From a virus: a DNA stretch of 43,223 nucleotides. The position numbers and the translations under genes were made by a program. Below, one piece after another: positions 1-43,223 of the stretch. The stretch is from the IMG/VR virus record IMGVR_UViG_3300020202_000125, positions 1 through 43,223 of that record; one strand, 5' to 3'. The number at the start of each line of letters is the position of its first letter. Positions within the stretch are counted from its first letter, which is position 1. Under the pieces are notes generated by a model. The model was given only the letters and a program-made list of their open reading frames with translations. It made no database searches and was not told the DNA's origin.

Positions 1-60
1 GGGTCGGGGTCGGGGTCGTGGTCGCGGTCGGGGTCGGGGTCGGGGTCGCGGTCCACATGA
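1..60 (+). repeat. Tandem hexanucleotide repeat, left-end part
   Basis: Perfectly phased NGGTCG units in which only the first base changes (G, T or C). The frame starting at base 1 reads Ser alternating with Gly, Trp or Arg and stops at the TGA at 58-60, which overlaps the ATG at 57 of the next gene. The same array closes the window at 43147-43223. The window therefore starts inside the array, and the true repeat number is unknown. The G-rich strand has many GGGG runs two bases apart and could form G-quadruplexes. Confidence 0.95.
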
Positions 61-425
61 CCCCCGCCGAACGCGACGAGCTGCGGAGGCTGGCTAAAGC
101 GGCGACGCCGGGGCCGTGGCATGCGTTTCAGAATGGTCTTGGCATGGGCGGCTCCACGCCTGTTGATTGCGAGACCGGCGTAGAAGTCACATTTCACGCA
201 CCAAATCTCCAGCCGATCGACTATGCAAATCTAGCGTACTGCGCAGCCGCCAACCCATCCACCATCCTCGCCCTCCTCGACGCGCTCGATCGCGCTGAGG
301 CGGTGGTGGCGGTGGCTAGAGTGGCATTCAACGCATACACGGACGGCCTATCGGTCGCCTACAGCCTCGACGCTTTGGGTGACGCCTTAGAGGCCCACGA
401 CGCACCCGCGAAGGAGACGACGTGA
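57..425 (+). CDS. Ea22-like (ead-type) phage protein, 122 aa
   Basis: The N-terminus MTPAERDELRRLAKAATPGP and the central ANLAYCAAANPSTILALLDA are typical of the Ea22/ead family, small accessory proteins in early regions of many phages; their biochemical role is not established. The frame is open further upstream only because the G-rich repeat encodes a Val-Gly run. The ATG at 57 is preferred because it overlaps the TGA (58-60) of the repeat-encoded frame and begins the family motif. It is followed by an SD-led GTG start for the next gene. The first 18 bases are identical to those at 42773-42790 on the other side of the repeat. Confidence 0.8.
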   Translation: MTPAERDELRRLAKAATPGPWHAFQNGLGMGGSTPVDCETGVEVTFHAPNLQPIDYANLAYCAAANPSTILALLDALDRAEAVVAVARVAFNAYTDGLSVAYSLDALGDALEAHDAPAKETT

Positions 426-682
426 ACGATCCAGATCCCATACCGCGCCTACCGCTCGAACACCACCGGAAGCAGATTGGCTGCGAGGTGACCTATTCCC
501 GATCGGGACGCGGCAAGTCGCGCGAGGTAACCGGCATCATCCAGGATGTCCGCCACGGCTATGGCACCGTCTACAACGTGAAAACCGGCCAGTCTTGGTA
601 CGTCATCGAGATCAAGATCAAGCCGAACGACGGGAGCCGCGCCTTCTGGACGCGGTTTGCGGACAGAAAGGAGACGACATGA
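422..682 (+). CDS. Small hypothetical protein, 86 aa
   Basis: GTG start overlapping the previous stop (GTGA), with AAGGAG six bases upstream. The product is basic and strand-rich (GYGTVYNVKTGQSWYVIEIK), with no motif I recognise. It is a member of the coupled accessory operon that crosses the repeat. Confidence 0.75.
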   Translation: MNDPDPIPRLPLEHHRKQIGCEVTYSRSGRGKSREVTGIIQDVRHGYGTVYNVKTGQSWYVIEIKIKPNDGSRAFWTRFADRKETT

Positions 683-990
683 CCACCGACCTGATCCGGG
701 CGGCTATCGCCTGGCGCGACGACATGCGGGCAGAAACAGCGTATGACAGCGATGTGGCGCTGATGCTAGCCATCGACGCTCTGCCGCTCGACGCCGTGGT
801 TGTCAGTGCGAAGCTGTTGCTTGAGGCAGTAGAGGCATGCGAGCGCCTGAGCGCGGAATATCAAAGCCGTCTTAACGCGGCTTTACCGGGCATGGGTACG
901 ATCGGCGTGCGCATGAACCAACAGATGGCTGACGCGATCGCATCCCGTCTCCGCGCCGCCGCCGTCGCGGGGGGATGGGCGAAGCCATGA
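679..990 (+). CDS. Tandem paralogue 1, 103 aa
   Basis: Starts MTTDLIRAAIAWRDD and carries the block ALPLDAVVVSAKLLLEAVEA. The ATG overlaps the previous TGA, with AAGGAG upstream. It shares start and core block with the next two genes, so this is a three-copy family in tandem. The C-terminus ADAIASRLRAAA matches ADALANRLRAAA in copy 3. Function unknown; probably a small helical phage accessory protein. Confidence 0.8.
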   Translation: MTTDLIRAAIAWRDDMRAETAYDSDVALMLAIDALPLDAVVVSAKLLLEAVEACERLSAEYQSRLNAALPGMGTIGVRMNQQMADAIASRLRAAAVAGGWAKP

Positions 991-1262
991 CCCCCGACCT
1001 GATCGAAGCGGCGAAAGCCGTGGTCCATAGCCCAGACGTATCCGGTCCAGTTGGACTGCTGTTGCCACTGATGGCCGCCGTATCCGCCCTCCCGCCCGAC
1101 GCTCTTCTGGTGAGTAGAAATCGCATGAACGACTGGGCGCTGTCACTGGTCGGCATGATCATGGACAACGTGACGCCAGCCCAGCGCGAGACGTTACGAA
1201 AGATCGCGGACGAGATGATCCGGACATACAACCCGACGACGAAGGGATGGGCGCGAACATGA
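987..1262 (+). CDS. Tandem paralogue 2, 91 aa
   Basis: ATG at 987 overlaps the TGA of copy 1; the in-frame ATG at 975 lies inside copy 1 and is less likely. Begins MTPDLIEAAKAVV and has SALPPDALLVSRNRMNDWAL, the counterpart of the Pro-Pro-Asp-Ala-Val-Val-Val-Ser block of its neighbours. It lacks the C-terminal RLRAAA segment and is the most diverged copy. Function unknown. Confidence 0.78.
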   Translation: MTPDLIEAAKAVVHSPDVSGPVGLLLPLMAAVSALPPDALLVSRNRMNDWALSLVGMIMDNVTPAQRETLRKIADEMIRTYNPTTKGWART

Positions 1263-1657
1263 CCACCGACCTGATCGAGGCTATAGACCGGCTCGTCGCC
1301 GTAGTCGAAGACGAGAATCACAGGCCCGATGAATACGCCGATGCGTTTGAGGCGTTGGAGAAACAGCGAGCCGCCCTCCCGCCCGACGCCGTGGTTGTCA
1401 GCGCGGAGCTGTTGCTGGAAGTGGCGGAAGCGATCAGCCCAGGTGATACCTTCGCCCGCTTTGAGTCCATGGCTAAACAGTTCCGCAAAGACACCGGCAT
1501 GATGGCGCCTGGCAAGGATCAGCCGGCGGCCATGGGCGGACCGGATTATCGCACTAGGGCAGACGCATGGAATGAGTGGCTGAACAAGCGCGCCGATGCG
1601 TTGGCTAACCGCCTACGCGCCGCCGCAGCCACGAAGGGAGGGGCGGGCCATGGATGA
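1259..1657 (+). CDS. Tandem paralogue 3, 132 aa
   Basis: ATG at 1259 overlaps the TGA of copy 2. Begins MTTDLIEAIDRLVAVVEDE, has AALPPDAVVVSAELLLEVAE, and ends with ADALANRLRAAAATKGG, so it is closest to copy 1 at both ends. A middle insertion (about residues 70-110) makes it longer. Function unknown. Confidence 0.8.
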   Translation: MTTDLIEAIDRLVAVVEDENHRPDEYADAFEALEKQRAALPPDAVVVSAELLLEVAEAISPGDTFARFESMAKQFRKDTGMMAPGKDQPAAMGGPDYRTRADAWNEWLNKRADALANRLRAAAATKGGAGHG

Positions 1658-2474
1658 GAAGCGTGAAGACGAACTGCTGGACCAGCTGACCGCTGTTGAG
1701 ATCGAGCGCGACGACCTCCGCGCCCAACTCGCGCGCGTGACGGAGGAGCGGGATGATCTGCAACATACATTTAGCGTAATGTTCGCTGCCAATATGCGCG
1801 GCGTCGAAGCATGGCAGGCCGCCAACCCCGGCAATGACCTCGTCTGGCCAGACCACGCGAAGCTGGTCGAGTGGTTGCTGACCGAACGCGACGCCCTCGC
1901 CGCCAAGCTGCGCGATGCGGAGGCGGAGCGGGATGCGGCGCGGAAGTCGATCGGCGAATACGCGCAGGCGCTGGCCAAGGAACGTCGATTCATTCGTGAT
2001 GCATCCGCTGACCGCATCCTGGCAGATGCCATTCTGAACGATCCGGAAGAGAGCAGGCCGACGGCACTGGTTCGGGTCTGGAATCAGCTGCGCGCAGCTG
2101 AGGAGGAGCGCGACGCCCTCGCGGCCAAGCTGCGCGAAGTGACGGAGGAGCGGGACGAGTACAAGGAGGAGGTGCACAGGCAGGGTCAGTTCCTGCACTG
2201 CACGAATAACACCGGCAACGGCGATGCGCATGGCGGTGCGGCTGTGTGCATACCGTGTAACAACCAGCTCGCCGCTGCGGTGAAGCGGTTGGCGTGGCAG
2301 CTTGGGATTCTGCACACTATCAACTGCCGGCGCGGACACGACGACGCCTGCAACTCACGTCAGAAGACATACGGGCCGATGCACGAGCCACCGTGCGACT
2401 GCGGGAGCGACGAAGCGGACAACATCATCTGCAAAGCCCTCGCTGACGAGGTGGTGAAGGGGGTGGTGGGGTGA
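1650..2474 (+). CDS. Coiled-coil protein with Cys/His-rich C-terminal half, 274 aa
   Basis: ATG at 1650 follows GGAGG and overlaps the previous gene by 8 bases. The first two thirds carry repeated heptad-like segments (EERDALAAKLREVTEERDE and relatives), predicting a long coiled coil. The last third contains several Cys and His residues (HCTNNTG, CIPCNNQ, CRRGHDDACN, CDCGS) that may bind metal. It ends VVKGVVG, encoded by a 21-nt segment repeated exactly at the end of the next gene. No enzyme motif; function unknown. Confidence 0.78.
   Translation: MDEKREDELLDQLTAVEIERDDLRAQLARVTEERDDLQHTFSVMFAANMRGVEAWQAANPGNDLVWPDHAKLVEWLLTERDALAAKLRDAEAERDAARKSIGEYAQALAKERRFIRDASADRILADAILNDPEESRPTALVRVWNQLRAAEEERDALAAKLREVTEERDEYKEEVHRQGQFLHCTNNTGNGDAHGGAAVCIPCNNQLAAAVKRLAWQLGILHTINCRRGHDDACNSRQKTYGPMHEPPCDCGSDEADNIICKALADEVVKGVVG
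2454..2474 (+). repeat. 21-nt gene-boundary direct repeat, copy 1
   Basis: Identical to 2660-2680. Each copy contains the last codons (Val-Lys-Gly-Val-Val-Gly), the TGA stop, a G-rich SD-like tract and the overlapping GTG start of the next gene, so the gene between the copies is bounded by two interchangeable junctions. Confidence 0.9.
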
Positions 2475-2680
2475 AGAAGAAGAACGCAAAGCCGAGCAAT
2501 GAATACCGGAAGATCCTCAAATATATCAACAGCCAGCCAAGACTGCTGTCGCTACTGTTCGACCTAGACCTACTGCCGGAGCAGATAGACACAGACGAAG
2601 CCAGGCGCCAGATGCTGGCGGCGTACTTTGGGTATCGCGTTGGAATCGACACGAACCCGGTGAAGGGGGTGGTGGGGTGA
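2471..2680 (+). CDS. Small hypothetical protein, 69 aa
   Basis: GTG start overlapping the previous TGA, with the preceding G-rich tract as the likely ribosome site. Basic N-terminus MKKKNAKPSNEYRKILKY, then a leucine-rich helix; ends PVKGVVG like the gene before it. Flanked by identical 21-nt repeats, as if it could be inserted or lost as a cassette. Function unknown. Confidence 0.7.
   Translation: MKKKNAKPSNEYRKILKYINSQPRLLSLLFDLDLLPEQIDTDEARRQMLAAYFGYRVGIDTNPVKGVVG
2660..2680 (+). repeat. 21-nt gene-boundary direct repeat, copy 2
   Basis: Exact second copy of 2454-2474, 206 bases downstream, again joining a gene end to an overlapping GTG start. Confidence 0.9.
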
Positions 2681-3069
2681 GGGTCGTAACCAAATACATC
2701 GCTGAAGACGGAGCCGAGTTCCGAACGGCCGAGGAGTGCGTGCAGCACGAACAGCTGGTCGAGCGAGTCTACCGCGCGAACCTGATGCTTGAGGAAGGCC
2801 GCTCGCTCTTGGAATGCCTAGAAGCCGCTGGTTTCCATGTAGCGAGCGATAACCGCCCCATCCTTGCGCAGATCGCCAAAGACACCGGCCTATCAATCTC
2901 GCACTGGCAGTGCCGCGACGAGCCCGGTTACAAGCCGCAGTACCTGACCATCAAAGGAACCGTGTACGTGTGGGGCAATGCCGGCTCGTGGTCCGGTCCG
3001 TACGGCGGCCTGTGCAGCCAAGAGGACGTGGTGCGCTACTGGAAGGAAACATACAAGGTGAAGCCATGA
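2677..3069 (+). CDS. Hypothetical phage protein, 130 aa
   Basis: GTG start in a GTGA overlap. Begins MRVVTKYIAEDGAEFRTAEE, an opening seen in small phage proteins of unknown role. Mixed alpha/beta composition with an aromatic C-terminal half (TVYVWGNAGSWSGPYGG). No catalytic motif seen. Coupled upstream and downstream within the accessory operon. Confidence 0.75.
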   Translation: MRVVTKYIAEDGAEFRTAEECVQHEQLVERVYRANLMLEEGRSLLECLEAAGFHVASDNRPILAQIAKDTGLSISHWQCRDEPGYKPQYLTIKGTVYVWGNAGSWSGPYGGLCSQEDVVRYWKETYKVKP

Positions 3070-3248
3070 CGAATGACCAGGCGTTGCTGCCGTGCCCGTT
3101 CTGCGGATATGCGTCGATCGCCACGTTTCGCTATGGAAAACCGGGCAGTGACATGTTGCATTGTGCCATTTGCGAATCATGCCAGGCCAAGATTGAGCGT
3201 GTGGGAACAAACAGCGACGACGCCTGGGCCGATGTCCGTTCGGCCTAG
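3066..3248 (+). CDS. Lar-like zinc-binding protein, 60 aa
   Basis: ATGA overlap with the previous gene. LLPCPFCGYASIATFRYG followed by CAICESCQAK gives two Cys-x2-Cys pairs in the layout of the Lar (restriction alleviation) family of small phage/prophage proteins. Experimental anti-restriction activity is known only for a few members, so the role here is by family resemblance. The longer frame from 2910 runs antisense in character and is not favoured. Confidence 0.7.
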   Translation: MTNDQALLPCPFCGYASIATFRYGKPGSDMLHCAICESCQAKIERVGTNSDDAWADVRSA

Positions 3249-3272
3249 AACCAGCGGAGTTCACTTCCCCCC

Positions 3273-3422
3273 ATGGCGCAGCTCGAGCCCGCCTTGCCGC
3301 CATGGCGCTGCCCTCGGTGCTACAGCACCGAGGGCACCTGGTTCGATCGCTGCGTCGACGAGGACGGGAACATGGCCGACCGGTGCCTTGGCTGCGGCAA
3401 GGCCGTCTCCACCGACGATTAG
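3273..3422 (+). CDS. Zinc-ribbon miniprotein, 49 aa
   Basis: An ATG frame ending at TAG 3420-3422: MAQLEPALPPWRCPRCYS, then CVDEDGNMADRCLGCGKA. CPRC and CLGC form a two-knuckle zinc ribbon. The SD is weak (GGAG at 3255-3258, 14 bases away). It is the last plus-strand gene of the operon crossing the repeat, and its stop overlaps the end of the convergent minus gene by 4 bases. Confidence 0.6.
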   Translation: MAQLEPALPPWRCPRCYSTEGTWFDRCVDEDGNMADRCLGCGKAVSTDD

Positions 3423-3760
3423 CCCCCCTCCCCCGTGTCCTTTCCCGTAGCGGATTTAGCTACTACGGGCCTGTCATCAACGCCATCGCTTACGTATATC
3501 TTGCTGTACGTAAGGTATCCCCTTCCCTGCTCGGAGCGGACCCTGCCCAAGACTTCGCCGAGGTATCGGTAAACTCGCTCGAGTTCGTCTGGTCTCAGCT
3601 TTCTGGCGGCTATTGCCGCGTAGGCCGAGTAAGCTGCTCGCTCGAGCTCGTAGGCGTTGTTCGCCATAATGATGTCGAGTTTCAAAACATCTTTCTGGCG
3701 GTCATCCAGCACTGGCGCTGCCAGGATGAGTCGTATGATGCGTTCCACAACGGTTTCCAT
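3419..3760 (-). CDS. Hypothetical protein, 113 aa
   Basis: ATG with GGAG about 8 bases upstream on the minus strand. Largely helical (METVVERIIRLILAAPVLDD, then alanine/tyrosine-rich helices), no recognised family. It opposes the operon before it and lies across the intergenic region from the repressor, so it may belong to the control region. The overlapping plus-strand frame has no ribosome site and an implausible composition. Confidence 0.6.
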   Translation of the reverse strand: METVVERIIRLILAAPVLDDRQKDVLKLDIIMANNAYELERAAYSAYAAIAARKLRPDELERVYRYLGEVLGRVRSEQGRGYLTYSKIYVSDGVDDRPVVAKSATGKDTGEGG

Positions 3761-4113
3761 TGATGACTCCGTGGCCGCTATCTACCATGGCGAGATGGGG
3801 AACAGGAAGCTGAGTGATACACGTATGACGATGCCTCTCGTAACGGTTGACAATTGTGGTTGTGCTTGGTTGAGGTCCGTGGCATATATGGGTCCATGAA
3901 CGTTGGATTGACCCACAGCATGTCGAAGAAACCTCCGGTAATGGTCACCAGTAGTGGATTTTCTGTAGCAGAACCGATAATATCTATTATGTCTCATTCG
4001 TTCCATGCGAAGCGTGCGAACGATGCAACCTTGTCAAGAGAAACAAAAAACCCCGGTGGGTGTTCCACCGGGGTTCACGCTCACATCGCCGCGACAACGG
4101 CAAAGGAGGCTTT
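3761..4113. other. Intergenic control region, 353 bp
   Basis: AT-richer than its neighbours and without a convincing gene. It contains a perfect palindrome ATAATA-TC-TATTAT near 3977-3990, a TTGACA at 3848 without a matching -10, and the minus-strand terminator at 4039-4075. Promoters for the flanking genes (minus gene ending at 3419, plus gene at 4114) should lie here, but I could not place them confidently. Confidence 0.5.
4039..4075 (-). terminator. Intrinsic terminator of the repressor transcript
   Basis: Perfect 11-bp stem (AACCCCGGTGG / CCACCGGGGTT, 4049-4059 and 4065-4075) with a GTGTT loop. Read on the minus strand it is followed by a run of six T, then GTTTCTC. It should end leftward transcription from the regulator gene at 4765. 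On the plus strand the flank after the stem is not T-rich. Confidence 0.9.
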
Positions 4114-4431
4114 ATGCGTACGGCAACATTACTCCAGGAATCCGACGAAGTCAAGGCTTTGAAGCTGGCCCTGCAGCTGATGGCCGCCGTCCTGCGGGCA
4201 AATGCGACAAAGCCCGATAAGACGGACGAGAACTGGCCCCGCACACCCGAGCGGGCGATGTCCTTCGCCTGGGCAGCGGTGCTGCCACTGGGCCGGCTCT
4301 CGCAGGACATCAAGGATGCGCTGCAGCTGATCGATCCCCATATGAATGGGACCTACGGCCACGCGGCGGTGCGTGGCATGCTGCGCGACCTCATGCGGGC
4401 TTCGCAGGAGCTGGCTTACCCGGGCGCCTGA
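4114..4431 (+). CDS. Hypothetical helical protein, 105 aa
   Basis: ATG at 4114 follows AAAGGAGG with about 5 bases spacing, the strongest SD nearby, so the upstream in-frame codons are excluded. Begins MRTATLLQESDEVKALKLAL; nearly all helical, no known motif. It converges on the helix-turn-helix gene, overlapping it by 41 bases. The repressor transcript should run to the terminator at 4039, so the whole of this gene lies antisense to it. That arrangement suggests mutual interference. Confidence 0.7.
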   Translation: MRTATLLQESDEVKALKLALQLMAAVLRANATKPDKTDENWPRTPERAMSFAWAAVLPLGRLSQDIKDALQLIDPHMNGTYGHAAVRGMLRDLMRASQELAYPGA

Positions 4432-4765
4432 GCTCGTTGATCTGCCGGTGAAGGTCCCGGACCAGTTCCCGGACCTTCTGCGGCGCATGGGCCAGCTGAG
4501 CCTCGAGGTAGAAGCCCTCGCGCTCGGCCTGTGGAACCAGCAGCGCGTCGGCGATCTCTTCGAGGTCCTCGAGTGGCGGCCGGCTGCGGCCGGTTCGCCA
4601 GCTGATCACGTACTGCGGCGTTCTGCCCAGCGTCTGTGCGACCTGGAGCTGGTTCAGTCCCGAGCGCTCCATGTACACCTCGACCATCGAGCACCACGGG
4701 CTGTAGTACTGCTGCTCTCCCGGCTTGCCGCGCTTTCTCTCCGGGCCCGGATCTCTGCGTCGCAT
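4391..4765 (-). CDS. Helix-turn-helix regulator (Cro/CI-type), 124 aa
   Basis: Start chosen at ATG 4765, which has AAGGAG six bases upstream; the longer frame to 4864 would cross the divergent promoters. Residues about 38-60 (NQLQVAQTLGRTPQYVISWR) fit an XRE-type HTH (helix, turn at LGRTP, recognition helix). The N-terminus is very basic (MRRRDPGPERKRGKPG). The C-terminal half is helical and may dimerise; there is no LexA-like self-cleavage domain. It lies divergent to the recombination operon. The likely targets are the ATCATCACCA motifs in the three early promoters (inference). Confidence 0.75.
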   Translation of the reverse strand: MRRRDPGPERKRGKPGEQQYYSPWCSMVEVYMERSGLNQLQVAQTLGRTPQYVISWRTGRSRPPLEDLEEIADALLVPQAEREGFYLEAQLAHAPQKVRELVRDLHRQINELRRPGKPAPAKPA

Positions 4766-4784
4766 ATCGTTCTCCTTGAGCTTG

Positions 4785-4812
4785 ACGTTACCTGACCGCG
4801 CATCGCATGCAA
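4785..4812 (-). promoter_or_regulatory. Promoter of the HTH regulator
   Basis: Minus strand: TTGCAT (4807-4812), 16-base spacer, TAACGT (4785-4790), predicted start near 4778, then AAGGAG and the ATG at 4765. It sits just beside the divergent promoter at 4827-4855, so one bound regulator could affect both. Confidence 0.5.
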
Positions 4813-4826
4813 CGATAAAGACCCGC

Positions 4827-4855
4827 TTGCGCATCATCACCAGTCGTGCTAATAA
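4827..4855 (+). promoter_or_regulatory. Early promoter 1 with shared operator motif
   Basis: TTGCGC (4827-4832), 17-base spacer, TAATAA (4850-4855) preceded by TGC (extended -10). The motif ATCATCACCA (4833-4842) directly follows the -35. The same arrangement recurs at 40777-40805 and, in a variant, at 37519. Predicted start near 4862, followed by GGAGGG and the GTG start at 4879. Drives the recombination/replication operon. Confidence 0.75.
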
Positions 4856-4878
4856 TAGGGTCACTCGGAGGGCGCCCA

Positions 4879-5790
4879 GTGTTCACCAAGGCAACCAAAA
4901 CCCAAGCCAAGCTGCGACTCGCCATCAAAGGCCCGTCCGGCAGCGGCAAGACCTTTTCGGCCCTGTCGATCGCCCAGCACCTGGGCAGTCGCATCGCGGT
5001 CATCGATACTGAGTACGGCAGTGCTTCCAAGTACGCTGGCCGCTTCAACTTCGACGTGTGCGAAATCCGCGACTCGTTCGAGGCCACGAAGCTGGTGGAC
5101 GCGATGGCCGCAGCGGCCGGCTATGACGTGGTGATCATCGATTCGCTGACCCACTTCTGGAACGGTACCGGCGGCATCCTCGAGCGGGTGACCGCCGAGT
5201 CCCTGCGCTTCAAGGGCAATTCGCACGCGGCCTGGGGTGTGGTGACGCCAATATATAAGTCGATCGTCCACGCCATCCTGAACGCCCCCAGCCACGTCAT
5301 TGTCTGCCTGCGCGCCAAGCAGGAGTACGTGCAGGAGAAGGACGAGCGCGGCAAGACGGTGATCAAGAAAGTCGGCATGGGCGCCGAGATCCGTGATGGC
5401 TTCGAGTACGAGATGGACAACGAAGGCATCCTCGACATGGAGCACAATTTCGTGGTGGGCAAGAACCGCTGCGAGGCCATCGACGGGAAGGTCTTCCACA
5501 GGCCCGGCAAGGAACTGGCCGAGATCCTCAAGGGATGGCTGTCGGAGGGCGCACCAGCGCCAGTCACAGCACCGGTCGCACAGCCAGCGGGCGCGCCCCC
5601 TGCGGCTGCTTCCGTCATCGCGGGAGCCGGCCCCGCGGCAACGCCGCCAGCCGATGCCCACCGCGCCGAGGCCCGCGCGCTGTACGCCAAGCTGCCGCGC
5701 GCCGAAGCGGAGGCTATCCGGCTGAAGCATGGCCAGGACTTCGCCGCGATGTGTGTCGATTACAGGGCGTGGCTGGAAGGGGTCGCGTGA
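4879..5790 (+). CDS. Sak4-like RecA-fold recombination ATPase, 303 aa
   Basis: Start is GTG 4879, six bases after GGAGGG; the in-frame ATG at 4846 lies inside the promoter. Walker A GPSGSGKT at residues 18-25 and Walker B DVVIIDS at 83-89, followed by LTHFW. The architecture is that of the Sak4 family (phage ATPases related to the RecA core that promote strand annealing/exchange with SSB). The C-terminal third has an Ala/Pro-rich linker (about 228-265) and a short helical end. It leads the operon that also holds an exonuclease and SSB, which fits a phage recombination set. Confidence 0.85.
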   Translation: MFTKATKTQAKLRLAIKGPSGSGKTFSALSIAQHLGSRIAVIDTEYGSASKYAGRFNFDVCEIRDSFEATKLVDAMAAAAGYDVVIIDSLTHFWNGTGGILERVTAESLRFKGNSHAAWGVVTPIYKSIVHAILNAPSHVIVCLRAKQEYVQEKDERGKTVIKKVGMGAEIRDGFEYEMDNEGILDMEHNFVVGKNRCEAIDGKVFHRPGKELAEILKGWLSEGAPAPVTAPVAQPAGAPPAAASVIAGAGPAATPPADAHRAEARALYAKLPRAEAEAIRLKHGQDFAAMCVDYRAWLEGVA

Positions 5791-5823
5791 CATGGGCTAC
5801 ATGGTTGAGCGGAGGGGCGACAC

Positions 5824-6195
5824 ATGACCATCGACTTCACCAAGCCCGTGCAAACGCGCGATGGACGGAAGGTGCGGATACTGTGCACGGATCGCCAAGG
5901 TGAAAAACCAGTTGTCGGCCTGGCTGCAGAGCGCGACGGCAGCGATTCCATTTTCGCATGGTCCGCAGACGGCAGGCACTTACATGGTTGTCCCAACCTT
6001 GACCTCGTCCAAGCGCCCGAGACGTGGGAAGTGACGGGGTGGGTGAATGTATATCAGGATGGCGAAGGGTCTCCGTCTTTCGGCTCCATATGGAACACGC
6101 GCCAGGACGCCGACGGCAGCTCATCTATCGACGGGGTACGCATCGCCTGTGTCCCGGTGACCCTACGCGGGGTGGTGGGTGAGGGGCTGGAATGA
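5824..6195 (+). CDS. Hypothetical protein, 123 aa
   Basis: ATG preceded by GGAGGGG. Begins MTIDFTKPVQTRDGRKVRIL, an opening common in small phage proteins of unknown function with a beta-rich fold. Ends RGVVGEGLE, encoded by a G-rich tract that also serves as ribosome site for the next gene (4-base overlap). Confidence 0.75.
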   Translation: MTIDFTKPVQTRDGRKVRILCTDRQGEKPVVGLAAERDGSDSIFAWSADGRHLHGCPNLDLVQAPETWEVTGWVNVYQDGEGSPSFGSIWNTRQDADGSSSIDGVRIACVPVTLRGVVGEGLE

Positions 6196-6500
6196 ACTGG
6201 ATTCCCTGCGCTGGGCGTCTGCCTGACATGCCTCATACCAGCGATGCCGGTCCAATAACGACGGCGCGTCGCTACAGCGATCCGGTAGTCATCATCGGGA
6301 AAAACGAAGATGATGGACAGTGGGCCTTGGTCGCGCGCTGCGGCATAAAGGACGAACCAGATTGGGGCAAGGCGCCGGAAGATACACCGTTTTGGTGCGA
6401 CGAGTTCGATCTGATCGCAATCCACGGCGAGAAAGATGCGCCCACGCATTGGATGCCGTTGCCGATTAACGACGTGACGGTGGAGGAGCAAAACTCATGA
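6192..6500 (+). CDS. DUF551-like protein, 102 aa
   Basis: Begins MNWIPCAGRLPDMP and ends with THWMPLPI, the start and end signature of the DUF551 family (W-P at the start, HWMPLP near the end), common in phage and prophage early regions; biochemical role unknown. ATGA overlaps on both sides place it in the recombination operon. Confidence 0.8.
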   Translation: MNWIPCAGRLPDMPHTSDAGPITTARRYSDPVVIIGKNEDDGQWALVARCGIKDEPDWGKAPEDTPFWCDEFDLIAIHGEKDAPTHWMPLPINDVTVEEQNS

Positions 6501-7297
6501 CCATCACCCTCGGCACGCCCGTAGGTCCGTTCGGAAAACTCCATGAGGACGAGGCCACCTACCGGTCGAACCCAGCCATCACGCGCTCAATCCTGGAGGA
6601 CTACCTGCGCAATCCTCGGCTCTGCCAGGGAATGCACATCACCGGCGAGTACCAGAAGCCCGACAGCGATTCCTTCCGCGTCGGCACCGCCGCGCATTGC
6701 CTCGTGTTGGAGCCGGACGAGTTCACGGCGCGCTACATCGTGCCGCCAAAGATGGACCGGCGCACGAAAGAGGGCAAAGAGGCATTCTCTGCATTCGGAC
6801 GCGAGCACGCCGGGAAAAAATTTCTCGACCAGGAGGAATTCGACCTGGTCCACCGCATGGCCGAGGCGGTTTCGCAGAATGCCTGCGCCCAGGACCTGCT
6901 GTGGGGCGCTGAGGTCGAGGTGGTCTACCGCCACAATGGCACCCCCCTCGCCACGCAATGCCGAGTTGATGCGGTCACACCTACGCACGTGGTCGACCTC
7001 AAGACCACGGAGTCACTGGCCAAGTTCAAGCGCTCGCTGTGGGATCTCGGCTATCACCGCCAAGCGGCGTGGTACCTCGAGCATGTCGATCCGCAGCTGC
7101 CGTTCATCTTCATCGCCGTTGAGAAGTCCGCCCCCTACGCCGTCGGCATCTTCCAGATTGAGTCGCGCGGACTCTCCATGGCACGCGATCAACTCAGCGA
7201 CGCCCTCGCTCGTCTTGCAGACAGCATCGCCACCAACCGCTGGGAACGTGATGCCGGGGTCATCGAAACCGTGAATGCTCCGCCATGGCTACCGTAG
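6497..7297 (+). CDS. PD-(D/E)XK exonuclease (RecE/ExoVIII-like), 266 aa
   Basis: Contains FRVGTAAH at 60-67, CRVDAV at 155-160, VVDLKTT at 165-171 and YHRQAAWY at 186-193. These are the ordered motifs of the putative ExoVIII/RecE-type nuclease family; the Asp of RVDA and the D-x-K of DLKT are the likely metal-binding core. It would resect double-stranded ends to leave 3' single strands for the Sak4-like protein and SSB encoded nearby. Overlaps the next gene by 13 bases. Confidence 0.85.
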   Translation: MTITLGTPVGPFGKLHEDEATYRSNPAITRSILEDYLRNPRLCQGMHITGEYQKPDSDSFRVGTAAHCLVLEPDEFTARYIVPPKMDRRTKEGKEAFSAFGREHAGKKFLDQEEFDLVHRMAEAVSQNACAQDLLWGAEVEVVYRHNGTPLATQCRVDAVTPTHVVDLKTTESLAKFKRSLWDLGYHRQAAWYLEHVDPQLPFIFIAVEKSAPYAVGIFQIESRGLSMARDQLSDALARLADSIATNRWERDAGVIETVNAPPWLP

Positions 7298-7530
7298 TCC
7301 CCACCACCATCCACACCGCGCACGGGTATAGCCTGTACTCGGACAGTGGTAAACCACGCGTGCGACGCGAGTGGATGCAGCGCGTCAACGGCATCCCAAC
7401 CAAGCACCACACCGAATTCGACCTCGTCCGTGACCACTTCGGTTCCGGCGCGAAGGCGCAGGATGCCTGGGACCAGCTGAGCCGGGCTTGGGACGAGTGG
7501 CGGACCTGGATCGAGGCGAACACGCGATGA
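7285..7530 (+). CDS. Hypothetical protein, 81 aa
   Basis: ATG lies within the end of the exonuclease gene. Basic N-terminal half and a tryptophan-rich C-terminal helix (DAWDQLSRAWDEWRTWIE). No known motif. Located between the exonuclease and the helicase, so a replication/recombination accessory role is possible but unsupported. Confidence 0.6.
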   Translation: MATVVPTTIHTAHGYSLYSDSGKPRVRREWMQRVNGIPTKHHTEFDLVRDHFGSGAKAQDAWDQLSRAWDEWRTWIEANTR

Positions 7531-7552
7531 CCGGCACCGCCTGCGACCTGAC

Positions 7553-9070
7553 GTGAGCGATCACACCCACAACCTGGAGATCGAAGCCAGCGTCCTGGCC
7601 ACGGTCGTCCACGCCCAGGACCCCAAGAAGGCCTGGGCCATAGTGGGCGAACACCTCCAGACCCCCCTCGCGTTCTACGGCCGCGACCACCAGTTGCTGG
7701 CCCTGGTGATCGGTGCCCAGTGGGCCGCCGGCGCAGACATCGACGCCACCTCGCTCCTCGCCGCCCTCAGCCAGGTATCGTTCGCCGACGCCATGCGTCA
7801 GCTCTCGAATGTTAACAATGGTGCTACTGTTACACTCGACCCTTTCCGCTCCCCCGACGACCCCCTCTCCCTGGTCATCGGACTGACCTCGGACATCCTC
7901 GTCGGCGTCACCCCCAGAGCGAGTTCGCCGGAAGCCCTGGGCCGACAGGCCAAGATCGTCGCGGACCACTACCGCCAGCGGCAGGTGATCGCCCTGCTGA
8001 CCAAGGCACTGGAGGGTCTCAACGCAGCCTCCGCCCGCACCAAGCTCGGCGAGATCGCCGACGGTATCTTTAACGGGCTCGCTAAGGTGGTTTCCGGGCG
8101 TTCTGGGGCACGATCCCTGCACGAGCACGGCTATGACGCCATCAAGGCGCACGACCGCGCCAGCGAGGCGGGAAACCGCCCCCTGCCGGTATGGCCACTG
8201 CCCACCCTCAATGACCTCTGCCCGTTCCGGGGCGGGGCCATGGTGGTGCTGGCCGGTTCACCGGGCTCGGGCAAGACCTCCCTGGCGCTCCAGGTCGCCA
8301 CCGAATCCGCCAAAGTCCTGGGCGGTCCCTGCGGTGTGGGGATCGTCTCCCGCGAGATGCCGGGCCTGGACCTGGCCCGCCTGGTGGTCTCCCGTCACCT
8401 GGGAGTACCGCGCAGCGACATCGAGAGGGGCCTGCTGCTGGGGTGGCAACGCGCCGAAGCCCTGGCCTACCTCGACCGGATCGGCCACGGCCAAGGCGTC
8501 GTCATCTACGACAACCTCGGGCCCTGCACCTCGCGCGACATCTGCGCCTGGGCCAGACAGCAGGTCCTCAGGACGGGCGGATCGTTCCGCCTGCTGGTGA
8601 TCGACCACCTCCAGCTCCTCGACGGCGCCTCGCCCAAGGCCTCCGAGTACGAGCGCATCAGCCAGGCCACCCGCGAACTGAAATGCGTGGCGCTCGAGCT
8701 GGACATCACCGTCCTGCTGCTGAGCCAGCTGAATCGCGCGGCCAAGAACACTGGTCAAGCGGCCAAGGGTTTTGGTCGTGCCGGCATGGAAGCCGGGCTC
8801 GGCGCCGACGACTTCGAGCTGAAGGACCTGCGCGGTAGCGGCACCATCGAGGCTGACGCCGACCAAGTCGTCTTCCTGTGCAACCTGCAGCCTGGCGCCG
8901 CGCAACCCAACGTCCGCATCAAGGTCGCCAAAAACCGCTGGGGAGCCCTTGGCTGTGTCGAATGCGTATTCGACAAGCCCAACGGTCAGGTTTACCGGGA
9001 AAAAATTTCACCACCGGGGTCCAACCGCATGGCCAGCGAGCCGTCGGAGGCCGAGGACCTCTTTACCTAG
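7553..9070 (+). CDS. DnaB-like replicative helicase, 505 aa
   Basis: GTG start at 7553. The N-terminal about 180 residues are helical, as in DnaB N-domains. Then Walker A GSPGSGKT (235-242), Walker B LLVIDHLQLLDG (347-358), LSQLNR, RGSGTIEADADQVVFL (the DnaB sensor/arginine-finger region) and AKNRWGALG. This is the full DnaB/RecA-like helicase order, at normal family length. It would unwind the fork using host polymerase, since no phage polymerase is seen. Followed after 9 bases by SSB. Confidence 0.9.
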   Translation: MSDHTHNLEIEASVLATVVHAQDPKKAWAIVGEHLQTPLAFYGRDHQLLALVIGAQWAAGADIDATSLLAALSQVSFADAMRQLSNVNNGATVTLDPFRSPDDPLSLVIGLTSDILVGVTPRASSPEALGRQAKIVADHYRQRQVIALLTKALEGLNAASARTKLGEIADGIFNGLAKVVSGRSGARSLHEHGYDAIKAHDRASEAGNRPLPVWPLPTLNDLCPFRGGAMVVLAGSPGSGKTSLALQVATESAKVLGGPCGVGIVSREMPGLDLARLVVSRHLGVPRSDIERGLLLGWQRAEALAYLDRIGHGQGVVIYDNLGPCTSRDICAWARQQVLRTGGSFRLLVIDHLQLLDGASPKASEYERISQATRELKCVALELDITVLLLSQLNRAAKNTGQAAKGFGRAGMEAGLGADDFELKDLRGSGTIEADADQVVFLCNLQPGAAQPNVRIKVAKNRWGALGCVECVFDKPNGQVYREKISPPGSNRMASEPSEAEDLFT

Positions 9071-9079
9071 GAGCATTGC

Positions 9080-9487
9080 ATGAACGTGAATCGCACCCTC
9101 TTGGCGGGGAACCTCACCCGCGACGTTGAATCGCGCGCCGTCGGCGACAAGACCGTCGCCAACTTCGGACTGGCCATCAATCACCGCTACAAGGGCAAGG
9201 ACGGAGAGGTCAAAGAGGAAGCCACCTTTGTCGACATCGAAGCCTGGGGCCGCACGGGCGAGCTCTGCGCCCAGTATCTCACCAAGGGCAGCGGCTGCTT
9301 CATCGAGGGGCGTCTGAAGCTCGACCAGTGGACTGACAAGGATGGCCAGAAGCGCTCGAAGCTGAAGGTCGTCGCCGACAGCGTCCAGTTCATGGGCCGC
9401 AAGGACGAGGCGCCCAAGGCCGCTACTGCGGCCGCATCGTCACAGCCCGTCCAGCAACCTGTCGCCGACGACGGCATCCCGTTCTAA
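9080..9487 (+). CDS. Single-stranded DNA-binding protein, 135 aa
   Basis: MNVNRTLLAGNLTRDVESRA, AWGRTGELCAQYLTKG and IEGRLKLDQW are the SSB OB-fold signature. An Ala/Gln-rich linker leads to the acidic tip DDGIPF, which in SSBs recruits partner proteins. SD AGGAG nine bases before the ATG. It completes the exonuclease/Sak4/SSB recombination set and supports the helicase. Confidence 0.95.
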   Translation: MNVNRTLLAGNLTRDVESRAVGDKTVANFGLAINHRYKGKDGEVKEEATFVDIEAWGRTGELCAQYLTKGSGCFIEGRLKLDQWTDKDGQKRSKLKVVADSVQFMGRKDEAPKAATAAASSQPVQQPVADDGIPF

Positions 9488-9490
9488 GCC

Positions 9491-9682
9491 ATGCCACTTC
9501 GCAACGACACCATGCAGCGGGTCTACGAGGTGGCGGATCGCCGCCGCCTCATGGCCCTGCACCGCCAGTACGGAACGGACATCATTAACCATCAGCGCTG
9601 GGCCCACCAAGCCCGTGCCAAACAACAGGCCGTCGAGCTCGAGTTGGACGAGCAACACCCTGGGTGGAGGGAGAAGTCGTGA
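9491..9682 (+). CDS. Small hypothetical protein, 63 aa
   Basis: ATG three bases after the ssb stop. Basic, helical (YEVADRRRLMALHRQYG), ending in a Gln/Glu-rich helix. No motif recognised. Overlaps the next gene (GTGA). Confidence 0.65.
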   Translation: MPLRNDTMQRVYEVADRRRLMALHRQYGTDIINHQRWAHQARAKQQAVELELDEQHPGWREKS

Positions 9683-9840
9683 ACAACGACGATGTGACCC
9701 TGGCGATCTTCTGCGCCATGGTCCCCTATTGGGAGAGGGCCGGACTCCACAATCGCAGGTGGCAGGTCGAGCAGTCCATCCAAATTGCAGCCGAATACCT
9801 GAAGATCCGCGAGGATCTTCGGTACAAGGCCAAGCCATGA
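9679..9840 (+). CDS. Small hypothetical protein, 53 aa
   Basis: GTG start overlapping the previous stop, with AGGGAG upstream. MNNDDVTLAIFCAMVPYWER followed by a helical end; no family recognised. Overlaps the next small gene by ATGA. Confidence 0.6.
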   Translation: MNNDDVTLAIFCAMVPYWERAGLHNRRWQVEQSIQIAAEYLKIREDLRYKAKP

Positions 9841-9941
9841 CCGCCACGCCAGACCCCGACATGCTCTGGGCCTACATCGCGCTCGCGGTCATCACCGTTT
9901 TGACCATGGTCGGGATGGTGGTGGGACGGTTCGGCCCATGA
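9837..9941 (+). CDS. Single-pass membrane miniprotein, 34 aa
   Basis: ATGA overlap at both ends. MTATPDPDMLWAYIALAVIT continues as one hydrophobic segment to about residue 28, with a short GRFGP tail. A predicted inner-membrane miniprotein; function unknown. Confidence 0.55.
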   Translation: MTATPDPDMLWAYIALAVITVLTMVGMVVGRFGP

Positions 9942-10129
9942 ACGACCAACCCACCGTCGCCGATCTCTGCCGACAGATCCATGACCTCAACCTCGCGCTG
10001 GCGGAATCGCAGGGTGCGCTCGCCCTGGCCGATGCCGAGGTCAAGCGCCTGAACCAGGAGGTCCTCCGGCTACAGAACGCCGCCGCCGTGCTCAGCCAGT
10101 ACTTCTACGACGTGAGGATCGAGCCATGA
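9938..10129 (+). CDS. Small coiled-coil protein, 63 aa
   Basis: MNDQPTVADLCRQIHDLNLA then heptad-like leucines (ALADAEVKRLNQEVLRLQNA) predict a coiled coil. Coupled by ATGA on both sides. Function unknown. Confidence 0.65.
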   Translation: MNDQPTVADLCRQIHDLNLALAESQGALALADAEVKRLNQEVLRLQNAAAVLSQYFYDVRIEP

Positions 10130-10347
10130 GGAAGCCAACGGCTACCAGGCTAGCCATGACACTAAAGGAATTCGTGACGTACATGGAGCTGAAGCAGCGC
10201 AATGACGAGTTTCATAACAGTAGCAGGCAACGCTCCCGGTACGGCATCCCGGATGATCCCGGATATCCCGACTATATTGAGCGCTCGGTTGAAGCCCAGC
10301 GCGCATTCGATGACTTCGTTGCCGAAGCGAAGGCGCGCGACCAATGA
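10126..10347 (+). CDS. Small hypothetical protein, 73 aa
   Basis: ATGA-coupled. MRKPTATRLAMTLKEFVTYM, then a polar middle and a helical end; no family recognised. An internal ATG at 10156 is possible but lacks a better SD. Confidence 0.6.
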   Translation: MRKPTATRLAMTLKEFVTYMELKQRNDEFHNSSRQRSRYGIPDDPGYPDYIERSVEAQRAFDDFVAEAKARDQ

Positions 10348-10520
10348 ACGACCCCATCCACCGCCTCATCAACCTGGCCAATCAGCTCGGATCGATCGGC
10401 ATGCTCGTCGGCGCCACCAAGGCGCTCCATGACCCGCGCTACACCAACCTCCTCCTGCAGTACGTGCGCGTCAAAGACGAGCTCGCGGCGATTGCGGCGG
10501 AGTTCGAGAGGGCGCCATGA
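10344..10520 (+). CDS. Small helical protein, 58 aa
   Basis: ATGA overlaps with both neighbours. MNDPIHRLINLANQLGSIGM followed by two short helices. No motif recognised; the overlaps support translation. Confidence 0.6.
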   Translation: MNDPIHRLINLANQLGSIGMLVGATKALHDPRYTNLLLQYVRVKDELAAIAAEFERAP

Positions 10521-11122
10521 GCATCCGCACCGCCATCCGTGATCACGGCAACATCATCGTCGGCATCACCGGCCGCCGCGGGTCTGGCAAGTCCACCTTC
10601 GCCGCCTCCATCGGGGGCTGGCGTATGGGCTTCGCCGATCCCATCCGCGCCGTCACCGAAGCCGTGTTCGGCTCCCAGTACCGCACCGCCGAGGAGAAGG
10701 CTGCCACCGATGCATACTGGCAGGAGCGCCTCGGCGACGACTGGTCAACCGGCCGCAAGATCCTCCAGCGCACCGGCACCGAGGTGTTCCGCGCCGGCGT
10801 CCACAAGGACATCTGGCTGTACGTCATGGAACGCCGCCTGCTCGAGCTGTGCAACCGACCGCCCATGCTGATCACGATCGACGACGTCCGCTTCGACAAC
10901 GAGGCCGAGTTCCTGCGCGACCTCGGCGGCACCATCGTGCGCGTGGTCAACACCAACCAGCCGCCGAACGACGACGACCACACCAGCGAAGCCGGAATCA
11001 GCGACGACCTGGTCAACGCCGAGTTCCGTTGCGCCACCAAAGGCGAATGCCAGTCGATCGCCAAGGCGTTCCTGTTCCTGCTGGAGAAGGCCAAGCCACT
11101 TCCGGCCGCGACTGCACCTTGA
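10517..11122 (+). CDS. Deoxynucleoside monophosphate kinase, 201 aa
   Basis: Walker A GITGRRGSGKST at residues 16-27; then IDDVRFDNEAEFLRDLGG and VNTNQPPNDDDHTSEAG, the pattern of T4 gp1-type dNMP kinases. These phosphorylate dNMPs to dNDPs for phage DNA synthesis, often from degraded host DNA. Length is typical for phage versions. The stop overlaps the -35 of a promoter for the next gene. Confidence 0.85.
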   Translation: MSIRTAIRDHGNIIVGITGRRGSGKSTFAASIGGWRMGFADPIRAVTEAVFGSQYRTAEEKAATDAYWQERLGDDWSTGRKILQRTGTEVFRAGVHKDIWLYVMERRLLELCNRPPMLITIDDVRFDNEAEFLRDLGGTIVRVVNTNQPPNDDDHTSEAGISDDLVNAEFRCATKGECQSIAKAFLFLLEKAKPLPAATAP

Positions 11123-11146
11123 CATCATTAGCAAACGTGGTACAGA
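11119..11146 (+). promoter_or_regulatory. Internal promoter for the RusA gene
   Basis: TTGACA (11119-11124), 16-base spacer ending TGG, TACAGA (11141-11146). This is the TTGACA-N13-TGN-TANNNN pattern seen elsewhere in the genome. The predicted start falls at 11152-11153, on the ATG of the next gene, which has no SD; this predicts a leaderless transcript. Confidence 0.6.
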
Positions 11147-11151
11147 TACCC

Positions 11152-11550
11152 ATGCACGAAGCCGTTGACCTTTTCGTCGCGATGAAGCCCGCTGCCAAGG
11201 CCCGCCCGCGGGTGACCAGGCGCGGGGTCTACATGCCGAAGGCGTACCAGGTCTGGAGAAAGACGTTCCAGGAACTGGCCAGGCCACAGTACCAGGGCGA
11301 GCCGTTCACGTGCCCGGTGTACCTCGCGGTCATCTTCTCCACCAAGACCGGAACGATGCGGCCGGACATCGACAATGCTGCCGGGGCCGTGCTCGATGCG
11401 CTGCAACCCTGGTTCATCAAGAATGATAGCCAGGTCCGCGAGCTGATCGCGGGCGTTGTCATCGACGGCAAGTTTCCGGGGCTCTGCCGTCCGTCCGGAA
11501 TCGCCGTGCTCCTGCAGACGGCATCGGTCCTTGAAGAACTGGCGCACTAA
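11152..11550 (+). CDS. RusA-like Holliday junction resolvase, 132 aa
   Basis: KARPRVTRRG near residues 16-25, PKAYQVWR, then MRPDIDNAAGAVLDALQ. Asp72, Asp74 and Asp92 (in KNDSQV) match the three-aspartate active site of RusA, which cuts four-way junctions symmetrically. Length fits the family. It would resolve recombination or replication intermediates before packaging. Start chosen at ATG 11152; an in-frame GTG at 11137 lies inside the promoter. Neither has an SD. Confidence 0.85.
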   Translation: MHEAVDLFVAMKPAAKARPRVTRRGVYMPKAYQVWRKTFQELARPQYQGEPFTCPVYLAVIFSTKTGTMRPDIDNAAGAVLDALQPWFIKNDSQVRELIAGVVIDGKFPGLCRPSGIAVLLQTASVLEELAH

Positions 11551-11825
11551 TGAACACCACAGCCATTGACGAAGTCCTGTATGACGATGCGTACGTGCCG
11601 CTCCTGGAGATCGTAGAGCGACTGTGCGATCGCATCGGCGGTAACCCACTCGTCGGTGCACCGCAATGGAACTCATCCGTCTACCACGAGTGGTGCCGGT
11701 TCGCTGAACGCGTGTGGATCGAGGGCTACAATCCGTCGGCGGTGTTCGTGGCACTGCGCGATGGTGGTTACCCCAAGCGGACGATCAACGGCATCGAGTG
11801 CTGGAGCAGGAGGACTGGCCGATGA
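11550..11825 (+). CDS. Hypothetical protein, 91 aa
   Basis: ATG overlaps the last base of the RusA stop. MNTTAIDEVLYDDAYVPLLE then ERLCDRIGGN and a C-terminal RDGGYPKRTINGIECWSR. Helical; no family recognised. ATGA overlap with the phosphoesterase gene. Confidence 0.65.
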   Translation: MNTTAIDEVLYDDAYVPLLEIVERLCDRIGGNPLVGAPQWNSSVYHEWCRFAERVWIEGYNPSAVFVALRDGGYPKRTINGIECWSRRTGR

Positions 11826-12517
11826 GCACGGTGCTCGCCATACCCGATCTCCACATGCCATTCCAGCACCGTGATGCGTTCGAGTTCCTGGCGCAGGTCA
11901 AGCGCAAGTACAGGCCGGACATCATCATCAACCTGGGTGACGAAGTCGATCATCACGCGCTGTCGGATCACGACCACGACGTGGATGGCCATTCCGCCGG
12001 CGACGAGTTCCAGATGGCGCTCGAGGAGATGAGCCATCTGTACGCGATGTTCCCGTCATGCGGAGTCGCGGTGAGCAATCACGGTCTTCGCCCATTCCGC
12101 AGAGCATACCGCTACGGGCTACCAAAAGCGTTCCTGCGGGATTATCACGAGTTCATGCAGGCCCCACCAGGGTGGCGGTGGGAGGACTCATTCACCGTTG
12201 ACGGGGTCGTCTACGAGCACGGCATGGGCATGTCCGGCCCTGGCGGAGCGCTCAAGGCTGCGCTGGCCAATATGGCGAGCACGGTCATCGGGCACCTGCA
12301 CAGCTGGGCCGGGATCGCATTCTCTGCGAACCAGAAGTGTCTGGTGTGGGGCATGAACGCTGGGTGCCTGCTGGATCGTGATCGCTATGCCTTCGCGTAC
12401 GGTCGCATCCACAAGTCGAAGCCGATCCTGGGCTGTGGCATCATCCGCGATGCGGTGCCGACGTATATACCGATGATACTCAACAGGTCCGGCAGGTGGA
12501 CCGGTGGGGGTTTGTGA
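11822..12517 (+). CDS. Calcineurin-like metallophosphoesterase, 231 aa
   Basis: IPDLHMP (D9, H11), NLGDEVDHH (GDEVD 39-43), SNHG (85-88, in place of the usual GNHD/E) and GHLHS (157-161) give the ordered metal ligands of the metallophosphoesterase superfamily. The substrate cannot be read from sequence; phage members act on nucleotides or DNA ends. The Asn-His of the third motif is kept. Starts by ATGA overlap. Confidence 0.8.
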   Translation: MSTVLAIPDLHMPFQHRDAFEFLAQVKRKYRPDIIINLGDEVDHHALSDHDHDVDGHSAGDEFQMALEEMSHLYAMFPSCGVAVSNHGLRPFRRAYRYGLPKAFLRDYHEFMQAPPGWRWEDSFTVDGVVYEHGMGMSGPGGALKAALANMASTVIGHLHSWAGIAFSANQKCLVWGMNAGCLLDRDRYAFAYGRIHKSKPILGCGIIRDAVPTYIPMILNRSGRWTGGGL

Positions 12518-12768
12518 TGTGGCCATTCAGTCCGCGACTGGTTCCCGAGATCGTGACCGGTCGACGCAACATCATGTACGTCGCTGTCGGTGACGCTGGT
12601 CATCAAACCATTGTCCAGGACGCGCAGATGCCGGGTATTGTCGAGGTGTACATTCCGCGCGATCCCAAGCCGGTGCTGGTGGTGCTGTCGGCCGAGGAGG
12701 TAAGTCACCTGCTCAAAGCGATGGCGCGGTATGTGGACCTGAAACAGACCGAGGAGTGCTCGACGTGA
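12517..12768 (+). CDS. Hypothetical protein, 83 aa
   Basis: ATG shares its first base with the previous TGA; the in-frame ATG at 12496 is inside the phosphoesterase gene. MWPFSPRLVPEIVTGRRNIM then beta-rich sequence and a helix at LSAEEVSHLLKAMARYV. No known motif. Confidence 0.65.
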   Translation: MWPFSPRLVPEIVTGRRNIMYVAVGDAGHQTIVQDAQMPGIVEVYIPRDPKPVLVVLSAEEVSHLLKAMARYVDLKQTEECST

Positions 12769-13058
12769 AACGCAAGCGAGCCATAAGGCGCGGCGACCTG
12801 GTCGAGGTCACCCTGCTCGACCACTACAGCGCCGCCGACGGCTGGACGGATCTGCAGGATCTCGAGCGGATCGAGCCGCTGCGCTGCAAGACCGTCGGAT
12901 ATGTCGTTGCTGCCGACAAGACGCACCTGCGGCTGGCGTCGACCATCGCCGGCATCGATCAGGAGGCACAGCAGGGATCCCTGGCGATGACGGTCATCAG
13001 GGCCTGTATTACAGGTGTGGTCGTCCTGAGGCGCGGGCGTGGCCCATCCGGAAACTAG
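12765..13058 (+). CDS. Hypothetical protein, 97 aa
   Basis: GTG in a GTGA overlap. MKRKRAIRRGDLVEVTLLDH suggests a small beta-barrel-like protein (GDLVEV; CKTVGYVVAADKTHLRLAST); similar small phage proteins are of unknown role. It is the last gene clearly coupled into the replication operon. Confidence 0.65.
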   Translation: MKRKRAIRRGDLVEVTLLDHYSAADGWTDLQDLERIEPLRCKTVGYVVAADKTHLRLASTIAGIDQEAQQGSLAMTVIRACITGVVVLRRGRGPSGN

Positions 13059-13062
13059 CACA

Positions 13063-13091
13063 TTGCGCGGCAGGACAATACCCAGTATAGC
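13063..13091 (+). promoter_or_regulatory. Promoter candidate and hairpin before the 13100 gene
   Basis: TTGCGC (13063-13068), 17-base spacer, TATAGC (13086-13091); predicted start near 13098, two bases before the ATG. The region also contains an inverted repeat (ATACCCAG 13078-13085 and CTGGGGTAT 13091-13099, one bulged G) that could be an operator or a weak terminator of the upstream operon. Confidence 0.45.
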
Positions 13092-13099
13092 TGGGGTAT

Positions 13100-13429
13100 A
13101 TGCCCATTCCCGACAGCCATGTATGCCGCGTTTGCAAGACGGCTTTCGCGTTCGTCCGCCCCGCCACGGGATTGGGCAAGGCATTCGGCTGGGGCCTGGT
13201 CGGCCTCGGGCTGATCGCTACGCCACTCGCCCCGCTGCTGATTCCTGGCGTGGTGATCGCGGTCGTCAGCCATCGCCGTGACCGCGCCAGGTGCACGGCT
13301 TGCCGGAGCAAGGACGTCGTTCCCCTGGAGACCCCTGAGGGTCAGGCACTCACAGGACGCTCGCCTGCTCACGGCGCTTCTGCTGTGCGCGATCCTTCGC
13401 CTGCTGTAGGGCACGAAGCGTCTCGCTGA
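13100..13429 (+). CDS. Zinc-ribbon membrane protein, 109 aa
   Basis: CRVCKTAF near residue 9 and CTACRSKD near 64 form a split zinc ribbon. They enclose a hydrophobic Gly/Leu-rich segment (LVGLGLIATPLAPLLIPGVV) predicted to cross the membrane. The last 80 bases overlap the end of the convergent late gene, so the C-terminal tail may be poorly constrained. Apparently has its own promoter. Confidence 0.6.
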   Translation: MPIPDSHVCRVCKTAFAFVRPATGLGKAFGWGLVGLGLIATPLAPLLIPGVVIAVVSHRRDRARCTACRSKDVVPLETPEGQALTGRSPAHGASAVRDPSPAVGHEASR

Positions 13430-15905
13430 GCGCGTCGTCGTCGCCCGCCTGGTAGAAGTTTGTCGCCTTGCGCACGTTCGGGTCTCGCTCGAGCTGACGC
13501 GTCAGCTGCTGGATCTCGGCGCGATCCGGATCGATGGTCACCACGTTTGCGCCGGTGAGCAGGTCGAGCGCCCGCACCCCGGCCGAACGCTTGTCGTCCG
13601 TGGCCTTGCCGAGCTGGCGTAGCGGGATGTCCAACGGAGCAAGCACGCCGGTGGCATTGAGAATGTTGTAGGCCTGTCCGACCGGTCCCGCCTCCCCAAC
13701 CAGGGGGATCTTGTCGTACTCGCCGAATGGCGTCCCGAAGTACGGCTCGCGTCCGGAGACGACCGAGTAGCCGGTCTTGAGCAACGGCTGGATCGATCCG
13801 ACCACGTTCTGCTCGACGCTGCGGCCAAGGGAACGGAGAGACCCAGAGAAATCTGGTATTACATTGAGCGCCTCGAACGGCAAACCTGCGCCAGACAGTA
13901 CGACGTCGTTCCCGTCCTCGTCACGGCCAAGGGGAATATTCGCCCGACCCTCGAGGTACGGATAGAGCATCGAGTCATCGTCCTGCTGCAGCGCCTGCGA
14001 CAGGCCAACGGTTACCGGTGCATTGCCCGCCAGGAACTTCGCCTGTTGCGGGATGGACTGCGTCAAGAATGCCGCGAATGGGATGATGTCGCGCAGCGCG
14101 CGGTACTTCGCGCCGCCCTTGGCCGCAAGACTGTAGTCGAGGTACGCGTCAAGCGTATCCTGTGCCGCCTCGGTGGTGCTGCGACCGGCCTTGAGCCTGT
14201 CGAGAAAGGTCGCGAGACGCATGCGGGTCTCGACGCCCTGGAAGACTGCGCCGGGAGCGTCGAAAATATCCAACGCGCGCTTTGCCGTCTTTGAGCGCGA
14301 AAGGTCTCGCAGCAGCTCCTCGCTCGACACGAAGCCCTGGAGCACGCCGCTGTCCACGGCGCTGGCCAAATCGTCGCGACCGGCAGAGCGAAGAATCGCA
14401 CCGACGTTTGCTGAAACTCCGCCGCTGCGCTTGAAGGCATCGTCGATCAGGTCGATGTCCCTGGTGATCGCGCTTCCGGTCAGCCGCGATCCCATACCCA
14501 TGGCCTTAACGATGCCGTCGTCGATCGCACCCAACAGTTGCTGCGGAACTCGTGACAGCTGCTTGGCGCCGGCCTGTCCCCCGAGCGCGGACCACGCCTG
14601 CCAGGCACCGCTGGTTGCGTTGCGGACGATGGAACCAAGCTTCGGGAAAACGGCGCCGTAAACGACGATCGGCTTCCACAGGCGATTGAACTTGGCCAGC
14701 ACATCCATCACCGGACCGCGCGCCTCCAGCCCATTGTACACGTCCTTGACGGCGCGGTAGTAGTCTGGCGCCTTGTCGGCAAGGGCTTCGATCGCCTCAC
14801 CGATCTTCGCCCGTGTGTCCTTGTTCGCCAACGAATCGAATTCATCGCCCAGCAGCGCCCGCCCGATCGAGGCCCTCCTCGCAAGCGCCCCCTGCTGCTC
14901 GGCGCGCTTCGACAGCGCAACACCGAGGTCGTCCTCCAGACGGATTCCCGGGTTTGCATTCTCGAACACGACGAGGTCCTCGGCGGTCTTGAGCGTGCGC
15001 TCCTTCAGGGTGCTCGGGCTGCCGAATATCTCGTCATCGCCTTCGTTGAGCAGGCCACTGAAGCGTCGTTGTGCGTAGTCGGCCGGCGCCTGGGTAGCGA
15101 GATCGATGCCGTCAGGCCGAGAGAATCCGCCGATGTCGACGGCCTCACGAAACTGGCGCTGACCGAACGGGACCGCTTCCGAGACCAGGCCGCGTACGCC
15201 AGATGCCTCATCGTCGGGCAATCCAAGTGCCGCGATGCGCTGATCCATGCGCGCGATCTGCTCATCCACGGTCTGGAATGGGACCGGCGGCGCAGTCTCT
15301 GGTGCGAGGACCGACGCACCCTCCGGACCAACGCGCCGATTCTGGATGACGTTGAAGGCCGCCTCGCGCTGCTCTGGCGTGCTGCCAGCCAGAATGCGCT
15401 CGACCTCAGCGAGCCCGGCACGCTTCGTATTGGCCTCGGCCGCTTGCGCGGCGTCGAGCATGGCGCGCTGCTCTGGCGTGAGCTGCCGCCACCCGAGTGT
15501 GTCGCGAATGGCCTCGCCCCCCTTCCGCAGCGCCGTCTGCGCGGATTCAGGCAGCAGTTGACTCCCCGACTTGGCCAGGCGTCCGCCCAGCTTCAGCGAC
15601 TGCACCAGTGGGCCGAACCCGATGTACGTCCATGGGTCCGTCGCCGTGCCAATGGCAACGTCAGTGCCGTAACCAGCGACGCCGTCATCGTGCAGACCGA
15701 CGAGATCCGACCCGGACACGTAGTCATCCTCGCCACTAGCGTCGGGGATGAGATCGCCCGGCAGTGGCGCGTCGAGCACGTCACCGAAGATGTCGACGAT
15801 CTGCCGACCAGCAGCGCCGGGCTTGCCCTGGATCAGATTGCGTACGACCTGACCGGGTCGATCGATCCAGTCAAGGAAGTCTAGGAAGGCGCTTTCGTTC
15901 GCCAT
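13350..15905 (-). CDS. Large internal virion (ejection-type) protein, 851 aa
   Basis: Last gene of the late region. Begins MANESAFLDFLDWIDRPGQV; long helical protein with DTLDAYLDYSLAAKGGAKYR near the middle and a polar C-terminus (QQAKDRAQQKRREQA). Size, position after the nozzle-like genes and helical composition fit the large ejection proteins of short-tailed phages. No transglycosylase motif is obvious, and assignment is by context more than by motif. Confidence 0.6.
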   Translation of the reverse strand: MANESAFLDFLDWIDRPGQVVRNLIQGKPGAAGRQIVDIFGDVLDAPLPGDLIPDASGEDDYVSGSDLVGLHDDGVAGYGTDVAIGTATDPWTYIGFGPLVQSLKLGGRLAKSGSQLLPESAQTALRKGGEAIRDTLGWRQLTPEQRAMLDAAQAAEANTKRAGLAEVERILAGSTPEQREAAFNVIQNRRVGPEGASVLAPETAPPVPFQTVDEQIARMDQRIAALGLPDDEASGVRGLVSEAVPFGQRQFREAVDIGGFSRPDGIDLATQAPADYAQRRFSGLLNEGDDEIFGSPSTLKERTLKTAEDLVVFENANPGIRLEDDLGVALSKRAEQQGALARRASIGRALLGDEFDSLANKDTRAKIGEAIEALADKAPDYYRAVKDVYNGLEARGPVMDVLAKFNRLWKPIVVYGAVFPKLGSIVRNATSGAWQAWSALGGQAGAKQLSRVPQQLLGAIDDGIVKAMGMGSRLTGSAITRDIDLIDDAFKRSGGVSANVGAILRSAGRDDLASAVDSGVLQGFVSSEELLRDLSRSKTAKRALDIFDAPGAVFQGVETRMRLATFLDRLKAGRSTTEAAQDTLDAYLDYSLAAKGGAKYRALRDIIPFAAFLTQSIPQQAKFLAGNAPVTVGLSQALQQDDDSMLYPYLEGRANIPLGRDEDGNDVVLSGAGLPFEALNVIPDFSGSLRSLGRSVEQNVVGSIQPLLKTGYSVVSGREPYFGTPFGEYDKIPLVGEAGPVGQAYNILNATGVLAPLDIPLRQLGKATDDKRSAGVRALDLLTGANVVTIDPDRAEIQQLTRQLERDPNVRKATNFYQAGDDDALSETLRALQQAKDRAQQKRREQASVL

Positions 15906-15908
15906 GCG

Positions 15909-17141
15909 CTAGAAGGCCACGCCGTGCTTAGCCAGCGCTGCGCGCAGCGCGTCGAGCGCCGCTCCACCTCCAGCGGTGGTGAACATCGAGCCAGTCGCCG
16001 CGACCGCCTCCTCGGCCTCGGCCAAGATGCGCCTCGCCACGTCTGGTCCATATTCACCAGCGGCTGCCACCGCAGCCTCGGCACGCCGAATGAGAGATTG
16101 CGCCTCATTGGCGTCCAGCGACCAGTTGTTGGTGCGGATGGTGTTGATCAGCTTGTCGACCTCGCCGCGCACTGCCGGATTCTCCAACACGGTGCTCAAG
16201 CTGGGGCGATAGGCCTCGACGCCCTCGGCGGTCAGCGATCCACGTAGGCCGTTCTTCTCCCGCAGCGCCTGCAGCGCCATGAATGCGCGCATGTCGCCAG
16301 CCATAGCCCGGTTACCCAGCGCTGCGGCCTGTTGCATCAGCATGTTCATGGCCCGCTCCTCGTCCGGGAGGAGCTGCTGCCCGACTCTGCCGACCTCGGA
16401 CTTCAACTTCGCCTCTTCCAGGGGCAGGAGACGATCCTCGCGCGCGAATTGACGATCCGTGGTTTTCTGCTCGCGCGTGTCGCGGTTCTTCATGATGGCG
16501 GCTTCAGCCGCGGCGCGGGCGGCGCGTGCCTGGGCTTCGATGAACGCCGGGCTCATCTTGTGTTCTTCGATCTTGCGCGCGTACTGCTCTTGGCCGATCT
16601 CATCGAGCGTGAGCGCGTTACGAGCGGCATTGGCCCTCTCCGCGAACGAGTCCACCGCCTTGGCCGACATGCGGACGCCAGGCGTTCCGATGTAGTGCTT
16701 GCCGCCGAATATGGCCGCCATGGAGCTGGGGGGAGACTGGTCAGCGCGCTTCAGCGCCTCAGCCCGCAACGCGTTGATCGTGTTGCTGTCGAGATTGTCC
16801 AGCTGGCCGGGGGCGCCCAGGCGCACCGACGGACCAACGGCGAACGTCTCGGTGTCAGCGCGACGCGGAGCATTACGGAACTCGGGGTTATTGGGATCTC
16901 GCCAGAAGGCTGGCTCACTCCCCTCGATCTGGTGGCCGGCAACCTCGATGCGTCGAGCCGCCATATCGTGGCGATTGTCGAACTCGGACTGCGGCACCTC
17001 GGGCGCAGTGCCGTCAGCACTGAAGCCGAGGCTCTGCAACTCCTGGAGAATGCGACGCCGCGCGGCCGAGTTGCGCACCGATGGTGTCGCACCCGGTGCA
17101 CCGAAGGTAGGGATGATCTCGAATTGGGCGTTAGACGGCAT
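15909..17141 (-). CDS. Putative internal virion protein, 410 aa
   Basis: MPSNAQFEIIPTFGAPGATP then a mostly helical, Ala/Arg/Glu-rich protein (RAARAAAEAAIMKNRDTREQ). No enzyme motif. It sits between two structural-type genes three and fourteen bases away, which suggests a virion component, probably co-ejected with the 851-aa protein. Confidence 0.55.
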   Translation of the reverse strand: MPSNAQFEIIPTFGAPGATPSVRNSAARRRILQELQSLGFSADGTAPEVPQSEFDNRHDMAARRIEVAGHQIEGSEPAFWRDPNNPEFRNAPRRADTETFAVGPSVRLGAPGQLDNLDSNTINALRAEALKRADQSPPSSMAAIFGGKHYIGTPGVRMSAKAVDSFAERANAARNALTLDEIGQEQYARKIEEHKMSPAFIEAQARAARAAAEAAIMKNRDTREQKTTDRQFAREDRLLPLEEAKLKSEVGRVGQQLLPDEERAMNMLMQQAAALGNRAMAGDMRAFMALQALREKNGLRGSLTAEGVEAYRPSLSTVLENPAVRGEVDKLINTIRTNNWSLDANEAQSLIRRAEAAVAAAGEYGPDVARRILAEAEEAVAATGSMFTTAGGGAALDALRAALAKHGVAF

Positions 17142-17155
17142 GTTCTATCCTTCCT

Positions 17156-17977
17156 TCAGTACGACCACGATGACATCGGCGACTTCGCCTTCTGAGCGAG
17201 CCCCGCATAGCTGTATTGGTCTGCGGTATCCGGCTTCGCCGACGCCTGCCTGCGGCGATATGCATTGGCCATCGCCTGCTGATTGGACTGCGAGAGCCCA
17301 CCGGGGTTGTTGTTCCAGTCGGTGCCGGCGTATTGCCCCACGTGCCCAGACTGTCCGGACTGCGGTGCGGAATCGTAGGCCCCGGCGCGGTACAGCGCCT
17401 GCTGGCGCATGAGCCGATCCTGCTCGGCGAGGTTCAGGTCGCTGAGCGTACCGGCAGCGGTCATCTTGGCGCCGAAGTTGGCGGTATTGGCGGCCCTTCC
17501 GATGGCGTTGGCCGCGGCAGCATTCTGCGCCTGGCGCCGCGCCATGAACTCGGCGGAGCGTCCCTGGAGGGACGGATCGCTCATGCTCGCTCCGCCGATC
17601 GCGGCGTTGGCACGTGCCTGGCCCATCTGCGCAGCCTCGGCCGCGGCGTTCATGTCGCTGGCCTGGGTGAGCATGTTGGCCTGGGTGGCCTGGTCGAACG
17701 GCAGCTCCTTGCCCTCCAGGACCGAGTTGAGGAAGCCCAGCGCCGCGCGGTTGCGCACGTCGTAGCTATTGCCCGTCGAGGCTCCTGCCGCAGCTCCACC
17801 CGCTGCCCCACCGCCCTGGAAGCGCGGGTGTCGCGGATCGGTCACCGGGATATGCTCACCGGTCACCGGATCGACGTAATCGATCGCCGGCCTGTTCTGC
17901 TGGTACAGGTTGTTGAACGGCGAGTTCTGGGTCGTCGCCCAAAGGCCCATGCCGGGCGTGTTGATGTTGTAGGGCAC
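17156..17977 (-). CDS. Putative structural/internal virion protein, 273 aa
   Basis: N-terminal NINTPGMGLWATTQNSPFNN, then a Gly/Ala-rich hinge (about residues 55-68) and long Ala/Gln/Met-rich helices (QATQANMLTQASDMNAAAEA). Low-complexity helical composition fits small ejection proteins of short-tailed phages. Context-based call. Confidence 0.55.
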   Translation of the reverse strand: MPYNINTPGMGLWATTQNSPFNNLYQQNRPAIDYVDPVTGEHIPVTDPRHPRFQGGGAAGGAAAGASTGNSYDVRNRAALGFLNSVLEGKELPFDQATQANMLTQASDMNAAAEAAQMGQARANAAIGGASMSDPSLQGRSAEFMARRQAQNAAAANAIGRAANTANFGAKMTAAGTLSDLNLAEQDRLMRQQALYRAGAYDSAPQSGQSGHVGQYAGTDWNNNPGGLSQSNQQAMANAYRRRQASAKPDTADQYSYAGLAQKAKSPMSSWSY

Positions 17978-17981
17978 GATC

Positions 17982-18416
17982 TTATCTCCTGGGCCTGAGG
18001 GCTACCCGCATCGTGAAGTTGTCGGCGGTCAACGTCGGTGACGGTGCGCCGGTGACGGTCAGCGACAGCTTGAGCACATCGCCCTGACCGACGTCGAAAC
18101 GCCCGAGGTACATCTCGCGGTAGGCGATGTACTCGGCATTGACGCTGGACTGGCTGAGCCCCGACTCGTCCTGGCCGGAACGCAGGCACTTCAGCACGTG
18201 ATTGTCCCCGGCTCCACTCGATGCCGTGGCCGTGTCGGTGACCGCGTACACGAAGGCGCTGCCAGCCAACGGCACCAGGACGCGGTTCGGACCGGACAGG
18301 TGCAGGTAGGCAGCCACCTCGTCCTGAAGGGCAAGCATCTGGAGGTCCGCCTTGACCGACTCGAAGCCGGCCGCATCGAACGGCGCGTTCAGACTGGTGA
18401 GCGGAACACTACTCAT
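17982..18416 (-). CDS. Putative virion protein, 144 aa
   Basis: ATG at 18416 overlaps the stop of the upstream gene by 8 bases; the longer frame to 18599 is shadow. MSSVPLTSLNAPFDAAGFES, then beta-rich C-terminal half (VLKLSLTVTGAPSPTLTADN). Likely a tail or head accessory protein by position. Confidence 0.6.
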   Translation of the reverse strand: MSSVPLTSLNAPFDAAGFESVKADLQMLALQDEVAAYLHLSGPNRVLVPLAGSAFVYAVTDTATASSGAGDNHVLKCLRSGQDESGLSQSSVNAEYIAYREMYLGRFDVGQGDVLKLSLTVTGAPSPTLTADNFTMRVALRPRR

Positions 18417-20454
18417 TCGGGGCCTCCGCGGTGTCCTTGGGCGATATCCGCAATGAGCACTCCAGGATGCGCAGCTCGCCGTCTGGGCGCGTGGAGACCA
18501 GGCGGACCTGCCACACCCGGGCATGGTCTGCCGGCAGCGGCACGGCAACGAAGCCGTCGCCCGATCCACCGTCGAGGTCGATGGTCGCGAACGCATCACC
18601 GTTGGTGATGTGCACGCCGTCGTTATGGAAGTCCGTATCCAGCGCCGTGAACACCGCCGGCTGCGTCTGGAAGTCCTTGTAGAAGTACACCAACAGCTCG
18701 CCGGTGGCGCTGCCTGGGTAGAGCTTCAGGTACAAGTACATCGGACGTTGGCGGTCTTCCTGACCGGCCGGAGCCAACCACTTCGATCGCCACTCCCAGG
18801 GAATCACGCCCAGGTACAGCTCGGTTGCCGTAGTCGGGGCGGTGGTAAAGCCCGCTACCGTGATCTGATTGGCGCCGTTCGACGATATGACCGAGGTCTG
18901 ACCATTGGCTGGGTTGTAGGCGACCACGCCGGCGAGAGTCGGTGACGTGGTCGGCAACGCCTCGACGGTATCGATGACCGTCGTCGTCGGTGTCCCGGCG
19001 GTCGTCACGACGGACGGCGCGGTCGGTGGAACACCGTCCCAGGACCCCTCGGTTCCGAAGAACCAGCTATAACCGTTCTCGTCGCCCAGCATCAGCCGCA
19101 CCTGGCCGTCTGAGGTCGGAACGATCGCCGCGGCGGTGATGCCCTGCAGGAAGTGCTCGAAGAACCACTTGCCGGTGTCGAGCTCCATACAGACGGCATA
19201 CTTCGGCTGCGTGTCGCCGGTAGCCACATAGAAGAACATCAGCACCCGTTCGCGCGGGTCGAACGCGGCATGGAACTTCGCCGAGGCGCTGTAGTCGACC
19301 AGCTCGTCCAGGGCCTTGTCGACCGGGCCGCTCAGGTGCTCTGGCACTTCGCCGACCCGGTAGATTCCGTTGCGATCGAAGGCGAATAGGCGTCCCTCGA
19401 CTTCAATGAGGCAGCGCTGGTTCAGCACGCCACGATTCCCGGGGATGGGCACAATCGGCGCCCTATCGGCCGCTGGATCGACGTTGATCAGCACGCGGTC
19501 CGACGAGAACTTGCCGAACACGTAGAGCGCATCGCGCATGGACCAGGCGCCCACCAGCTTGTCGCCATGCGACGGCAGGAGATCGCGCGCCCACACCGAC
19601 GTATAGAACGATTCCGGGTACCCGAGGCGGCTGTAGTACCCGCGGTTCGGCGTGGCGCTGTAGACGCTGGCGGTATAGGTGCCGCTCGTGCCCGACCAGT
19701 TCGCCGTCAAGGTGATGGTGGTAGCGGTGCTCGAGCTGATGATGTACTCGACGGTGGCGCCGCTGATGCGCAGCTTGCGCCCGGCCCACTTGGTTGAGAA
19801 CCCGGTGCCGGTGACGCTGGCCGAGGCATTGGTGAACGTCCCGCTGATCGAGATGGCCTCGTCGCCCATCACCCACAGGCGCCCGCGGTGGTGCACCAGG
19901 ATGGTCCCAACGGGCGGCACCTCGTGGCTGTAGACGTCGAGGCTCTCGGACGACCCATACAGGTCATCGCTGTTTGCCTGCTGGATCAGGGATGAGTCGG
20001 CGATGTTGATGACGATCGACGACGCGCTCTCCAGGGCGGTTCCCGCCTGGTGGAACGTCTGACCGTTCACCGCCGTCATCTCCACCACGATGGTGTCGAC
20101 CTTGGCGTCCGTGGTGGTGACGATGTCATCCGCAGCGCCGATACCGTAAGTCAACGCCCCGTTGCCACCACTGACGGTGACGGTCGCCTCCGGGGAGGGA
20201 TTGGAGACGTAGCCGGTGCGCGAATCCTTGTACCGGTAGCGGATGCGGTGCGCTCCGTTGGAGGTGTTCCCGGCGGCCGTAGTCGGTGACCCGATCGCCG
20301 CAGCAGGACCGGCGATGCCGGCATCCTCGGTGGTCGTCGTGACGCCGTTCCAACGCTTCACGGGGTCATGGTTGTTGGTCCAGTAGATCAACCCATTGAC
20401 GCTGGCGAAGCAGCCGCGCGAATTCGTGTTCAGGGACGAAGCGATGGTGGTCAT
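18409..20454 (-). CDS. Nozzle-like / DNA-stabilising tail protein, 681 aa
   Basis: Start at ATG 20454, in an ATGA overlap. Beta-rich protein with fibronectin-like loops (TGYVSNPSPEATVTVSGGNG) and a segment RNGIYRVGEVPEHLSG followed by KWFFEHFL, resembling the repeated blades of short-tail nozzle / P22 gp10-type proteins. It would seal the capsid below the adaptor. Third in a row of genes whose N-termini share a related motif; see the two genes encoded upstream. Confidence 0.6.
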   Translation of the reverse strand: MTTIASSLNTNSRGCFASVNGLIYWTNNHDPVKRWNGVTTTTEDAGIAGPAAAIGSPTTAAGNTSNGAHRIRYRYKDSRTGYVSNPSPEATVTVSGGNGALTYGIGAADDIVTTTDAKVDTIVVEMTAVNGQTFHQAGTALESASSIVINIADSSLIQQANSDDLYGSSESLDVYSHEVPPVGTILVHHRGRLWVMGDEAISISGTFTNASASVTGTGFSTKWAGRKLRISGATVEYIISSSTATTITLTANWSGTSGTYTASVYSATPNRGYYSRLGYPESFYTSVWARDLLPSHGDKLVGAWSMRDALYVFGKFSSDRVLINVDPAADRAPIVPIPGNRGVLNQRCLIEVEGRLFAFDRNGIYRVGEVPEHLSGPVDKALDELVDYSASAKFHAAFDPRERVLMFFYVATGDTQPKYAVCMELDTGKWFFEHFLQGITAAAIVPTSDGQVRLMLGDENGYSWFFGTEGSWDGVPPTAPSVVTTAGTPTTTVIDTVEALPTTSPTLAGVVAYNPANGQTSVISSNGANQITVAGFTTAPTTATELYLGVIPWEWRSKWLAPAGQEDRQRPMYLYLKLYPGSATGELLVYFYKDFQTQPAVFTALDTDFHNDGVHITNGDAFATIDLDGGSGDGFVAVPLPADHARVWQVRLVSTRPDGELRILECSLRISPKDTAEAPNE

Positions 20455-21518
20455 GCCGCGAGCGTCCCCTGCGGGCCGGTCTGCGCGCCGCGACGTGGAA
20501 TAGCCAGGAAGCGCCAATCAGCCGTTGGCCACAGCGCCGTGTGCGGTGGCGTCCAGATATTGGCGGTGGCGGTCGCCGACCCCGGCGTGCGCGTCACGCT
20601 CTGGACGAAGACGCCGTCGCCGGCCGCCGTCGGATATGCCCCGTGGCGCGCCCACAGGTCGAAGGACGTGGCGAAGTCGTCCCCCGCGGTGATCACCGGT
20701 CGGTAGGTTACCACACCGCCGGTCAGCTTGGTGACATTGACGCTGCCAGTGCCGGAAATGGCGCAGCCATTGGTGCCGAAGACGCCAGACGGACCGTAGG
20801 CATCCAGGTAGTAGGTACCGCCACCGGTGGTCTGGAATGTCGCGGTCCCGGTGATGGTGAAATCACTGGAGCCGGGGACGTTGCCAGAACCCGTGTCCTG
20901 CACCTCCATCTCGTCGGCGTCGATGGTCACAACGCCGCCCGACGGGGTCGTCGAAGCCGATCCAGACTGCAGGCTCCAGGTGGTGGTCGCCAGGTAGTAG
21001 GCCAGGCGATACTGCGCCCAGCCGGACGCGAGGTAGCCACCGGGGAAGGTGACGCTCATGTTGAAGGTCATCGCCACGCGATAGATGCTCGCGTTGACGC
21101 CGCCGCTGTTGATGTTCGTCGATGCCGACTGGTACTGTGGGTTTTGGAACGATCCACCGCCACGGCTATCAGAGAACGAGAAGTTGGTGTCGGTCGAGTC
21201 GTCTCCGGCCGCGGTGATAATTTCCCCACGCGTCCCCGTCGGCGCCTCCAGCTGGACATCGCCCCACAGCGCCAGCGGATCGCCAAGCCCCTCCAGATCG
21301 TCGTCGACCTGCAAGACCACGAAATGGCCACCCGATGGGTTCGCCGAGGCCAACATGGTGATGGCCGCCGGTTGCTTGGCGAGGTTGGAGCGGGCAAAAC
21401 CGCGCCGCCGCTGCAACTCACCGTGCATGCGCAGCCGTGTGTTCTCCTGGTAGTGTGAGACGCCCCGACGCTGGTCCAGGTCGGAGGTGCCACGATCGAC
21501 GCCCGTCCACTCGGTCAT
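20451..21518 (-). CDS. Nozzle-related beta-rich tail protein, 355 aa
   Basis: N-terminus has ENTRLRMHGELQRRRG, the counterpart of ENTRFAIGGEIQRRPG in the 75-aa protein upstream; such a motif opens the first blade of many podovirus nozzle proteins. The rest is Ser/Thr/Gly-rich beta sequence with a possible jelly-roll domain (about residues 130-270). ATGA overlaps at both ends. May assemble with, or be a separated part of, the 681-aa protein. Confidence 0.55.
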   Translation of the reverse strand: MTEWTGVDRGTSDLDQRRGVSHYQENTRLRMHGELQRRRGFARSNLAKQPAAITMLASANPSGGHFVVLQVDDDLEGLGDPLALWGDVQLEAPTGTRGEIITAAGDDSTDTNFSFSDSRGGGSFQNPQYQSASTNINSGGVNASIYRVAMTFNMSVTFPGGYLASGWAQYRLAYYLATTTWSLQSGSASTTPSGGVVTIDADEMEVQDTGSGNVPGSSDFTITGTATFQTTGGGTYYLDAYGPSGVFGTNGCAISGTGSVNVTKLTGGVVTYRPVITAGDDFATSFDLWARHGAYPTAAGDGVFVQSVTRTPGSATATANIWTPPHTALWPTADWRFLAIPRRGAQTGPQGTLAA

Positions 21519-21742
21519 AGGGCCACCGCCACCAGCGCACCGGATGAGGTCGCAAAGACCGCATGCGTCCCGGTCGCCGGATGCCAGAAGTGCGTCATGA
21601 GCAGACCCGTCTGGGCCGTCGCCAGCGACAAGCCAGGACGACGTTGGATCTCGCCACCGATCGCAAAGCGCGTGTTCTCCGCGTAGAAGACGCCGTCTCC
21701 TATGTCCGCGGTGTCACGCCGAACTCCCTGGTGGTTGATCAT
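21515..21742 (-). CDS. Short nozzle N-terminal-like protein, 75 aa
   Basis: ATG at 21742 overlaps the adaptor stop (ATGA). GVRRDTADIGDGVFYAENTR and then FAIGGEIQRRPG form the usual opening of podovirus nozzle proteins, but the frame ends at residue 75 after about one blade and is followed by a separate ATG with a related motif. The longer frame to 22159 is antisense in character. Either a genuine small subunit or the detached first blade of a split protein. Confidence 0.6.
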   Translation of the reverse strand: MINHQGVRRDTADIGDGVFYAENTRFAIGGEIQRRPGLSLATAQTGLLMTHFWHPATGTHAVFATSSGALVAVAL

Positions 21743-23238
21743 GGGACGACGGTCGGCCTCACGCGCACGGTGCCGAAGCCAGACAGTCCGCCGCGGATGG
21801 TCGTCGGCGACTTGTCGGACCCCGTGGCCCTGGCCATGGCCGCCTCGTAGCGAGCCAGGCACGCCTCGGGATTGCCGCAGACCGCGTTCTGGTAGCGGAT
21901 CGCGATCTGGTAGTCGATCGCGCGCTGGAGGACCTCGAGGTTGCACGGATCCCAATCCGCCTCGTCGGTCGACGTGGTCAGGGTCGCCGGGCGCCGATCG
22001 TACAGGATCGGCAGGTTGATCGCGGTGTTGGGCGCCGGCCACAGGACAAACTTGTCCTTGTAGATCGCCCACAGCTCCGGGAACTTCTGCCCATAGATGC
22101 CAGAATTCTTGGCGTTCAGAACGTCGCGGTAGGTCGCCGGCGAGCCCTGCCAGATCCATCCCGGTCCTGGGAAGATTTCATGGAAGCGCAGGCAGTCCGA
22201 CGGCAGCGAGTACTCGTCCTGGAAGATTTCGTAGTCGAGCCCGCTCGCCGTAGCTCCGGCGTAGGCGGTCGTCAGGAGGATGACGGTATTGCTCGAGCGC
22301 GTGGCGATGTCGTGCCACTGGTTATTGATCTCGATCTGCCCCGAGGCTGCCCAGCTTGGCCACGTCGTACCAGTCAGGGTCACCGTCGTGCTGCCGGAAG
22401 TCACCGCGATCGTGCTCGAGGTGTCCGTCCCGTTCTGGGACGCAACCAGCGACAGGTTGCCCTGGGTCAGGAACCAGGGCCACGACCGTGCACGTGCGAT
22501 CATGCCGAGAGCGTCATTGACGGCGCTCTTGAGGTCGGCGTCGGCCTTGCTGCCGGGACTGTCGCGCATCATGCGCCGACCGTAGGACATCAGCTCGCCG
22601 AGGGTCAGACCAGTACCGACGCTGACCGCCGTCAGGGCGATGTCAGCGCCGGGACCGGCCGCGACGCCGGCGGTCACGGTGATCGTGCCGCTGGCCACGC
22701 TGTACCCGGATTTCTGTGCGTACACCGTGTAGGTGCCATTGTCGAGAAACACCGGCCCCCACACGCCGCTGGCGTTGGTCGTGGTGCTTGTCACCAGGAC
22801 GTTCGACGAATTCCGGACATAGACCGACGCAGCATTGAGCGCCGAGGTCCCGTCGGTGACGCGGCCGTCGCCGGAAGTAGCCGTGAACGAAGCGGCCCCG
22901 ACCGTACCGGCACCGGTGCCGTCCGAGGTGACGATGTAGGTCATCCCCCAGTTGTATTCCGGGCTCGCGGTGTCGTAGATGCGGACACTGTACTCGCCGG
23001 TAGCCGAGACGAAGCCGGTCGTGCCGCTCACCTCGAGGTGGTATTCTCCGTCGTTATTGGTCGCGGATACCTCGGTGATCGTGACTCCCGTGGTCGCCTG
23101 CCCACCCGTCGAGTTCTTGCTGATCTCGATAGTGAAATCGCCCTGGACCTTGCCGTTGACGCCATCGAAGCTCGCCCGATCGATGTAGAAGAAGCTATCG
23201 CGGAGGGTGGTGCCAACTTTGTGATAATGCGTACTCAT
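21739..23238 (-). CDS. Head-to-tail adaptor with N-terminal Ig-like domain, 499 aa
   Basis: Residues about 211-499 look like a podovirus adaptor (tail tubular A-type): LTLGELMSYGRRMMRDSPGS, ARARSWPWFLTQG, DEYSLPSDCLRFHEIF, and a C-terminal helix with YQNAVCGNPEACLARYEAAM. Residues 1-205 are an added beta-sandwich region including a carboxypeptidase-regulatory-like segment (DNGTYTVYAQKSGYSVASGT). The adaptor would join portal to nozzle; the N-terminal domains may decorate the collar. ATGA overlaps on both sides. Confidence 0.65.
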   Translation of the reverse strand: MSTHYHKVGTTLRDSFFYIDRASFDGVNGKVQGDFTIEISKNSTGGQATTGVTITEVSATNNDGEYHLEVSGTTGFVSATGEYSVRIYDTASPEYNWGMTYIVTSDGTGAGTVGAASFTATSGDGRVTDGTSALNAASVYVRNSSNVLVTSTTTNASGVWGPVFLDNGTYTVYAQKSGYSVASGTITVTAGVAAGPGADIALTAVSVGTGLTLGELMSYGRRMMRDSPGSKADADLKSAVNDALGMIARARSWPWFLTQGNLSLVASQNGTDTSSTIAVTSGSTTVTLTGTTWPSWAASGQIEINNQWHDIATRSSNTVILLTTAYAGATASGLDYEIFQDEYSLPSDCLRFHEIFPGPGWIWQGSPATYRDVLNAKNSGIYGQKFPELWAIYKDKFVLWPAPNTAINLPILYDRRPATLTTSTDEADWDPCNLEVLQRAIDYQIAIRYQNAVCGNPEACLARYEAAMARATGSDKSPTTIRGGLSGFGTVRVRPTVVP

Positions 23239-23510
23239 GCTGCGCTCGCCTTCCTGGCTACCCCGAGGAACGCCAGCACGCGGTGATCGTTTTCGGCCTC
23301 GGCGCGCCGAATGGCCTCACGCTCGACGTTCACGCGCACATGCGGCGGCAGATACGCAGCCAGCAGCACCAGATCGCGAGGAGGCATCGCATTGATGTGA
23401 GGCTCGACGCCCCACTTGACCATGCGGTGCGCCACGCATTCCATGCAGTAGCACAGCAGCGCCAGACGCACGGGGTGCAGGTCATCGAATAGGAGCCTGG
23501 CGTCACGCAC
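23235..23510 (-). CDS. Hypothetical protein, 91 aa
   Basis: GTG start overlapping the stop of the upstream gene by 8 bases. MRDARLLFDDLHPVRLALLC then CMECVAHRMVKWGVEPH; helical, with several Cys and His. No family recognised; sits between the DUF115-like gene and the adaptor. Confidence 0.6.
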   Translation of the reverse strand: MRDARLLFDDLHPVRLALLCYCMECVAHRMVKWGVEPHINAMPPRDLVLLAAYLPPHVRVNVEREAIRRAEAENDHRVLAFLGVARKASAA

Positions 23511-24903
23511 CGGCGATCTCCTCGAAGATGCCGGCGCATTCCGTCACCACATTGCGCAGCGCCGTCGACGTCCAGTCGACCACATGATCGGTCGGGAATC
23601 CGAATCGCCGCTCGAACGACATCTGCGCGTACACAGACCGGAACAGGTAGTTGAAGAACGGGGCATTCTCCCCCGGGCAGAGCGTGGCCATGCTCACGTC
23701 CGACGGCTTGTGGGCCGTATCGAGCTTCTTCAGCATGCGCCGCGCGTCCTTGGCCAGGCGCGCCTTGCGGGCCATGAATGGCGCGCGCCGATCCGCGGCA
23801 TCTGGCAGTGTGACCTGACCCAGACTCGACAATTCCACCGGCGACGGCAGCGGTGCGTTCTCGGTGTGGTCGATCTTCGCCCCGGTCGTCAGGTTGGTGT
23901 TGAACACGTTGCCGCGACCGCGCAGCGACATGCCGATCTCGCGGTGCAGCCGTTGCCAGAAGGGAATGGTCGCCACCGGATCGCCGCCATTGCCCGGCAG
24001 CGAAAAGCCGGCGATCGGAATCTCCGGAATGGCGGTGGCCCCCTGCCAGTGCGTCTGGCCGGAAGCATGCGCCAAGTCGTGACCGACGAGATACACCGGA
24101 CCATCGGTCATCCGGCAGGCGCGATAGATCGACATCGTGCCGCTGGACGGGCCGTGCGAATAACGCTTCGTTCCGGGTGATACCCAGTCGTAGACGACGT
24201 CGTGGCCGGGCGAGAAGACGTGTCGCTTAAAGCGACGCACCGCCTCCGGATGCACCAGCGGACAGCCGAGGAAGATCGTCTCGCCGGTGTCTTCCGGCAG
24301 GCAGTCGACGATCTCCGGCACCCGCTCGACCGGCGTGCAGAAGTGCGGCCTGATGCCCTCCTCGAGGAGGCCAGACAACGCCGTGTCTGCGCACACCAGG
24401 ATGCAGGTATCCTGCAGGCTGCGCAGCTTGGCCAGGTGCTCGCGCACGCTGGGACCGCTGCCAATGGCGATGACCGGCGCCTTGCCGAAATGGATGTCGC
24501 CCGTTTCCGGAGCGCGCAGCAGTAGATCGGCGTTCGCCGCCAGGTGCACCGCACCCTGGAGGTTGTCGAGCACATCATTGCCGAACTGGTGAAGCAGGGT
24601 CGGGAAGACGTGCAGTATCTCGCTGCGCAACTCGGGGTGCGTATCCACCTCGAAGAAGTCGGCAGACGCCAGATCGAAAACGCTGGTATAGTCGGGGAAG
24701 GCTTCGTCCACGAAGATGGCTGCGTCGCCCGGGGTGTGCACCGGCCAGCAGGCCGCACCCTTGAGCGGGTCCTGCCCGGCGAAGGTCGCCGCGACCACGC
24801 GCTTGTAGCCGGCCAAATCCTCGAGCGTCAGCGATCCATCGTTGCCCAGGACAACGGCGAGCTCACGCGGTGAGGAGGTGGCGGTACGCGAGGTCTGGGT
24901 CAT
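23503..24903 (-). CDS. DUF115 / MptE-like (MAF-type) protein, 466 aa
   Basis: Residues about 145-195 read APVIAIGSGPSVREHLAKLR followed by DTCILVCADTALSGLLEEGI and RPHFCTPVE, the signature of the DUF115 domain shared by archaeal MptE and by MAF proteins that attach nonulosonic sugars to flagellin. The N-terminal domain is longer than in MptE. SD GGAGG before the ATG. It is flanked by capsid and tail genes, so virion modification is possible; the substrate is unknown. Confidence 0.7.
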   Translation of the reverse strand: MTQTSRTATSSPRELAVVLGNDGSLTLEDLAGYKRVVAATFAGQDPLKGAACWPVHTPGDAAIFVDEAFPDYTSVFDLASADFFEVDTHPELRSEILHVFPTLLHQFGNDVLDNLQGAVHLAANADLLLRAPETGDIHFGKAPVIAIGSGPSVREHLAKLRSLQDTCILVCADTALSGLLEEGIRPHFCTPVERVPEIVDCLPEDTGETIFLGCPLVHPEAVRRFKRHVFSPGHDVVYDWVSPGTKRYSHGPSSGTMSIYRACRMTDGPVYLVGHDLAHASGQTHWQGATAIPEIPIAGFSLPGNGGDPVATIPFWQRLHREIGMSLRGRGNVFNTNLTTGAKIDHTENAPLPSPVELSSLGQVTLPDAADRRAPFMARKARLAKDARRMLKKLDTAHKPSDVSMATLCPGENAPFFNYLFRSVYAQMSFERRFGFPTDHVVDWTSTALRNVVTECAGIFEEIAGA

Positions 24904-25057
24904 GCGAGGGCGCCTCCGATTGCCGCAGGGAGATGAGATCCGAAGCCGTCAACACACACGGGCATCCCCGTGCCCGGATGCGCTCGACGAACGACAGCCG
25001 CTTCCAATCCGCAGGCGTGCTGCGGGCGAAGTTCGGGAAGATGCGCTCGTTGAGCAT
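24863..25057 (-). CDS. Possible small protein, 64 aa
   Basis: Frame starting at ATG 25057: MLNERIFPNFARSTPADWKR then FVERIRARGCPCVLTASDLI. Overlaps the start of the DUF115 gene by 41 bases and has no clear SD. Fills an otherwise empty gap in a tightly packed operon; composition looks protein-like. Uncertain. Confidence 0.4.
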   Translation of the reverse strand: MLNERIFPNFARSTPADWKRLSFVERIRARGCPCVLTASDLISLRQSEAPSHDPDLAYRHLLTA

Positions 25058-25066
25058 GGCGGAATG

Positions 25067-25092
25067 CCGGGGGCCAGTTGCCCAGCCCCCGG
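25067..25092 (-). terminator. Strong GC hairpin after the decoration gene
   Basis: Perfect 8-bp stem CCGGGGGC / GCCCCCGG (25067-25074 and 25085-25092) with a 10-base loop, directly after the stop at 25102 on the minus strand. No T-run follows, so it may be a partial terminator or an RNA-stabilising end that favours high capsid expression over downstream tail genes. Confidence 0.55.
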
Positions 25093-25101
25093 CGCCCATT
25101 C

Positions 25102-25611
25102 CTACAGCAGGCCGTCCAGCATCGCCGTGATGGCGAGACTGGCCGCGGTAGCAGCCGCGGTGTTGGTGGCGTAGGCGAAGTACGCCTTCACCGCCGACTT
25201 GGCCTCCGCGCCAGTGATGATCTCCTGCGCCGTACCGGCGACGGAACCCGCATGCAGCGGGGCGCCCTCGGTGATGGTCGTGGCCTGTGCCAGAACTTGG
25301 CACGGACCGGTGACCTGGACGTAGAAGTAGTCATCAGCCGCCAGGTTGATCGCGTTGTAGTCGTTGGGGATGACCCCAGCGACGTCCACGTCACCCAGGG
25401 TGGTCGTCACGTCGACCACGTACGTCGGCACACCGGCGGAGTACGCGGTCACGACGACCTTGTTCTCCGGATCGGTGATGGCGTTATCCGCCTGGCACAG
25501 GCGGTACACTTTGTTGTCCTTCTCGTACAGCTGGCCGAGGAGTCCGGCGCAGAACGAGCCGGTCTCGACGGTGCCGAGCGGGAAGGGAAATTCTTTCTTG
25601 GAGTCGCTCAT
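25102..25611 (-). CDS. Probable capsid decoration protein, 169 aa
   Basis: MSDSKKEFPFPLGTVETGSF, then beta-rich, Ala/Thr/Val-rich sequence without charged clusters (GVPTYVVDVTTTLGDVDVAG). It directly follows the major capsid gene, where head-stabilising proteins are usual. No catalytic motif. SD AAGGGA before the ATG. Confidence 0.6.
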   Translation of the reverse strand: MSDSKKEFPFPLGTVETGSFCAGLLGQLYEKDNKVYRLCQADNAITDPENKVVVTAYSAGVPTYVVDVTTTLGDVDVAGVIPNDYNAINLAADDYFYVQVTGPCQVLAQATTITEGAPLHAGSVAGTAQEIITGAEAKSAVKAYFAYATNTAAATAASLAITAMLDGLL

Positions 25612-25624
25612 GTTAGTTCCCTTC

Positions 25625-26728
25625 TCACGCGTAGTCGTTCAGGACGACCTGGTACCGCGGGTGGAACCTGAGCTGAGCTCGGAAGTTCACGCGGCACAGG
25701 ATGCCGTTGGTGTGGATGTCGGGTTCGACGAGAACCTCGAACATGTCGTCCTTGCTGGAACCGCCGCCGCCCTCGGGAACGCTGCCGTAGCCCTCGGAAA
25801 TCTCCGGGACCTTCATCACATCCAGCCAGATGTGGTTGAAGTTCAGGAGATAGCCTTCGGTCGCGGGCATATCGTTGTCGAATACGAACTCGACGCCCGA
25901 GTACTCCAACGCGCCAGGGATACCCAGGCCCTGCGTGCCGCTCGGAGTGCCATTGACGATGCCGCGCTGAGATGCCGCGACAGCGGTCTTCAGCGTGGTC
26001 AACATATTGCGATGCAGGATGCCGAGGTCGGGACGATCCTTGGCCATGGAGCCGAGGGTGCCGACATCGATCGCGTGCTGGATGATCTCCTCGCAGTCGG
26101 TGGTATCGAATCCACCGCCGCCCGTCCACGCGCTCGACGTGGTGTTGACGCCCTTCGGCGTCCACGCGTCTGTCTCAGCATCAGTCACGCCCAGCCCGCT
26201 CAGCGCCGTGCTGAAGGTGGCATAGGTGTCCGACATGACCGCGTCCTTGGTCAGGCTCGAACCGGTGCCAGCGTTCCACGTCGGAACGCCGTGCAGGTTG
26301 TTGCCAGCCGCGGCGCCGTCCTGACGCAGGAACTGGTAGTTGATGCGCGTCTCGAAGTCCTCGGTCATGTCGGTGATGAGGCGCTTGTGGACGCGCTCCA
26401 TCGCCTCGGGACCGCCAGCGATTGCAATTTCGTCGCGGGTGATCAGACCCTTCATCGCCAGGGTCGCCCACGGCAGCGTGGGCAGGATGTACTGATTCTT
26501 GCGCTCGAAGGAGAGCGCCTCGCCATCGTCGTAGGCCTCGATGGTATGACGCGCCACGCGCACGGGCCAGTCAAGGCGGGTGCCGGTGACGCCGGTTTCG
26601 ATGTGTCCGCGCTTCTTCAGGGCCATGAAGCCCGGACGGTGGTTGAGGATGCCCTGCCACGCCCCCTTAAAGGCGTGCTGGATGACCGTATTGCGGATAC
26701 GGGCACCATGGGTTACTGAGGTGGCCAT
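25625..26728 (-). CDS. Major capsid protein, 367 aa
   Basis: MATSVTHGARIRNTVIQHAF; helical N-terminal arm, then HRPGFMALKKRGHIETGVTG, RINYQFLRQDG and a C-terminal FRAQLRFHPRYQVVLNDYA. Position after the scaffold gene, size and HK97-fold-like composition (spine helix DCEEIIQHAIDVGTLGSMAK near the centre) support the call. No fused decoration domain. Confidence 0.75.
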   Translation of the reverse strand: MATSVTHGARIRNTVIQHAFKGAWQGILNHRPGFMALKKRGHIETGVTGTRLDWPVRVARHTIEAYDDGEALSFERKNQYILPTLPWATLAMKGLITRDEIAIAGGPEAMERVHKRLITDMTEDFETRINYQFLRQDGAAAGNNLHGVPTWNAGTGSSLTKDAVMSDTYATFSTALSGLGVTDAETDAWTPKGVNTTSSAWTGGGGFDTTDCEEIIQHAIDVGTLGSMAKDRPDLGILHRNMLTTLKTAVAASQRGIVNGTPSGTQGLGIPGALEYSGVEFVFDNDMPATEGYLLNFNHIWLDVMKVPEISEGYGSVPEGGGGSSKDDMFEVLVEPDIHTNGILCRVNFRAQLRFHPRYQVVLNDYA

Positions 26729-26736
26729 TTCTGGTC

Positions 26737-27801
26737 CTAGATCGAGCCCTGCTTAGCGAGCTCGAAAATGAAGGAGTTGTATGCCGACCGGTCGTTGATG
26801 TCGCCGCCCTGCTGCTTGAACAGTGCGATCGGATCGACTTTCCCGGTGCTCTTGGGATCGTGCGCTACCGCCGCGGCAGCGTTCCCCCTGAGCAGGCGTT
26901 CTTTTTCCTCGGCGGACTTCTTGGCCGTGTCAGCAGATGAGAAGGTTTTGCGGTAGTACGCGAGTTCGACGTCGCGCTGGATGATGTTCCAGTCCTCACC
27001 CCGCTGCAGCCGCTGCGCTATCTGTTGCTCCTGGCCCCTCCACATGTGCTGGTTCTTCTCGAACCAATCATTGACCTCTTTCGAGGCCATGGTCGCTTCC
27101 TGGAATTCCTGCGCCGTGCCCTGATGCCACTTGCTGATGCGCTCCTGGAAGAACTTGTCGAACTTCTCCTCCAGGAACCCGTCCGGGTCGGTGAACATCT
27201 CGCGCTGGCGCGAGGTCGTATGCTCGCGGTACTCCTGGAGGACGCGTTGCGCCTCCTCGGGGAGCGCCCGCAGGGCATACTTCTGGGCGATTGCCTTCTC
27301 GTTCGGGTCCTCGATGCCAGCCAGCTGCTGCTGGATGATCTCGGCCGTCTGGAGATAGCGCTTGAACTTCTCGTGCTCGGGGTGCTTCCGGTGCCACATG
27401 GGCACCTGCGCCTGCTTGCTCCTGCGGAAGTCGTCCAGCTCGCGGGCGTCGATGTCCCGGAACTGCTCGACCTGCCGCCGGAGCTTCTCATGTTCCTGCT
27501 GGAGCCTGAGACGCTCTTGATGTTCGCGCTGGTAGGCCGCCTGGTTGTCTCTGAGCCGTTTCTCGATGTCGATCGACGGCTGCGCGGTCGGCTGCTGCTT
27601 CTCACCTGATGTCAATGAGCCGGTTGGTCCTTCGTCCGGCTGGGAAGCCACCGCTGTGGCGCCAGAAGTTCCGGCCGAGGCACCGCTATCCGCCGAGTTC
27701 GGCGCAGGCTGGGAGTCCGCAGAGCCAGCTGCACCGGAGTCCGGTGTCGGATCGGTTTGTGAACTGATGTTAACATCATTTTCGGTATTGTCAAGCCCCA
27801 T
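26737..27801 (-). CDS. Scaffolding protein, 354 aa
   Basis: Acidic Ser/Ala/Pro-rich N-terminus (about 1-70), then long Gln/Glu/Arg-rich helices (EHQERLRLQQEHEKLRRQVE) predicting a coiled coil, and a C-terminus ending LFKQQGGDINDRSAYNSFIF. Between portal and major capsid genes, as expected for a scaffold that guides procapsid assembly and is then removed. SD AGGAG nine bases before the ATG. Confidence 0.75.
   Translation of the reverse strand: MGLDNTENDVNISSQTDPTPDSGAAGSADSQPAPNSADSGASAGTSGATAVASQPDEGPTGSLTSGEKQQPTAQPSIDIEKRLRDNQAAYQREHQERLRLQQEHEKLRRQVEQFRDIDARELDDFRRSKQAQVPMWHRKHPEHEKFKRYLQTAEIIQQQLAGIEDPNEKAIAQKYALRALPEEAQRVLQEYREHTTSRQREMFTDPDGFLEEKFDKFFQERISKWHQGTAQEFQEATMASKEVNDWFEKNQHMWRGQEQQIAQRLQRGEDWNIIQRDVELAYYRKTFSSADTAKKSAEEKERLLRGNAAAAVAHDPKSTGKVDPIALFKQQGGDINDRSAYNSFIFELAKQGSI
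27767..27794 (-). promoter_or_regulatory. Internal promoter candidate in the scaffold gene
   Basis: Minus strand TTGACA (27789-27794), 16-base spacer ending TGT, TAACAT (27767-27772): same pattern and same -10 as the tail-fibre promoter at 33072. It lies over codons 3-10 of the scaffold gene, so it could boost capsid expression or be a coincidence; no start codon is at the predicted start (27760). Confidence 0.35.
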
Positions 27802-27874
27802 GTTACAGTTCTCCTGGTGCCAAGCCCGTGATTACGGGGAATCGGCTGGTTATTGGTTGATCTAAGTAGTTGTA

Positions 27875-27902
27875 TCTGTAGCAGTTATGCTAATGTTCTA
27901 GA
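27875..27902 (-). promoter_or_regulatory. Promoter candidate before the scaffold gene
   Basis: In the 96-bp gap, minus strand: TGC-TACAGA extended -10 (27875-27883) with a poor -35 (TCTAGA, 27897-27902). Would give a leader of about 70 bases with an SD. Just upstream, the palindrome AGACCTTC-TC-GAAGGTCT (27900-27917) covers the end of the zinc-ribbon gene and could terminate or pause transcription. Confidence 0.35.
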
Positions 27903-28188
27903 CCTTCTCGAAGGTCTGGCCGCGGCGCTTGGCCTTCTCCGCGAGTTCATTTCGGCTGCGACAATAGGCGGCCGGGTCATCCTTGCGGCCCAGCTGGCCG
28001 CAGTAGCGGCCTTTGCCGCCGTTCTCGTTTTCCCAGAACATGTCGGGTGGACGTATGAAGTTGACCGACATGGCGATCAGCCTGGTGACCCGCCGGTCGC
28101 AGGTCGGACAGCGCTCGAGCTTGTCCTTCATGCCGTGGTAGGCCTCGAAGACCCCACAGCGCTGACATTCATAGTCGTAGAGCGGCAT
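27898..28188 (-). CDS. FmdB-like zinc-ribbon protein, 96 aa
   Basis: MPLYDYECQRCGVFEAYHGM with CPTCDRR at 32-38 is the FmdB-family zinc ribbon (two Cys-x2-Cys pairs); a third Cys pair lies near the C-terminus (YCGQ, YCRSR). Such proteins are often encoded in phage head regions, possibly regulatory or structural. Start overlaps the portal stop by one base. Confidence 0.75.
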   Translation of the reverse strand: MPLYDYECQRCGVFEAYHGMKDKLERCPTCDRRVTRLIAMSVNFIRPPDMFWENENGGKGRYCGQLGRKDDPAAYCRSRNELAEKAKRRGQTFEKV

Positions 28189-29924
28189 TAGGCTGGGGCT
28201 CCCTGTGGTACTGGCGGTTGCATGGCCATCGCCATCGCCATCTGCTCGAGCTGCATCGCACGCTCGCGCTGCTTCTGCACGAGCTCGTCCGGCAAGCCCA
28301 GCAACTTGAAGTTCTCTGCGATCGTCTGGTACGCCATCGCCCGCTCGGCCGGGTCCGGCGACGATATCTGCACCGACGTCACCTGGTTGTTGAGCTGCTC
28401 AAAGACCTCGAGCTGACGATCGATATTAGGCCTGCGTGTCGATCCGGTTTCGATCGTGTAATCCGTCTCACGGAAGAACTGCTCGAAGTTCACCGCATTG
28501 GGATTCATCATCGCGTCCTGGGGCGGCATCACCGTGCCCCACATCTGCCCAGCCTCGGGGCCGAGGATGTTCGCTATCTCGTCGGGCGTGTGCATGAAGC
28601 GCGCCGCGATGGCTTCTTTGCGGGCCAGCTTAGACTGCGCCTCCTCGAAACGCTTATGCATCGCATCGATGCGCGTGCGGCTGTTGCGGTCCTTCATGTC
28701 CGCTTCGCGCGAGGACCGCGACTGCGCATCCTGGTGGCCGGCGTGCAGCACCGCGTACAGCCCGGTGTGCTCGGCGAACTCGTTCTTGATGATCTGATAG
28801 GCCGCCTGGAACTCATTGATGCCAGCGTCGATCTTCAGCTGCTGGAAGTAGTCGCTGATCTTGGCCTGGTCGAGCGCGCCCGTCGCGTTGATCTCGATGA
28901 TCGGGAACCGCTCGTTCAGACGGAACAGGTCAGCGACCGCATCGTCCGATGGCTTCTCGCCGTTGCGCGTCATCACCGCCATCATGATCTTCGCCGAAGC
29001 GCGGAACTTGGCGATGAAGTCCGTGTACAGGTAGTTGAGGGCCTCCTGGTGACCCAGGCCTGGCTGCAACGGGTTGTTCGGCCACACGCTGCCGGGACAT
29101 GGCAGCGGATCGAACTCCGTGAACGGCCAATCATCGTCCATGAACCAGGGGATCTCCCACGGCATCTCGGCCAGGAGCTTCGATTGCTCGGTGACGATGT
29201 ACTTGACCGGCGTGTCGGTCGCGTCGCCGAAGTGCGCCTCGGAGTTGTAGTGATGCAGGCCGGCCCGCATGTACACCTCGTAATAGCACACCATCTGGCT
29301 ATTGCTGTCGGAGCCGTCGGTGGGCCGATTGCCGATCGGCTTCATGTCGGCGATGGCGGCAGCCGACTGCGGATAGAGCGCCTCCACCTCCCAGCGCGGT
29401 TTCTCGCGCTTGCGCGCACACCAGTTCAGGCGGACCCGGCTCTTGGCGTCCGGGTCGAGGATCAGGTTCTTATCCGAATCCCACACCGACTGGATGAGCT
29501 TCTTCTTCGGGTTCCATCCGGTCCACCACACGCCGCGGCCGTGCGCAATAGCCTGGTTTGCAGCCAGGATATTCTCGTCGTACAGGCAGGTCTCCTGCGG
29601 TGTGTAGTTGAGATAGTCCTGCATCAGATCCTTGCGGATCTTGGTCAGTGGGTTGACGTTCGGCTGCCGCATCTTCCCCATGCGGTGCGGGTTTGCCGTC
29701 ACCACCATCGGGATGAACATATCGACCGCCTGGCGCATCAGCGAAATGCGCGAGTAGAACGACAGGTTCGGGTCCGTGTCCTGATAGAGCGATTTGAAGT
29801 TGTCGTCGAAGTAGATGTAGCGATCCACCTCGTCGGCGGCCTTGTCGTAGGAGGCGCGCGCCTTCTTCCCGGCCTCGATCAGGCGCATCAGGGTCGCGGC
29901 CTTGGCCGCCGGATCATCGATCAT
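28188..29924 (-). CDS. Portal protein, 578 aa
   Basis: Begins MIDDPAAKAATLMRLIEAGK; ISLMRQAVDMFIPMVVTANP, then WCARKREKPRWEVEALYPQS and a helical region AGINEFQAAYQIIKNEFAEH, consistent with the stem/crown layout of podovirus portals; ends in a Met/Gln-rich helix. Located between the membrane-protein genes and the scaffold. Forms the dodecameric DNA channel at one capsid vertex. Confidence 0.75.
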   Translation of the reverse strand: MIDDPAAKAATLMRLIEAGKKARASYDKAADEVDRYIYFDDNFKSLYQDTDPNLSFYSRISLMRQAVDMFIPMVVTANPHRMGKMRQPNVNPLTKIRKDLMQDYLNYTPQETCLYDENILAANQAIAHGRGVWWTGWNPKKKLIQSVWDSDKNLILDPDAKSRVRLNWCARKREKPRWEVEALYPQSAAAIADMKPIGNRPTDGSDSNSQMVCYYEVYMRAGLHHYNSEAHFGDATDTPVKYIVTEQSKLLAEMPWEIPWFMDDDWPFTEFDPLPCPGSVWPNNPLQPGLGHQEALNYLYTDFIAKFRASAKIMMAVMTRNGEKPSDDAVADLFRLNERFPIIEINATGALDQAKISDYFQQLKIDAGINEFQAAYQIIKNEFAEHTGLYAVLHAGHQDAQSRSSREADMKDRNSRTRIDAMHKRFEEAQSKLARKEAIAARFMHTPDEIANILGPEAGQMWGTVMPPQDAMMNPNAVNFEQFFRETDYTIETGSTRRPNIDRQLEVFEQLNNQVTSVQISSPDPAERAMAYQTIAENFKLLGLPDELVQKQRERAMQLEQMAMAMAMQPPVPQGAPA

Positions 29925-30412
29925 GACGGCTTCTTCGCGAGTTTCTTGGTGGCCCAGTCAGCGACCTTGGCCGTGCCGCGGCCACCGACATACGCGGCGA
30001 ATACCGCGATGGCGGTGTCGATCAGGGGATTGCCAGTGTTGATGGGCGGGACGGAGACACGCGATGAACTCTCGCCGTCGCGGTCCCATTCCAGCTCGAC
30101 CGGCTGGCCGGCGAAGGTGCCGCGCACGGTTCCAACGTCGTGGCGCTCAGTGCGCACGCAGCCAGTGAACAACAGCAGCCCGGCCAGGATCAGCGCTCCG
30201 CCGGCGACGGTCGCGAGCGCGTCCAGCAGTTCTGGCGTACCGCGCTTACGGTACTGACCGGTCGTGGGGTCGCGGCGCTTGCTGTTGTCGAACAGCTCCT
30301 TGCAGCCGGCTGCGACCAAGACGGCGAGGACTGCCCACGCGCCCGCATACGGCCAGAGCGCCAGCATGATCAGCGCCCCGAATACGAAGTGCCAGAATTT
30401 ATCAGCGCCCAT
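29921..30412 (-). CDS. Membrane protein with internal lipobox-like site, 163 aa
   Basis: Two hydrophobic segments near the N-terminus (HFVFGALIMLALWPYAGAWA, then AVLAVLVAAG), a polar loop with KRRDPTTGQYRKRG, and a third segment LILAGLLLFTGC resembling a lipoprotein signal, followed by a polar periplasmic-type tail. The FTGC box recalls outer-membrane spanins, but the start would have to be internal. ATGA overlap with the portal gene. Possibly lysis-related. Confidence 0.5.
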   Translation of the reverse strand: MGADKFWHFVFGALIMLALWPYAGAWAVLAVLVAAGCKELFDNSKRRDPTTGQYRKRGTPELLDALATVAGGALILAGLLLFTGCVRTERHDVGTVRGTFAGQPVELEWDRDGESSSRVSVPPINTGNPLIDTAIAVFAAYVGGRGTAKVADWATKKLAKKPS

Positions 30413-30638
30413 GTGATTGCTCCAGCAGTCGTTTCACGTCGGCCTTGATCTCGCGCACGTCGACTTTTATCTCGTCTAGGCTCTCATCGAGCCCGTCGAC
30501 CCGTGCTTCGGTACGGACGCTGCGCTCGGACGTCGCGGAAAGCTCGGACGACTTTTCGCTTCCAACGAAAGCCAGGAGCGTCGCCAGGGCCGTCACCAGC
30601 AAGCCGATGACCGCCTTGAGTGCGTCCGTCCAGCGCAT
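30402..30638 (-). CDS. Membrane-anchored coiled coil, 78 aa (i-spanin or holin-like)
   Basis: One N-terminal transmembrane segment (AVIGLLVTALATLLAFVG), then a charged heptad region (DGLDESLDEIKVDVREIKAD). N-terminal anchor plus coiled coil is the layout of inner-membrane spanins; holins of some classes also fit. It overlaps the next membrane gene by 11 bases. Confidence 0.5.
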   Translation of the reverse strand: MRWTDALKAVIGLLVTALATLLAFVGSEKSSELSATSERSVRTEARVDGLDESLDEIKVDVREIKADVKRLLEQSHGR

Positions 30639-30641
30639 GGG

Positions 30642-30818
30642 TCACCCTGCCTCCTGCGCCGCGGTCTTCTCGGCTTCGATCAGGCGCTGCAGCTCCTGCT
30701 CGATCAGGCAGAACGACCCCCAGGCAGCGGCCAGCTCGACCGGGCTGTGGCTGATGGACATCGCGGAAAGTCCATGCCGCGCGGCGATCAGGACGTTGCG
30801 CAGGTCTGCGGCCTTCAT
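30642..30818 (-). CDS. Small helical protein, 58 aa
   Basis: ATG at 30818 in an ATGA overlap; the longer frame is shadow. MKAADLRNVLIAARHGLSAM then AWGSFCLIEQELQRLIEAEK; helical, no known family. Confidence 0.6.
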   Translation of the reverse strand: MKAADLRNVLIAARHGLSAMSISHSPVELAAAWGSFCLIEQELQRLIEAEKTAAQEAG

Positions 30819-31120
30819 GGCTCCCCCTCGGCGACTTCCTGTGCCTCTTTCGCAGCTGCCTCCGCTGCCAGGCGTTCCTCCAACTCGGCTGCTTGGCGAT
30901 CGATGGCGGCCTGCTTGGCGGCCGCGCGATCGCATACAGCCCTGGAGCACGAGCGCGTGACCGCATCCACGAGTGCCGCAAACAGCTCCGGCTCATCGGC
31001 GGCCAGGATACGGTGCGACTGCAGAGGCCCATCGGCGCGATTGCCCTCGCTGTCGATCAGCCCCTCGGCGGTGTACACGTCAAGATACCCGGCGTGGTTG
31101 TCGGATTGGACGCGAATCAT
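30815..31120 (-). CDS. Hypothetical protein with C-terminal coiled coil, 101 aa
   Basis: MIRVQSDNHAGYLDVYTAEG, then from about residue 66 an Ala/Glu-rich helix (AAELEERLAAEAAAKEAQEV). Overlaps both neighbours by ATGA. Between tail-fibre and membrane genes; function unknown. Confidence 0.6.
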   Translation of the reverse strand: MIRVQSDNHAGYLDVYTAEGLIDSEGNRADGPLQSHRILAADEPELFAALVDAVTRSCSRAVCDRAAAKQAAIDRQAAELEERLAAEAAAKEAQEVAEGEP

Positions 31121-31569
31121 GGTTGTGTCATTTCTATCAAATAATATTCGAGGGTGATGGTCTCTCCGGCATTGGCGAGCGTCGCTGTAAAGTCGATGGT
31201 CACTGCGCTTGTCGTATCAATAGCAGACGTGGATATTGCACCGGCAGAAACGCCGACACCGGTAGTGTTGTTCACGCTGAAGAAGGTCTGCGAACTGGCG
31301 CCGCGCTGGAATACATGGACATGCCGCAGCAGGCTGGCGGTGGTCGTTACGGTGAGATTGAGCGGGTTTGCGCTGCCGAATTTCACCTTGAGCGTCTTAT
31401 TGTTGGAGCTGTTGGTGTAGCTCCACAGGCAGGTGATCCGAATCATTCCACCAACCTTGAGCGTATTTGCCGCCAGCGAGTACGTCACCAATGACGTCTC
31501 ATTCGTATTGCCCGTGTGGCTGAGCGCCGATGCGCCGGCCGCCAATATCTCTGTTGGCCTGAAGCTCAT
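31117..31569 (-). CDS. Beta-rich virion protein, 150 aa
   Basis: ATG at 31569 overlaps the tail-fibre stop. MSFRPTEILAAGASALSHTG, then Ser/Thr/Val-rich beta sequence with MIRITCLWSYTNSSNNKTLK and ending TITLEYYLIEM, like small C-terminal or head-fibre beta domains. Probably partners the tail fibre encoded just upstream. Confidence 0.6.
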   Translation of the reverse strand: MSFRPTEILAAGASALSHTGNTNETSLVTYSLAANTLKVGGMIRITCLWSYTNSSNNKTLKVKFGSANPLNLTVTTTASLLRHVHVFQRGASSQTFFSVNNTTGVGVSAGAISTSAIDTTSAVTIDFTATLANAGETITLEYYLIEMTQP

Positions 31570-33065
31570 AGCCTGGCCCACCCATAGGTGCCGTGGTACT
31601 GCAGCGTCGCGCTTTCCAGGCTGGCCGTGATCGCTAGGTCGGCAGCAGCGCCATCGATTGAGTTGCCATTACGGCCGATTGTCAGCGTGTTGGCAGCTGC
31701 CGTCTTCTTGAAGTGATAGATCGTCCCCGCGGGAGGCGCGGCCGGCAGCGTGCAGGTGATGCTGCCTCCGGAGGTGTCGGCCAGAATGGTGTAATCCGTG
31801 GCAAGCACCGTATAGGGGCTGTCGCCGGTCACCTTCGTGACGATGTTCTGGATGAAACCGGCAGCGGCTATCTGCTTGGCGAAGCCGGCTCCGCCGGAGC
31901 AAATAAGCGCACCCGTCGTGGTCGAGGTGGAGGCGGTGGTGCTGGCGAATGTCGCCGCGCCGTCGCTTGCAGCTATCGTGACCTTGGTAGAGCCATTGAT
32001 CGCAAACAGCAGATTGCTCGCATTACCGGTCGATACTGTGAAGGTGCCGCTGCTCGGACCGTAGATGCTTCCGGAATTGTAGAATCCACCGGTGCCGCCG
32101 CTGCCGATGTTGAACGCCCCATCAGCCGGCGCTATAAATGCAGCACCCGAGGCAGACAGGGTGCAGTTTCCTGCGGAGACGACGATGCGGCCCTCGGTGG
32201 TGAGACCACCGGTGCCCTTCAGGGTGATCAGGCCATTGGCGCCGTTCGCGACGATGATGCGGTCCGCGACGCCCGCCTCTGTGAAATTGGCCCGCGTATT
32301 CGAGCTGTCATACTGCCAGCGGTACGCCTTGGAGTCACCAGAACTGTACAGGTGCAGACTCGCACCCGTGGCGCCGCCAAGCCGCAGGTCGCCGCCAACA
32401 CGTACGGTCTCCGAGCCGGTTGGGTCAGTGCCGGCAACAAAGGATGTGCTGGCCGTCAGCGTGGTAAATGCACCGGTGTTCGGCGTGCCGCTGCCGATCG
32501 TTCCCGGCGCTGCCCAGGTGGCGCCGAGCAGAAGCGACGCGTTGAGGTTCGGGCAGGCGGTGGTGCTCGTGGCGGTGAACGGCGCCGTGCCGGTGGCCAC
32601 CGTCGAAGTGTAGCCGCCCGGTGTGGTCATCGACGCGGCCGACGTATCGGTGGCGGTGACCGTAGTGGCGCGCACGGTGGTCGCGGTGGTGGCGCCGATC
32701 GTGGTGTTGTTGATCGTCCCACCGGTGATCGCCACGGACGCCGGCAACTGGCAGTGCCCCAGGACCCAGGCCGTCCCCGTGCAGGTGATCAGCACCACGT
32801 CGCCCGCATTGGAAATCGCGTACGTGGCAGCCCCGTTGATCTGCTCGGAGCCGTCACCGTCCAGCGTCAGGGTGCCGGAAACCACCCGCACCCAGAACGA
32901 GAAGCCGGCCTTCGCCGACGCCACCGTCGGGAAGGTCAGCGTGAACGTGCCCGTGCACTCGATCAGCTTACCGCGATCGGCCGTGGTGACGGTATAGCCG
33001 CTCGACTTGGCGAGATAGCCTGACCCAATCCCCAACGTCAGTGGGGTGCGTATCTCGTCCAGCAC
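31566..33065 (-). CDS. Tail fibre / spike-like protein, 499 aa
   Basis: GTG start. Repetitive Thr/Gly/Ala-rich beta sequence: GTFTLTFPTVASAKAGFSFW, GGTINNTTIGATTATTVRAT, GGLTTEGRIVVSAGNCTLSA, with imperfect repeats throughout, typical of fibre shafts. No enzymatic domain or intramolecular chaperone seen. A promoter at 33072-33099 puts the predicted start on the GTG, so the mRNA may be leaderless. Confidence 0.7.
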   Translation of the reverse strand: MLDEIRTPLTLGIGSGYLAKSSGYTVTTADRGKLIECTGTFTLTFPTVASAKAGFSFWVRVVSGTLTLDGDGSEQINGAATYAISNAGDVVLITCTGTAWVLGHCQLPASVAITGGTINNTTIGATTATTVRATTVTATDTSAASMTTPGGYTSTVATGTAPFTATSTTACPNLNASLLLGATWAAPGTIGSGTPNTGAFTTLTASTSFVAGTDPTGSETVRVGGDLRLGGATGASLHLYSSGDSKAYRWQYDSSNTRANFTEAGVADRIIVANGANGLITLKGTGGLTTEGRIVVSAGNCTLSASGAAFIAPADGAFNIGSGGTGGFYNSGSIYGPSSGTFTVSTGNASNLLFAINGSTKVTIAASDGAATFASTTASTSTTTGALICSGGAGFAKQIAAAGFIQNIVTKVTGDSPYTVLATDYTILADTSGGSITCTLPAAPPAGTIYHFKKTAAANTLTIGRNGNSIDGAAADLAITASLESATLQYHGTYGWARL

Positions 33066-33071
33066 AGCCTA

Positions 33072-33099
33072 ATGTTAGCACATGTTAGCCTAATGTCAA
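33072..33099 (-). promoter_or_regulatory. Tail-fibre promoter with repeated GCTAAYAT motifs
   Basis: Minus strand TTGACA (33094-33099), 16-base spacer ending TGC, TAACAT (33072-33077); the seventh base after the -10 is the G of the GTG start at 33065. The 60-bp gap also carries GCTAACAT (twice) and GCTAATGT, a possible operator cluster. Confidence 0.65.
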
Positions 33100-33125
33100 G
33101 GGCCAACATTAGCGGTTCTGCTAAC

Positions 33126-34745
33126 TTAGCGCCATCGCTTCACTTGCGACACGCGCGAACCGACCCGCATCGAGTTGGCGAACTGACGGCGGAGGTTTTC
33201 GGCCTCGGCAGGGTCGCTGCAGCCGTAGGTCTTGGCCTCCTCCGGCTCCTTCACCACCACCGGCCGCTGGTCCGGGGTCCACAACACGGGGTTCGGCGGG
33301 CGCTTGACCCAGTAGGGCTTGGCGTTGACCAGGTAGCGGATGCAGTCGACGCTCTCGTCGTCGACCTTCACCACGCCACGTGGGCCGGTGAATTCGTCCG
33401 GCTTATGCGTGCGATAGGCGATGATCTGCCGACGCACAAAGGGACATCCCGACTCCGGCGACGGGTTCAATTCGATCAGCGACTCCTGGCCGGGGCCGGG
33501 GTCCAGGTAGTGCCGCACCAGCTGGATACCCGGCTCATGACGATTGTAGCACGGCTGCATGCCGCGGTGGATGCGGATGCCCTGCGCTTGCAGGGCGGCA
33601 TGGAACTGCTGTGCCACGGTCTTGCCAGCGGCGCGCTCCATACGATGCATGGCGATATCGTAGATCAGGCACTCGAGCGATCGGCCGCCGAGGTACTCCG
33701 CCAACCGTGCGGCGATCCACCCCAGAGTCTGCTTGCGACAGGTGATGTATTTCACCAGCCGCAACTTGCGCGGCTTGTCCTGGGAGATGGCCGCGATCAG
33801 CAGCCCCTGCGGGTGATCCAGGCCATCATCGTAGGAGACCCACAGATTATCGTTGGGCTGCACCTGGTAGTCATCGGTGCGCATATGGCGTGAATCAGAC
33901 CACTGCCGGCCATAGACCGACAGCTGCGACCCGACGCCAGACCCGCCGCCGTGGCGGACCTCCCATTCCTCGGGCGATATCGCATCGCGCAGCTTCTCGC
34001 GCTCCTCCAGCGATACCGCCACCGACTCCGCGGCCTGGATCTCGAATTCCTCGAAGTCCGGCTTGTCCGGATCGAGGCAGTTGGCCAGGAAGCGGTTGTA
34101 CGCGGGATTGCCGTCGGTATCGGTTGCGCCCCACAGGATGAAGCCACCCCCAGCCTCACGAATGACGTCAGGGTCAGAGTTCACCTCCAGGATGCGCGAA
34201 TAGAGCTCGGCCAGCAGCGACTCCGTGCCGGCGTCCTCGTCGATAAAGATCCCGAGGAGTTTCTTGCCCTTCAGGCGGTTCTTGATGTTCTTGTCGCCCG
34301 ATACCGCCATGAGGATGTGCTGACCATTCAGCAGGAATATGTCCTTGGCGTAACGCGCCCCCGCGCCCTGGCCCCAGCCGATGTTCTTGATTTCCCACTC
34401 GGGGATCAGCGGCTTGTCCTCGTACGGACCGATCAGCTCGGATGCGACCAGGAGCTTCTTCGTCCAGGGATCGATCAACTGTTCGCGCGACGGCGCCAGC
34501 AGCAGGTACGTGCCATTCTTGCTGACCGAGCGTGAGGGATGCTTCCGGCGAGCCACCGCCGCCAATACGTAGGCCAGGTACGCCGACTTGCCGCCGCGAT
34601 TGGGCCCATGCAGCAGCCGGTAGCGCGCTACCGAGGCGTCGCACCGTGCCTGCGTCGGCGTGGGCTTGAAGTGCAGCAGCGCATCATTCTTGGTGCGCCA
34701 CGAGCGGAGGAGGGCGATCTCCTCCTTGGAGAGCTGTTTGGCCAA
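33126..34745 (-). CDS. Terminase large subunit, 539 aa
   Basis: Walker A HGPNRGGKSA at residues 46-55, Walker B LLGIFIDEDA at 163-172, then nuclease-type acidic motifs IYDIAMHR and VDDESVDCIRY in the C-terminal half. This is the DNA-packaging motor: ATPase plus genome-cutting RNase H-like nuclease, acting at the portal. Usual length for the family. The in-frame stop lies at 33126 after RVSQVKRWR. Confidence 0.9.
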   Translation of the reverse strand: MAKQLSKEEIALLRSWRTKNDALLHFKPTPTQARCDASVARYRLLHGPNRGGKSAYLAYVLAAVARRKHPSRSVSKNGTYLLLAPSREQLIDPWTKKLLVASELIGPYEDKPLIPEWEIKNIGWGQGAGARYAKDIFLLNGQHILMAVSGDKNIKNRLKGKKLLGIFIDEDAGTESLLAELYSRILEVNSDPDVIREAGGGFILWGATDTDGNPAYNRFLANCLDPDKPDFEEFEIQAAESVAVSLEEREKLRDAISPEEWEVRHGGGSGVGSQLSVYGRQWSDSRHMRTDDYQVQPNDNLWVSYDDGLDHPQGLLIAAISQDKPRKLRLVKYITCRKQTLGWIAARLAEYLGGRSLECLIYDIAMHRMERAAGKTVAQQFHAALQAQGIRIHRGMQPCYNRHEPGIQLVRHYLDPGPGQESLIELNPSPESGCPFVRRQIIAYRTHKPDEFTGPRGVVKVDDESVDCIRYLVNAKPYWVKRPPNPVLWTPDQRPVVVKEPEEAKTYGCSDPAEAENLRRQFANSMRVGSRVSQVKRWR

Positions 34746-34750
34746 TCAGG

Positions 34751-35017
34751 TCACGCCTTGGCGTGGCAAAGCTCGGCTCGTCCGAGGACATTCCATGGTT
34801 GGAGCACGACCGCATCGCCTCTACGCATCGGGGTACTGGTGCCACAAACGTAGGTTGGGTGACCATCGGCCCACGGGAATCCAGGACGCGAAGTGCTGTC
34901 TCGCTGCCATGGCCTCGCATACGCAGTGGCCTCGAGGAGGCGCTTGTGAAGCTCGGCGATCTCCAGCCGCAGGCGCTCGTTCTCGCGGATCAAATCCTCA
35001 CGACTCAGACGCGTCAT
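34751..35017 (-). CDS. Small protein between terminase genes, 88 aa
   Basis: ATG 35017 with AAGGAGG six bases upstream. MTRLSREDLIRENERLRLEI gives an N-terminal coiled coil; the rest is Pro/Gly-rich (RPGFPWADGHPTYVCG). Overlaps the preceding gene by 20 bases. Role unknown. Confidence 0.65.
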   Translation of the reverse strand: MTRLSREDLIRENERLRLEIAELHKRLLEATAYARPWQRDSTSRPGFPWADGHPTYVCGTSTPMRRGDAVVLQPWNVLGRAELCHAKA

Positions 35018-35588
35018 GATCATCCTCCTTGATGGCCTCCGCCATCTCCATCTTCGCCAGATCCAGGTCCGACAAGCGTCCAACCTTCAGCCGCTCCAGC
35101 TCCATCTTCTCGTCGTGCTCGCGACGGTCCTCGACCAGATTGGCCGCCGCGCCCAGCAGGGCGGACATGTTCTTGGTGTACGTCAACGCGTCCTTGCGAG
35201 CTTCCTTCAGGATCGTCTCCATCGCCGACAGGTGCCCGTCCGCGATGCGCTCGTAATGCGCCAGGTTGCTCAGTGCCTCGGCGCGGTCCTCGCTGCGCAG
35301 TGACGGGTCCTCGACAATCGAGCGCGCCAACTCCGCCGTCCGCATGGCGGCCAAGTACTTGTCGCGGCGCTCGAGCAGCAGCTGGATCTGCGGATGGTCC
35401 GACCACGAGACCTCCGTCAGCTTGCAGGATCTGCCCTGGTAGTCCTGCACGGTCTTCAGCAGATGCATGGTGTTCAGCCGCTGCGCGTAACGCCGCTGAA
35501 CCTTGAAGTCCTTGGCGATATCCAGGACCATGCGCTTGGCGAGCCGCGACGGCGCGACATCGACGACCGCAGGGGTCTGGTCGTTCAA
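34998..35588 (-). CDS. Probable terminase small subunit, 196 aa
   Basis: Helical protein directly upstream of the large-subunit gene. RLAKRMVLDIAKDFKVQRRY could be a DNA-binding N-terminal helical region; the middle and C-terminal parts (KNMSALLGAAANLVEDRREH) fit an oligomerising coiled coil. Position and size match TerS, which recognises the packaging site; no clear family motif. Confidence 0.55.
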   Translation of the reverse strand: MNDQTPAVVDVAPSRLAKRMVLDIAKDFKVQRRYAQRLNTMHLLKTVQDYQGRSCKLTEVSWSDHPQIQLLLERRDKYLAAMRTAELARSIVEDPSLRSEDRAEALSNLAHYERIADGHLSAMETILKEARKDALTYTKNMSALLGAAANLVEDRREHDEKMELERLKVGRLSDLDLAKMEMAEAIKEDDHDASES

Positions 35589-35842
35589 GCCGACGCCTCA
35601 GCCAGCGCCAGGTCGACATCCGGCTCGTAGTCGACCACCTCCACCAGGTCCAGCTCCGAGACCCAGTCAGGCCGGGCGGACCACTTGCCCTCCAGGGTGT
35701 ACCAATGCTCGTCCTCGGTGCCGTCCGGCAGGCGGAAAGCCGCCAGGACAGGGTGCCCCGAATCATCCCGGGGGTTGATGGTCATCCGCGTGACGGGATA
35801 CCCGCGACGCGTCTCGTAGGGCTTGGAAAGGTCTACCGGCAT
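35585..35842 (-). CDS. Hypothetical protein, 85 aa
   Basis: ATG 35842 chosen because the promoter at 35851-35878 ends just before it; the longer frame to 35878 would include the -35. MPVDLSKPYETRRGYPVTRM then DEHWYTLEGKWSARPDW; acidic C-terminus. This kind of small beta protein is common in phages, role unknown. The leader would be about two bases. Confidence 0.6.
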   Translation of the reverse strand: MPVDLSKPYETRRGYPVTRMTINPRDDSGHPVLAAFRLPDGTEDEHWYTLEGKWSARPDWVSELDLVEVVDYEPDVDLALAEASA

Positions 35843-35850
35843 GTTACCAC

Positions 35851-35878
35851 ATGATAACATAATTGACGGCAATGTCAA
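35851..35878 (-). promoter_or_regulatory. Promoter before the terminase cluster
   Basis: Minus strand TTGACA (35873-35878), 16-base spacer ending TGT, TATCAT (35851-35856). Predicted start near 35844, two bases ahead of the ATG at 35842. A GCTAATGA-type motif lies just upstream (35884-35893), as near the tail-fibre promoter. Confidence 0.6.
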
Positions 35879-35886
35879 CAGTCTTG

Positions 35887-36144
35887 CTAATGATCAGTCA
35901 GTGCCCTACGCAGGGCGTCCACTGCCGGGTCATGCAGCCCCAGGGCGCTCTCCAGCGGCAGCCCCAGGGTATCCGCCACCTCCTCGATGGGCCATCCATC
36001 GAAGTAGTGCATGCGCAACAGTAAGCGCTGCATCTCTGAGAGATCGCCAATAGCCTCGACCAGGCGCTGGTTGGTCTCGATCACGATCAGGTCGTCTAAA
36101 AGATCGTCGACAGCCACTCGGCCAGGACCTTGAAGACCCACCAC
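35887..36144 (-). CDS. Sigma-70 region 4-like protein, about 85 aa
   Basis: LSEMQRLLLRMHYFDGWPIE followed by EVADTLGLPLESALGL and ALRRALTDH matches the region 4 pattern of sigma factors (YFDG, EEVA, LG, final helix), but no region 2 exists and the recognition helix lacks the usual basic residues. GTG start; several in-frame GTGs leave the exact start open. It may adjust host RNA polymerase at -35 elements, or be an anti-sigma mimic. Confidence 0.6.
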   Translation of the reverse strand: MVGLQGPGRVAVDDLLDDLIVIETNQRLVEAIGDLSEMQRLLLRMHYFDGWPIEEVADTLGLPLESALGLHDPAVDALRRALTDH

Positions 36145-36197
36145 ACGCCCATCAGCAGCCCCAGGGTCAGGAAGAAGAACAGCAGTGGGTGGGTCAT
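36096..36197 (-). CDS. Membrane miniprotein, 33 aa
   Basis: ATG 36197: MTHPLLFFFLTLGLLMGVWW then VFKVLAEWLSTIF. One transmembrane segment. Its end overlaps the sigma-like gene by up to 49 bases depending on that start. Follows two other small membrane genes. Confidence 0.55.
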   Translation of the reverse strand: MTHPLLFFFLTLGLLMGVWWVFKVLAEWLSTIF

Positions 36198-36199
36198 GA

Positions 36200-36418
36200 T
36201 TACCCTCGCTTCGGCTTGGCCAGCCAGGCGCACAGGCCGGTGATCAGCACAGCGATAATGGCGAACCCGACGACGCATAGCACGACGACCAGTGGTCCCC
36301 AGAAGGGCGCCAGGACCCATATCCAGTGCCATTCGATCACCCCGCACAGCTTCAACACCACGAAGGCGATGCCCAGCAGCCCGAGAATGCTCGGGCCACG
36401 GTACACGGTGGTGGTCAT
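36200..36418 (-). CDS. Membrane protein, 72 aa
   Basis: ATG 36418 in an ATGA overlap. Two hydrophobic segments (SILGLLGIAFVVLKLCG and LVVVLCVVGFAIIAVLITGL) and a basic C-terminus KPKRG; holin-like topology, but not next to an endolysin. Confidence 0.6.
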   Translation of the reverse strand: MTTTVYRGPSILGLLGIAFVVLKLCGVIEWHWIWVLAPFWGPLVVVLCVVGFAIIAVLITGLCAWLAKPKRG

Positions 36419-36564
36419 GATTCGATCCATACCCCCAGGAGGTCGTCCATCGCGGTGGACCAATACCGGGCGGTGAACGAGATGACGCTCATCAGCAGCA
36501 TGAGCGGGAAGACCACGATGAGCAGCAGGAAGAAGATGAAGCAGGAGATGACCTTGAGGGTCAC
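36415..36564 (-). CDS. Membrane miniprotein, 49 aa
   Basis: GTG at 36564 overlaps the upstream stop (GTGA), and its TGA overlaps the next ATG. MTLKVISCFIFFLLLIVVFP then LMLLMSVISF; long transmembrane segment and acidic tail. Third small membrane protein of this cluster. Confidence 0.55.
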   Translation of the reverse strand: MTLKVISCFIFFLLLIVVFPLMLLMSVISFTARYWSTAMDDLLGVWIES

Positions 36565-36773
36565 GCCACATACCCTTTGATGCCGTCGCCGGACAGCGCC
36601 AGGCGAGCGATCATGTTCTGCAGCAGCGACAGGCCATACCCGTACCCCAGCGACCGCAGCGTCTCCTCCATCAGCTCACGCGCGTGGAGCATCAGGGCCT
36701 CGTCGTCGCCGACGTAGACCGCGATCAGTGAGCGCATCTCCAGGGCAAATTCGTCCGGGGTGATGGCGGTCAT
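36561..36773 (-). CDS. Small hypothetical protein, 70 aa
   Basis: ATGA overlap with the preceding gene. MTAITPDEFALEMRSLIAVY then HARELMEETLRSLGYGYG; helical. Ends GIKGYVA. No family recognised. Confidence 0.65.
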   Translation of the reverse strand: MTAITPDEFALEMRSLIAVYVGDDEALMLHARELMEETLRSLGYGYGLSLLQNMIARLALSGDGIKGYVA

Positions 36774-36988
36774 TTCACCGCCTCCATAAAGCAGTCCAGG
36801 ATGCGGTTGATGGTCTCGACGTCCATCATGGCGTGGTCGAAATCGACCTCCCGGCGGTCAATGCGGCACAGGAAGGCGTCATACAGACAGCTGGAGCGCT
36901 TTTGGGACAGGTAGGTGACCGCATTCGCGGCCAAGAGCGCGTCCATGGAGATCGTGATATCGTTCGGTAAGCTGGTGACGTCTGGCAT
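36770..36988 (-). CDS. First late-operon protein, 72 aa
   Basis: MPDVTSLPNDITISMDALLA then SQKRSSCLYDAFLCRIDRRE; helical, small, no family recognised. There is no SD: the -10 of the promoter at 36994-37022 is five bases from the ATG, so the transcript should begin at or within the start codon. Confidence 0.65.
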   Translation of the reverse strand: MPDVTSLPNDITISMDALLAANAVTYLSQKRSSCLYDAFLCRIDRREVDFDHAMMDVETINRILDCFMEAVK

Positions 36989-36993
36989 GCGTC

Positions 36994-37022
36994 AGTATAG
37001 TTAGCAAACTTGCTCATGTCAA
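36994..37022 (-). promoter_or_regulatory. Main late promoter
   Basis: Minus strand TTGACA (37017-37022), 17-base spacer containing TTTGCTAAC, TATACT (36994-36999): close to the sigma-70 consensus. First of the 23.6-kb minus-strand late block; five bases separate the -10 from the ATG. Confidence 0.75.
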
Positions 37023-37518
37023 ATGCGGTGAGGTTAGTACATGCGGTGCTGGGGTTTCATTAAAAATATGGGGGAAAAATTTTAATGGGGGAGGCCAGAT
37101 CATAGTGCGCGCGTGTGGGGTCGTACCCCCCACCCCCGAAGACCCCCTACCCCCTCGCACGTGCGCGCGCGTACATTATTATGCCCATGTCCGATAACAT
37201 CCTTTATGGAACTCACTGCCTAAGTCATATCTCAAGTACTGCCAAGAACATACTTATTACTACTACCGTCACTGTGGTATGGGGGGTTCCACGAAAATCA
37301 ACTCCGTGCTAGCGTTTTTTACATAAAGTCGAGTGGTTTGGTCAACATTAAAAATGGCCATCAACTGACTGCCACCTTGCGTTGTCCCAAAACCCCGAGC
37401 TCGAACCCGAGCCCCCTGCTCTTATCGCTCAATTTCCGAGCACAGCAACCCCGAGTTTCAGTGCCAGCTGCGATTCGCTGCGCCAACTCGTGTATATCCT
37501 GTGCGTTACATTTTTTTC
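37023..37518. other. AT-rich intergenic region with quadruplex-prone tract
   Basis: About 500 bp without a convincing gene between the divergent late and early promoters. Contains ATTAAAA/TTTTAAT (37058-37085), alternating purine-pyrimidine GTGCGCGCGTGTG and CGCACGTGCGCGCGCG flanking a C-rich stretch (about 37125-37157) whose complement has four G5-G6 runs, and a T6 run at 37315 after a weak CACG/CGTG stem. A replication origin or packaging site would fit here, but no direct signal proves either. Confidence 0.5.
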
Positions 37519-37546
37519 TTGCATCATCACCAATCTCGCTCATATT
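37519..37546 (+). promoter_or_regulatory. Early promoter 2 with shared operator motif
   Basis: TTGC followed at once by ATCATCACCA (37523-37532), then CATATT about 16 bases after the -35. A second near-copy, TCATCACCAC, lies at 37551-37560. AGGAG (37563-37567) precedes the ATG at 37573. The -10 is weaker than in the other two early promoters. Confidence 0.55.
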
Positions 37547-37572
37547 GCACTCATCACCACACAGGAGCATCC

Positions 37573-37773
37573 ATGGACCCCATCGCCACCATCATCTACA
37601 TCATCGGCGCCCGTGGGCAGGGCCGGCAAGAGGCCGTTACGGACCTACAGGGCTATTACGCGTTCGGTGGCACGCGCCCTCGCGCCGCTGACGTGCGCGC
37701 CGAGTACCAGCGCACCCACTCGCGCCCAGCGTCGCCCGATGCGGATCGCTGGATCAAGCGGCTCTCTGCCTGA
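37573..37773 (+). CDS. Small hypothetical protein, 66 aa
   Basis: ATG five bases after AGGAG; upstream in-frame codons lie in the promoter. MDPIATIIYIIGARGQGRQE then a basic tail. No family recognised. First gene of the 37.5-39.5 kb early block. Confidence 0.65.
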   Translation: MDPIATIIYIIGARGQGRQEAVTDLQGYYAFGGTRPRAADVRAEYQRTHSRPASPDADRWIKRLSA

Positions 37774-37841
37774 TCGGAACCGCACCCCGCGCCTGGCTAC
37801 GAGCGCGCACAGCAGCGTAGCGCCACACCAAGGATCACCCC

Positions 37842-38192
37842 ATGACCAACACCACCACACCCCACACGCAGGAGGATGCTATCATGCGATTCCCGGGCAT
37901 TGCCAAGGTTCGTGCCGCGCTAACGGCGGAGCACTTGTACATCCGGCGCACGTTCCATCCGGCGGAACTCATCGAGCATGGCCAGGACCTCGGGGACGCT
38001 GGCGTTGACGTGCGCCTTCAGGTCTGGCCTGACGGCTCGTGGAACCTGCACACTGGCGATAGCTCATACGACCAAGACCACCGTGGCTATTGGGGCGCGG
38101 CTTTTCTGCCGTTCGGAAACTGCAACCTCACAGAAATCGCGCGCGACCTGATCGAGCAGGCGAAGGATCACCGCGCGCAAGAGGTGGAATAA
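37842..38192 (+). CDS. Hypothetical protein, 116 aa
   Basis: Two starts possible: ATG 37842 (AAGGA upstream) and ATG 37884 (AGGAGG eight bases upstream, the stronger SD; 102 aa). Core IRRTFHPAELIEHGQDLGDA and VRLQVWPDGSWNLHTGDSSY looks like small phage proteins of unknown function. Followed after 2 bases by the next gene. Confidence 0.65.
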   Translation: MTNTTTPHTQEDAIMRFPGIAKVRAALTAEHLYIRRTFHPAELIEHGQDLGDAGVDVRLQVWPDGSWNLHTGDSSYDQDHRGYWGAAFLPFGNCNLTEIARDLIEQAKDHRAQEVE

Positions 38193-38194
38193 CC

Positions 38195-38416
38195 ATGAAA
38201 GCCCACACGCACACGCCCGGCCTATGGGCGCAATTTGAGATTGAGCGACAGGCTGAGGCAGAGGCGCAGCTTGACGAGTCGTGTGGGTCGTGCGGCGTGC
38301 GTCTGCGCGATCACTACACCGCTGCCGGTATCTGGCTCCAGTGCGGCCACCGCCAGGTCCGCGCCGCCATCGCCAAAGCCACCGCAAGCGAAGCGAGCAA
38401 TGGGGGTGCGCCGTGA
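38195..38416 (+). CDS. Small Cys/His protein, 73 aa
   Basis: ATG 38195 with GAGGTG upstream. MKAHTHTPGLWAQFEIERQA then SCGSCGVRLRDHY and LQCGHRQVRAA; the CGSCG and CGH residues may bind zinc. GTGA overlap with the next gene. Confidence 0.6.
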   Translation: MKAHTHTPGLWAQFEIERQAEAEAQLDESCGSCGVRLRDHYTAAGIWLQCGHRQVRAAIAKATASEASNGGAP

Positions 38417-38616
38417 ACGGCACGCCTACCCGTCGCCTCACGTGCTGTGTCTGCGGCGAGCCCTGCCAGGGTCGCCAGTGGTGGAACCGCGACACAGGCT
38501 ACGGCCTCTGCCAGGCCTGTGGCGACACGATTACCCTTACGCACGGTGCCGCCGAGGCCGAGGACATGGCCGGCAAGCGCGGAGTCCACTGGGACATCAA
38601 GGATGACAAGCCATGA
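38413..38616 (+). CDS. Zinc-ribbon protein, 67 aa
   Basis: GTG in a GTGA overlap. TCCVCGEPCQGRQWWNRDTG then LCQACGDTITLTHG gives two Cys-x2-Cys pairs, a small zinc ribbon. Similar composition to the Lar-like and FmdB-like proteins elsewhere but not clearly homologous. Confidence 0.65.
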   Translation: MNGTPTRRLTCCVCGEPCQGRQWWNRDTGYGLCQACGDTITLTHGAAEAEDMAGKRGVHWDIKDDKP

Positions 38617-38816
38617 CCCCCGACGATCACACCATACGCCAAGCCGACCGCATCCCCAGTCCGCAGCGCAACCCACTTGTCACTGAACGCGAGGCCGAAG
38701 CCTTCCGGGCCCTGGAGCAAGCCATGCTCGACGCTGGCGACGACCTGCAAGCCGCTGACCTGGTCGACTACATCCATGACCTCATCCACCTCGTGCGTGC
38801 CCCGGAGGCCCCATGA
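38613..38816 (+). CDS. Small hypothetical protein, 67 aa
   Basis: ATGA-coupled. MTPDDHTIRQADRIPSPQRN, then a helix REAEAFRALEQAMLDAGDDL and YIHDLIHLVR. No family recognised. Confidence 0.65.
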   Translation: MTPDDHTIRQADRIPSPQRNPLVTEREAEAFRALEQAMLDAGDDLQAADLVDYIHDLIHLVRAPEAP

Positions 38817-39160
38817 ACTACTCGGACGCTGAAACCATCGCCACTATCGCCGTTGACCTCTCCAAGCGCAGGCCGGACCTCCATGCGGCAGGTGTTGCCC
38901 TGGATGCCTGCCACCTCTACCGCATCGGTGGCAAATGCGCTGCCTACGCCACAGCGCTGTGCAACGGCACCATCGACCAGGCCACCTACGACCTCCGCCA
39001 GGAACGGCATCGCAAGGCCGCGGACGAGATCCTCGTCGAATACCGCCTCAAGGCGTGTGTCGGTGGCGATCCTCGCGGATACTGCCTGTGGCTGGAGCCC
39101 ACGGACGGCGTCCCGCTTCGCTCCAACAGCTTCTCAGGCGAGGGCTACGGGATTCGCTAA
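38813..39160 (+). CDS. Hypothetical protein, 115 aa
   Basis: ATGA-coupled. MNYSDAETIATIAVDLSKRR then helical region and CLWLEPTDGVPLRSNSFSGE. No motif recognised. About 65 bases without a gene follow. Confidence 0.65.
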   Translation: MNYSDAETIATIAVDLSKRRPDLHAAGVALDACHLYRIGGKCAAYATALCNGTIDQATYDLRQERHRKAADEILVEYRLKACVGGDPRGYCLWLEPTDGVPLRSNSFSGEGYGIR

Positions 39161-39225
39161 TATGCAATTGATTCTGCCACTCCACGATTTACATCAAACC
39201 GGCCTACGGGCCATAGGAGCTACCC

Positions 39226-39504
39226 ATGACCAAGACCCGCACCGCCCATCGCCTGCCCCTGGAGCTGATGGGCCGCCCTGCTGGGCGGTATTCGATCCAC
39301 TACTACGGCGAGGCCGAGGGCACCGTGCAGCAGTGGGATGGTCGCACGACGGCCGCCCAGCTTGTCGACCAGGACCAGGCGGAGGCACTAAGTGTGGGTG
39401 CGGCTGATCCCGAGACCGGCGAAACCGCAGCCATGGAAGTGCTGATCCTGGAGATCGACGCCGAGGGCGATTGCTGGCTCCTGGACAGTGCGCGCCTCGC
39501 CTGA
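39226..39504 (+). CDS. Hypothetical protein, 92 aa
   Basis: ATG with AGGAG upstream. MTKTRTAHRLPLELMGRPAG; acidic second half (ETAAMEVLILEIDAEGDCWL). Last gene before the terminator hairpin at 39575. Function unknown. Confidence 0.65.
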   Translation: MTKTRTAHRLPLELMGRPAGRYSIHYYGEAEGTVQQWDGRTTAAQLVDQDQAEALSVGAADPETGETAAMEVLILEIDAEGDCWLLDSARLA

Positions 39505-39574
39505 ACCGCCCGCCCCGCGTGACGTCCGGCGGGTAAACCGGACGACCCACTAGCGGCAACTCCGCTCCACGAGC

Positions 39575-39608
39575 AACCCCAGCCTTACCCGCTGGGGTTC
39601 TTCGTTCC
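39575..39608 (+). terminator. Terminator of the 37.5-39.5 kb operon
   Basis: Perfect 9-bp stem AACCCCAGC / GCTGGGGTT (39575-39583, 39591-39599), 7-base loop, followed by CTTCGTTCC, a broken T-rich tail. Likely intrinsic terminator on the plus strand, 70 bases after the last gene. Confidence 0.7.
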
Positions 39609-39868
39609 TAGGGCGCTATGGTGGCCCTGCTGAGCACATACACGCTTCCATCTGGAAGGGTACACTTCTGACCCTCCAACGGAGAGAGACTCAGTCCACA
39701 GCGAGTCACCGGGACGCGGGCGGTAACGATAAACCACCCACTCGCTCCCCACCTGGCACGATACGATTGCATCAATCTCTCTTGCCTGACCCACGGCAGC
39801 GTACGCGCCCTGGCTCGGGCGCGGCGCGCAATACGGCGCTTTCGCTGGAGATCGCGGGGGCCTGTCAT
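39608..39868 (-). CDS. Hypothetical protein, 86 aa
   Basis: ATG overlaps the stop of the upstream minus gene (ATGA), which supports this frame over the longer one to 39956. Very basic N-terminus (RKRRIARRARARARTL), then a beta-like half with LSPLEGQKCTLPDGSVYVLS. No family recognised. Confidence 0.5.
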   Translation of the reverse strand: MTGPRDLQRKRRIARRARARARTLPWVRQERLMQSYRARWGASGWFIVTARVPVTRCGLSLSPLEGQKCTLPDGSVYVLSRATIAP

Positions 39869-40074
39869 TGCTCCACCAAGACCACCGCCAACCGGGCCGC
39901 GAGCTCCGGCGGAACGCTTCCGGCCCCGACAAGAACCCGAAAGGACCCGGGGTCAATCTCCCCCTCCTCGATCATGGAAGCAAGGTTGTCCAACTGCTGC
40001 AGGCTCAGCGATACCCGGGTTTCGACCTTCCAGGTCCGTTCATTCCCATCACCCCGGATCTCGGTCACTTTCAC
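39865..40074 (-). CDS. Small hypothetical protein, 69 aa
   Basis: Start placed at GTG 40074, five bases after AAAGGAG. MKVTEIRGDGNERTWKVETR then SLSLQQLDNLASMIEEGEID. First gene of a two-gene minus operon with a leader of about 90 bases from the promoter at 40170-40197. Unknown function; oriented away from the RNA gene. Confidence 0.6.
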   Translation of the reverse strand: MKVTEIRGDGNERTWKVETRVSLSLQQLDNLASMIEEGEIDPGSFRVLVGAGSVPPELAARLAVVLVEQ

Positions 40075-40169
40075 GATGACTCCTTTATGGTTCAAAACGT
40101 TGCGGAAACGGCGGCTTGCATGGGCACAGCAAGCACACCAACCTCAAAGCCTCGGACTCATGCAGGAAG

Positions 40170-40197
40170 CATGTACCACGATTACCAACAATGTCAA
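40170..40197 (-). promoter_or_regulatory. Divergent promoter, minus side
   Basis: TTGACA (40192-40197), 16-base spacer ending TGG, TACATG (40170-40175). Eight bases separate its -35 from the plus-strand -35 at 40206, making an inverted pair TGTCAA-8-TTGACA. Serves the two minus genes ending at 39608. Confidence 0.6.
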
Positions 40198-40205
40198 CCT
40201 TACGC

Positions 40206-40233
40206 TTGACATTATAACCGAACTTGCTACAAT
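40206..40233 (+). promoter_or_regulatory. Divergent promoter, plus side (structured RNA)
   Basis: TTGACA (40206-40211), 16-base spacer ending TGC, TACAAT (40228-40233): a near-perfect promoter with extended -10. Predicted start near 40240. No SD or gene follows for about 570 bases; what follows is the helix-rich region. Confidence 0.8.
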
Positions 40234-40239
40234 TGACTC

Positions 40240-40756
40240 CGCGTACTGTCGCGCCCACAGGCGACGGGGGGCCCGGAAGCGATACCGGGGTACCAACACA
40301 GGACTACAGGCCCGCATACCCTGGGCCGGCCAACGGTTCTTTGCTGAGAGTGTGGCAAGCCGGGAAACCCATGGCCGCCATCGCTCGCGAGTGATAGCCA
40401 GCCGCTAGGCAGACCACGGTCCCGTGGCTGCCGGTATGCGCCGAGTGCTGGCGAACTGAACTCGGTCCTCAGCAAGGAGCTGTTGCACATACTCTGGATG
40501 GTAGGGTTGGGCCTCTCGACAAGAGTCCTTTCCCGGCTTCCCTCGCCGAGGTCATGCCCTAGCGGCGCGTACCGGCACGAAGCCCAACCTCGCCTACCAG
40601 ACCCCCGGGTTCCATCCGGGTCGCATGAGCCATAGACCCTCGCCGGGAGGGAATGACCAAAGGGGTCGGGTTTCGGAATAGACAAGCCCTCCGGGGGGGC
40701 TCGCTTCGCTCGCCGGGGGGAAGCATTCAAGGATACCTTGAATGCGGTGTCTATAA
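40240..40756 (+). ncRNA. Large structured non-coding RNA candidate, about 515 nt
   Basis: Follows a strong promoter and has no plausible gene. Perfect or near-perfect helices, in order: GTCGC/GCGAC (40248, 40261); CCCGG/CCGGG (40272, 40285); GGCCC/GGGCC (40309, 40323); ATCGCT/AGTGAT (40380-40395, CGCG loop); GGCAG-a-CCACG/CGTGGCTGCC (40408-40432); CCGAGT/ACTCGG (40441, 40460); long-range GGTAGGGTTGGGC with GCCCAAC and CCTACC (40500-40512 with 40582-40598) enclosing CTCT/AGAG and CGGC/GCCG; CCCGG/CCGGG (40604, 40616); CCCTC/GAGGG (40637, 40647); GACC/GGTC (40655, 40664); and ATAGACA/TGTCTAT (40678, 40748) enclosing CCCTCCGG/CCGGGGGG and the 10-bp GCATTCAAGG/CCTTGAATGC. I see no tRNA, tmRNA or RNase P signature. 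Large phage RNAs such as GOLLD or ROOL are comparable in size; identity with them is not shown. Confidence 0.7.
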
Positions 40757-40776
40757 CACACCAACGCATTTTCTAC

Positions 40777-40805
40777 TTGCGTATCATCACCACGTGTGCT
40801 AATAA
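40777..40805 (+). promoter_or_regulatory. Early promoter 3 with shared operator motif
   Basis: TTGCGT (40777-40782), ATCATCACCA (40783-40792), 17-base spacer ending TGC, TAATAA (40800-40805). Nearly identical to the promoter at 4827. GGAG (40815-40818) precedes the ATG at 40825. Starts the operon that runs through the terminal repeat to 3422. Confidence 0.75.
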
Positions 40806-40824
40806 CAGACCCGTGGAGATGACC

Positions 40825-40893
40825 ATGCGCTACGAATTCTTCAACGCGGAGTTGCTGCTCCTGAACATCCTGTTCCGGCGCGCATCGTCGTGA
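40825..40893 (+). CDS. Leader miniprotein, 22 aa
   Basis: ATG six bases after GGAG; MRYEFFNAELLLLNILFRRA then SS and stop. Its TGA lies over the GTG start of the next gene (GTGA). It is short, but ideally placed as the first coupled frame after the promoter. May be a hydrophobic peptide or just a translation starter. Confidence 0.5.
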   Translation: MRYEFFNAELLLLNILFRRASS

Positions 40894-41024
40894 ATCGTTC
40901 GGAGTACTGGCTGCGATCCCTGATCGTTGCCGTGGTGATCATCGCCTTCGTCGTTGCGGTGCGTGTCCTGAAGGACCACGAGAGCCGCAAGGAACCCATC
41001 CGTCTCGAAAGGTTCGCCCCATGA
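40890..41024 (+). CDS. Membrane miniprotein, 44 aa
   Basis: GTG start overlapping the 22-codon frame. MNRSEYWLRSLIVAVVIIAF then VVAVRVL and a charged tail. One transmembrane segment. ATGA overlap with the next gene. Confidence 0.6.
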   Translation: MNRSEYWLRSLIVAVVIIAFVVAVRVLKDHESRKEPIRLERFAP

Positions 41025-41227
41025 ACGCTCCCTACGACCATCGCGGCGCTCCCTACGACCGTCACGGCAAGCTCCAACCCCCTCTCATCAAGGGTTCGGA
41101 CCAGGGACGGGAGGACGTCCACGAGGTTGCCCCCCTGGAGCCGTTCGACTGGTACCTGGCCGGGTTGTTCTCGGGCGTGCTGCTGTTCGTGATCGTGTGG
41201 CTGCTGTGCTTGCTGGTGCTGGGGTGA
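41021..41227 (+). CDS. Membrane protein, 68 aa
   Basis: Soluble polar N-terminal half (MNAPYDHRGAPYDRHGKLQP) and a C-terminal transmembrane segment (LFSGVLLFVIVWLLCLLVLG). GTGA overlap with the next gene. Function unknown. Confidence 0.65.
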   Translation: MNAPYDHRGAPYDRHGKLQPPLIKGSDQGREDVHEVAPLEPFDWYLAGLFSGVLLFVIVWLLCLLVLG

Positions 41228-41598
41228 GCTACTGCCGCTGGTCCTGCGACGACTTCCAGTGCGACCTGTACTGCTTCGAGTCGTGCTATGGCGGATACGA
41301 GACCAACGTTGCCGGCAAGCGCTACGTGTTTGCCGAGCCATTGCCGCCGCCAGTTGAGATGGACCCCAAGAACACGGAAGCATGGCTTACGCGATATAGG
41401 GCAGTTAGAGAGATACTGGATCGCTCTGAGATGCAGCCTATTGGGCTGCCACATGACGGAGCGACCTTCAACGACGACACGCCGCAGGAGTTCCTGGCCA
41501 CGCTACTCATGCTGCGCGAGGCGGGCTATCGCTTCCCGGACTATGTGCTGGGGCGAGTACGCGAAGAGATTGCAGACACCCCAACGGCGAAGCCATGA
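41224..41598 (+). CDS. MSYCR-type phage protein, 124 aa
   Basis: GTG at 41224. Begins MSYCRWSCDDFQCDLYCFES then CYGGYETNVAGKRYVF, the opening of a family common in phages of several hosts (MSYCR-S-DNFQCD-Y), whose function is unknown. Six Cys within the first 30 residues may bind metal. C-terminal half helical. ATGA overlap follows. Confidence 0.75.
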   Translation: MSYCRWSCDDFQCDLYCFESCYGGYETNVAGKRYVFAEPLPPPVEMDPKNTEAWLTRYRAVREILDRSEMQPIGLPHDGATFNDDTPQEFLATLLMLREAGYRFPDYVLGRVREEIADTPTAKP

Positions 41599-41861
41599 CT
41601 GACATCTGGTCCGACCTTGTCTCCCGTGGCTCCGGCGCTGTGGCGCTTGGCAGTGGCCGCATGCTGATCTACGGCAAGTGGACAGACCAATACGGAGGCG
41701 TCCCCGGTCTGGTGTTCGTCTCGAACGACCTGCATGACGAAGAAGCGGAGACGCTGATCCGCGAAGCGGTGCTGGAGATGCAAAGCGACATTCGCCGATC
41801 ATCGAAGGAATCCAGGCGTAAGCGGGCAGACCTGGCTGTCGAAACACCGGCAGAAGAATGA
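41595..41861 (+). CDS. Hypothetical protein, 88 aa
   Basis: ATGA-coupled. MTDIWSDLVSRGSGAVALGS, then a helical, basic C-terminus (IRRSSKESRRKRAD). No family recognised. Confidence 0.65.
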   Translation: MTDIWSDLVSRGSGAVALGSGRMLIYGKWTDQYGGVPGLVFVSNDLHDEEAETLIREAVLEMQSDIRRSSKESRRKRADLAVETPAEE

Positions 41862-41891
41862 CCAACCCCACCCCACCCCGAAAGGCGGCGC

Positions 41892-42083
41892 GTGAAGCCC
41901 TATAACCCCAAAGCCACGTGCCCGAAGTGCGGTCATGACGACATCACCACCAGCTTCGCGAGGGCTGGCTATATGCATGGATTAGGTCGTTGGAACGACG
42001 AGGAATGCCTGGTGCGTTGCTGCACGTGCTGTGGGTTCACCTGGGAAGAGGCGCCGTTGGACGCACAGAAGGAGAACGCGTGA
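41892..42083 (+). CDS. Zinc-ribbon protein, 63 aa
   Basis: GTG start after AAAGG. MKPYNPKATCPKCGHDDITT then CLVRCCTCCGFTWEEAPL: CPKC and CCTCC form a zinc ribbon similar to transcription-factor ribbons (CPxCG with CxxCGxxW). GTGA overlap with the next gene. Confidence 0.7.
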   Translation: MKPYNPKATCPKCGHDDITTSFARAGYMHGLGRWNDEECLVRCCTCCGFTWEEAPLDAQKENA

Positions 42084-42346
42084 CCGACCAACCCGACGAC
42101 ATTGACGACCGCCTTATGCTGCTCCCGGTTGCTCTCAATGACGTGATATCGCTCCTGACGGGCAATCTCCGCGTACAGGCGCTTCCCGCCGACGCCCGCA
42201 TAGTTCAAGCGCTCGCTCCCTACGACGTGCGTGGATTGATGTTTGTGGTGCGCAGCCGTGAGTTCGCGCCAGTCAAGTCCGGCCATGAGATTCCGCAACT
42301 GTTTTCGCTCGTCGTGAGCGACACCGGAAAGAAAGCCCAAGCGTGA
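42080..42346 (+). CDS. Hypothetical protein, 88 aa
   Basis: GTG five bases after GGAGAACGC (AAGGAG type SD). MTDQPDDIDDRLMLLPVALN then DARIVQALAPYDVRGLMFVV. No family recognised. Confidence 0.65.
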   Translation: MTDQPDDIDDRLMLLPVALNDVISLLTGNLRVQALPADARIVQALAPYDVRGLMFVVRSREFAPVKSGHEIPQLFSLVVSDTGKKAQA

Positions 42347-42570
42347 CCACCTCCATCCGCATCACCCAAGAGTACGCCGACAAGCTTCGCCACCCGAAGA
42401 CGCGCCATGTCGAGGTGACCGTCTCCGACGATGACCTCAACATTGAGGAAATGTTCGGCCTGCTGTGCCGCTGCCTCTGCGGGTTCGGGTACAGCGCGGA
42501 GGATATCGACGAGTACCTGAACACACCTGAGCCGGGAAGGCTCATGAAAGAGGATGGTGAGGACGCATGA
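42343..42570 (+). CDS. Hypothetical protein, 75 aa
   Basis: GTGA overlap. MTTSIRITQEYADKLRHPKT then acidic helix with FGLLCRCLCGFGYSAEDIDE. No family recognised. Confidence 0.65.
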   Translation: MTTSIRITQEYADKLRHPKTRHVEVTVSDDDLNIEEMFGLLCRCLCGFGYSAEDIDEYLNTPEPGRLMKEDGEDA

Positions 42571-42776
42571 ACGACCTACGCGAGCGCGTGGCGCAGGCGA
42601 TAGCTGCTGTCCACGGCGTGGCTGACGAATCCGACACTTGGATGCGGTCGATTCGTGACGCGCAAGCCGACGCCGCCATCCGCATCGTCCTGGAGGCGGC
42701 TGCGGGGGTGTGCGAGGACGCGACTGATCCTGAACGCCCATCGACAGCCTATGACATGGCGTACGCGGATGGATGA
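42567..42776 (+). CDS. Small hypothetical protein, 69 aa
   Basis: ATGA overlap. MNDLRERVAQAIAAVHGVAD then RDAQADAAIRIVLEAAAGVC; the composition resembles the accessory proteins just across the repeat. Function unknown. Confidence 0.65.
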   Translation: MNDLRERVAQAIAAVHGVADESDTWMRSIRDAQADAAIRIVLEAAAGVCEDATDPERPSTAYDMAYADG

Positions 42777-42790
42777 CCCCCGCCGAACGC
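42773..42790 (+). repeat. 18-nt start-codon repeat, right copy
   Basis: Identical to 57-74, where it opens the Ea22-like gene; both encode Met-Thr-Pro-Ala-Glu-Arg and both overlap the preceding stop. Here the frame continues into a different protein, so this looks like the start of a lost Ea22-like copy. Confidence 0.85.
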
Positions 42791-42823
42791 ATCACCAAAA
42801 CAAAACGAAAAGGAGGCCACAAC

Positions 42824-43114
42824 ATGGCCAAGAGCAAGAAAGCAACACCGACCGGCTTTGTGGTCGGGAAGTCGTACTTCATCCGAACCGTCACGCACCA
42901 CTACACCGGCAAGCTCATTGCGCGCGACGGTGATTTTCTGGTCCTCAGCAGCGCGGCTTGGATCGCAGATAACGGCCGCTTTTCGGAGGCGATGGCCAAA
43001 GGCTTATTCGGCGAAGTCGAGCCGTACCCGGACAGTGTCCTTGTGCGCGTGAACCTTGGCGCAGTGTGCGACGTAGCTGACTGGAATCACCCGCTACCGC
43101 GCGAGGTGCGGTGA
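42824..43114 (+). CDS. Hypothetical protein, 96 aa
   Basis: ATG 42824 follows AAAAGGAGG with seven bases spacing, far better than the in-frame ATG at 42773. MAKSKKATPTGFVVGKSYFI then beta-rich sequence with LIARDGDFLVLSSAAWIADN. Similar small beta proteins occur in phages, role unknown. Its TGA overlaps the ATG of the repeat-encoded frame. Confidence 0.7.
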   Translation: MAKSKKATPTGFVVGKSYFIRTVTHHYTGKLIARDGDFLVLSSAAWIADNGRFSEAMAKGLFGEVEPYPDSVLVRVNLGAVCDVADWNHPLPREVR

Positions 43115-43223
43115 TGATCGCCGCTGTAATGCGGACAGGCTACGACTGGTCGTGGTCGGGGTCGTGGTCGGGGTCGGGGTCGCGGTCGCGGTCGGGGTCG
43201 TGGTCGGGGTCGGGGTCGGGGTC
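43114..43223 (+). CDS. Repeat-encoded Ser-(Gly/Trp/Arg) protein, partial
   Basis: ATG at 43114 overlaps the preceding TGA. MIAAVMRTGYD is followed by Ser alternating with Trp, Gly or Arg up to the window edge. With one G added at the junction, the frame continues at base 1 and ends Arg-Ser-Thr at the TGA of 58-60, giving roughly 57 residues. Low-complexity and basic; may bind nucleic acid or be merely tolerated. No SD beyond coupling. Confidence 0.55.
   Translation, partial: MIAAVMRTGYDWSWSGSWSGSGSRSRSGSWSGSGSG
43147..43223 (+). repeat. Tandem hexanucleotide repeat, right-end part
   Basis: About 13 in-phase units NGGTCG with N being T, G or C, running to the last base. Together with 1-54 it forms one array of at least 21 units if the ends are adjacent. 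The junction is one base short of phase, so copy number and exact joint are not resolved here. Confidence 0.95.

Follow-up and report, generated by a model that had tools for sequence, protein, structure and literature searches.

An 18-bp dyad recurring at early and late promoters of a poorly known phage is a probable operator of one repressor

Eight strong copies of an 18-bp dyad lie at predicted promoters of both the early and the late operons of the virus described here, and we give a probability of roughly 0.6 to the reading that these dyads are the genome-wide operator of one dimeric helix-turn-helix (HTH) repressor, with the XRE product of 4391-4765 as the leading candidate. That the sites form an operator shared by one regulator is strongly supported, and the HTH protein is a plausible binder of them. 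Because at least eight promoters, early and late, carry the dyad, a single DNA-binding protein probably keeps the entire virus switched off. From sequence we infer that the sites are bound and mediate repression, and which protein does so. The window, that is, the whole stretch of DNA that was analysed, is the entire IMG/VR record IMGVR_UViG_3300020202_000125 (43,223 bp). Early and late are assigned from gene content, the early operons carrying replication and recombination genes on the plus strand and the late ones head, packaging and tail genes on the minus strand. The original prediction was of a three-operator regulon under one repressor; the shared operator stands, but the set has grown to eight strong sites, four of them late and on the minus strand, plus a few weaker ones.

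The 10-mer ATCATCACCA from which that prediction was drawn has only three exact copies in the window, both strands counted (4833-4842, 37523-37532 and 40783-40792), each preceded by TTGC (at 4827, 37519 and 40777) as had been claimed and each in a gene-free stretch. Its placement between -35 and -10 holds at 4827 and 40777 but fails at 37519, where ATCATCACCA begins 2 bp earlier relative to TTGC and overlaps the -35 hexamer. A gene led by a Shine-Dalgarno sequence does follow every copy (GTG 4879, ATG 37573 and ATG 40825), the last of these being the start of merely a 22-aa ORF. The two sites described as having a -10 context in common, 4827 and 40777, do share TTGCnnATCATCACCAnnnGTGCTAATAA (0 mismatches, found nowhere else in the record within 3 mismatches), but the TGCTAAT of that context belongs to the dyad and is not a separate element. 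The second partial copy that had been reported is also present, as CTCATCACCA, at 37550-37559 rather than 37551-37560; since it lacks a second arm and sits between the -10 and the ribosome-binding site, it is probably due to chance. The 10-mer alone was rejected as the recognition unit, TTGCnnATCATCACCA being frequent in other, unrelated viral contigs (at least 119 stretches), where the second arm does not follow it.

The full element is an 18-bp dyad with the consensus ATTAGCA-N4-TGCTAAT, each arm having the form ATYASCA, and the 10-mer covers only the left arm. TGCTAAT comes after the 10-mer at sites 1 and 3, giving the imperfect dyad ATCACCA-N4-TGCTAAT. The arm centres are 10 bp apart (about one helical turn), all 16 arms have A at position 4 and C at position 6, and the early sites have in common the arm sub-type ATCACCA, which is absent from the late sites. 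A version with longer arms, ATCATCAC-N5-GTGCTAAT, was set aside as it fits sites 1 and 3 only, whereas the N4 dyad fits all eight. With up to two mismatches, TTAGCAN4TGCTAA is observed at 8 places against 0.35 expected, and 7 of these lie outside genes in a genome of which only 10% is non-coding; the reversed TTAGCA-N4-TGCTAA pattern had no match in a scan of the window.

A de novo palindromic motif search of about 5 kb of intergenic DNA, given no pattern but with the number of sites preset at eight by the analyst, returned 4836, 40786, 37526, 11127, 27877, 33108, 35874 and 37000, and the information content of this eight-site motif was 20.9 bits compared with 15.8-16.4 in shuffled sequence. 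The intergenic regions were taken from the gene calls of a simple script, later scoring covered the whole genome, and the GGGGTC repeat at the record ends was masked, unmasked runs being dominated by it. With early regions set as 1-13,058 and 37,300 to the end and the late region as 13,059-37,300, a matrix learned from the early regions alone placed the four late sites at ranks 5-8 genome-wide, right behind its own four training sites. The late-only matrix placed the early sites at ranks 5, 8, 9 and 10 genome-wide, with the intergenic site 3964 and site 7811, within the DnaB-like gene, interposed among them. Each of the eight sites was ranked first when left out of its own matrix, no site in 40 shuffled genomes reached the score attained by all eight, and column-permuted matrices yielded at most one.

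All eight sites are found at predicted promoters, outside genes or at gene edges, most of them between -35 and -10 and the others against -35. On the plus strand, operator 1 (ATCACCAGTCGTGCTAAT, 4836-4853) is in promoter 4827-4855 (TTGCGC-17-TAATAA), upstream of the Sak4-like ATPase gene 4879-5790; operator 2 (ATCACCAATCTCGCTCAT, 37526-37543) is in promoter 37519-37546, upstream of gene 37573-37773; operator 3 (ATCACCACGTGTGCTAAT, 40786-40803) is in promoter 40777-40805 (TTGCGT-17-TAATAA), upstream of a small-gene operon from 40825; and operator 4 (ATTAGCAAACGTGGTACA, 11127-11144) is in promoter 11119-11146 (TTGACA-16-TACAGA), upstream of the RusA gene 11152-11550. Downstream plus-strand genes include RusA and the Sak4-like ATPase operon with its DUF3799, DnaB-like helicase and SSB genes. 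On the minus strand, operator 5 (27877-27894, plus-strand letters TGTAGCAGTTATGCTAAT) belongs to the weak promoter 27902-27875, with gene 26737-27801 and the major head protein gene 25625-26728 downstream; operator 6 (ATTAGCGGTTCTGCTAAC, 33108-33125) is just upstream of the -35 of promoter 33099-33072, before gene 31566-33065, and half-site repeats (GTTAGC, AGCCTAATGT) fill 33066-33092 close by; operator 7 (GTCAACAGTCTTGCTAAT, 35874-35891) overlaps the -35 of promoter 35878-35851, followed by gene 35585-35842 and the terminase-containing operon; and operator 8 (GTTAGCAAACTTGCTCAT, 37000-37017) occupies the spacer of promoter 37022-36994 (TTGACA-17-TATACT), before gene 36770-36988. The minus-strand sites precede the major head protein operon, the terminase-containing operon and an operon with a sigma region 4 gene. 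Weaker candidate operators are ATAACCGAACTTGCTACA (40214-40231, plus strand), in promoter 40206-40233 (TTGACA-16-TACAAT), and the intergenic TGTAGCAGAACCGATAAT (3964-3981, plus strand). The genome has ten TTGACA hexamers, four of which (11119, 33099, 35878 and 37022) have a strong site in or beside the spacer and a further two (40206 and 40197) weaker sites.

The HTH gene said to diverge from the first copy is a real gene: 4391-4765 on the minus strand encodes an XRE-type HTH protein of 124 aa, with Pfam HTH_31 (E 2.5e-8) and HTH_3 both above cut-offs and a PHROG assignment to transcriptional regulators. Its AlphaFold model (single-sequence input) has six helices at pLDDT 72, and Cro/CI-type DNA-binding domains predominate among its structure matches, which are weak (none at E < 0.001). 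No other classical repressor-type gene was detected, and this one has a site in its own upstream region, operator 1 lying between it and the plus-strand gene at 4879 and overlapping the candidate -35 of its divergent promoter. The window shows three features expected of a phage XRE/Cro-CI-type regulon, namely an XRE-type HTH protein, promoter-overlapping dyads and an operator in the divergent region. The XRE protein would bind the dyads and repress the whole lytic programme, acting either in timing or as an immunity repressor of the prophage type; the arm spacing, about one helical turn, is that expected for an HTH dimer, and a protein bound between -35 and -10 or against -35 would exclude RNA polymerase. 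Owing to the position of operator 1 over its candidate -35, the protein may also control its own promoter (autoregulation). Among the annotated genes of the window, neither an integrase nor any other mark of lysogeny was recognised. The only other regulator-like gene detected, 35887-36117 on the minus strand, encodes a 76-aa protein consisting of sigma-70 region 4 only (Pfam Sigma70_r4_2, E 9e-8), lies in the same late minus-strand gene cluster as operator 8 and is a possible second candidate regulator, for the late genes.

The main rival, which we consider unlikely, is that host LexA, the SOS repressor, reads the operator in place of or alongside a phage repressor, as in Bacillus phage GIL01, where early P1 and late P3 are repressed by host LexA together with phage gp7 (PMC6182141). 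The two systems would be alike in that one repressor, here putative, acts directly on early and late promoters (PMC6182141), and the Xanthomonadales LexA box TTAGTArwawTACTAA resembles the dyad in arm length, N4 spacing and outer bases (TTAG...CTAA), with one base per arm different (PMC2248561). At that base, however, 16 of 16 arms have C where the box has T (position 5 of TTAGTA), a comparison with the Xanthomonadales box, which may not be that of the host, and TTAGTA-N4-TACTAA has no match within two mismatches in the window. Unlike GIL01, the phage has its own XRE gene beside operator 1, its box is one invariant base per arm off known LexA boxes, and no phage-encoded LexA was found among the genes of the window. 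We rate a little lower the stricter proposal that nearly all early and late promoters are under the direct control of a host SOS-type LexA reading TTAGCA-N4-TGCTAA rather than of the phage HTH protein; if this were true, DNA damage would release early and late operons together with no dedicated phage repressor. The likeness to the LexA box allows a direct test of host versus phage control.

Equally doubtful is a reading of the dyads as nothing but a promoter type, in which an extended -10 (TGnTAATAA, TGnTACAAT) and a conserved spacer would be recognised by host sigma or by phage sigma region 4, with no operator at all. The right arm TGCTA(A/C) doubles as an extended -10 in several promoters, coinciding with TGn and the start of the -10 at 4827, 40777, 11119, 27902 and 40206, and the phage does have a sigma region 4 gene. 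A sigma-70 consensus scan detected no promoter at 4827, 37519 or 40777, which, if they are promoters, rely on the extended -10. As one arm is the extended -10 in some promoters, the promoter accounts for part of the constraint on the sequence. However, the sites at 33108, 35874 and 37000 are off the -10 register (in two cases upstream of the -35 or over it) and still keep both arms, so promoter constraint alone is insufficient to account for the dyad, and neither the left arm nor the dyad symmetry is a promoter element.

More improbable again is that the bound protein activates transcription or switches it from early to late, a role that, for instance, the HTH protein might fill by acting in both directions or in partnership with the sigma region 4 protein. 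Operators 6 and 7, upstream of or over the -35, are in a position open to an activator, and the restriction of the ATCACCA arm sub-type to early sites would permit graded timing, but the majority of sites occupy the spacer between -35 and -10, where repressors classically bind. It is scarcely credible that the 10-mer was picked out post hoc and has no function, as the commonness of TTGCnnATCATCACCA alone in unrelated viral contigs might suggest, given the early/late cross-validation and the shuffle tests.

No close relative was found when the HTH, terminase, portal and major head proteins and the DNA of the window were searched against phages, plasmids, viral contigs and genome contigs, with not every protein run against every collection. 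Only distant relatives were recovered (Sak4 at 43-49% identity, portal at 24-29%), and no similar operator set was seen at the loci of these Sak4 and portal relatives. The viral contigs retrieved for containing TTGACAN3TTAGCAN4TGCTA are AT-rich and unrelated, with many of the matches inside genes. In two related viral contigs (L211:150-220 and L234:8400-8460), two TTAGCATTTTTGCTAA-type dyads flank the -35 at a hicAB-like operon. The dyad is therefore not restricted to a single regulator, and these contigs suggest that it is read by other HTH proteins as well.

The operators of lambda CI/Cro and of P1 C1 overlap the -35 and -10 of promoters; those of P1 are scattered over the genome and asymmetric, and those of lambda are clustered at two early promoters with other spacing. 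The sites described here likewise lie over -35 and -10, but as single dyads and at both early and late promoters. Many well-known repressors hit early promoters, with late genes silenced only indirectly, and direct control of late operons is a less common design. As in the L5-type system of Cluster A mycobacteriophages, one repressor, here putative, would have many sites across a phage genome; in contrast to the stoperators of that system, which are asymmetric and monomer-bound, many of them stopping elongation within transcription units (PMC9283540), the present sites are dyads at promoters and are not of the stoperator type. The genome-wide operator family thus represents a familiar type of regulation in a phage that is itself poorly known, and a three-copy motif has become a cross-validated regulon map for a phage without a close relative in the collections searched.

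Some further features of the record were observed. At four operator-bearing promoters (11119-11154, 33065-33099, 35840-35878 and 36986-37022) the start codon follows the -10 by just 5-8 bases and the genes concerned show no Shine-Dalgarno sequence, so the transcripts from 11119, 33099, 35878 and 37022 may be leaderless. At 40206-40770 a near-consensus promoter (TTGACA-16-TACAAT) is followed by about 500 bases with no convincing gene call; this stretch has no Rfam or phage match and its predicted RNA folds better than shuffles (z -2.9), making it a candidate large non-coding RNA. Additionally, the two ends of the record (43137-43223 and 1-55) carry the same GGGGTC/GTGGTC-type hexamer repeat, and the assembly may therefore have broken there, in which case the genome may close through the repeat.

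What the first reader, a model, noticed from the sequence alone, without database searches (positions are those of the whole stretch)
40206..40770. Large structured RNA of unknown class under a strong phage promoter
Seen directly: a TTGACA-N16-TACAAT promoter with extended -10 reads into about 515 nt with no SD-led gene. At least thirteen perfect or near-perfect helices are present, including a 10-bp stem with one bulge (40408-40432), a 13-bp long-range helix split by a 4-base bulge (40500-40512 with 40582-40598), and a 7-bp helix closing a two-hairpin domain (40678-40754). The density of long GC helices far exceeds the neighbouring coding DNA. Known giant phage RNAs (GOLLD, ROOL) are similar in size, but I see no signature that identifies it. 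Inference: an abundant ornate RNA, possibly virion- or host-takeover related.
Basis: partly seen in the sequence, partly recalled or inferred. Interest (0 to 1): 0.92.

Follow-up and report, generated by a model that had tools for sequence, protein, structure and literature searches.

The report
Orphan large structured phage RNA
A phage with no close sequenced relatives appears to make a roughly 530-base RNA that codes for no protein and folds into one compact knotted shape unlike any catalogued RNA; whether it acts alone or as the head of an early gene message is not settled.

Summary
A consensus, extended -10 sigma-70-type promoter (40206-40233) reads into the window's longest protein-free gap. 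The 40240-40770 + strand folds better than all 84 control segments of equal size (z -5.1; controls' minimum -3.6), and far better than its own - strand (z -1.5). Codon statistics and six-frame family searches argue against coding. The fold is well determined (19 helices with mean pair probability at least 0.8). I add a probable 11-bp pseudoknot, 40433-40443 with 40563-40573 (1 of 120 shuffles as good), and a closing helix joining the predicted start (40241) to 40764-40767. No Rfam family fits, GOLLD, ROOL, group I/II introns and RNase P included. All searches for relatives failed, so covariation, the decisive test, could not be done. No intrinsic terminator or second promoter separates the RNA from the rightward genes starting near 40827, so it may be a free RNA or the structured 5' leader of the early transcript. 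I judge a real structured noncoding RNA likely (about 0.75). Its class is undescribed among the families held, but the kind (large structured phage RNA of unknown function) is known. Interest is moderate until a transcript or homologues are shown.

The parts
40206..40233 (+). sigma-70-type promoter TTGACA-N16-TACAAT with extended -10 (TG); predicted start at about 40240/40241
   Evidence: 11/12 consensus
40190..40213 (.). perfect inverted repeat AATGTCAA-N8-TTGACATT overlapping the -35: possible operator, or the -35 boxes of two divergent promoters
   Evidence: only copy in the window, expected 0.03
40241..40773 (+). structured noncoding RNA (about 533 nt); ends are inferred
   Evidence: fold z about -5, noncoding
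40241..40244 (+). 5' arm of the closing helix P1, pairs with 40764-40767
   Evidence: pair probability 0.98 for the chosen ends
40764..40767 (+). 3' arm of P1, followed by AUUUUCU
40246..40267 (+). 5' hairpin, 7 bp, loop GCCCACAG
   Evidence: p 0.99
40270..40290 (+). 5' arm of the central closing helix, pairs with 40603-40622
   Evidence: p 0.93-0.99
40603..40622 (+). 3' arm of the central closing helix
40309..40327 (+). hairpin, 6 bp; its loop region CGCATACC (40313-40320) is complementary to 40433-40440
40331..40485 (+). 17-bp helix (40331-40347/40469-40485) and its branched domain, including the 10-bp bulged hairpin 40408-40432
   Evidence: p 0.98
40493..40601 (+). long helix 40493-40512/40582-40601 and its large, poorly resolved loop
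   Evidence: p 0.96-0.99
40433..40443 (+). 5' arm of the proposed 11-bp pseudoknot (GGTATGCGCCG)
   Evidence: -21.4 kcal/mol, 1 of 120 shuffles as good
40563..40573 (+). 3' arm of the proposed pseudoknot (CGGCGCGTACC)
40678..40754 (+). 3' two-hairpin domain closed by a 7-bp helix; includes the perfect 10-bp hairpin 40723-40745
   Evidence: z -5.0 for 40676-40773
40827..40895 (+). first small ORF (22 aa) downstream; its SD lies within a predicted hairpin; start of the rightward operon

Best explanation
The region is an RNA gene. A strong host-type promoter starts transcription at about 40241 and makes a roughly 530-nt noncoding RNA. It folds as one closed unit: the 5' end pairs with the 3' end, a 5' hairpin and a central multi-branched core held by a 15-bp long-range helix follow, and the apical loops of two core arms are tied together by an 11-bp pseudoknot, with a two-hairpin 3' domain after that. 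It works as a folded RNA, not as a message. Most likely it is made early, at the head of the rightward early transcript, and its function lies in the folded body, either after processing from the leader or as a separate transcript. Shown by sequence: promoter, absence of coding signal, strand-specific excess of folding, no known family. Inferred: the start and end, the pseudoknot, early timing, release from the leader. Not known: the partner or target.
For: 11/12 extended -10 promoter whose expected start is the first base of the closing helix. Lowest fold z of 86 strand-windows tested, + strand -5.1 against - strand -1.5. Pairing fraction with p at least 0.8 is 0.47 against 0.27 (sd 0.12) in shuffles, 4 of 120 as high. 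Crossing helix better than 119 of 120 shuffles, between two loops that nested folding leaves unresolved. Longest gap in the window without a predicted gene, about 660 nt; negative codon log-odds in all six frames; no PHROG match in any frame, stops read through. By contrast, three of the other four promoter matches of at least 10/12 lie 6-9 nt before a start codon and the fourth is inside a gene. Precedent for such orphan RNAs: phage ICP1's most abundant transcript is an ORF-less RNA of about 800 nt of unknown role (PMC7567579).
Against: No homologue was found, so no covariation. No transcript data. Sub-windows of 250-300 nt are not exceptional, and after allowing for the background of this GC-rich genome (mean -0.67, sd 1.34) and for having been picked, the folding excess alone is only moderately significant. 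No intrinsic terminator marks a 3' end. Single-sequence folds of 500 nt are often partly wrong.
Confidence: 0.6

Rival explanations
1. It is a structured 5' leader that acts only in cis on the rightward early operon, for example promoting read-through of terminators (as HK022 put RNA does), protecting the mRNA, or controlling translation of the first genes; there is no free RNA.
For: Same-strand genes follow at 40827 and overlap each other; no terminator or second promoter lies between. The first SD (about 40815) sits in a hairpin. Two consecutive 5' hairpins form locally, which loosely recalls the two stem-loops of put (PMC9378689).
Against: About 530 nt of globally closed, pseudoknotted structure is far more than known cis elements such as the roughly 70-nt put need. 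The local 5' fold is not better than shuffled sequence (z -1.05 for 40241-40296). The ends pair with each other, which fits a self-contained RNA.
Confidence: 0.2
2. It is a DNA-level element (replication origin, packaging site or operator region) whose inverted repeats only look like RNA helices.
For: Lies between divergent gene blocks; a perfect inverted repeat overlaps the promoter.
Against: The folding excess depends on the strand (+ -5.1, - -1.5), which DNA palindromes would not give. No iteron array was found, and cumulative GC skew is low and flat across 40-43 kb without a sharp turn.
Confidence: 0.05
3. It is a decayed protein gene or unconstrained spacer whose folding is a chance of high GC content.
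For: No homologues; a 180-aa antisense ORF runs through it; phage genomes hold junk spacers.
Against: Antisense ORF has non-coding codon use and no family match; all six frames without PHROG matches; a consensus promoter at its edge; folding below all 84 control windows.
Confidence: 0.12
4. It is a divergent member of a known large RNA class (GOLLD, ROOL, group I or II intron, RNase P RNA).
For: Similar size, a phage setting and a probable pseudoknot.
Against: cmscan with permissive filters on 1.1 kb gave no match to any of these among 4227 families; the only hits were chance matches to vertebrate lncRNA segments at E 1.6-4. No tRNA in the window.
Confidence: 0.03

Closest known systems
ICP1 phage ORF-less RNA between gp139 and gp140 (PMC7567579)
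   Same: Large noncoding transcript in an ORF-less gap of a phage without tRNA genes; role unknown
   Different: About 800 nt and shown by RNA-seq; no sequence similarity to ours was found in the phage record collection; ours is unproven as a transcript
ROOL RNA
   Same: Similar size (659 nt for the solved example), phage and prophage setting, elaborate secondary structure with pseudoknots (PMC12286853)
   Different: No Rfam match; no tRNA cluster; oligomerisation untested
GOLLD RNA
   Same: Large phage RNA with long helices and tertiary contacts
   Different: No Rfam match; no tRNA cluster
HK022 put RNA
   Same: Sits just after an early phage promoter and starts with two stem-loops
   Different: About 70 nt against about 530; no Rfam match; local fold here is not significant

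Membership tests
ROOL | Match to the Rfam covariance model | tested here: not met
   no match at gathering score or at E up to 10
ROOL | Homo-octameric RNA cage | not testable with these tools
   needs cryo-EM or native sizing
ROOL | Often near tRNA islands | tested here: not met
   no tRNA in the window (frequent, not strictly defining)
GOLLD | Match to the Rfam covariance model | tested here: not met
Group I / group II introns, RNase P RNA, tmRNA | Match to the family model (Rfam, ARAGORN) | tested here: not met
HK022 put RNA | About 70-nt element of two stem-loops after an early promoter | tested here: inconclusive
   two local hairpins form, but no better than shuffles (z -1.05); no sequence comparison with put was made
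HK022 put RNA | Read-through of terminators by binding RNA polymerase | not testable with these tools
   needs a transcription assay
Large structured phage noncoding RNA (general kind) | Strand-specific folding excess in a noncoding transcript-sized region | tested here: met
Large structured phage noncoding RNA (general kind) | Covariation in homologues | tested here: inconclusive
   no homologue found
Large structured phage noncoding RNA (general kind) | Observed transcript | not testable with these tools
   no RNA-seq available

The most novel reading that the evidence does not exclude
A free-standing, undescribed class of large pseudoknotted phage RNA, made early and acting in trans or as an RNA-only assembly, perhaps with a switch between two pairings of GGUAUGCG (with 40313-40320 or with 40566-40573).
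Probability: 0.25. Interest if true: 0.8.

Novelty: new variant of a known kind. Interest (0 to 1): 0.5.

Why it matters
Large structured phage RNAs such as ROOL and GOLLD have no known function although they can be very abundant. A separate, unrelated example in a different kind of phage would suggest that phages have evolved such RNAs more than once. This one comes with a clear promoter, predicted ends and specific helices, so a single RNA-seq or probing experiment would settle it.

Tried and rejected
Relatives: DNA against phage and plasmid records; terminase, capsid, portal and the antisense frame of the RNA against viral contigs; antisense frame and capsid against genome contigs; terminase, capsid and portal by tblastn in phages. 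All empty. The single-protein scans use exact short peptides and reach only close relatives, and the two searches at E up to 10 returned not even chance hits, so this is weak evidence of absence. An alignment in which I masked non-motif residues to steer the scan gave nothing. Conserved accessory proteins (Sak4-like; the 41197-41598 protein) led to unrelated phages. A Walker A pattern led to very remote terminase relatives. Two of these (G053, G059) have a TTGACA promoter opening a long gap upstream of the terminase, which looked like a positional counterpart, but their gaps share no sequence and fold near chance (z +0.2 to -2.4), and on my reading part of the G053 gap encodes a small protein; I do not count them as homologues. 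Single-sequence covariance models of two domains found nothing credible in about 2 Mb of fetched loci (the second model was run on only half of them). The DNA-element and pseudogene readings were considered and ranked low.

Full report
Setting. The window is a whole IMG/VR virus record of 43,223 bases, GC 0.63, ending in GGGTCG-type repeats. Replication genes (Sak4-like, exonuclease VIII, DnaB-like helicase) lie on the + strand at 4.8-9.1 kb, and head, portal and terminase genes on the - strand at about 13-35 kb. Its terminase, capsid and portal proteins have only remote profile matches and no tblastn match in 50,697 phage records. It is an orphan phage, which limits everything below.

The observation. 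The TTGACA-N16-TACAAT promoter with TG before the -10 is present and is the only such match in 39000-42000. By position its start should fall at about 40240-40241. My simple gene finder leaves 40075-40737 as the longest unfilled gap in the window (it places a weak TTG start at 40738, whereas the ATG at 40827 behind a GGAG is the more plausible start). Codon log-odds are negative in all ORFs within the region, including the 180-aa antisense ORF, and positive in most neighbouring genes. Six frames, with stops read through, match no PHROG family.

Folding. The + strand of 40240-40770 has z -4.8 and -5.1; the - strand has -1.5. Among 84 other strand-windows of 530 nt the lowest is -3.6, mean -0.67, sd 1.34. 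This is the best folder tested and is strand-specific, but by the background of this genome the excess is about 3.3 sd, and windows of 250-300 nt are not exceptional. The 3' domain alone (40676-40773) reaches z -5.0.

Architecture. P1 joins 40241-40244 to 40764-40767. A 7-bp hairpin follows at 40246-40267. The core is closed by 40270-40290/40603-40622 and holds a hairpin (40309-40327), a branched arm on a 17-bp helix (40331-40347/40469-40485), and an arm on 40493-40512/40582-40601. The 3' part holds two small hairpins and a two-hairpin domain (40678-40754). Nineteen helices have mean pair probability of at least 0.8. Two places are poorly resolved by nested folding: the tip of the first arm (40433-40446) and the loop of the second (40514-40577). 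These are complementary to each other over 11 bp (40433-40443 with 40563-40573; up to 15 with overlap). A search for the best crossing helix gave -21.4 kcal/mol against -12.4 (sd 3.7) in shuffles, 1 of 120 as good. I take this as a probable pseudoknot. The same GGUAUGCG can also pair with CGCAUACC at 40313-40320, so two exclusive states are possible. This is unexplained and untested.

Known families. Rfam gives nothing at gathering score and nothing meaningful at E up to 10. GOLLD, ROOL, group I and II introns and RNase P are therefore not met. No tRNA or tmRNA is present. The literature supports the kind: ROOL and GOLLD are large phage RNAs with pseudoknots and kissing loops that form RNA-only cages of unknown function (PMC12286853), and ICP1's most abundant transcript is an ORF-less RNA of about 800 nt outside a tRNA setting (PMC7567579). 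No sequence similarity to any phage record was found.

Free RNA or leader. No terminator-like site and no second promoter lie on the + strand between 40240 and 40827. Rightward genes follow from 40827 and overlap, and the first SD sits in a hairpin. Transcription from 40206 therefore probably enters these genes. On the other hand the RNA closes on itself from the expected first base to 40767, followed by AUUUUCU, and is much larger than known cis elements such as put (about 70 nt; PMC9378689). Three of the other four promoter matches of at least 10/12 lie 6-9 nt from a start codon and the fourth is inside a gene, so a 590-nt leader is unusual for this phage. I favour a folded RNA with its own role at the head of the early transcript, and leave a purely cis leader as the main rival. 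'Early' is inferred from gene order, not shown.

What could not be done. Without homologues there is no covariation test, and single-sequence folding of 500 nt is never fully reliable. Confidence that this is a real structured noncoding RNA on the + strand (own role or leader together) is about 0.75-0.8; confidence in the detailed model is lower.

Noticed in passing
window 39505-39864: A second noncoding gap of 360 nt, between convergent genes, folds better than shuffles on both strands (z -3.6 on + for 39505-39800, -3.2 on -); it holds a terminator-like hairpin at about 39577-39601.
   Followed up: partly
window 33065, 35842, 36988 (- strand starts): Three gene starts lie 6-9 nt after a TTGACA-N16/17-TANNNT promoter match and lack an SD, which would make their mRNAs leaderless.
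   Followed up: partly
window 23503-24903 (-): An MptE-like (PF01973) protein among the virion genes, 3.1e-22; unusual place for this family.
   Followed up: no
window 35887-36144 (-): An 85-aa protein with only sigma-70 region 4 (1.3e-07), upstream of the terminase gene; may be a regulator or a small terminase.
   Followed up: no
window 40190-40213: Perfect 8+8 inverted repeat at the -35, the only copy in the window; an HTH protein (4391-4864) could be its repressor.
   Followed up: partly
window 1-50 and 43140-43223: Both contig ends are tandem GGGTCG-type repeats; the 17-bp end overlap may be an assembly effect of the repeat, so circularity is not proven.
   Followed up: no
window 25251-25500 (+): The most extreme 250-nt folding z (-5.4) in the genome lies inside coding DNA.
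   Followed up: no
L160 2360-2830 (G053) and L159 14933-15570 (G059): Very remote terminase relatives also have a TTGACA promoter opening a long gap upstream of the terminase, without clear excess of folding.
   Followed up: partly

Follow-up and report, generated by a model that had tools for sequence, protein, structure and literature searches.

What is the hexamer repeat into which both ends of this phage sequence run? The window, i.e. the whole stretch of DNA analysed here, is the IMG/VR virus record IMGVR_UViG_3300020202_000125 (43,223 bases, listed as linear). Tandem Repeats Finder reports a period of 6 at each of its ends, counting 12.7 copies over 43148-43223, for a score of 117, and 8.8 copies over 1-53, for a score of 85, and a second hexamer array of comparable size was not found in the window. 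The final 77 bases (43147-43223, + strand, 12 full units followed by GGGTC) and the initial 54 bases (1-54) are the two parts of one NGGTCG array. Read in the serine frame, the array opens with TGGTCG at 43147; the letters at N are T T G T G G C C G T G G (G) at the right end and G G G T C G G G C at the left end, and A is found at neither. The array and its missing A, both reported in an initial annotation of this DNA, are thus real, and the statement that all units read NGGTCG with only N varying holds for every unit but the last (49-54), CGGTCC, which is the sole one to vary beyond its first base. The last 17 bases of the window (43207-43223, + strand) are identical to positions 1-17. Overlaps of 5, 11 and 17 bases all fit and each keeps the serine frame, so that the base which the initial annotation wished to restore at the junction is unnecessary, the 17-base joint being one of several. 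Since the contig begins and finishes within a single array, with strand and phase unchanged, the genome is presumably circular or circularly permuted, and its assembly broke inside the array. The contigs of other relatives likewise end inside theirs, as expected for the assembly break already suspected at this site.

In the serine frame the array belongs to an open reading frame split between the two ends of the window. Its 5' part (43114..43223, +) reads MIAAVMRTGYD-WSWSGSWSGSGSRSRSGSWSGSGSG from the start codon at 43114, the leader MIAAVMRTGYD being conserved in relatives. Its 3' part (1..60, +) consists of 8 NGGTCG units, CGGTCC, ACA and TGA, and thus terminates as ...CGG TCC ACA TGA. Joined through the 17-base overlap, the ORF encodes 50 aa, a minimum length because short-read assembly may have collapsed copies of the array. 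The two ATGA overlaps read earlier at 43114 and 58 are present, TGA 43112-43114 meeting ATG 43114-43116 on the upstream side and TGA 58-60 meeting ATG 57-59 of the next gene on the downstream side. The upstream gene (42824..43114, +) encodes a 96-aa protein with a predicted Sm/LSm fold, assigned through IMG/VR relatives, AF2 models and Foldseek/VIA comparisons, and is the partner of the repeat ORF. The next gene of the operon (57..425, +) is Ead/Ea22-like (PF13935, E 1e-7). No Ead/Ea22-like relatives were found by relative search, in five records or beside the arrays of the loci examined, and this gene is therefore placed outside the conserved pair. The phage collection contained no close relative of the window at the DNA level, and no reverse transcriptase of a diversity-generating retroelement turned up when 20 of the window's ORFs were compared with PHROGs. 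Elsewhere in the window, an early block (4846-12517, +) encodes phrog_1366/Sak4-like, exonuclease VIII, DnaB-like helicase, dNMP kinase and metallophosphoesterase proteins, and an MptE-like domain (PF01973, E 3e-22; 23503-24903, -) is found in a protein encoded amid the virion proteins, not far from the major head protein.

Relatives of the Sm-fold gene were collected from IMG/VR (47, five of them found first, plus a further 21), from the record MW202573 and from six MAG contigs bearing a further Sm family that has diverged from the first (family 2). These amount to 75 loci, or 66 once identical entries are removed. In 61 of the 66, an ORF of the same design, with a leader and then serine at every second place (for example MNAAILREGFDR followed by alternate serines), adjoins the Sm-fold gene. 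This conservation of leader, frame and serine bears out the earlier proposal of a translated gene in an operon; the Sm-fold partner, the wide distribution of the pair and the switching of serine codons described below had escaped the initial annotation. Two contigs stop 35-40 bases past the Sm-fold gene with the leader already visible (L037, L042), one ends where the S-x run begins (L067), one holds a decayed copy of the repeat ORF (L072), and in L070 an unrelated ORF occupies its site. The latter, a 172-aa ORF from position 2501 onward which by its motif we take to resemble an HNH/homing endonuclease, is perhaps an insertion. The L044 clade seemed at first to lack the repeat ORF, which sits there 121 bases further on.

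The start of the repeat ORF overlaps the upstream stop at an offset of -4 (ATGA or GTGA) in 34 of the 61 loci. Since this is the commonest offset, a -1 frameshift fusing the Sm-fold ORF into the repeat was considered. It was rejected as a general mechanism because the other offsets place the repeat in each of the remaining frames, and it is also disfavored by repeat ORFs lying more than 100 bases away from the Sm gene or before it.

The linkage was examined from the array side as well, by a scan of IMG/VR for runs of seven GGTCGN units, made without regard to what stands beside them, which gave at least 120 stretches. Linkage was judged with profiles of both Sm families, and arrays cut within 450 bases of their start were excluded. 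A Sm-fold gene lies no more than 700 bases upstream on the same strand in 75 of the 91 uncut GGTCGN arrays. Among the matches listed, it is found only downstream in 8 of 120 stretches and on both sides in 3; gene order is therefore not essential. Such an upstream gene is missing from 16 of 91 GGTCGN arrays, from 88 of 103 GGAGCN arrays among the matches listed and from 57 of 64 GGTCCN arrays, rates that are not strictly comparable since the TCG scan required seven units and the others six, the TCG and AGC scans each yielding at least 120 stretches. The sets of 120, 94, 120 and 68 stretches are moreover partly dependent, some stretches being parts of one contig. Taken with the conservation among relatives, the coding nature of the repeat ORF and its pairing with the Sm-fold gene can be regarded as close to certain.

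Bacterial genomes gave no family 1 relative in 65 pattern stretches, and seven family 2 loci from 55 stretches, of which six are real and one (L203) is spurious; the repeat ORF is present in all six real loci, which are the MAG contigs mentioned above. Four of these contigs (L197, L198, L200, L201) are binned as Elusimicrobia, Patescibacteria and Amesbacteria. These names may reflect mis-binned phage DNA, and no host is therefore assigned. Plasmids yielded no relatives. The search of cultured phages returned no isolate, its matches being limited to MW202573 and MW202825, both environmental records from Manatee Spring, together with one further weak, unannotated match (E 0.2, 28% identity). MW202573.1, the only named family 1 record found, carries the Sm-fold gene and then MNAAIIRAGLDA-(S-x)n, annotated as 'hypothetical protein' (UOF78858.1). 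In MW202825.1 (L204), an unannotated family 2 Sm-fold gene is located at 5449-5649.

The upstream proteins divide between family 1, with 43 rows, and family 2, with 18, which are homologous (hhalign probability 96, E 2e-9). Their single-chain AF2 models, with pLDDT of 93.6 and 88.8 respectively, predict five strands, preceded in family 2 by a short helix. In Foldseek comparisons with the PDB, Sm/LSm chains rank first (1i8f, E 8.1e-4, for family 1; 1m8v, E 8.6e-4, for family 2), and every row listed belongs either to an Sm/LSm-type chain or to an Sm-fold subunit in an entry for snRNP, NatC, LSM14/Tral or Edc3. The top VIA rows are likewise Sm proteins, with Z 9.2 (1.8 A, 64 aligned) for family 1 and Z 10.6 (2.2 A, 68 aligned) for family 2. 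At the sequence level, the Pfam LSM/Hfq models gave no match among 38 family 1 members at E up to 1, a search that can miss distant members; no family of Pfam, PHROG or NCBIfam covers either the Sm-fold protein or the repeat protein, one PHROG run returning only weak rows (E 0.0025-0.06), and no solved Sm protein matches the upstream protein in sequence. The Sm assignment therefore stands on the predicted folds, which indicate an Sm/LSm-type protein that is probably RNA-binding. Established by computation are the gene pairing, the predicted Sm fold, the repeat ORF with its reading frame, and the S/T-[W/R/G] pattern kept in its amino acids.

The repeat ORF itself contains only the leader, of about 7-16 residues in most cases, and the repeat. 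The 57 complete ORFs have median values of 71 aa, a net charge of +10, 7 Trp and 1 acidic residue, a composition from which the chain is very likely disordered. Its length varies, as had been anticipated, in whole codon pairs. Ten pairs of contigs were compared: in three, arrays lying behind Sm-fold genes identical over their last 240 bases differ in length while all staying in frame, with 82/42, 44/72 and 77/at least 55 aa, differences to which repeat assembly could add; five pairs are equal in length and two are more diverged. L003, L051 and L041 carry the whole repeat ORF twice or three times in tandem, every copy having a leader of its own. Long block duplications within one array, in which the region around WSRAGSQSWSWSRSGSRSWSGS occurs twice, show multi-unit copying in L018 and L132.

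With the Sm-like protein as its fixed neighbor, the likeliest role of the repeat chain concerns RNA. The repeat protein could be a disordered, cationic-aromatic RNA partner of the phage Sm-like protein, in other words its 'detached tail', a reading to which an even chance is given. The array is the body of a small phage protein, in which a leader precedes serine (rarely threonine) alternating strictly with Trp, Arg or Gly, and which is usually translated by stop-start coupling behind the Sm/LSm-fold gene. The Sm-like protein may form an RNA-binding ring. The repeat chain, carrying 7 Trp and about 10 positive charges, would make additional weak, multivalent contacts with RNA or condense it during the early phase of infection, Ser and Gly maintaining solubility. 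The ring, RNA binding, contact between the two proteins and condensation are what this reading would add to the gene pair. If the alphabet and the alternation alone matter, array length and W/R/G order would be free to drift by gain and loss of units.

The same composition could also be that of a membrane-active or nucleic-acid-condensing peptide acting on the host, the pair being merely a transcription unit. Richness in Trp and Arg is shared with cationic peptides, and a 2023 paper ties antimicrobial peptides to nucleic acid phase transitions (PMC10630377). Such a role is nevertheless rather unlikely, because the pairing persists whichever gene comes first, spans two or more Sm families that have diverged, and has leaders that follow the family. 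A basic K-Q-K-Y-R-like leader accompanies 0 of 110 family 1 and 21 of 39 family 2 proteins, leader classes being defined here by loose patterns of our own making. Leader type thus appears to track the Sm family, a pattern that joint inheritance alone would also give.

Each of the 61 loci is represented by whichever reading holds most S-x-S inside 420 bases; the row of L010 is a second tandem copy and those of L024, L041 and L060 are longer readings, and their leaders were excluded. Related arrays are not independent, and the statistics on arrays given here are descriptive. The dominant serine codon, almost fixed inside one array and different between phages, is TCG in 37 arrays, AGC in 8, TCT in 8, TCA in 7 and AGT in 1. 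TCN and AGY codons cannot be interchanged by a single base change. The sixth serine codon, TCC, was predicted and then found behind Sm-fold genes in 7 of 64 arrays. A scan for the threonine pattern was meant as a control, and 79 of 82 uncut Thr arrays lack a Sm-fold gene. It was dropped as a pure negative control since the 3 linked arrays are genuine (Thr-x)n ORFs and hence a variant; (Thr-[Trp/Arg/Gly])n was found in L220, L260, L266 and L455, behind a third, diverged Sm-like subfamily. The serine codons and threonine share only a residue with a hydroxyl, and the common feature of the units is therefore not a DNA word. On a tree of 62 upstream proteins, at least 8 TCN/AGY changes, 20 serine-codon changes and 17 arginine-codon changes were counted; with 7 of 56 inner branches well supported and shuffled means close to the observed values, the tree is taken to say that codon switches were many rather than to give their number.

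A hydroxyl as the sole residue feature kept at every second position, with Thr able to stand for Ser, would also suit a substrate of phosphorylation or glycosylation, serving as a decoy or as a phosphorylated RS-like chain. The genes downstream of the pair, however, are mixed across loci, and no kinase or glycosyltransferase was noted as a constant neighbor, which makes this possibility a fairly improbable one.

At the alternate positions, Trp, Arg and Gly are all present in 57 of the 61 arrays, whose pooled x residues comprise 543 R, 501 G, 439 W and 2 D, and the shares of the three do not track GC. Among the 52 arrays having at least four NGG arginine codons, 44 use AGG or CGG alone, and the Arg share of NGG codons is 0.37 where AGG is used and 0.35 where CGG is used. 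Ten or more NGG codons are present in 56 arrays, of which 47 show exactly three letters at N, the absent letter being A in 26, C in 20 and G in 1; four letters occur in 7 and two in 2, although 52.8 four-letter arrays would be expected if the pooled composition applied throughout, and 44.3 if A/C were fitted to GC. The comparison of units among relatives suggested by the initial annotation, for selection on codon position 1, thus gave a positive answer. The same annotation had seen that A is missing from the window array and left the cause unremarked: each array uses one arginine codon. The usage of letters at N therefore points to selection on amino acids. Within the unit, the mean modal base share over 58 arrays is 0.47 at position 1 and 0.94-1.00 at the other five. 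Synonymous sites are homogenised and the amino-acid-changing position 1 remains mixed, and unit copying combined with selection for a W/R/G mix explains both.

A reading in which the array is a DNA or RNA element, with GG every six bases serving as a quadruplex or binding site and the open frame being incidental, draws on several of these same features: NGGTCG is free of stops in every frame, GG at hexamer positions 2-3 is nearly invariant (mean modal fraction 0.94-0.96), and G as the third base of Gly and Arg codons far exceeds codon bias, Gly in the arrays being written as GGG 475 times and otherwise 26 times, with GGG making up 16% of Gly in the window genes counted. As GG is kept at positions 2-3 of the x codon far beyond codon bias, some DNA-level effect must act too, either unit copying or a GG-based structure. 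The third-position G fits unit copying in which TGG stays one step from AGG/CGG and GGG. As an explanation of the whole array, an element of this kind is very unlikely. The other three bases of the unit switch between TCG, AGC, TCT, TCA, AGT, TCC and Thr codons with only the hydroxyl shared, the letter missing at N is exactly the synonymous Arg alternative, a leader with a start codon stands in the serine frame, and the remaining two frames hold stops in 6 and 12 of the 61 arrays. Coding in the neighboring frame (GGT CGN, i.e. Gly-Arg, with N as a silent wobble) can practically be dismissed, even if TCG arrays give an Arg-Gly repeat there with N fourfold degenerate and the tails of Sm proteins are RG-rich, because other phages give Gly-Ala, Gly-Val, Gly-His/Gln or Gly-Leu with nothing conserved, because four bases would be expected at N when only 7 of 56 arrays have four, and because the leader sits in the serine frame.

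A wider reading of the pair is possible and is offered tentatively. This would be a widespread and so far unrecognised two-gene system, in which an Sm-like ring and a separate low-complexity chain conserving its grammar rather than its sequence assemble into an RNA condensate or an RNA-chaperone particle at an early stage of infection. Unit turnover would rewrite the DNA of the array, through six Ser codons, Thr and either Arg codon, with the chemistry held.

Known systems offer partial parallels. The fold of the phage upstream protein is, by prediction, like that of archaeal SmAP and eukaryotic Sm/LSm proteins, of which Hfq is the bacterial relative; unlike them, the phage protein has no sequence-family match. 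SmB, D1, D3 and LSm4 carry Arg-rich disordered tails, and Hfq has a disordered tail; the repeat chain would resemble these tails in its role. In the phage pair, by contrast, the low-complexity chain is a separate gene, in which Ser/Thr alternates with Trp/Arg/Gly in place of RG/RGG. Among the closest viral predicted structures (BFVD) are DUF6948 and other unnamed small phage proteins, the best DUF6948 row having E 1.8e-4, with only 14-19% identity to the Sm-fold protein. The staphylococcal Clf/Sdr proteins, which are large and wall-anchored at the surface, contain a Ser-Asp dipeptide repeat encoded by a tandem DNA repeat. Their models give a weak, composition-driven match to the phage repeat (E 4e-4, far below the cut-off), and their x residue is Asp, whereas D occurs only twice in the phage arrays. 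RS domains, known from SR splicing factors, are disordered low-complexity stretches of alternating Ser and Arg; in the phage repeat, Arg makes up about a third of x beside Trp and Gly, and an RRM is absent. An Sm-like protein thought to come from a cyanophage has reportedly had its structure determined, a report not found in the open-access literature searched. The same literature holds no description of the repeat protein or of the gene pair. While the Sm fold is old, the S/T-[W/R/G] chain and its occurrence beside an Sm-fold gene are, to our knowledge, new.

The array offers a clean natural experiment, in which a low-complexity protein keeps its alphabet and alternation as codons, length and order vary. 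It also brings to light a large group of phage Sm-fold proteins unrecognised by sequence libraries, each with a potential Arg/Trp-rich RNA-binding partner. If the pair binds RNA, it would provide a small phage system for the study of RNP condensates and riboregulation. The array is likely to be the cause of many phage contigs breaking at this site, and what was supposed to be an assembly nuisance turns out to be the gene for a small protein in many uncultured phages.
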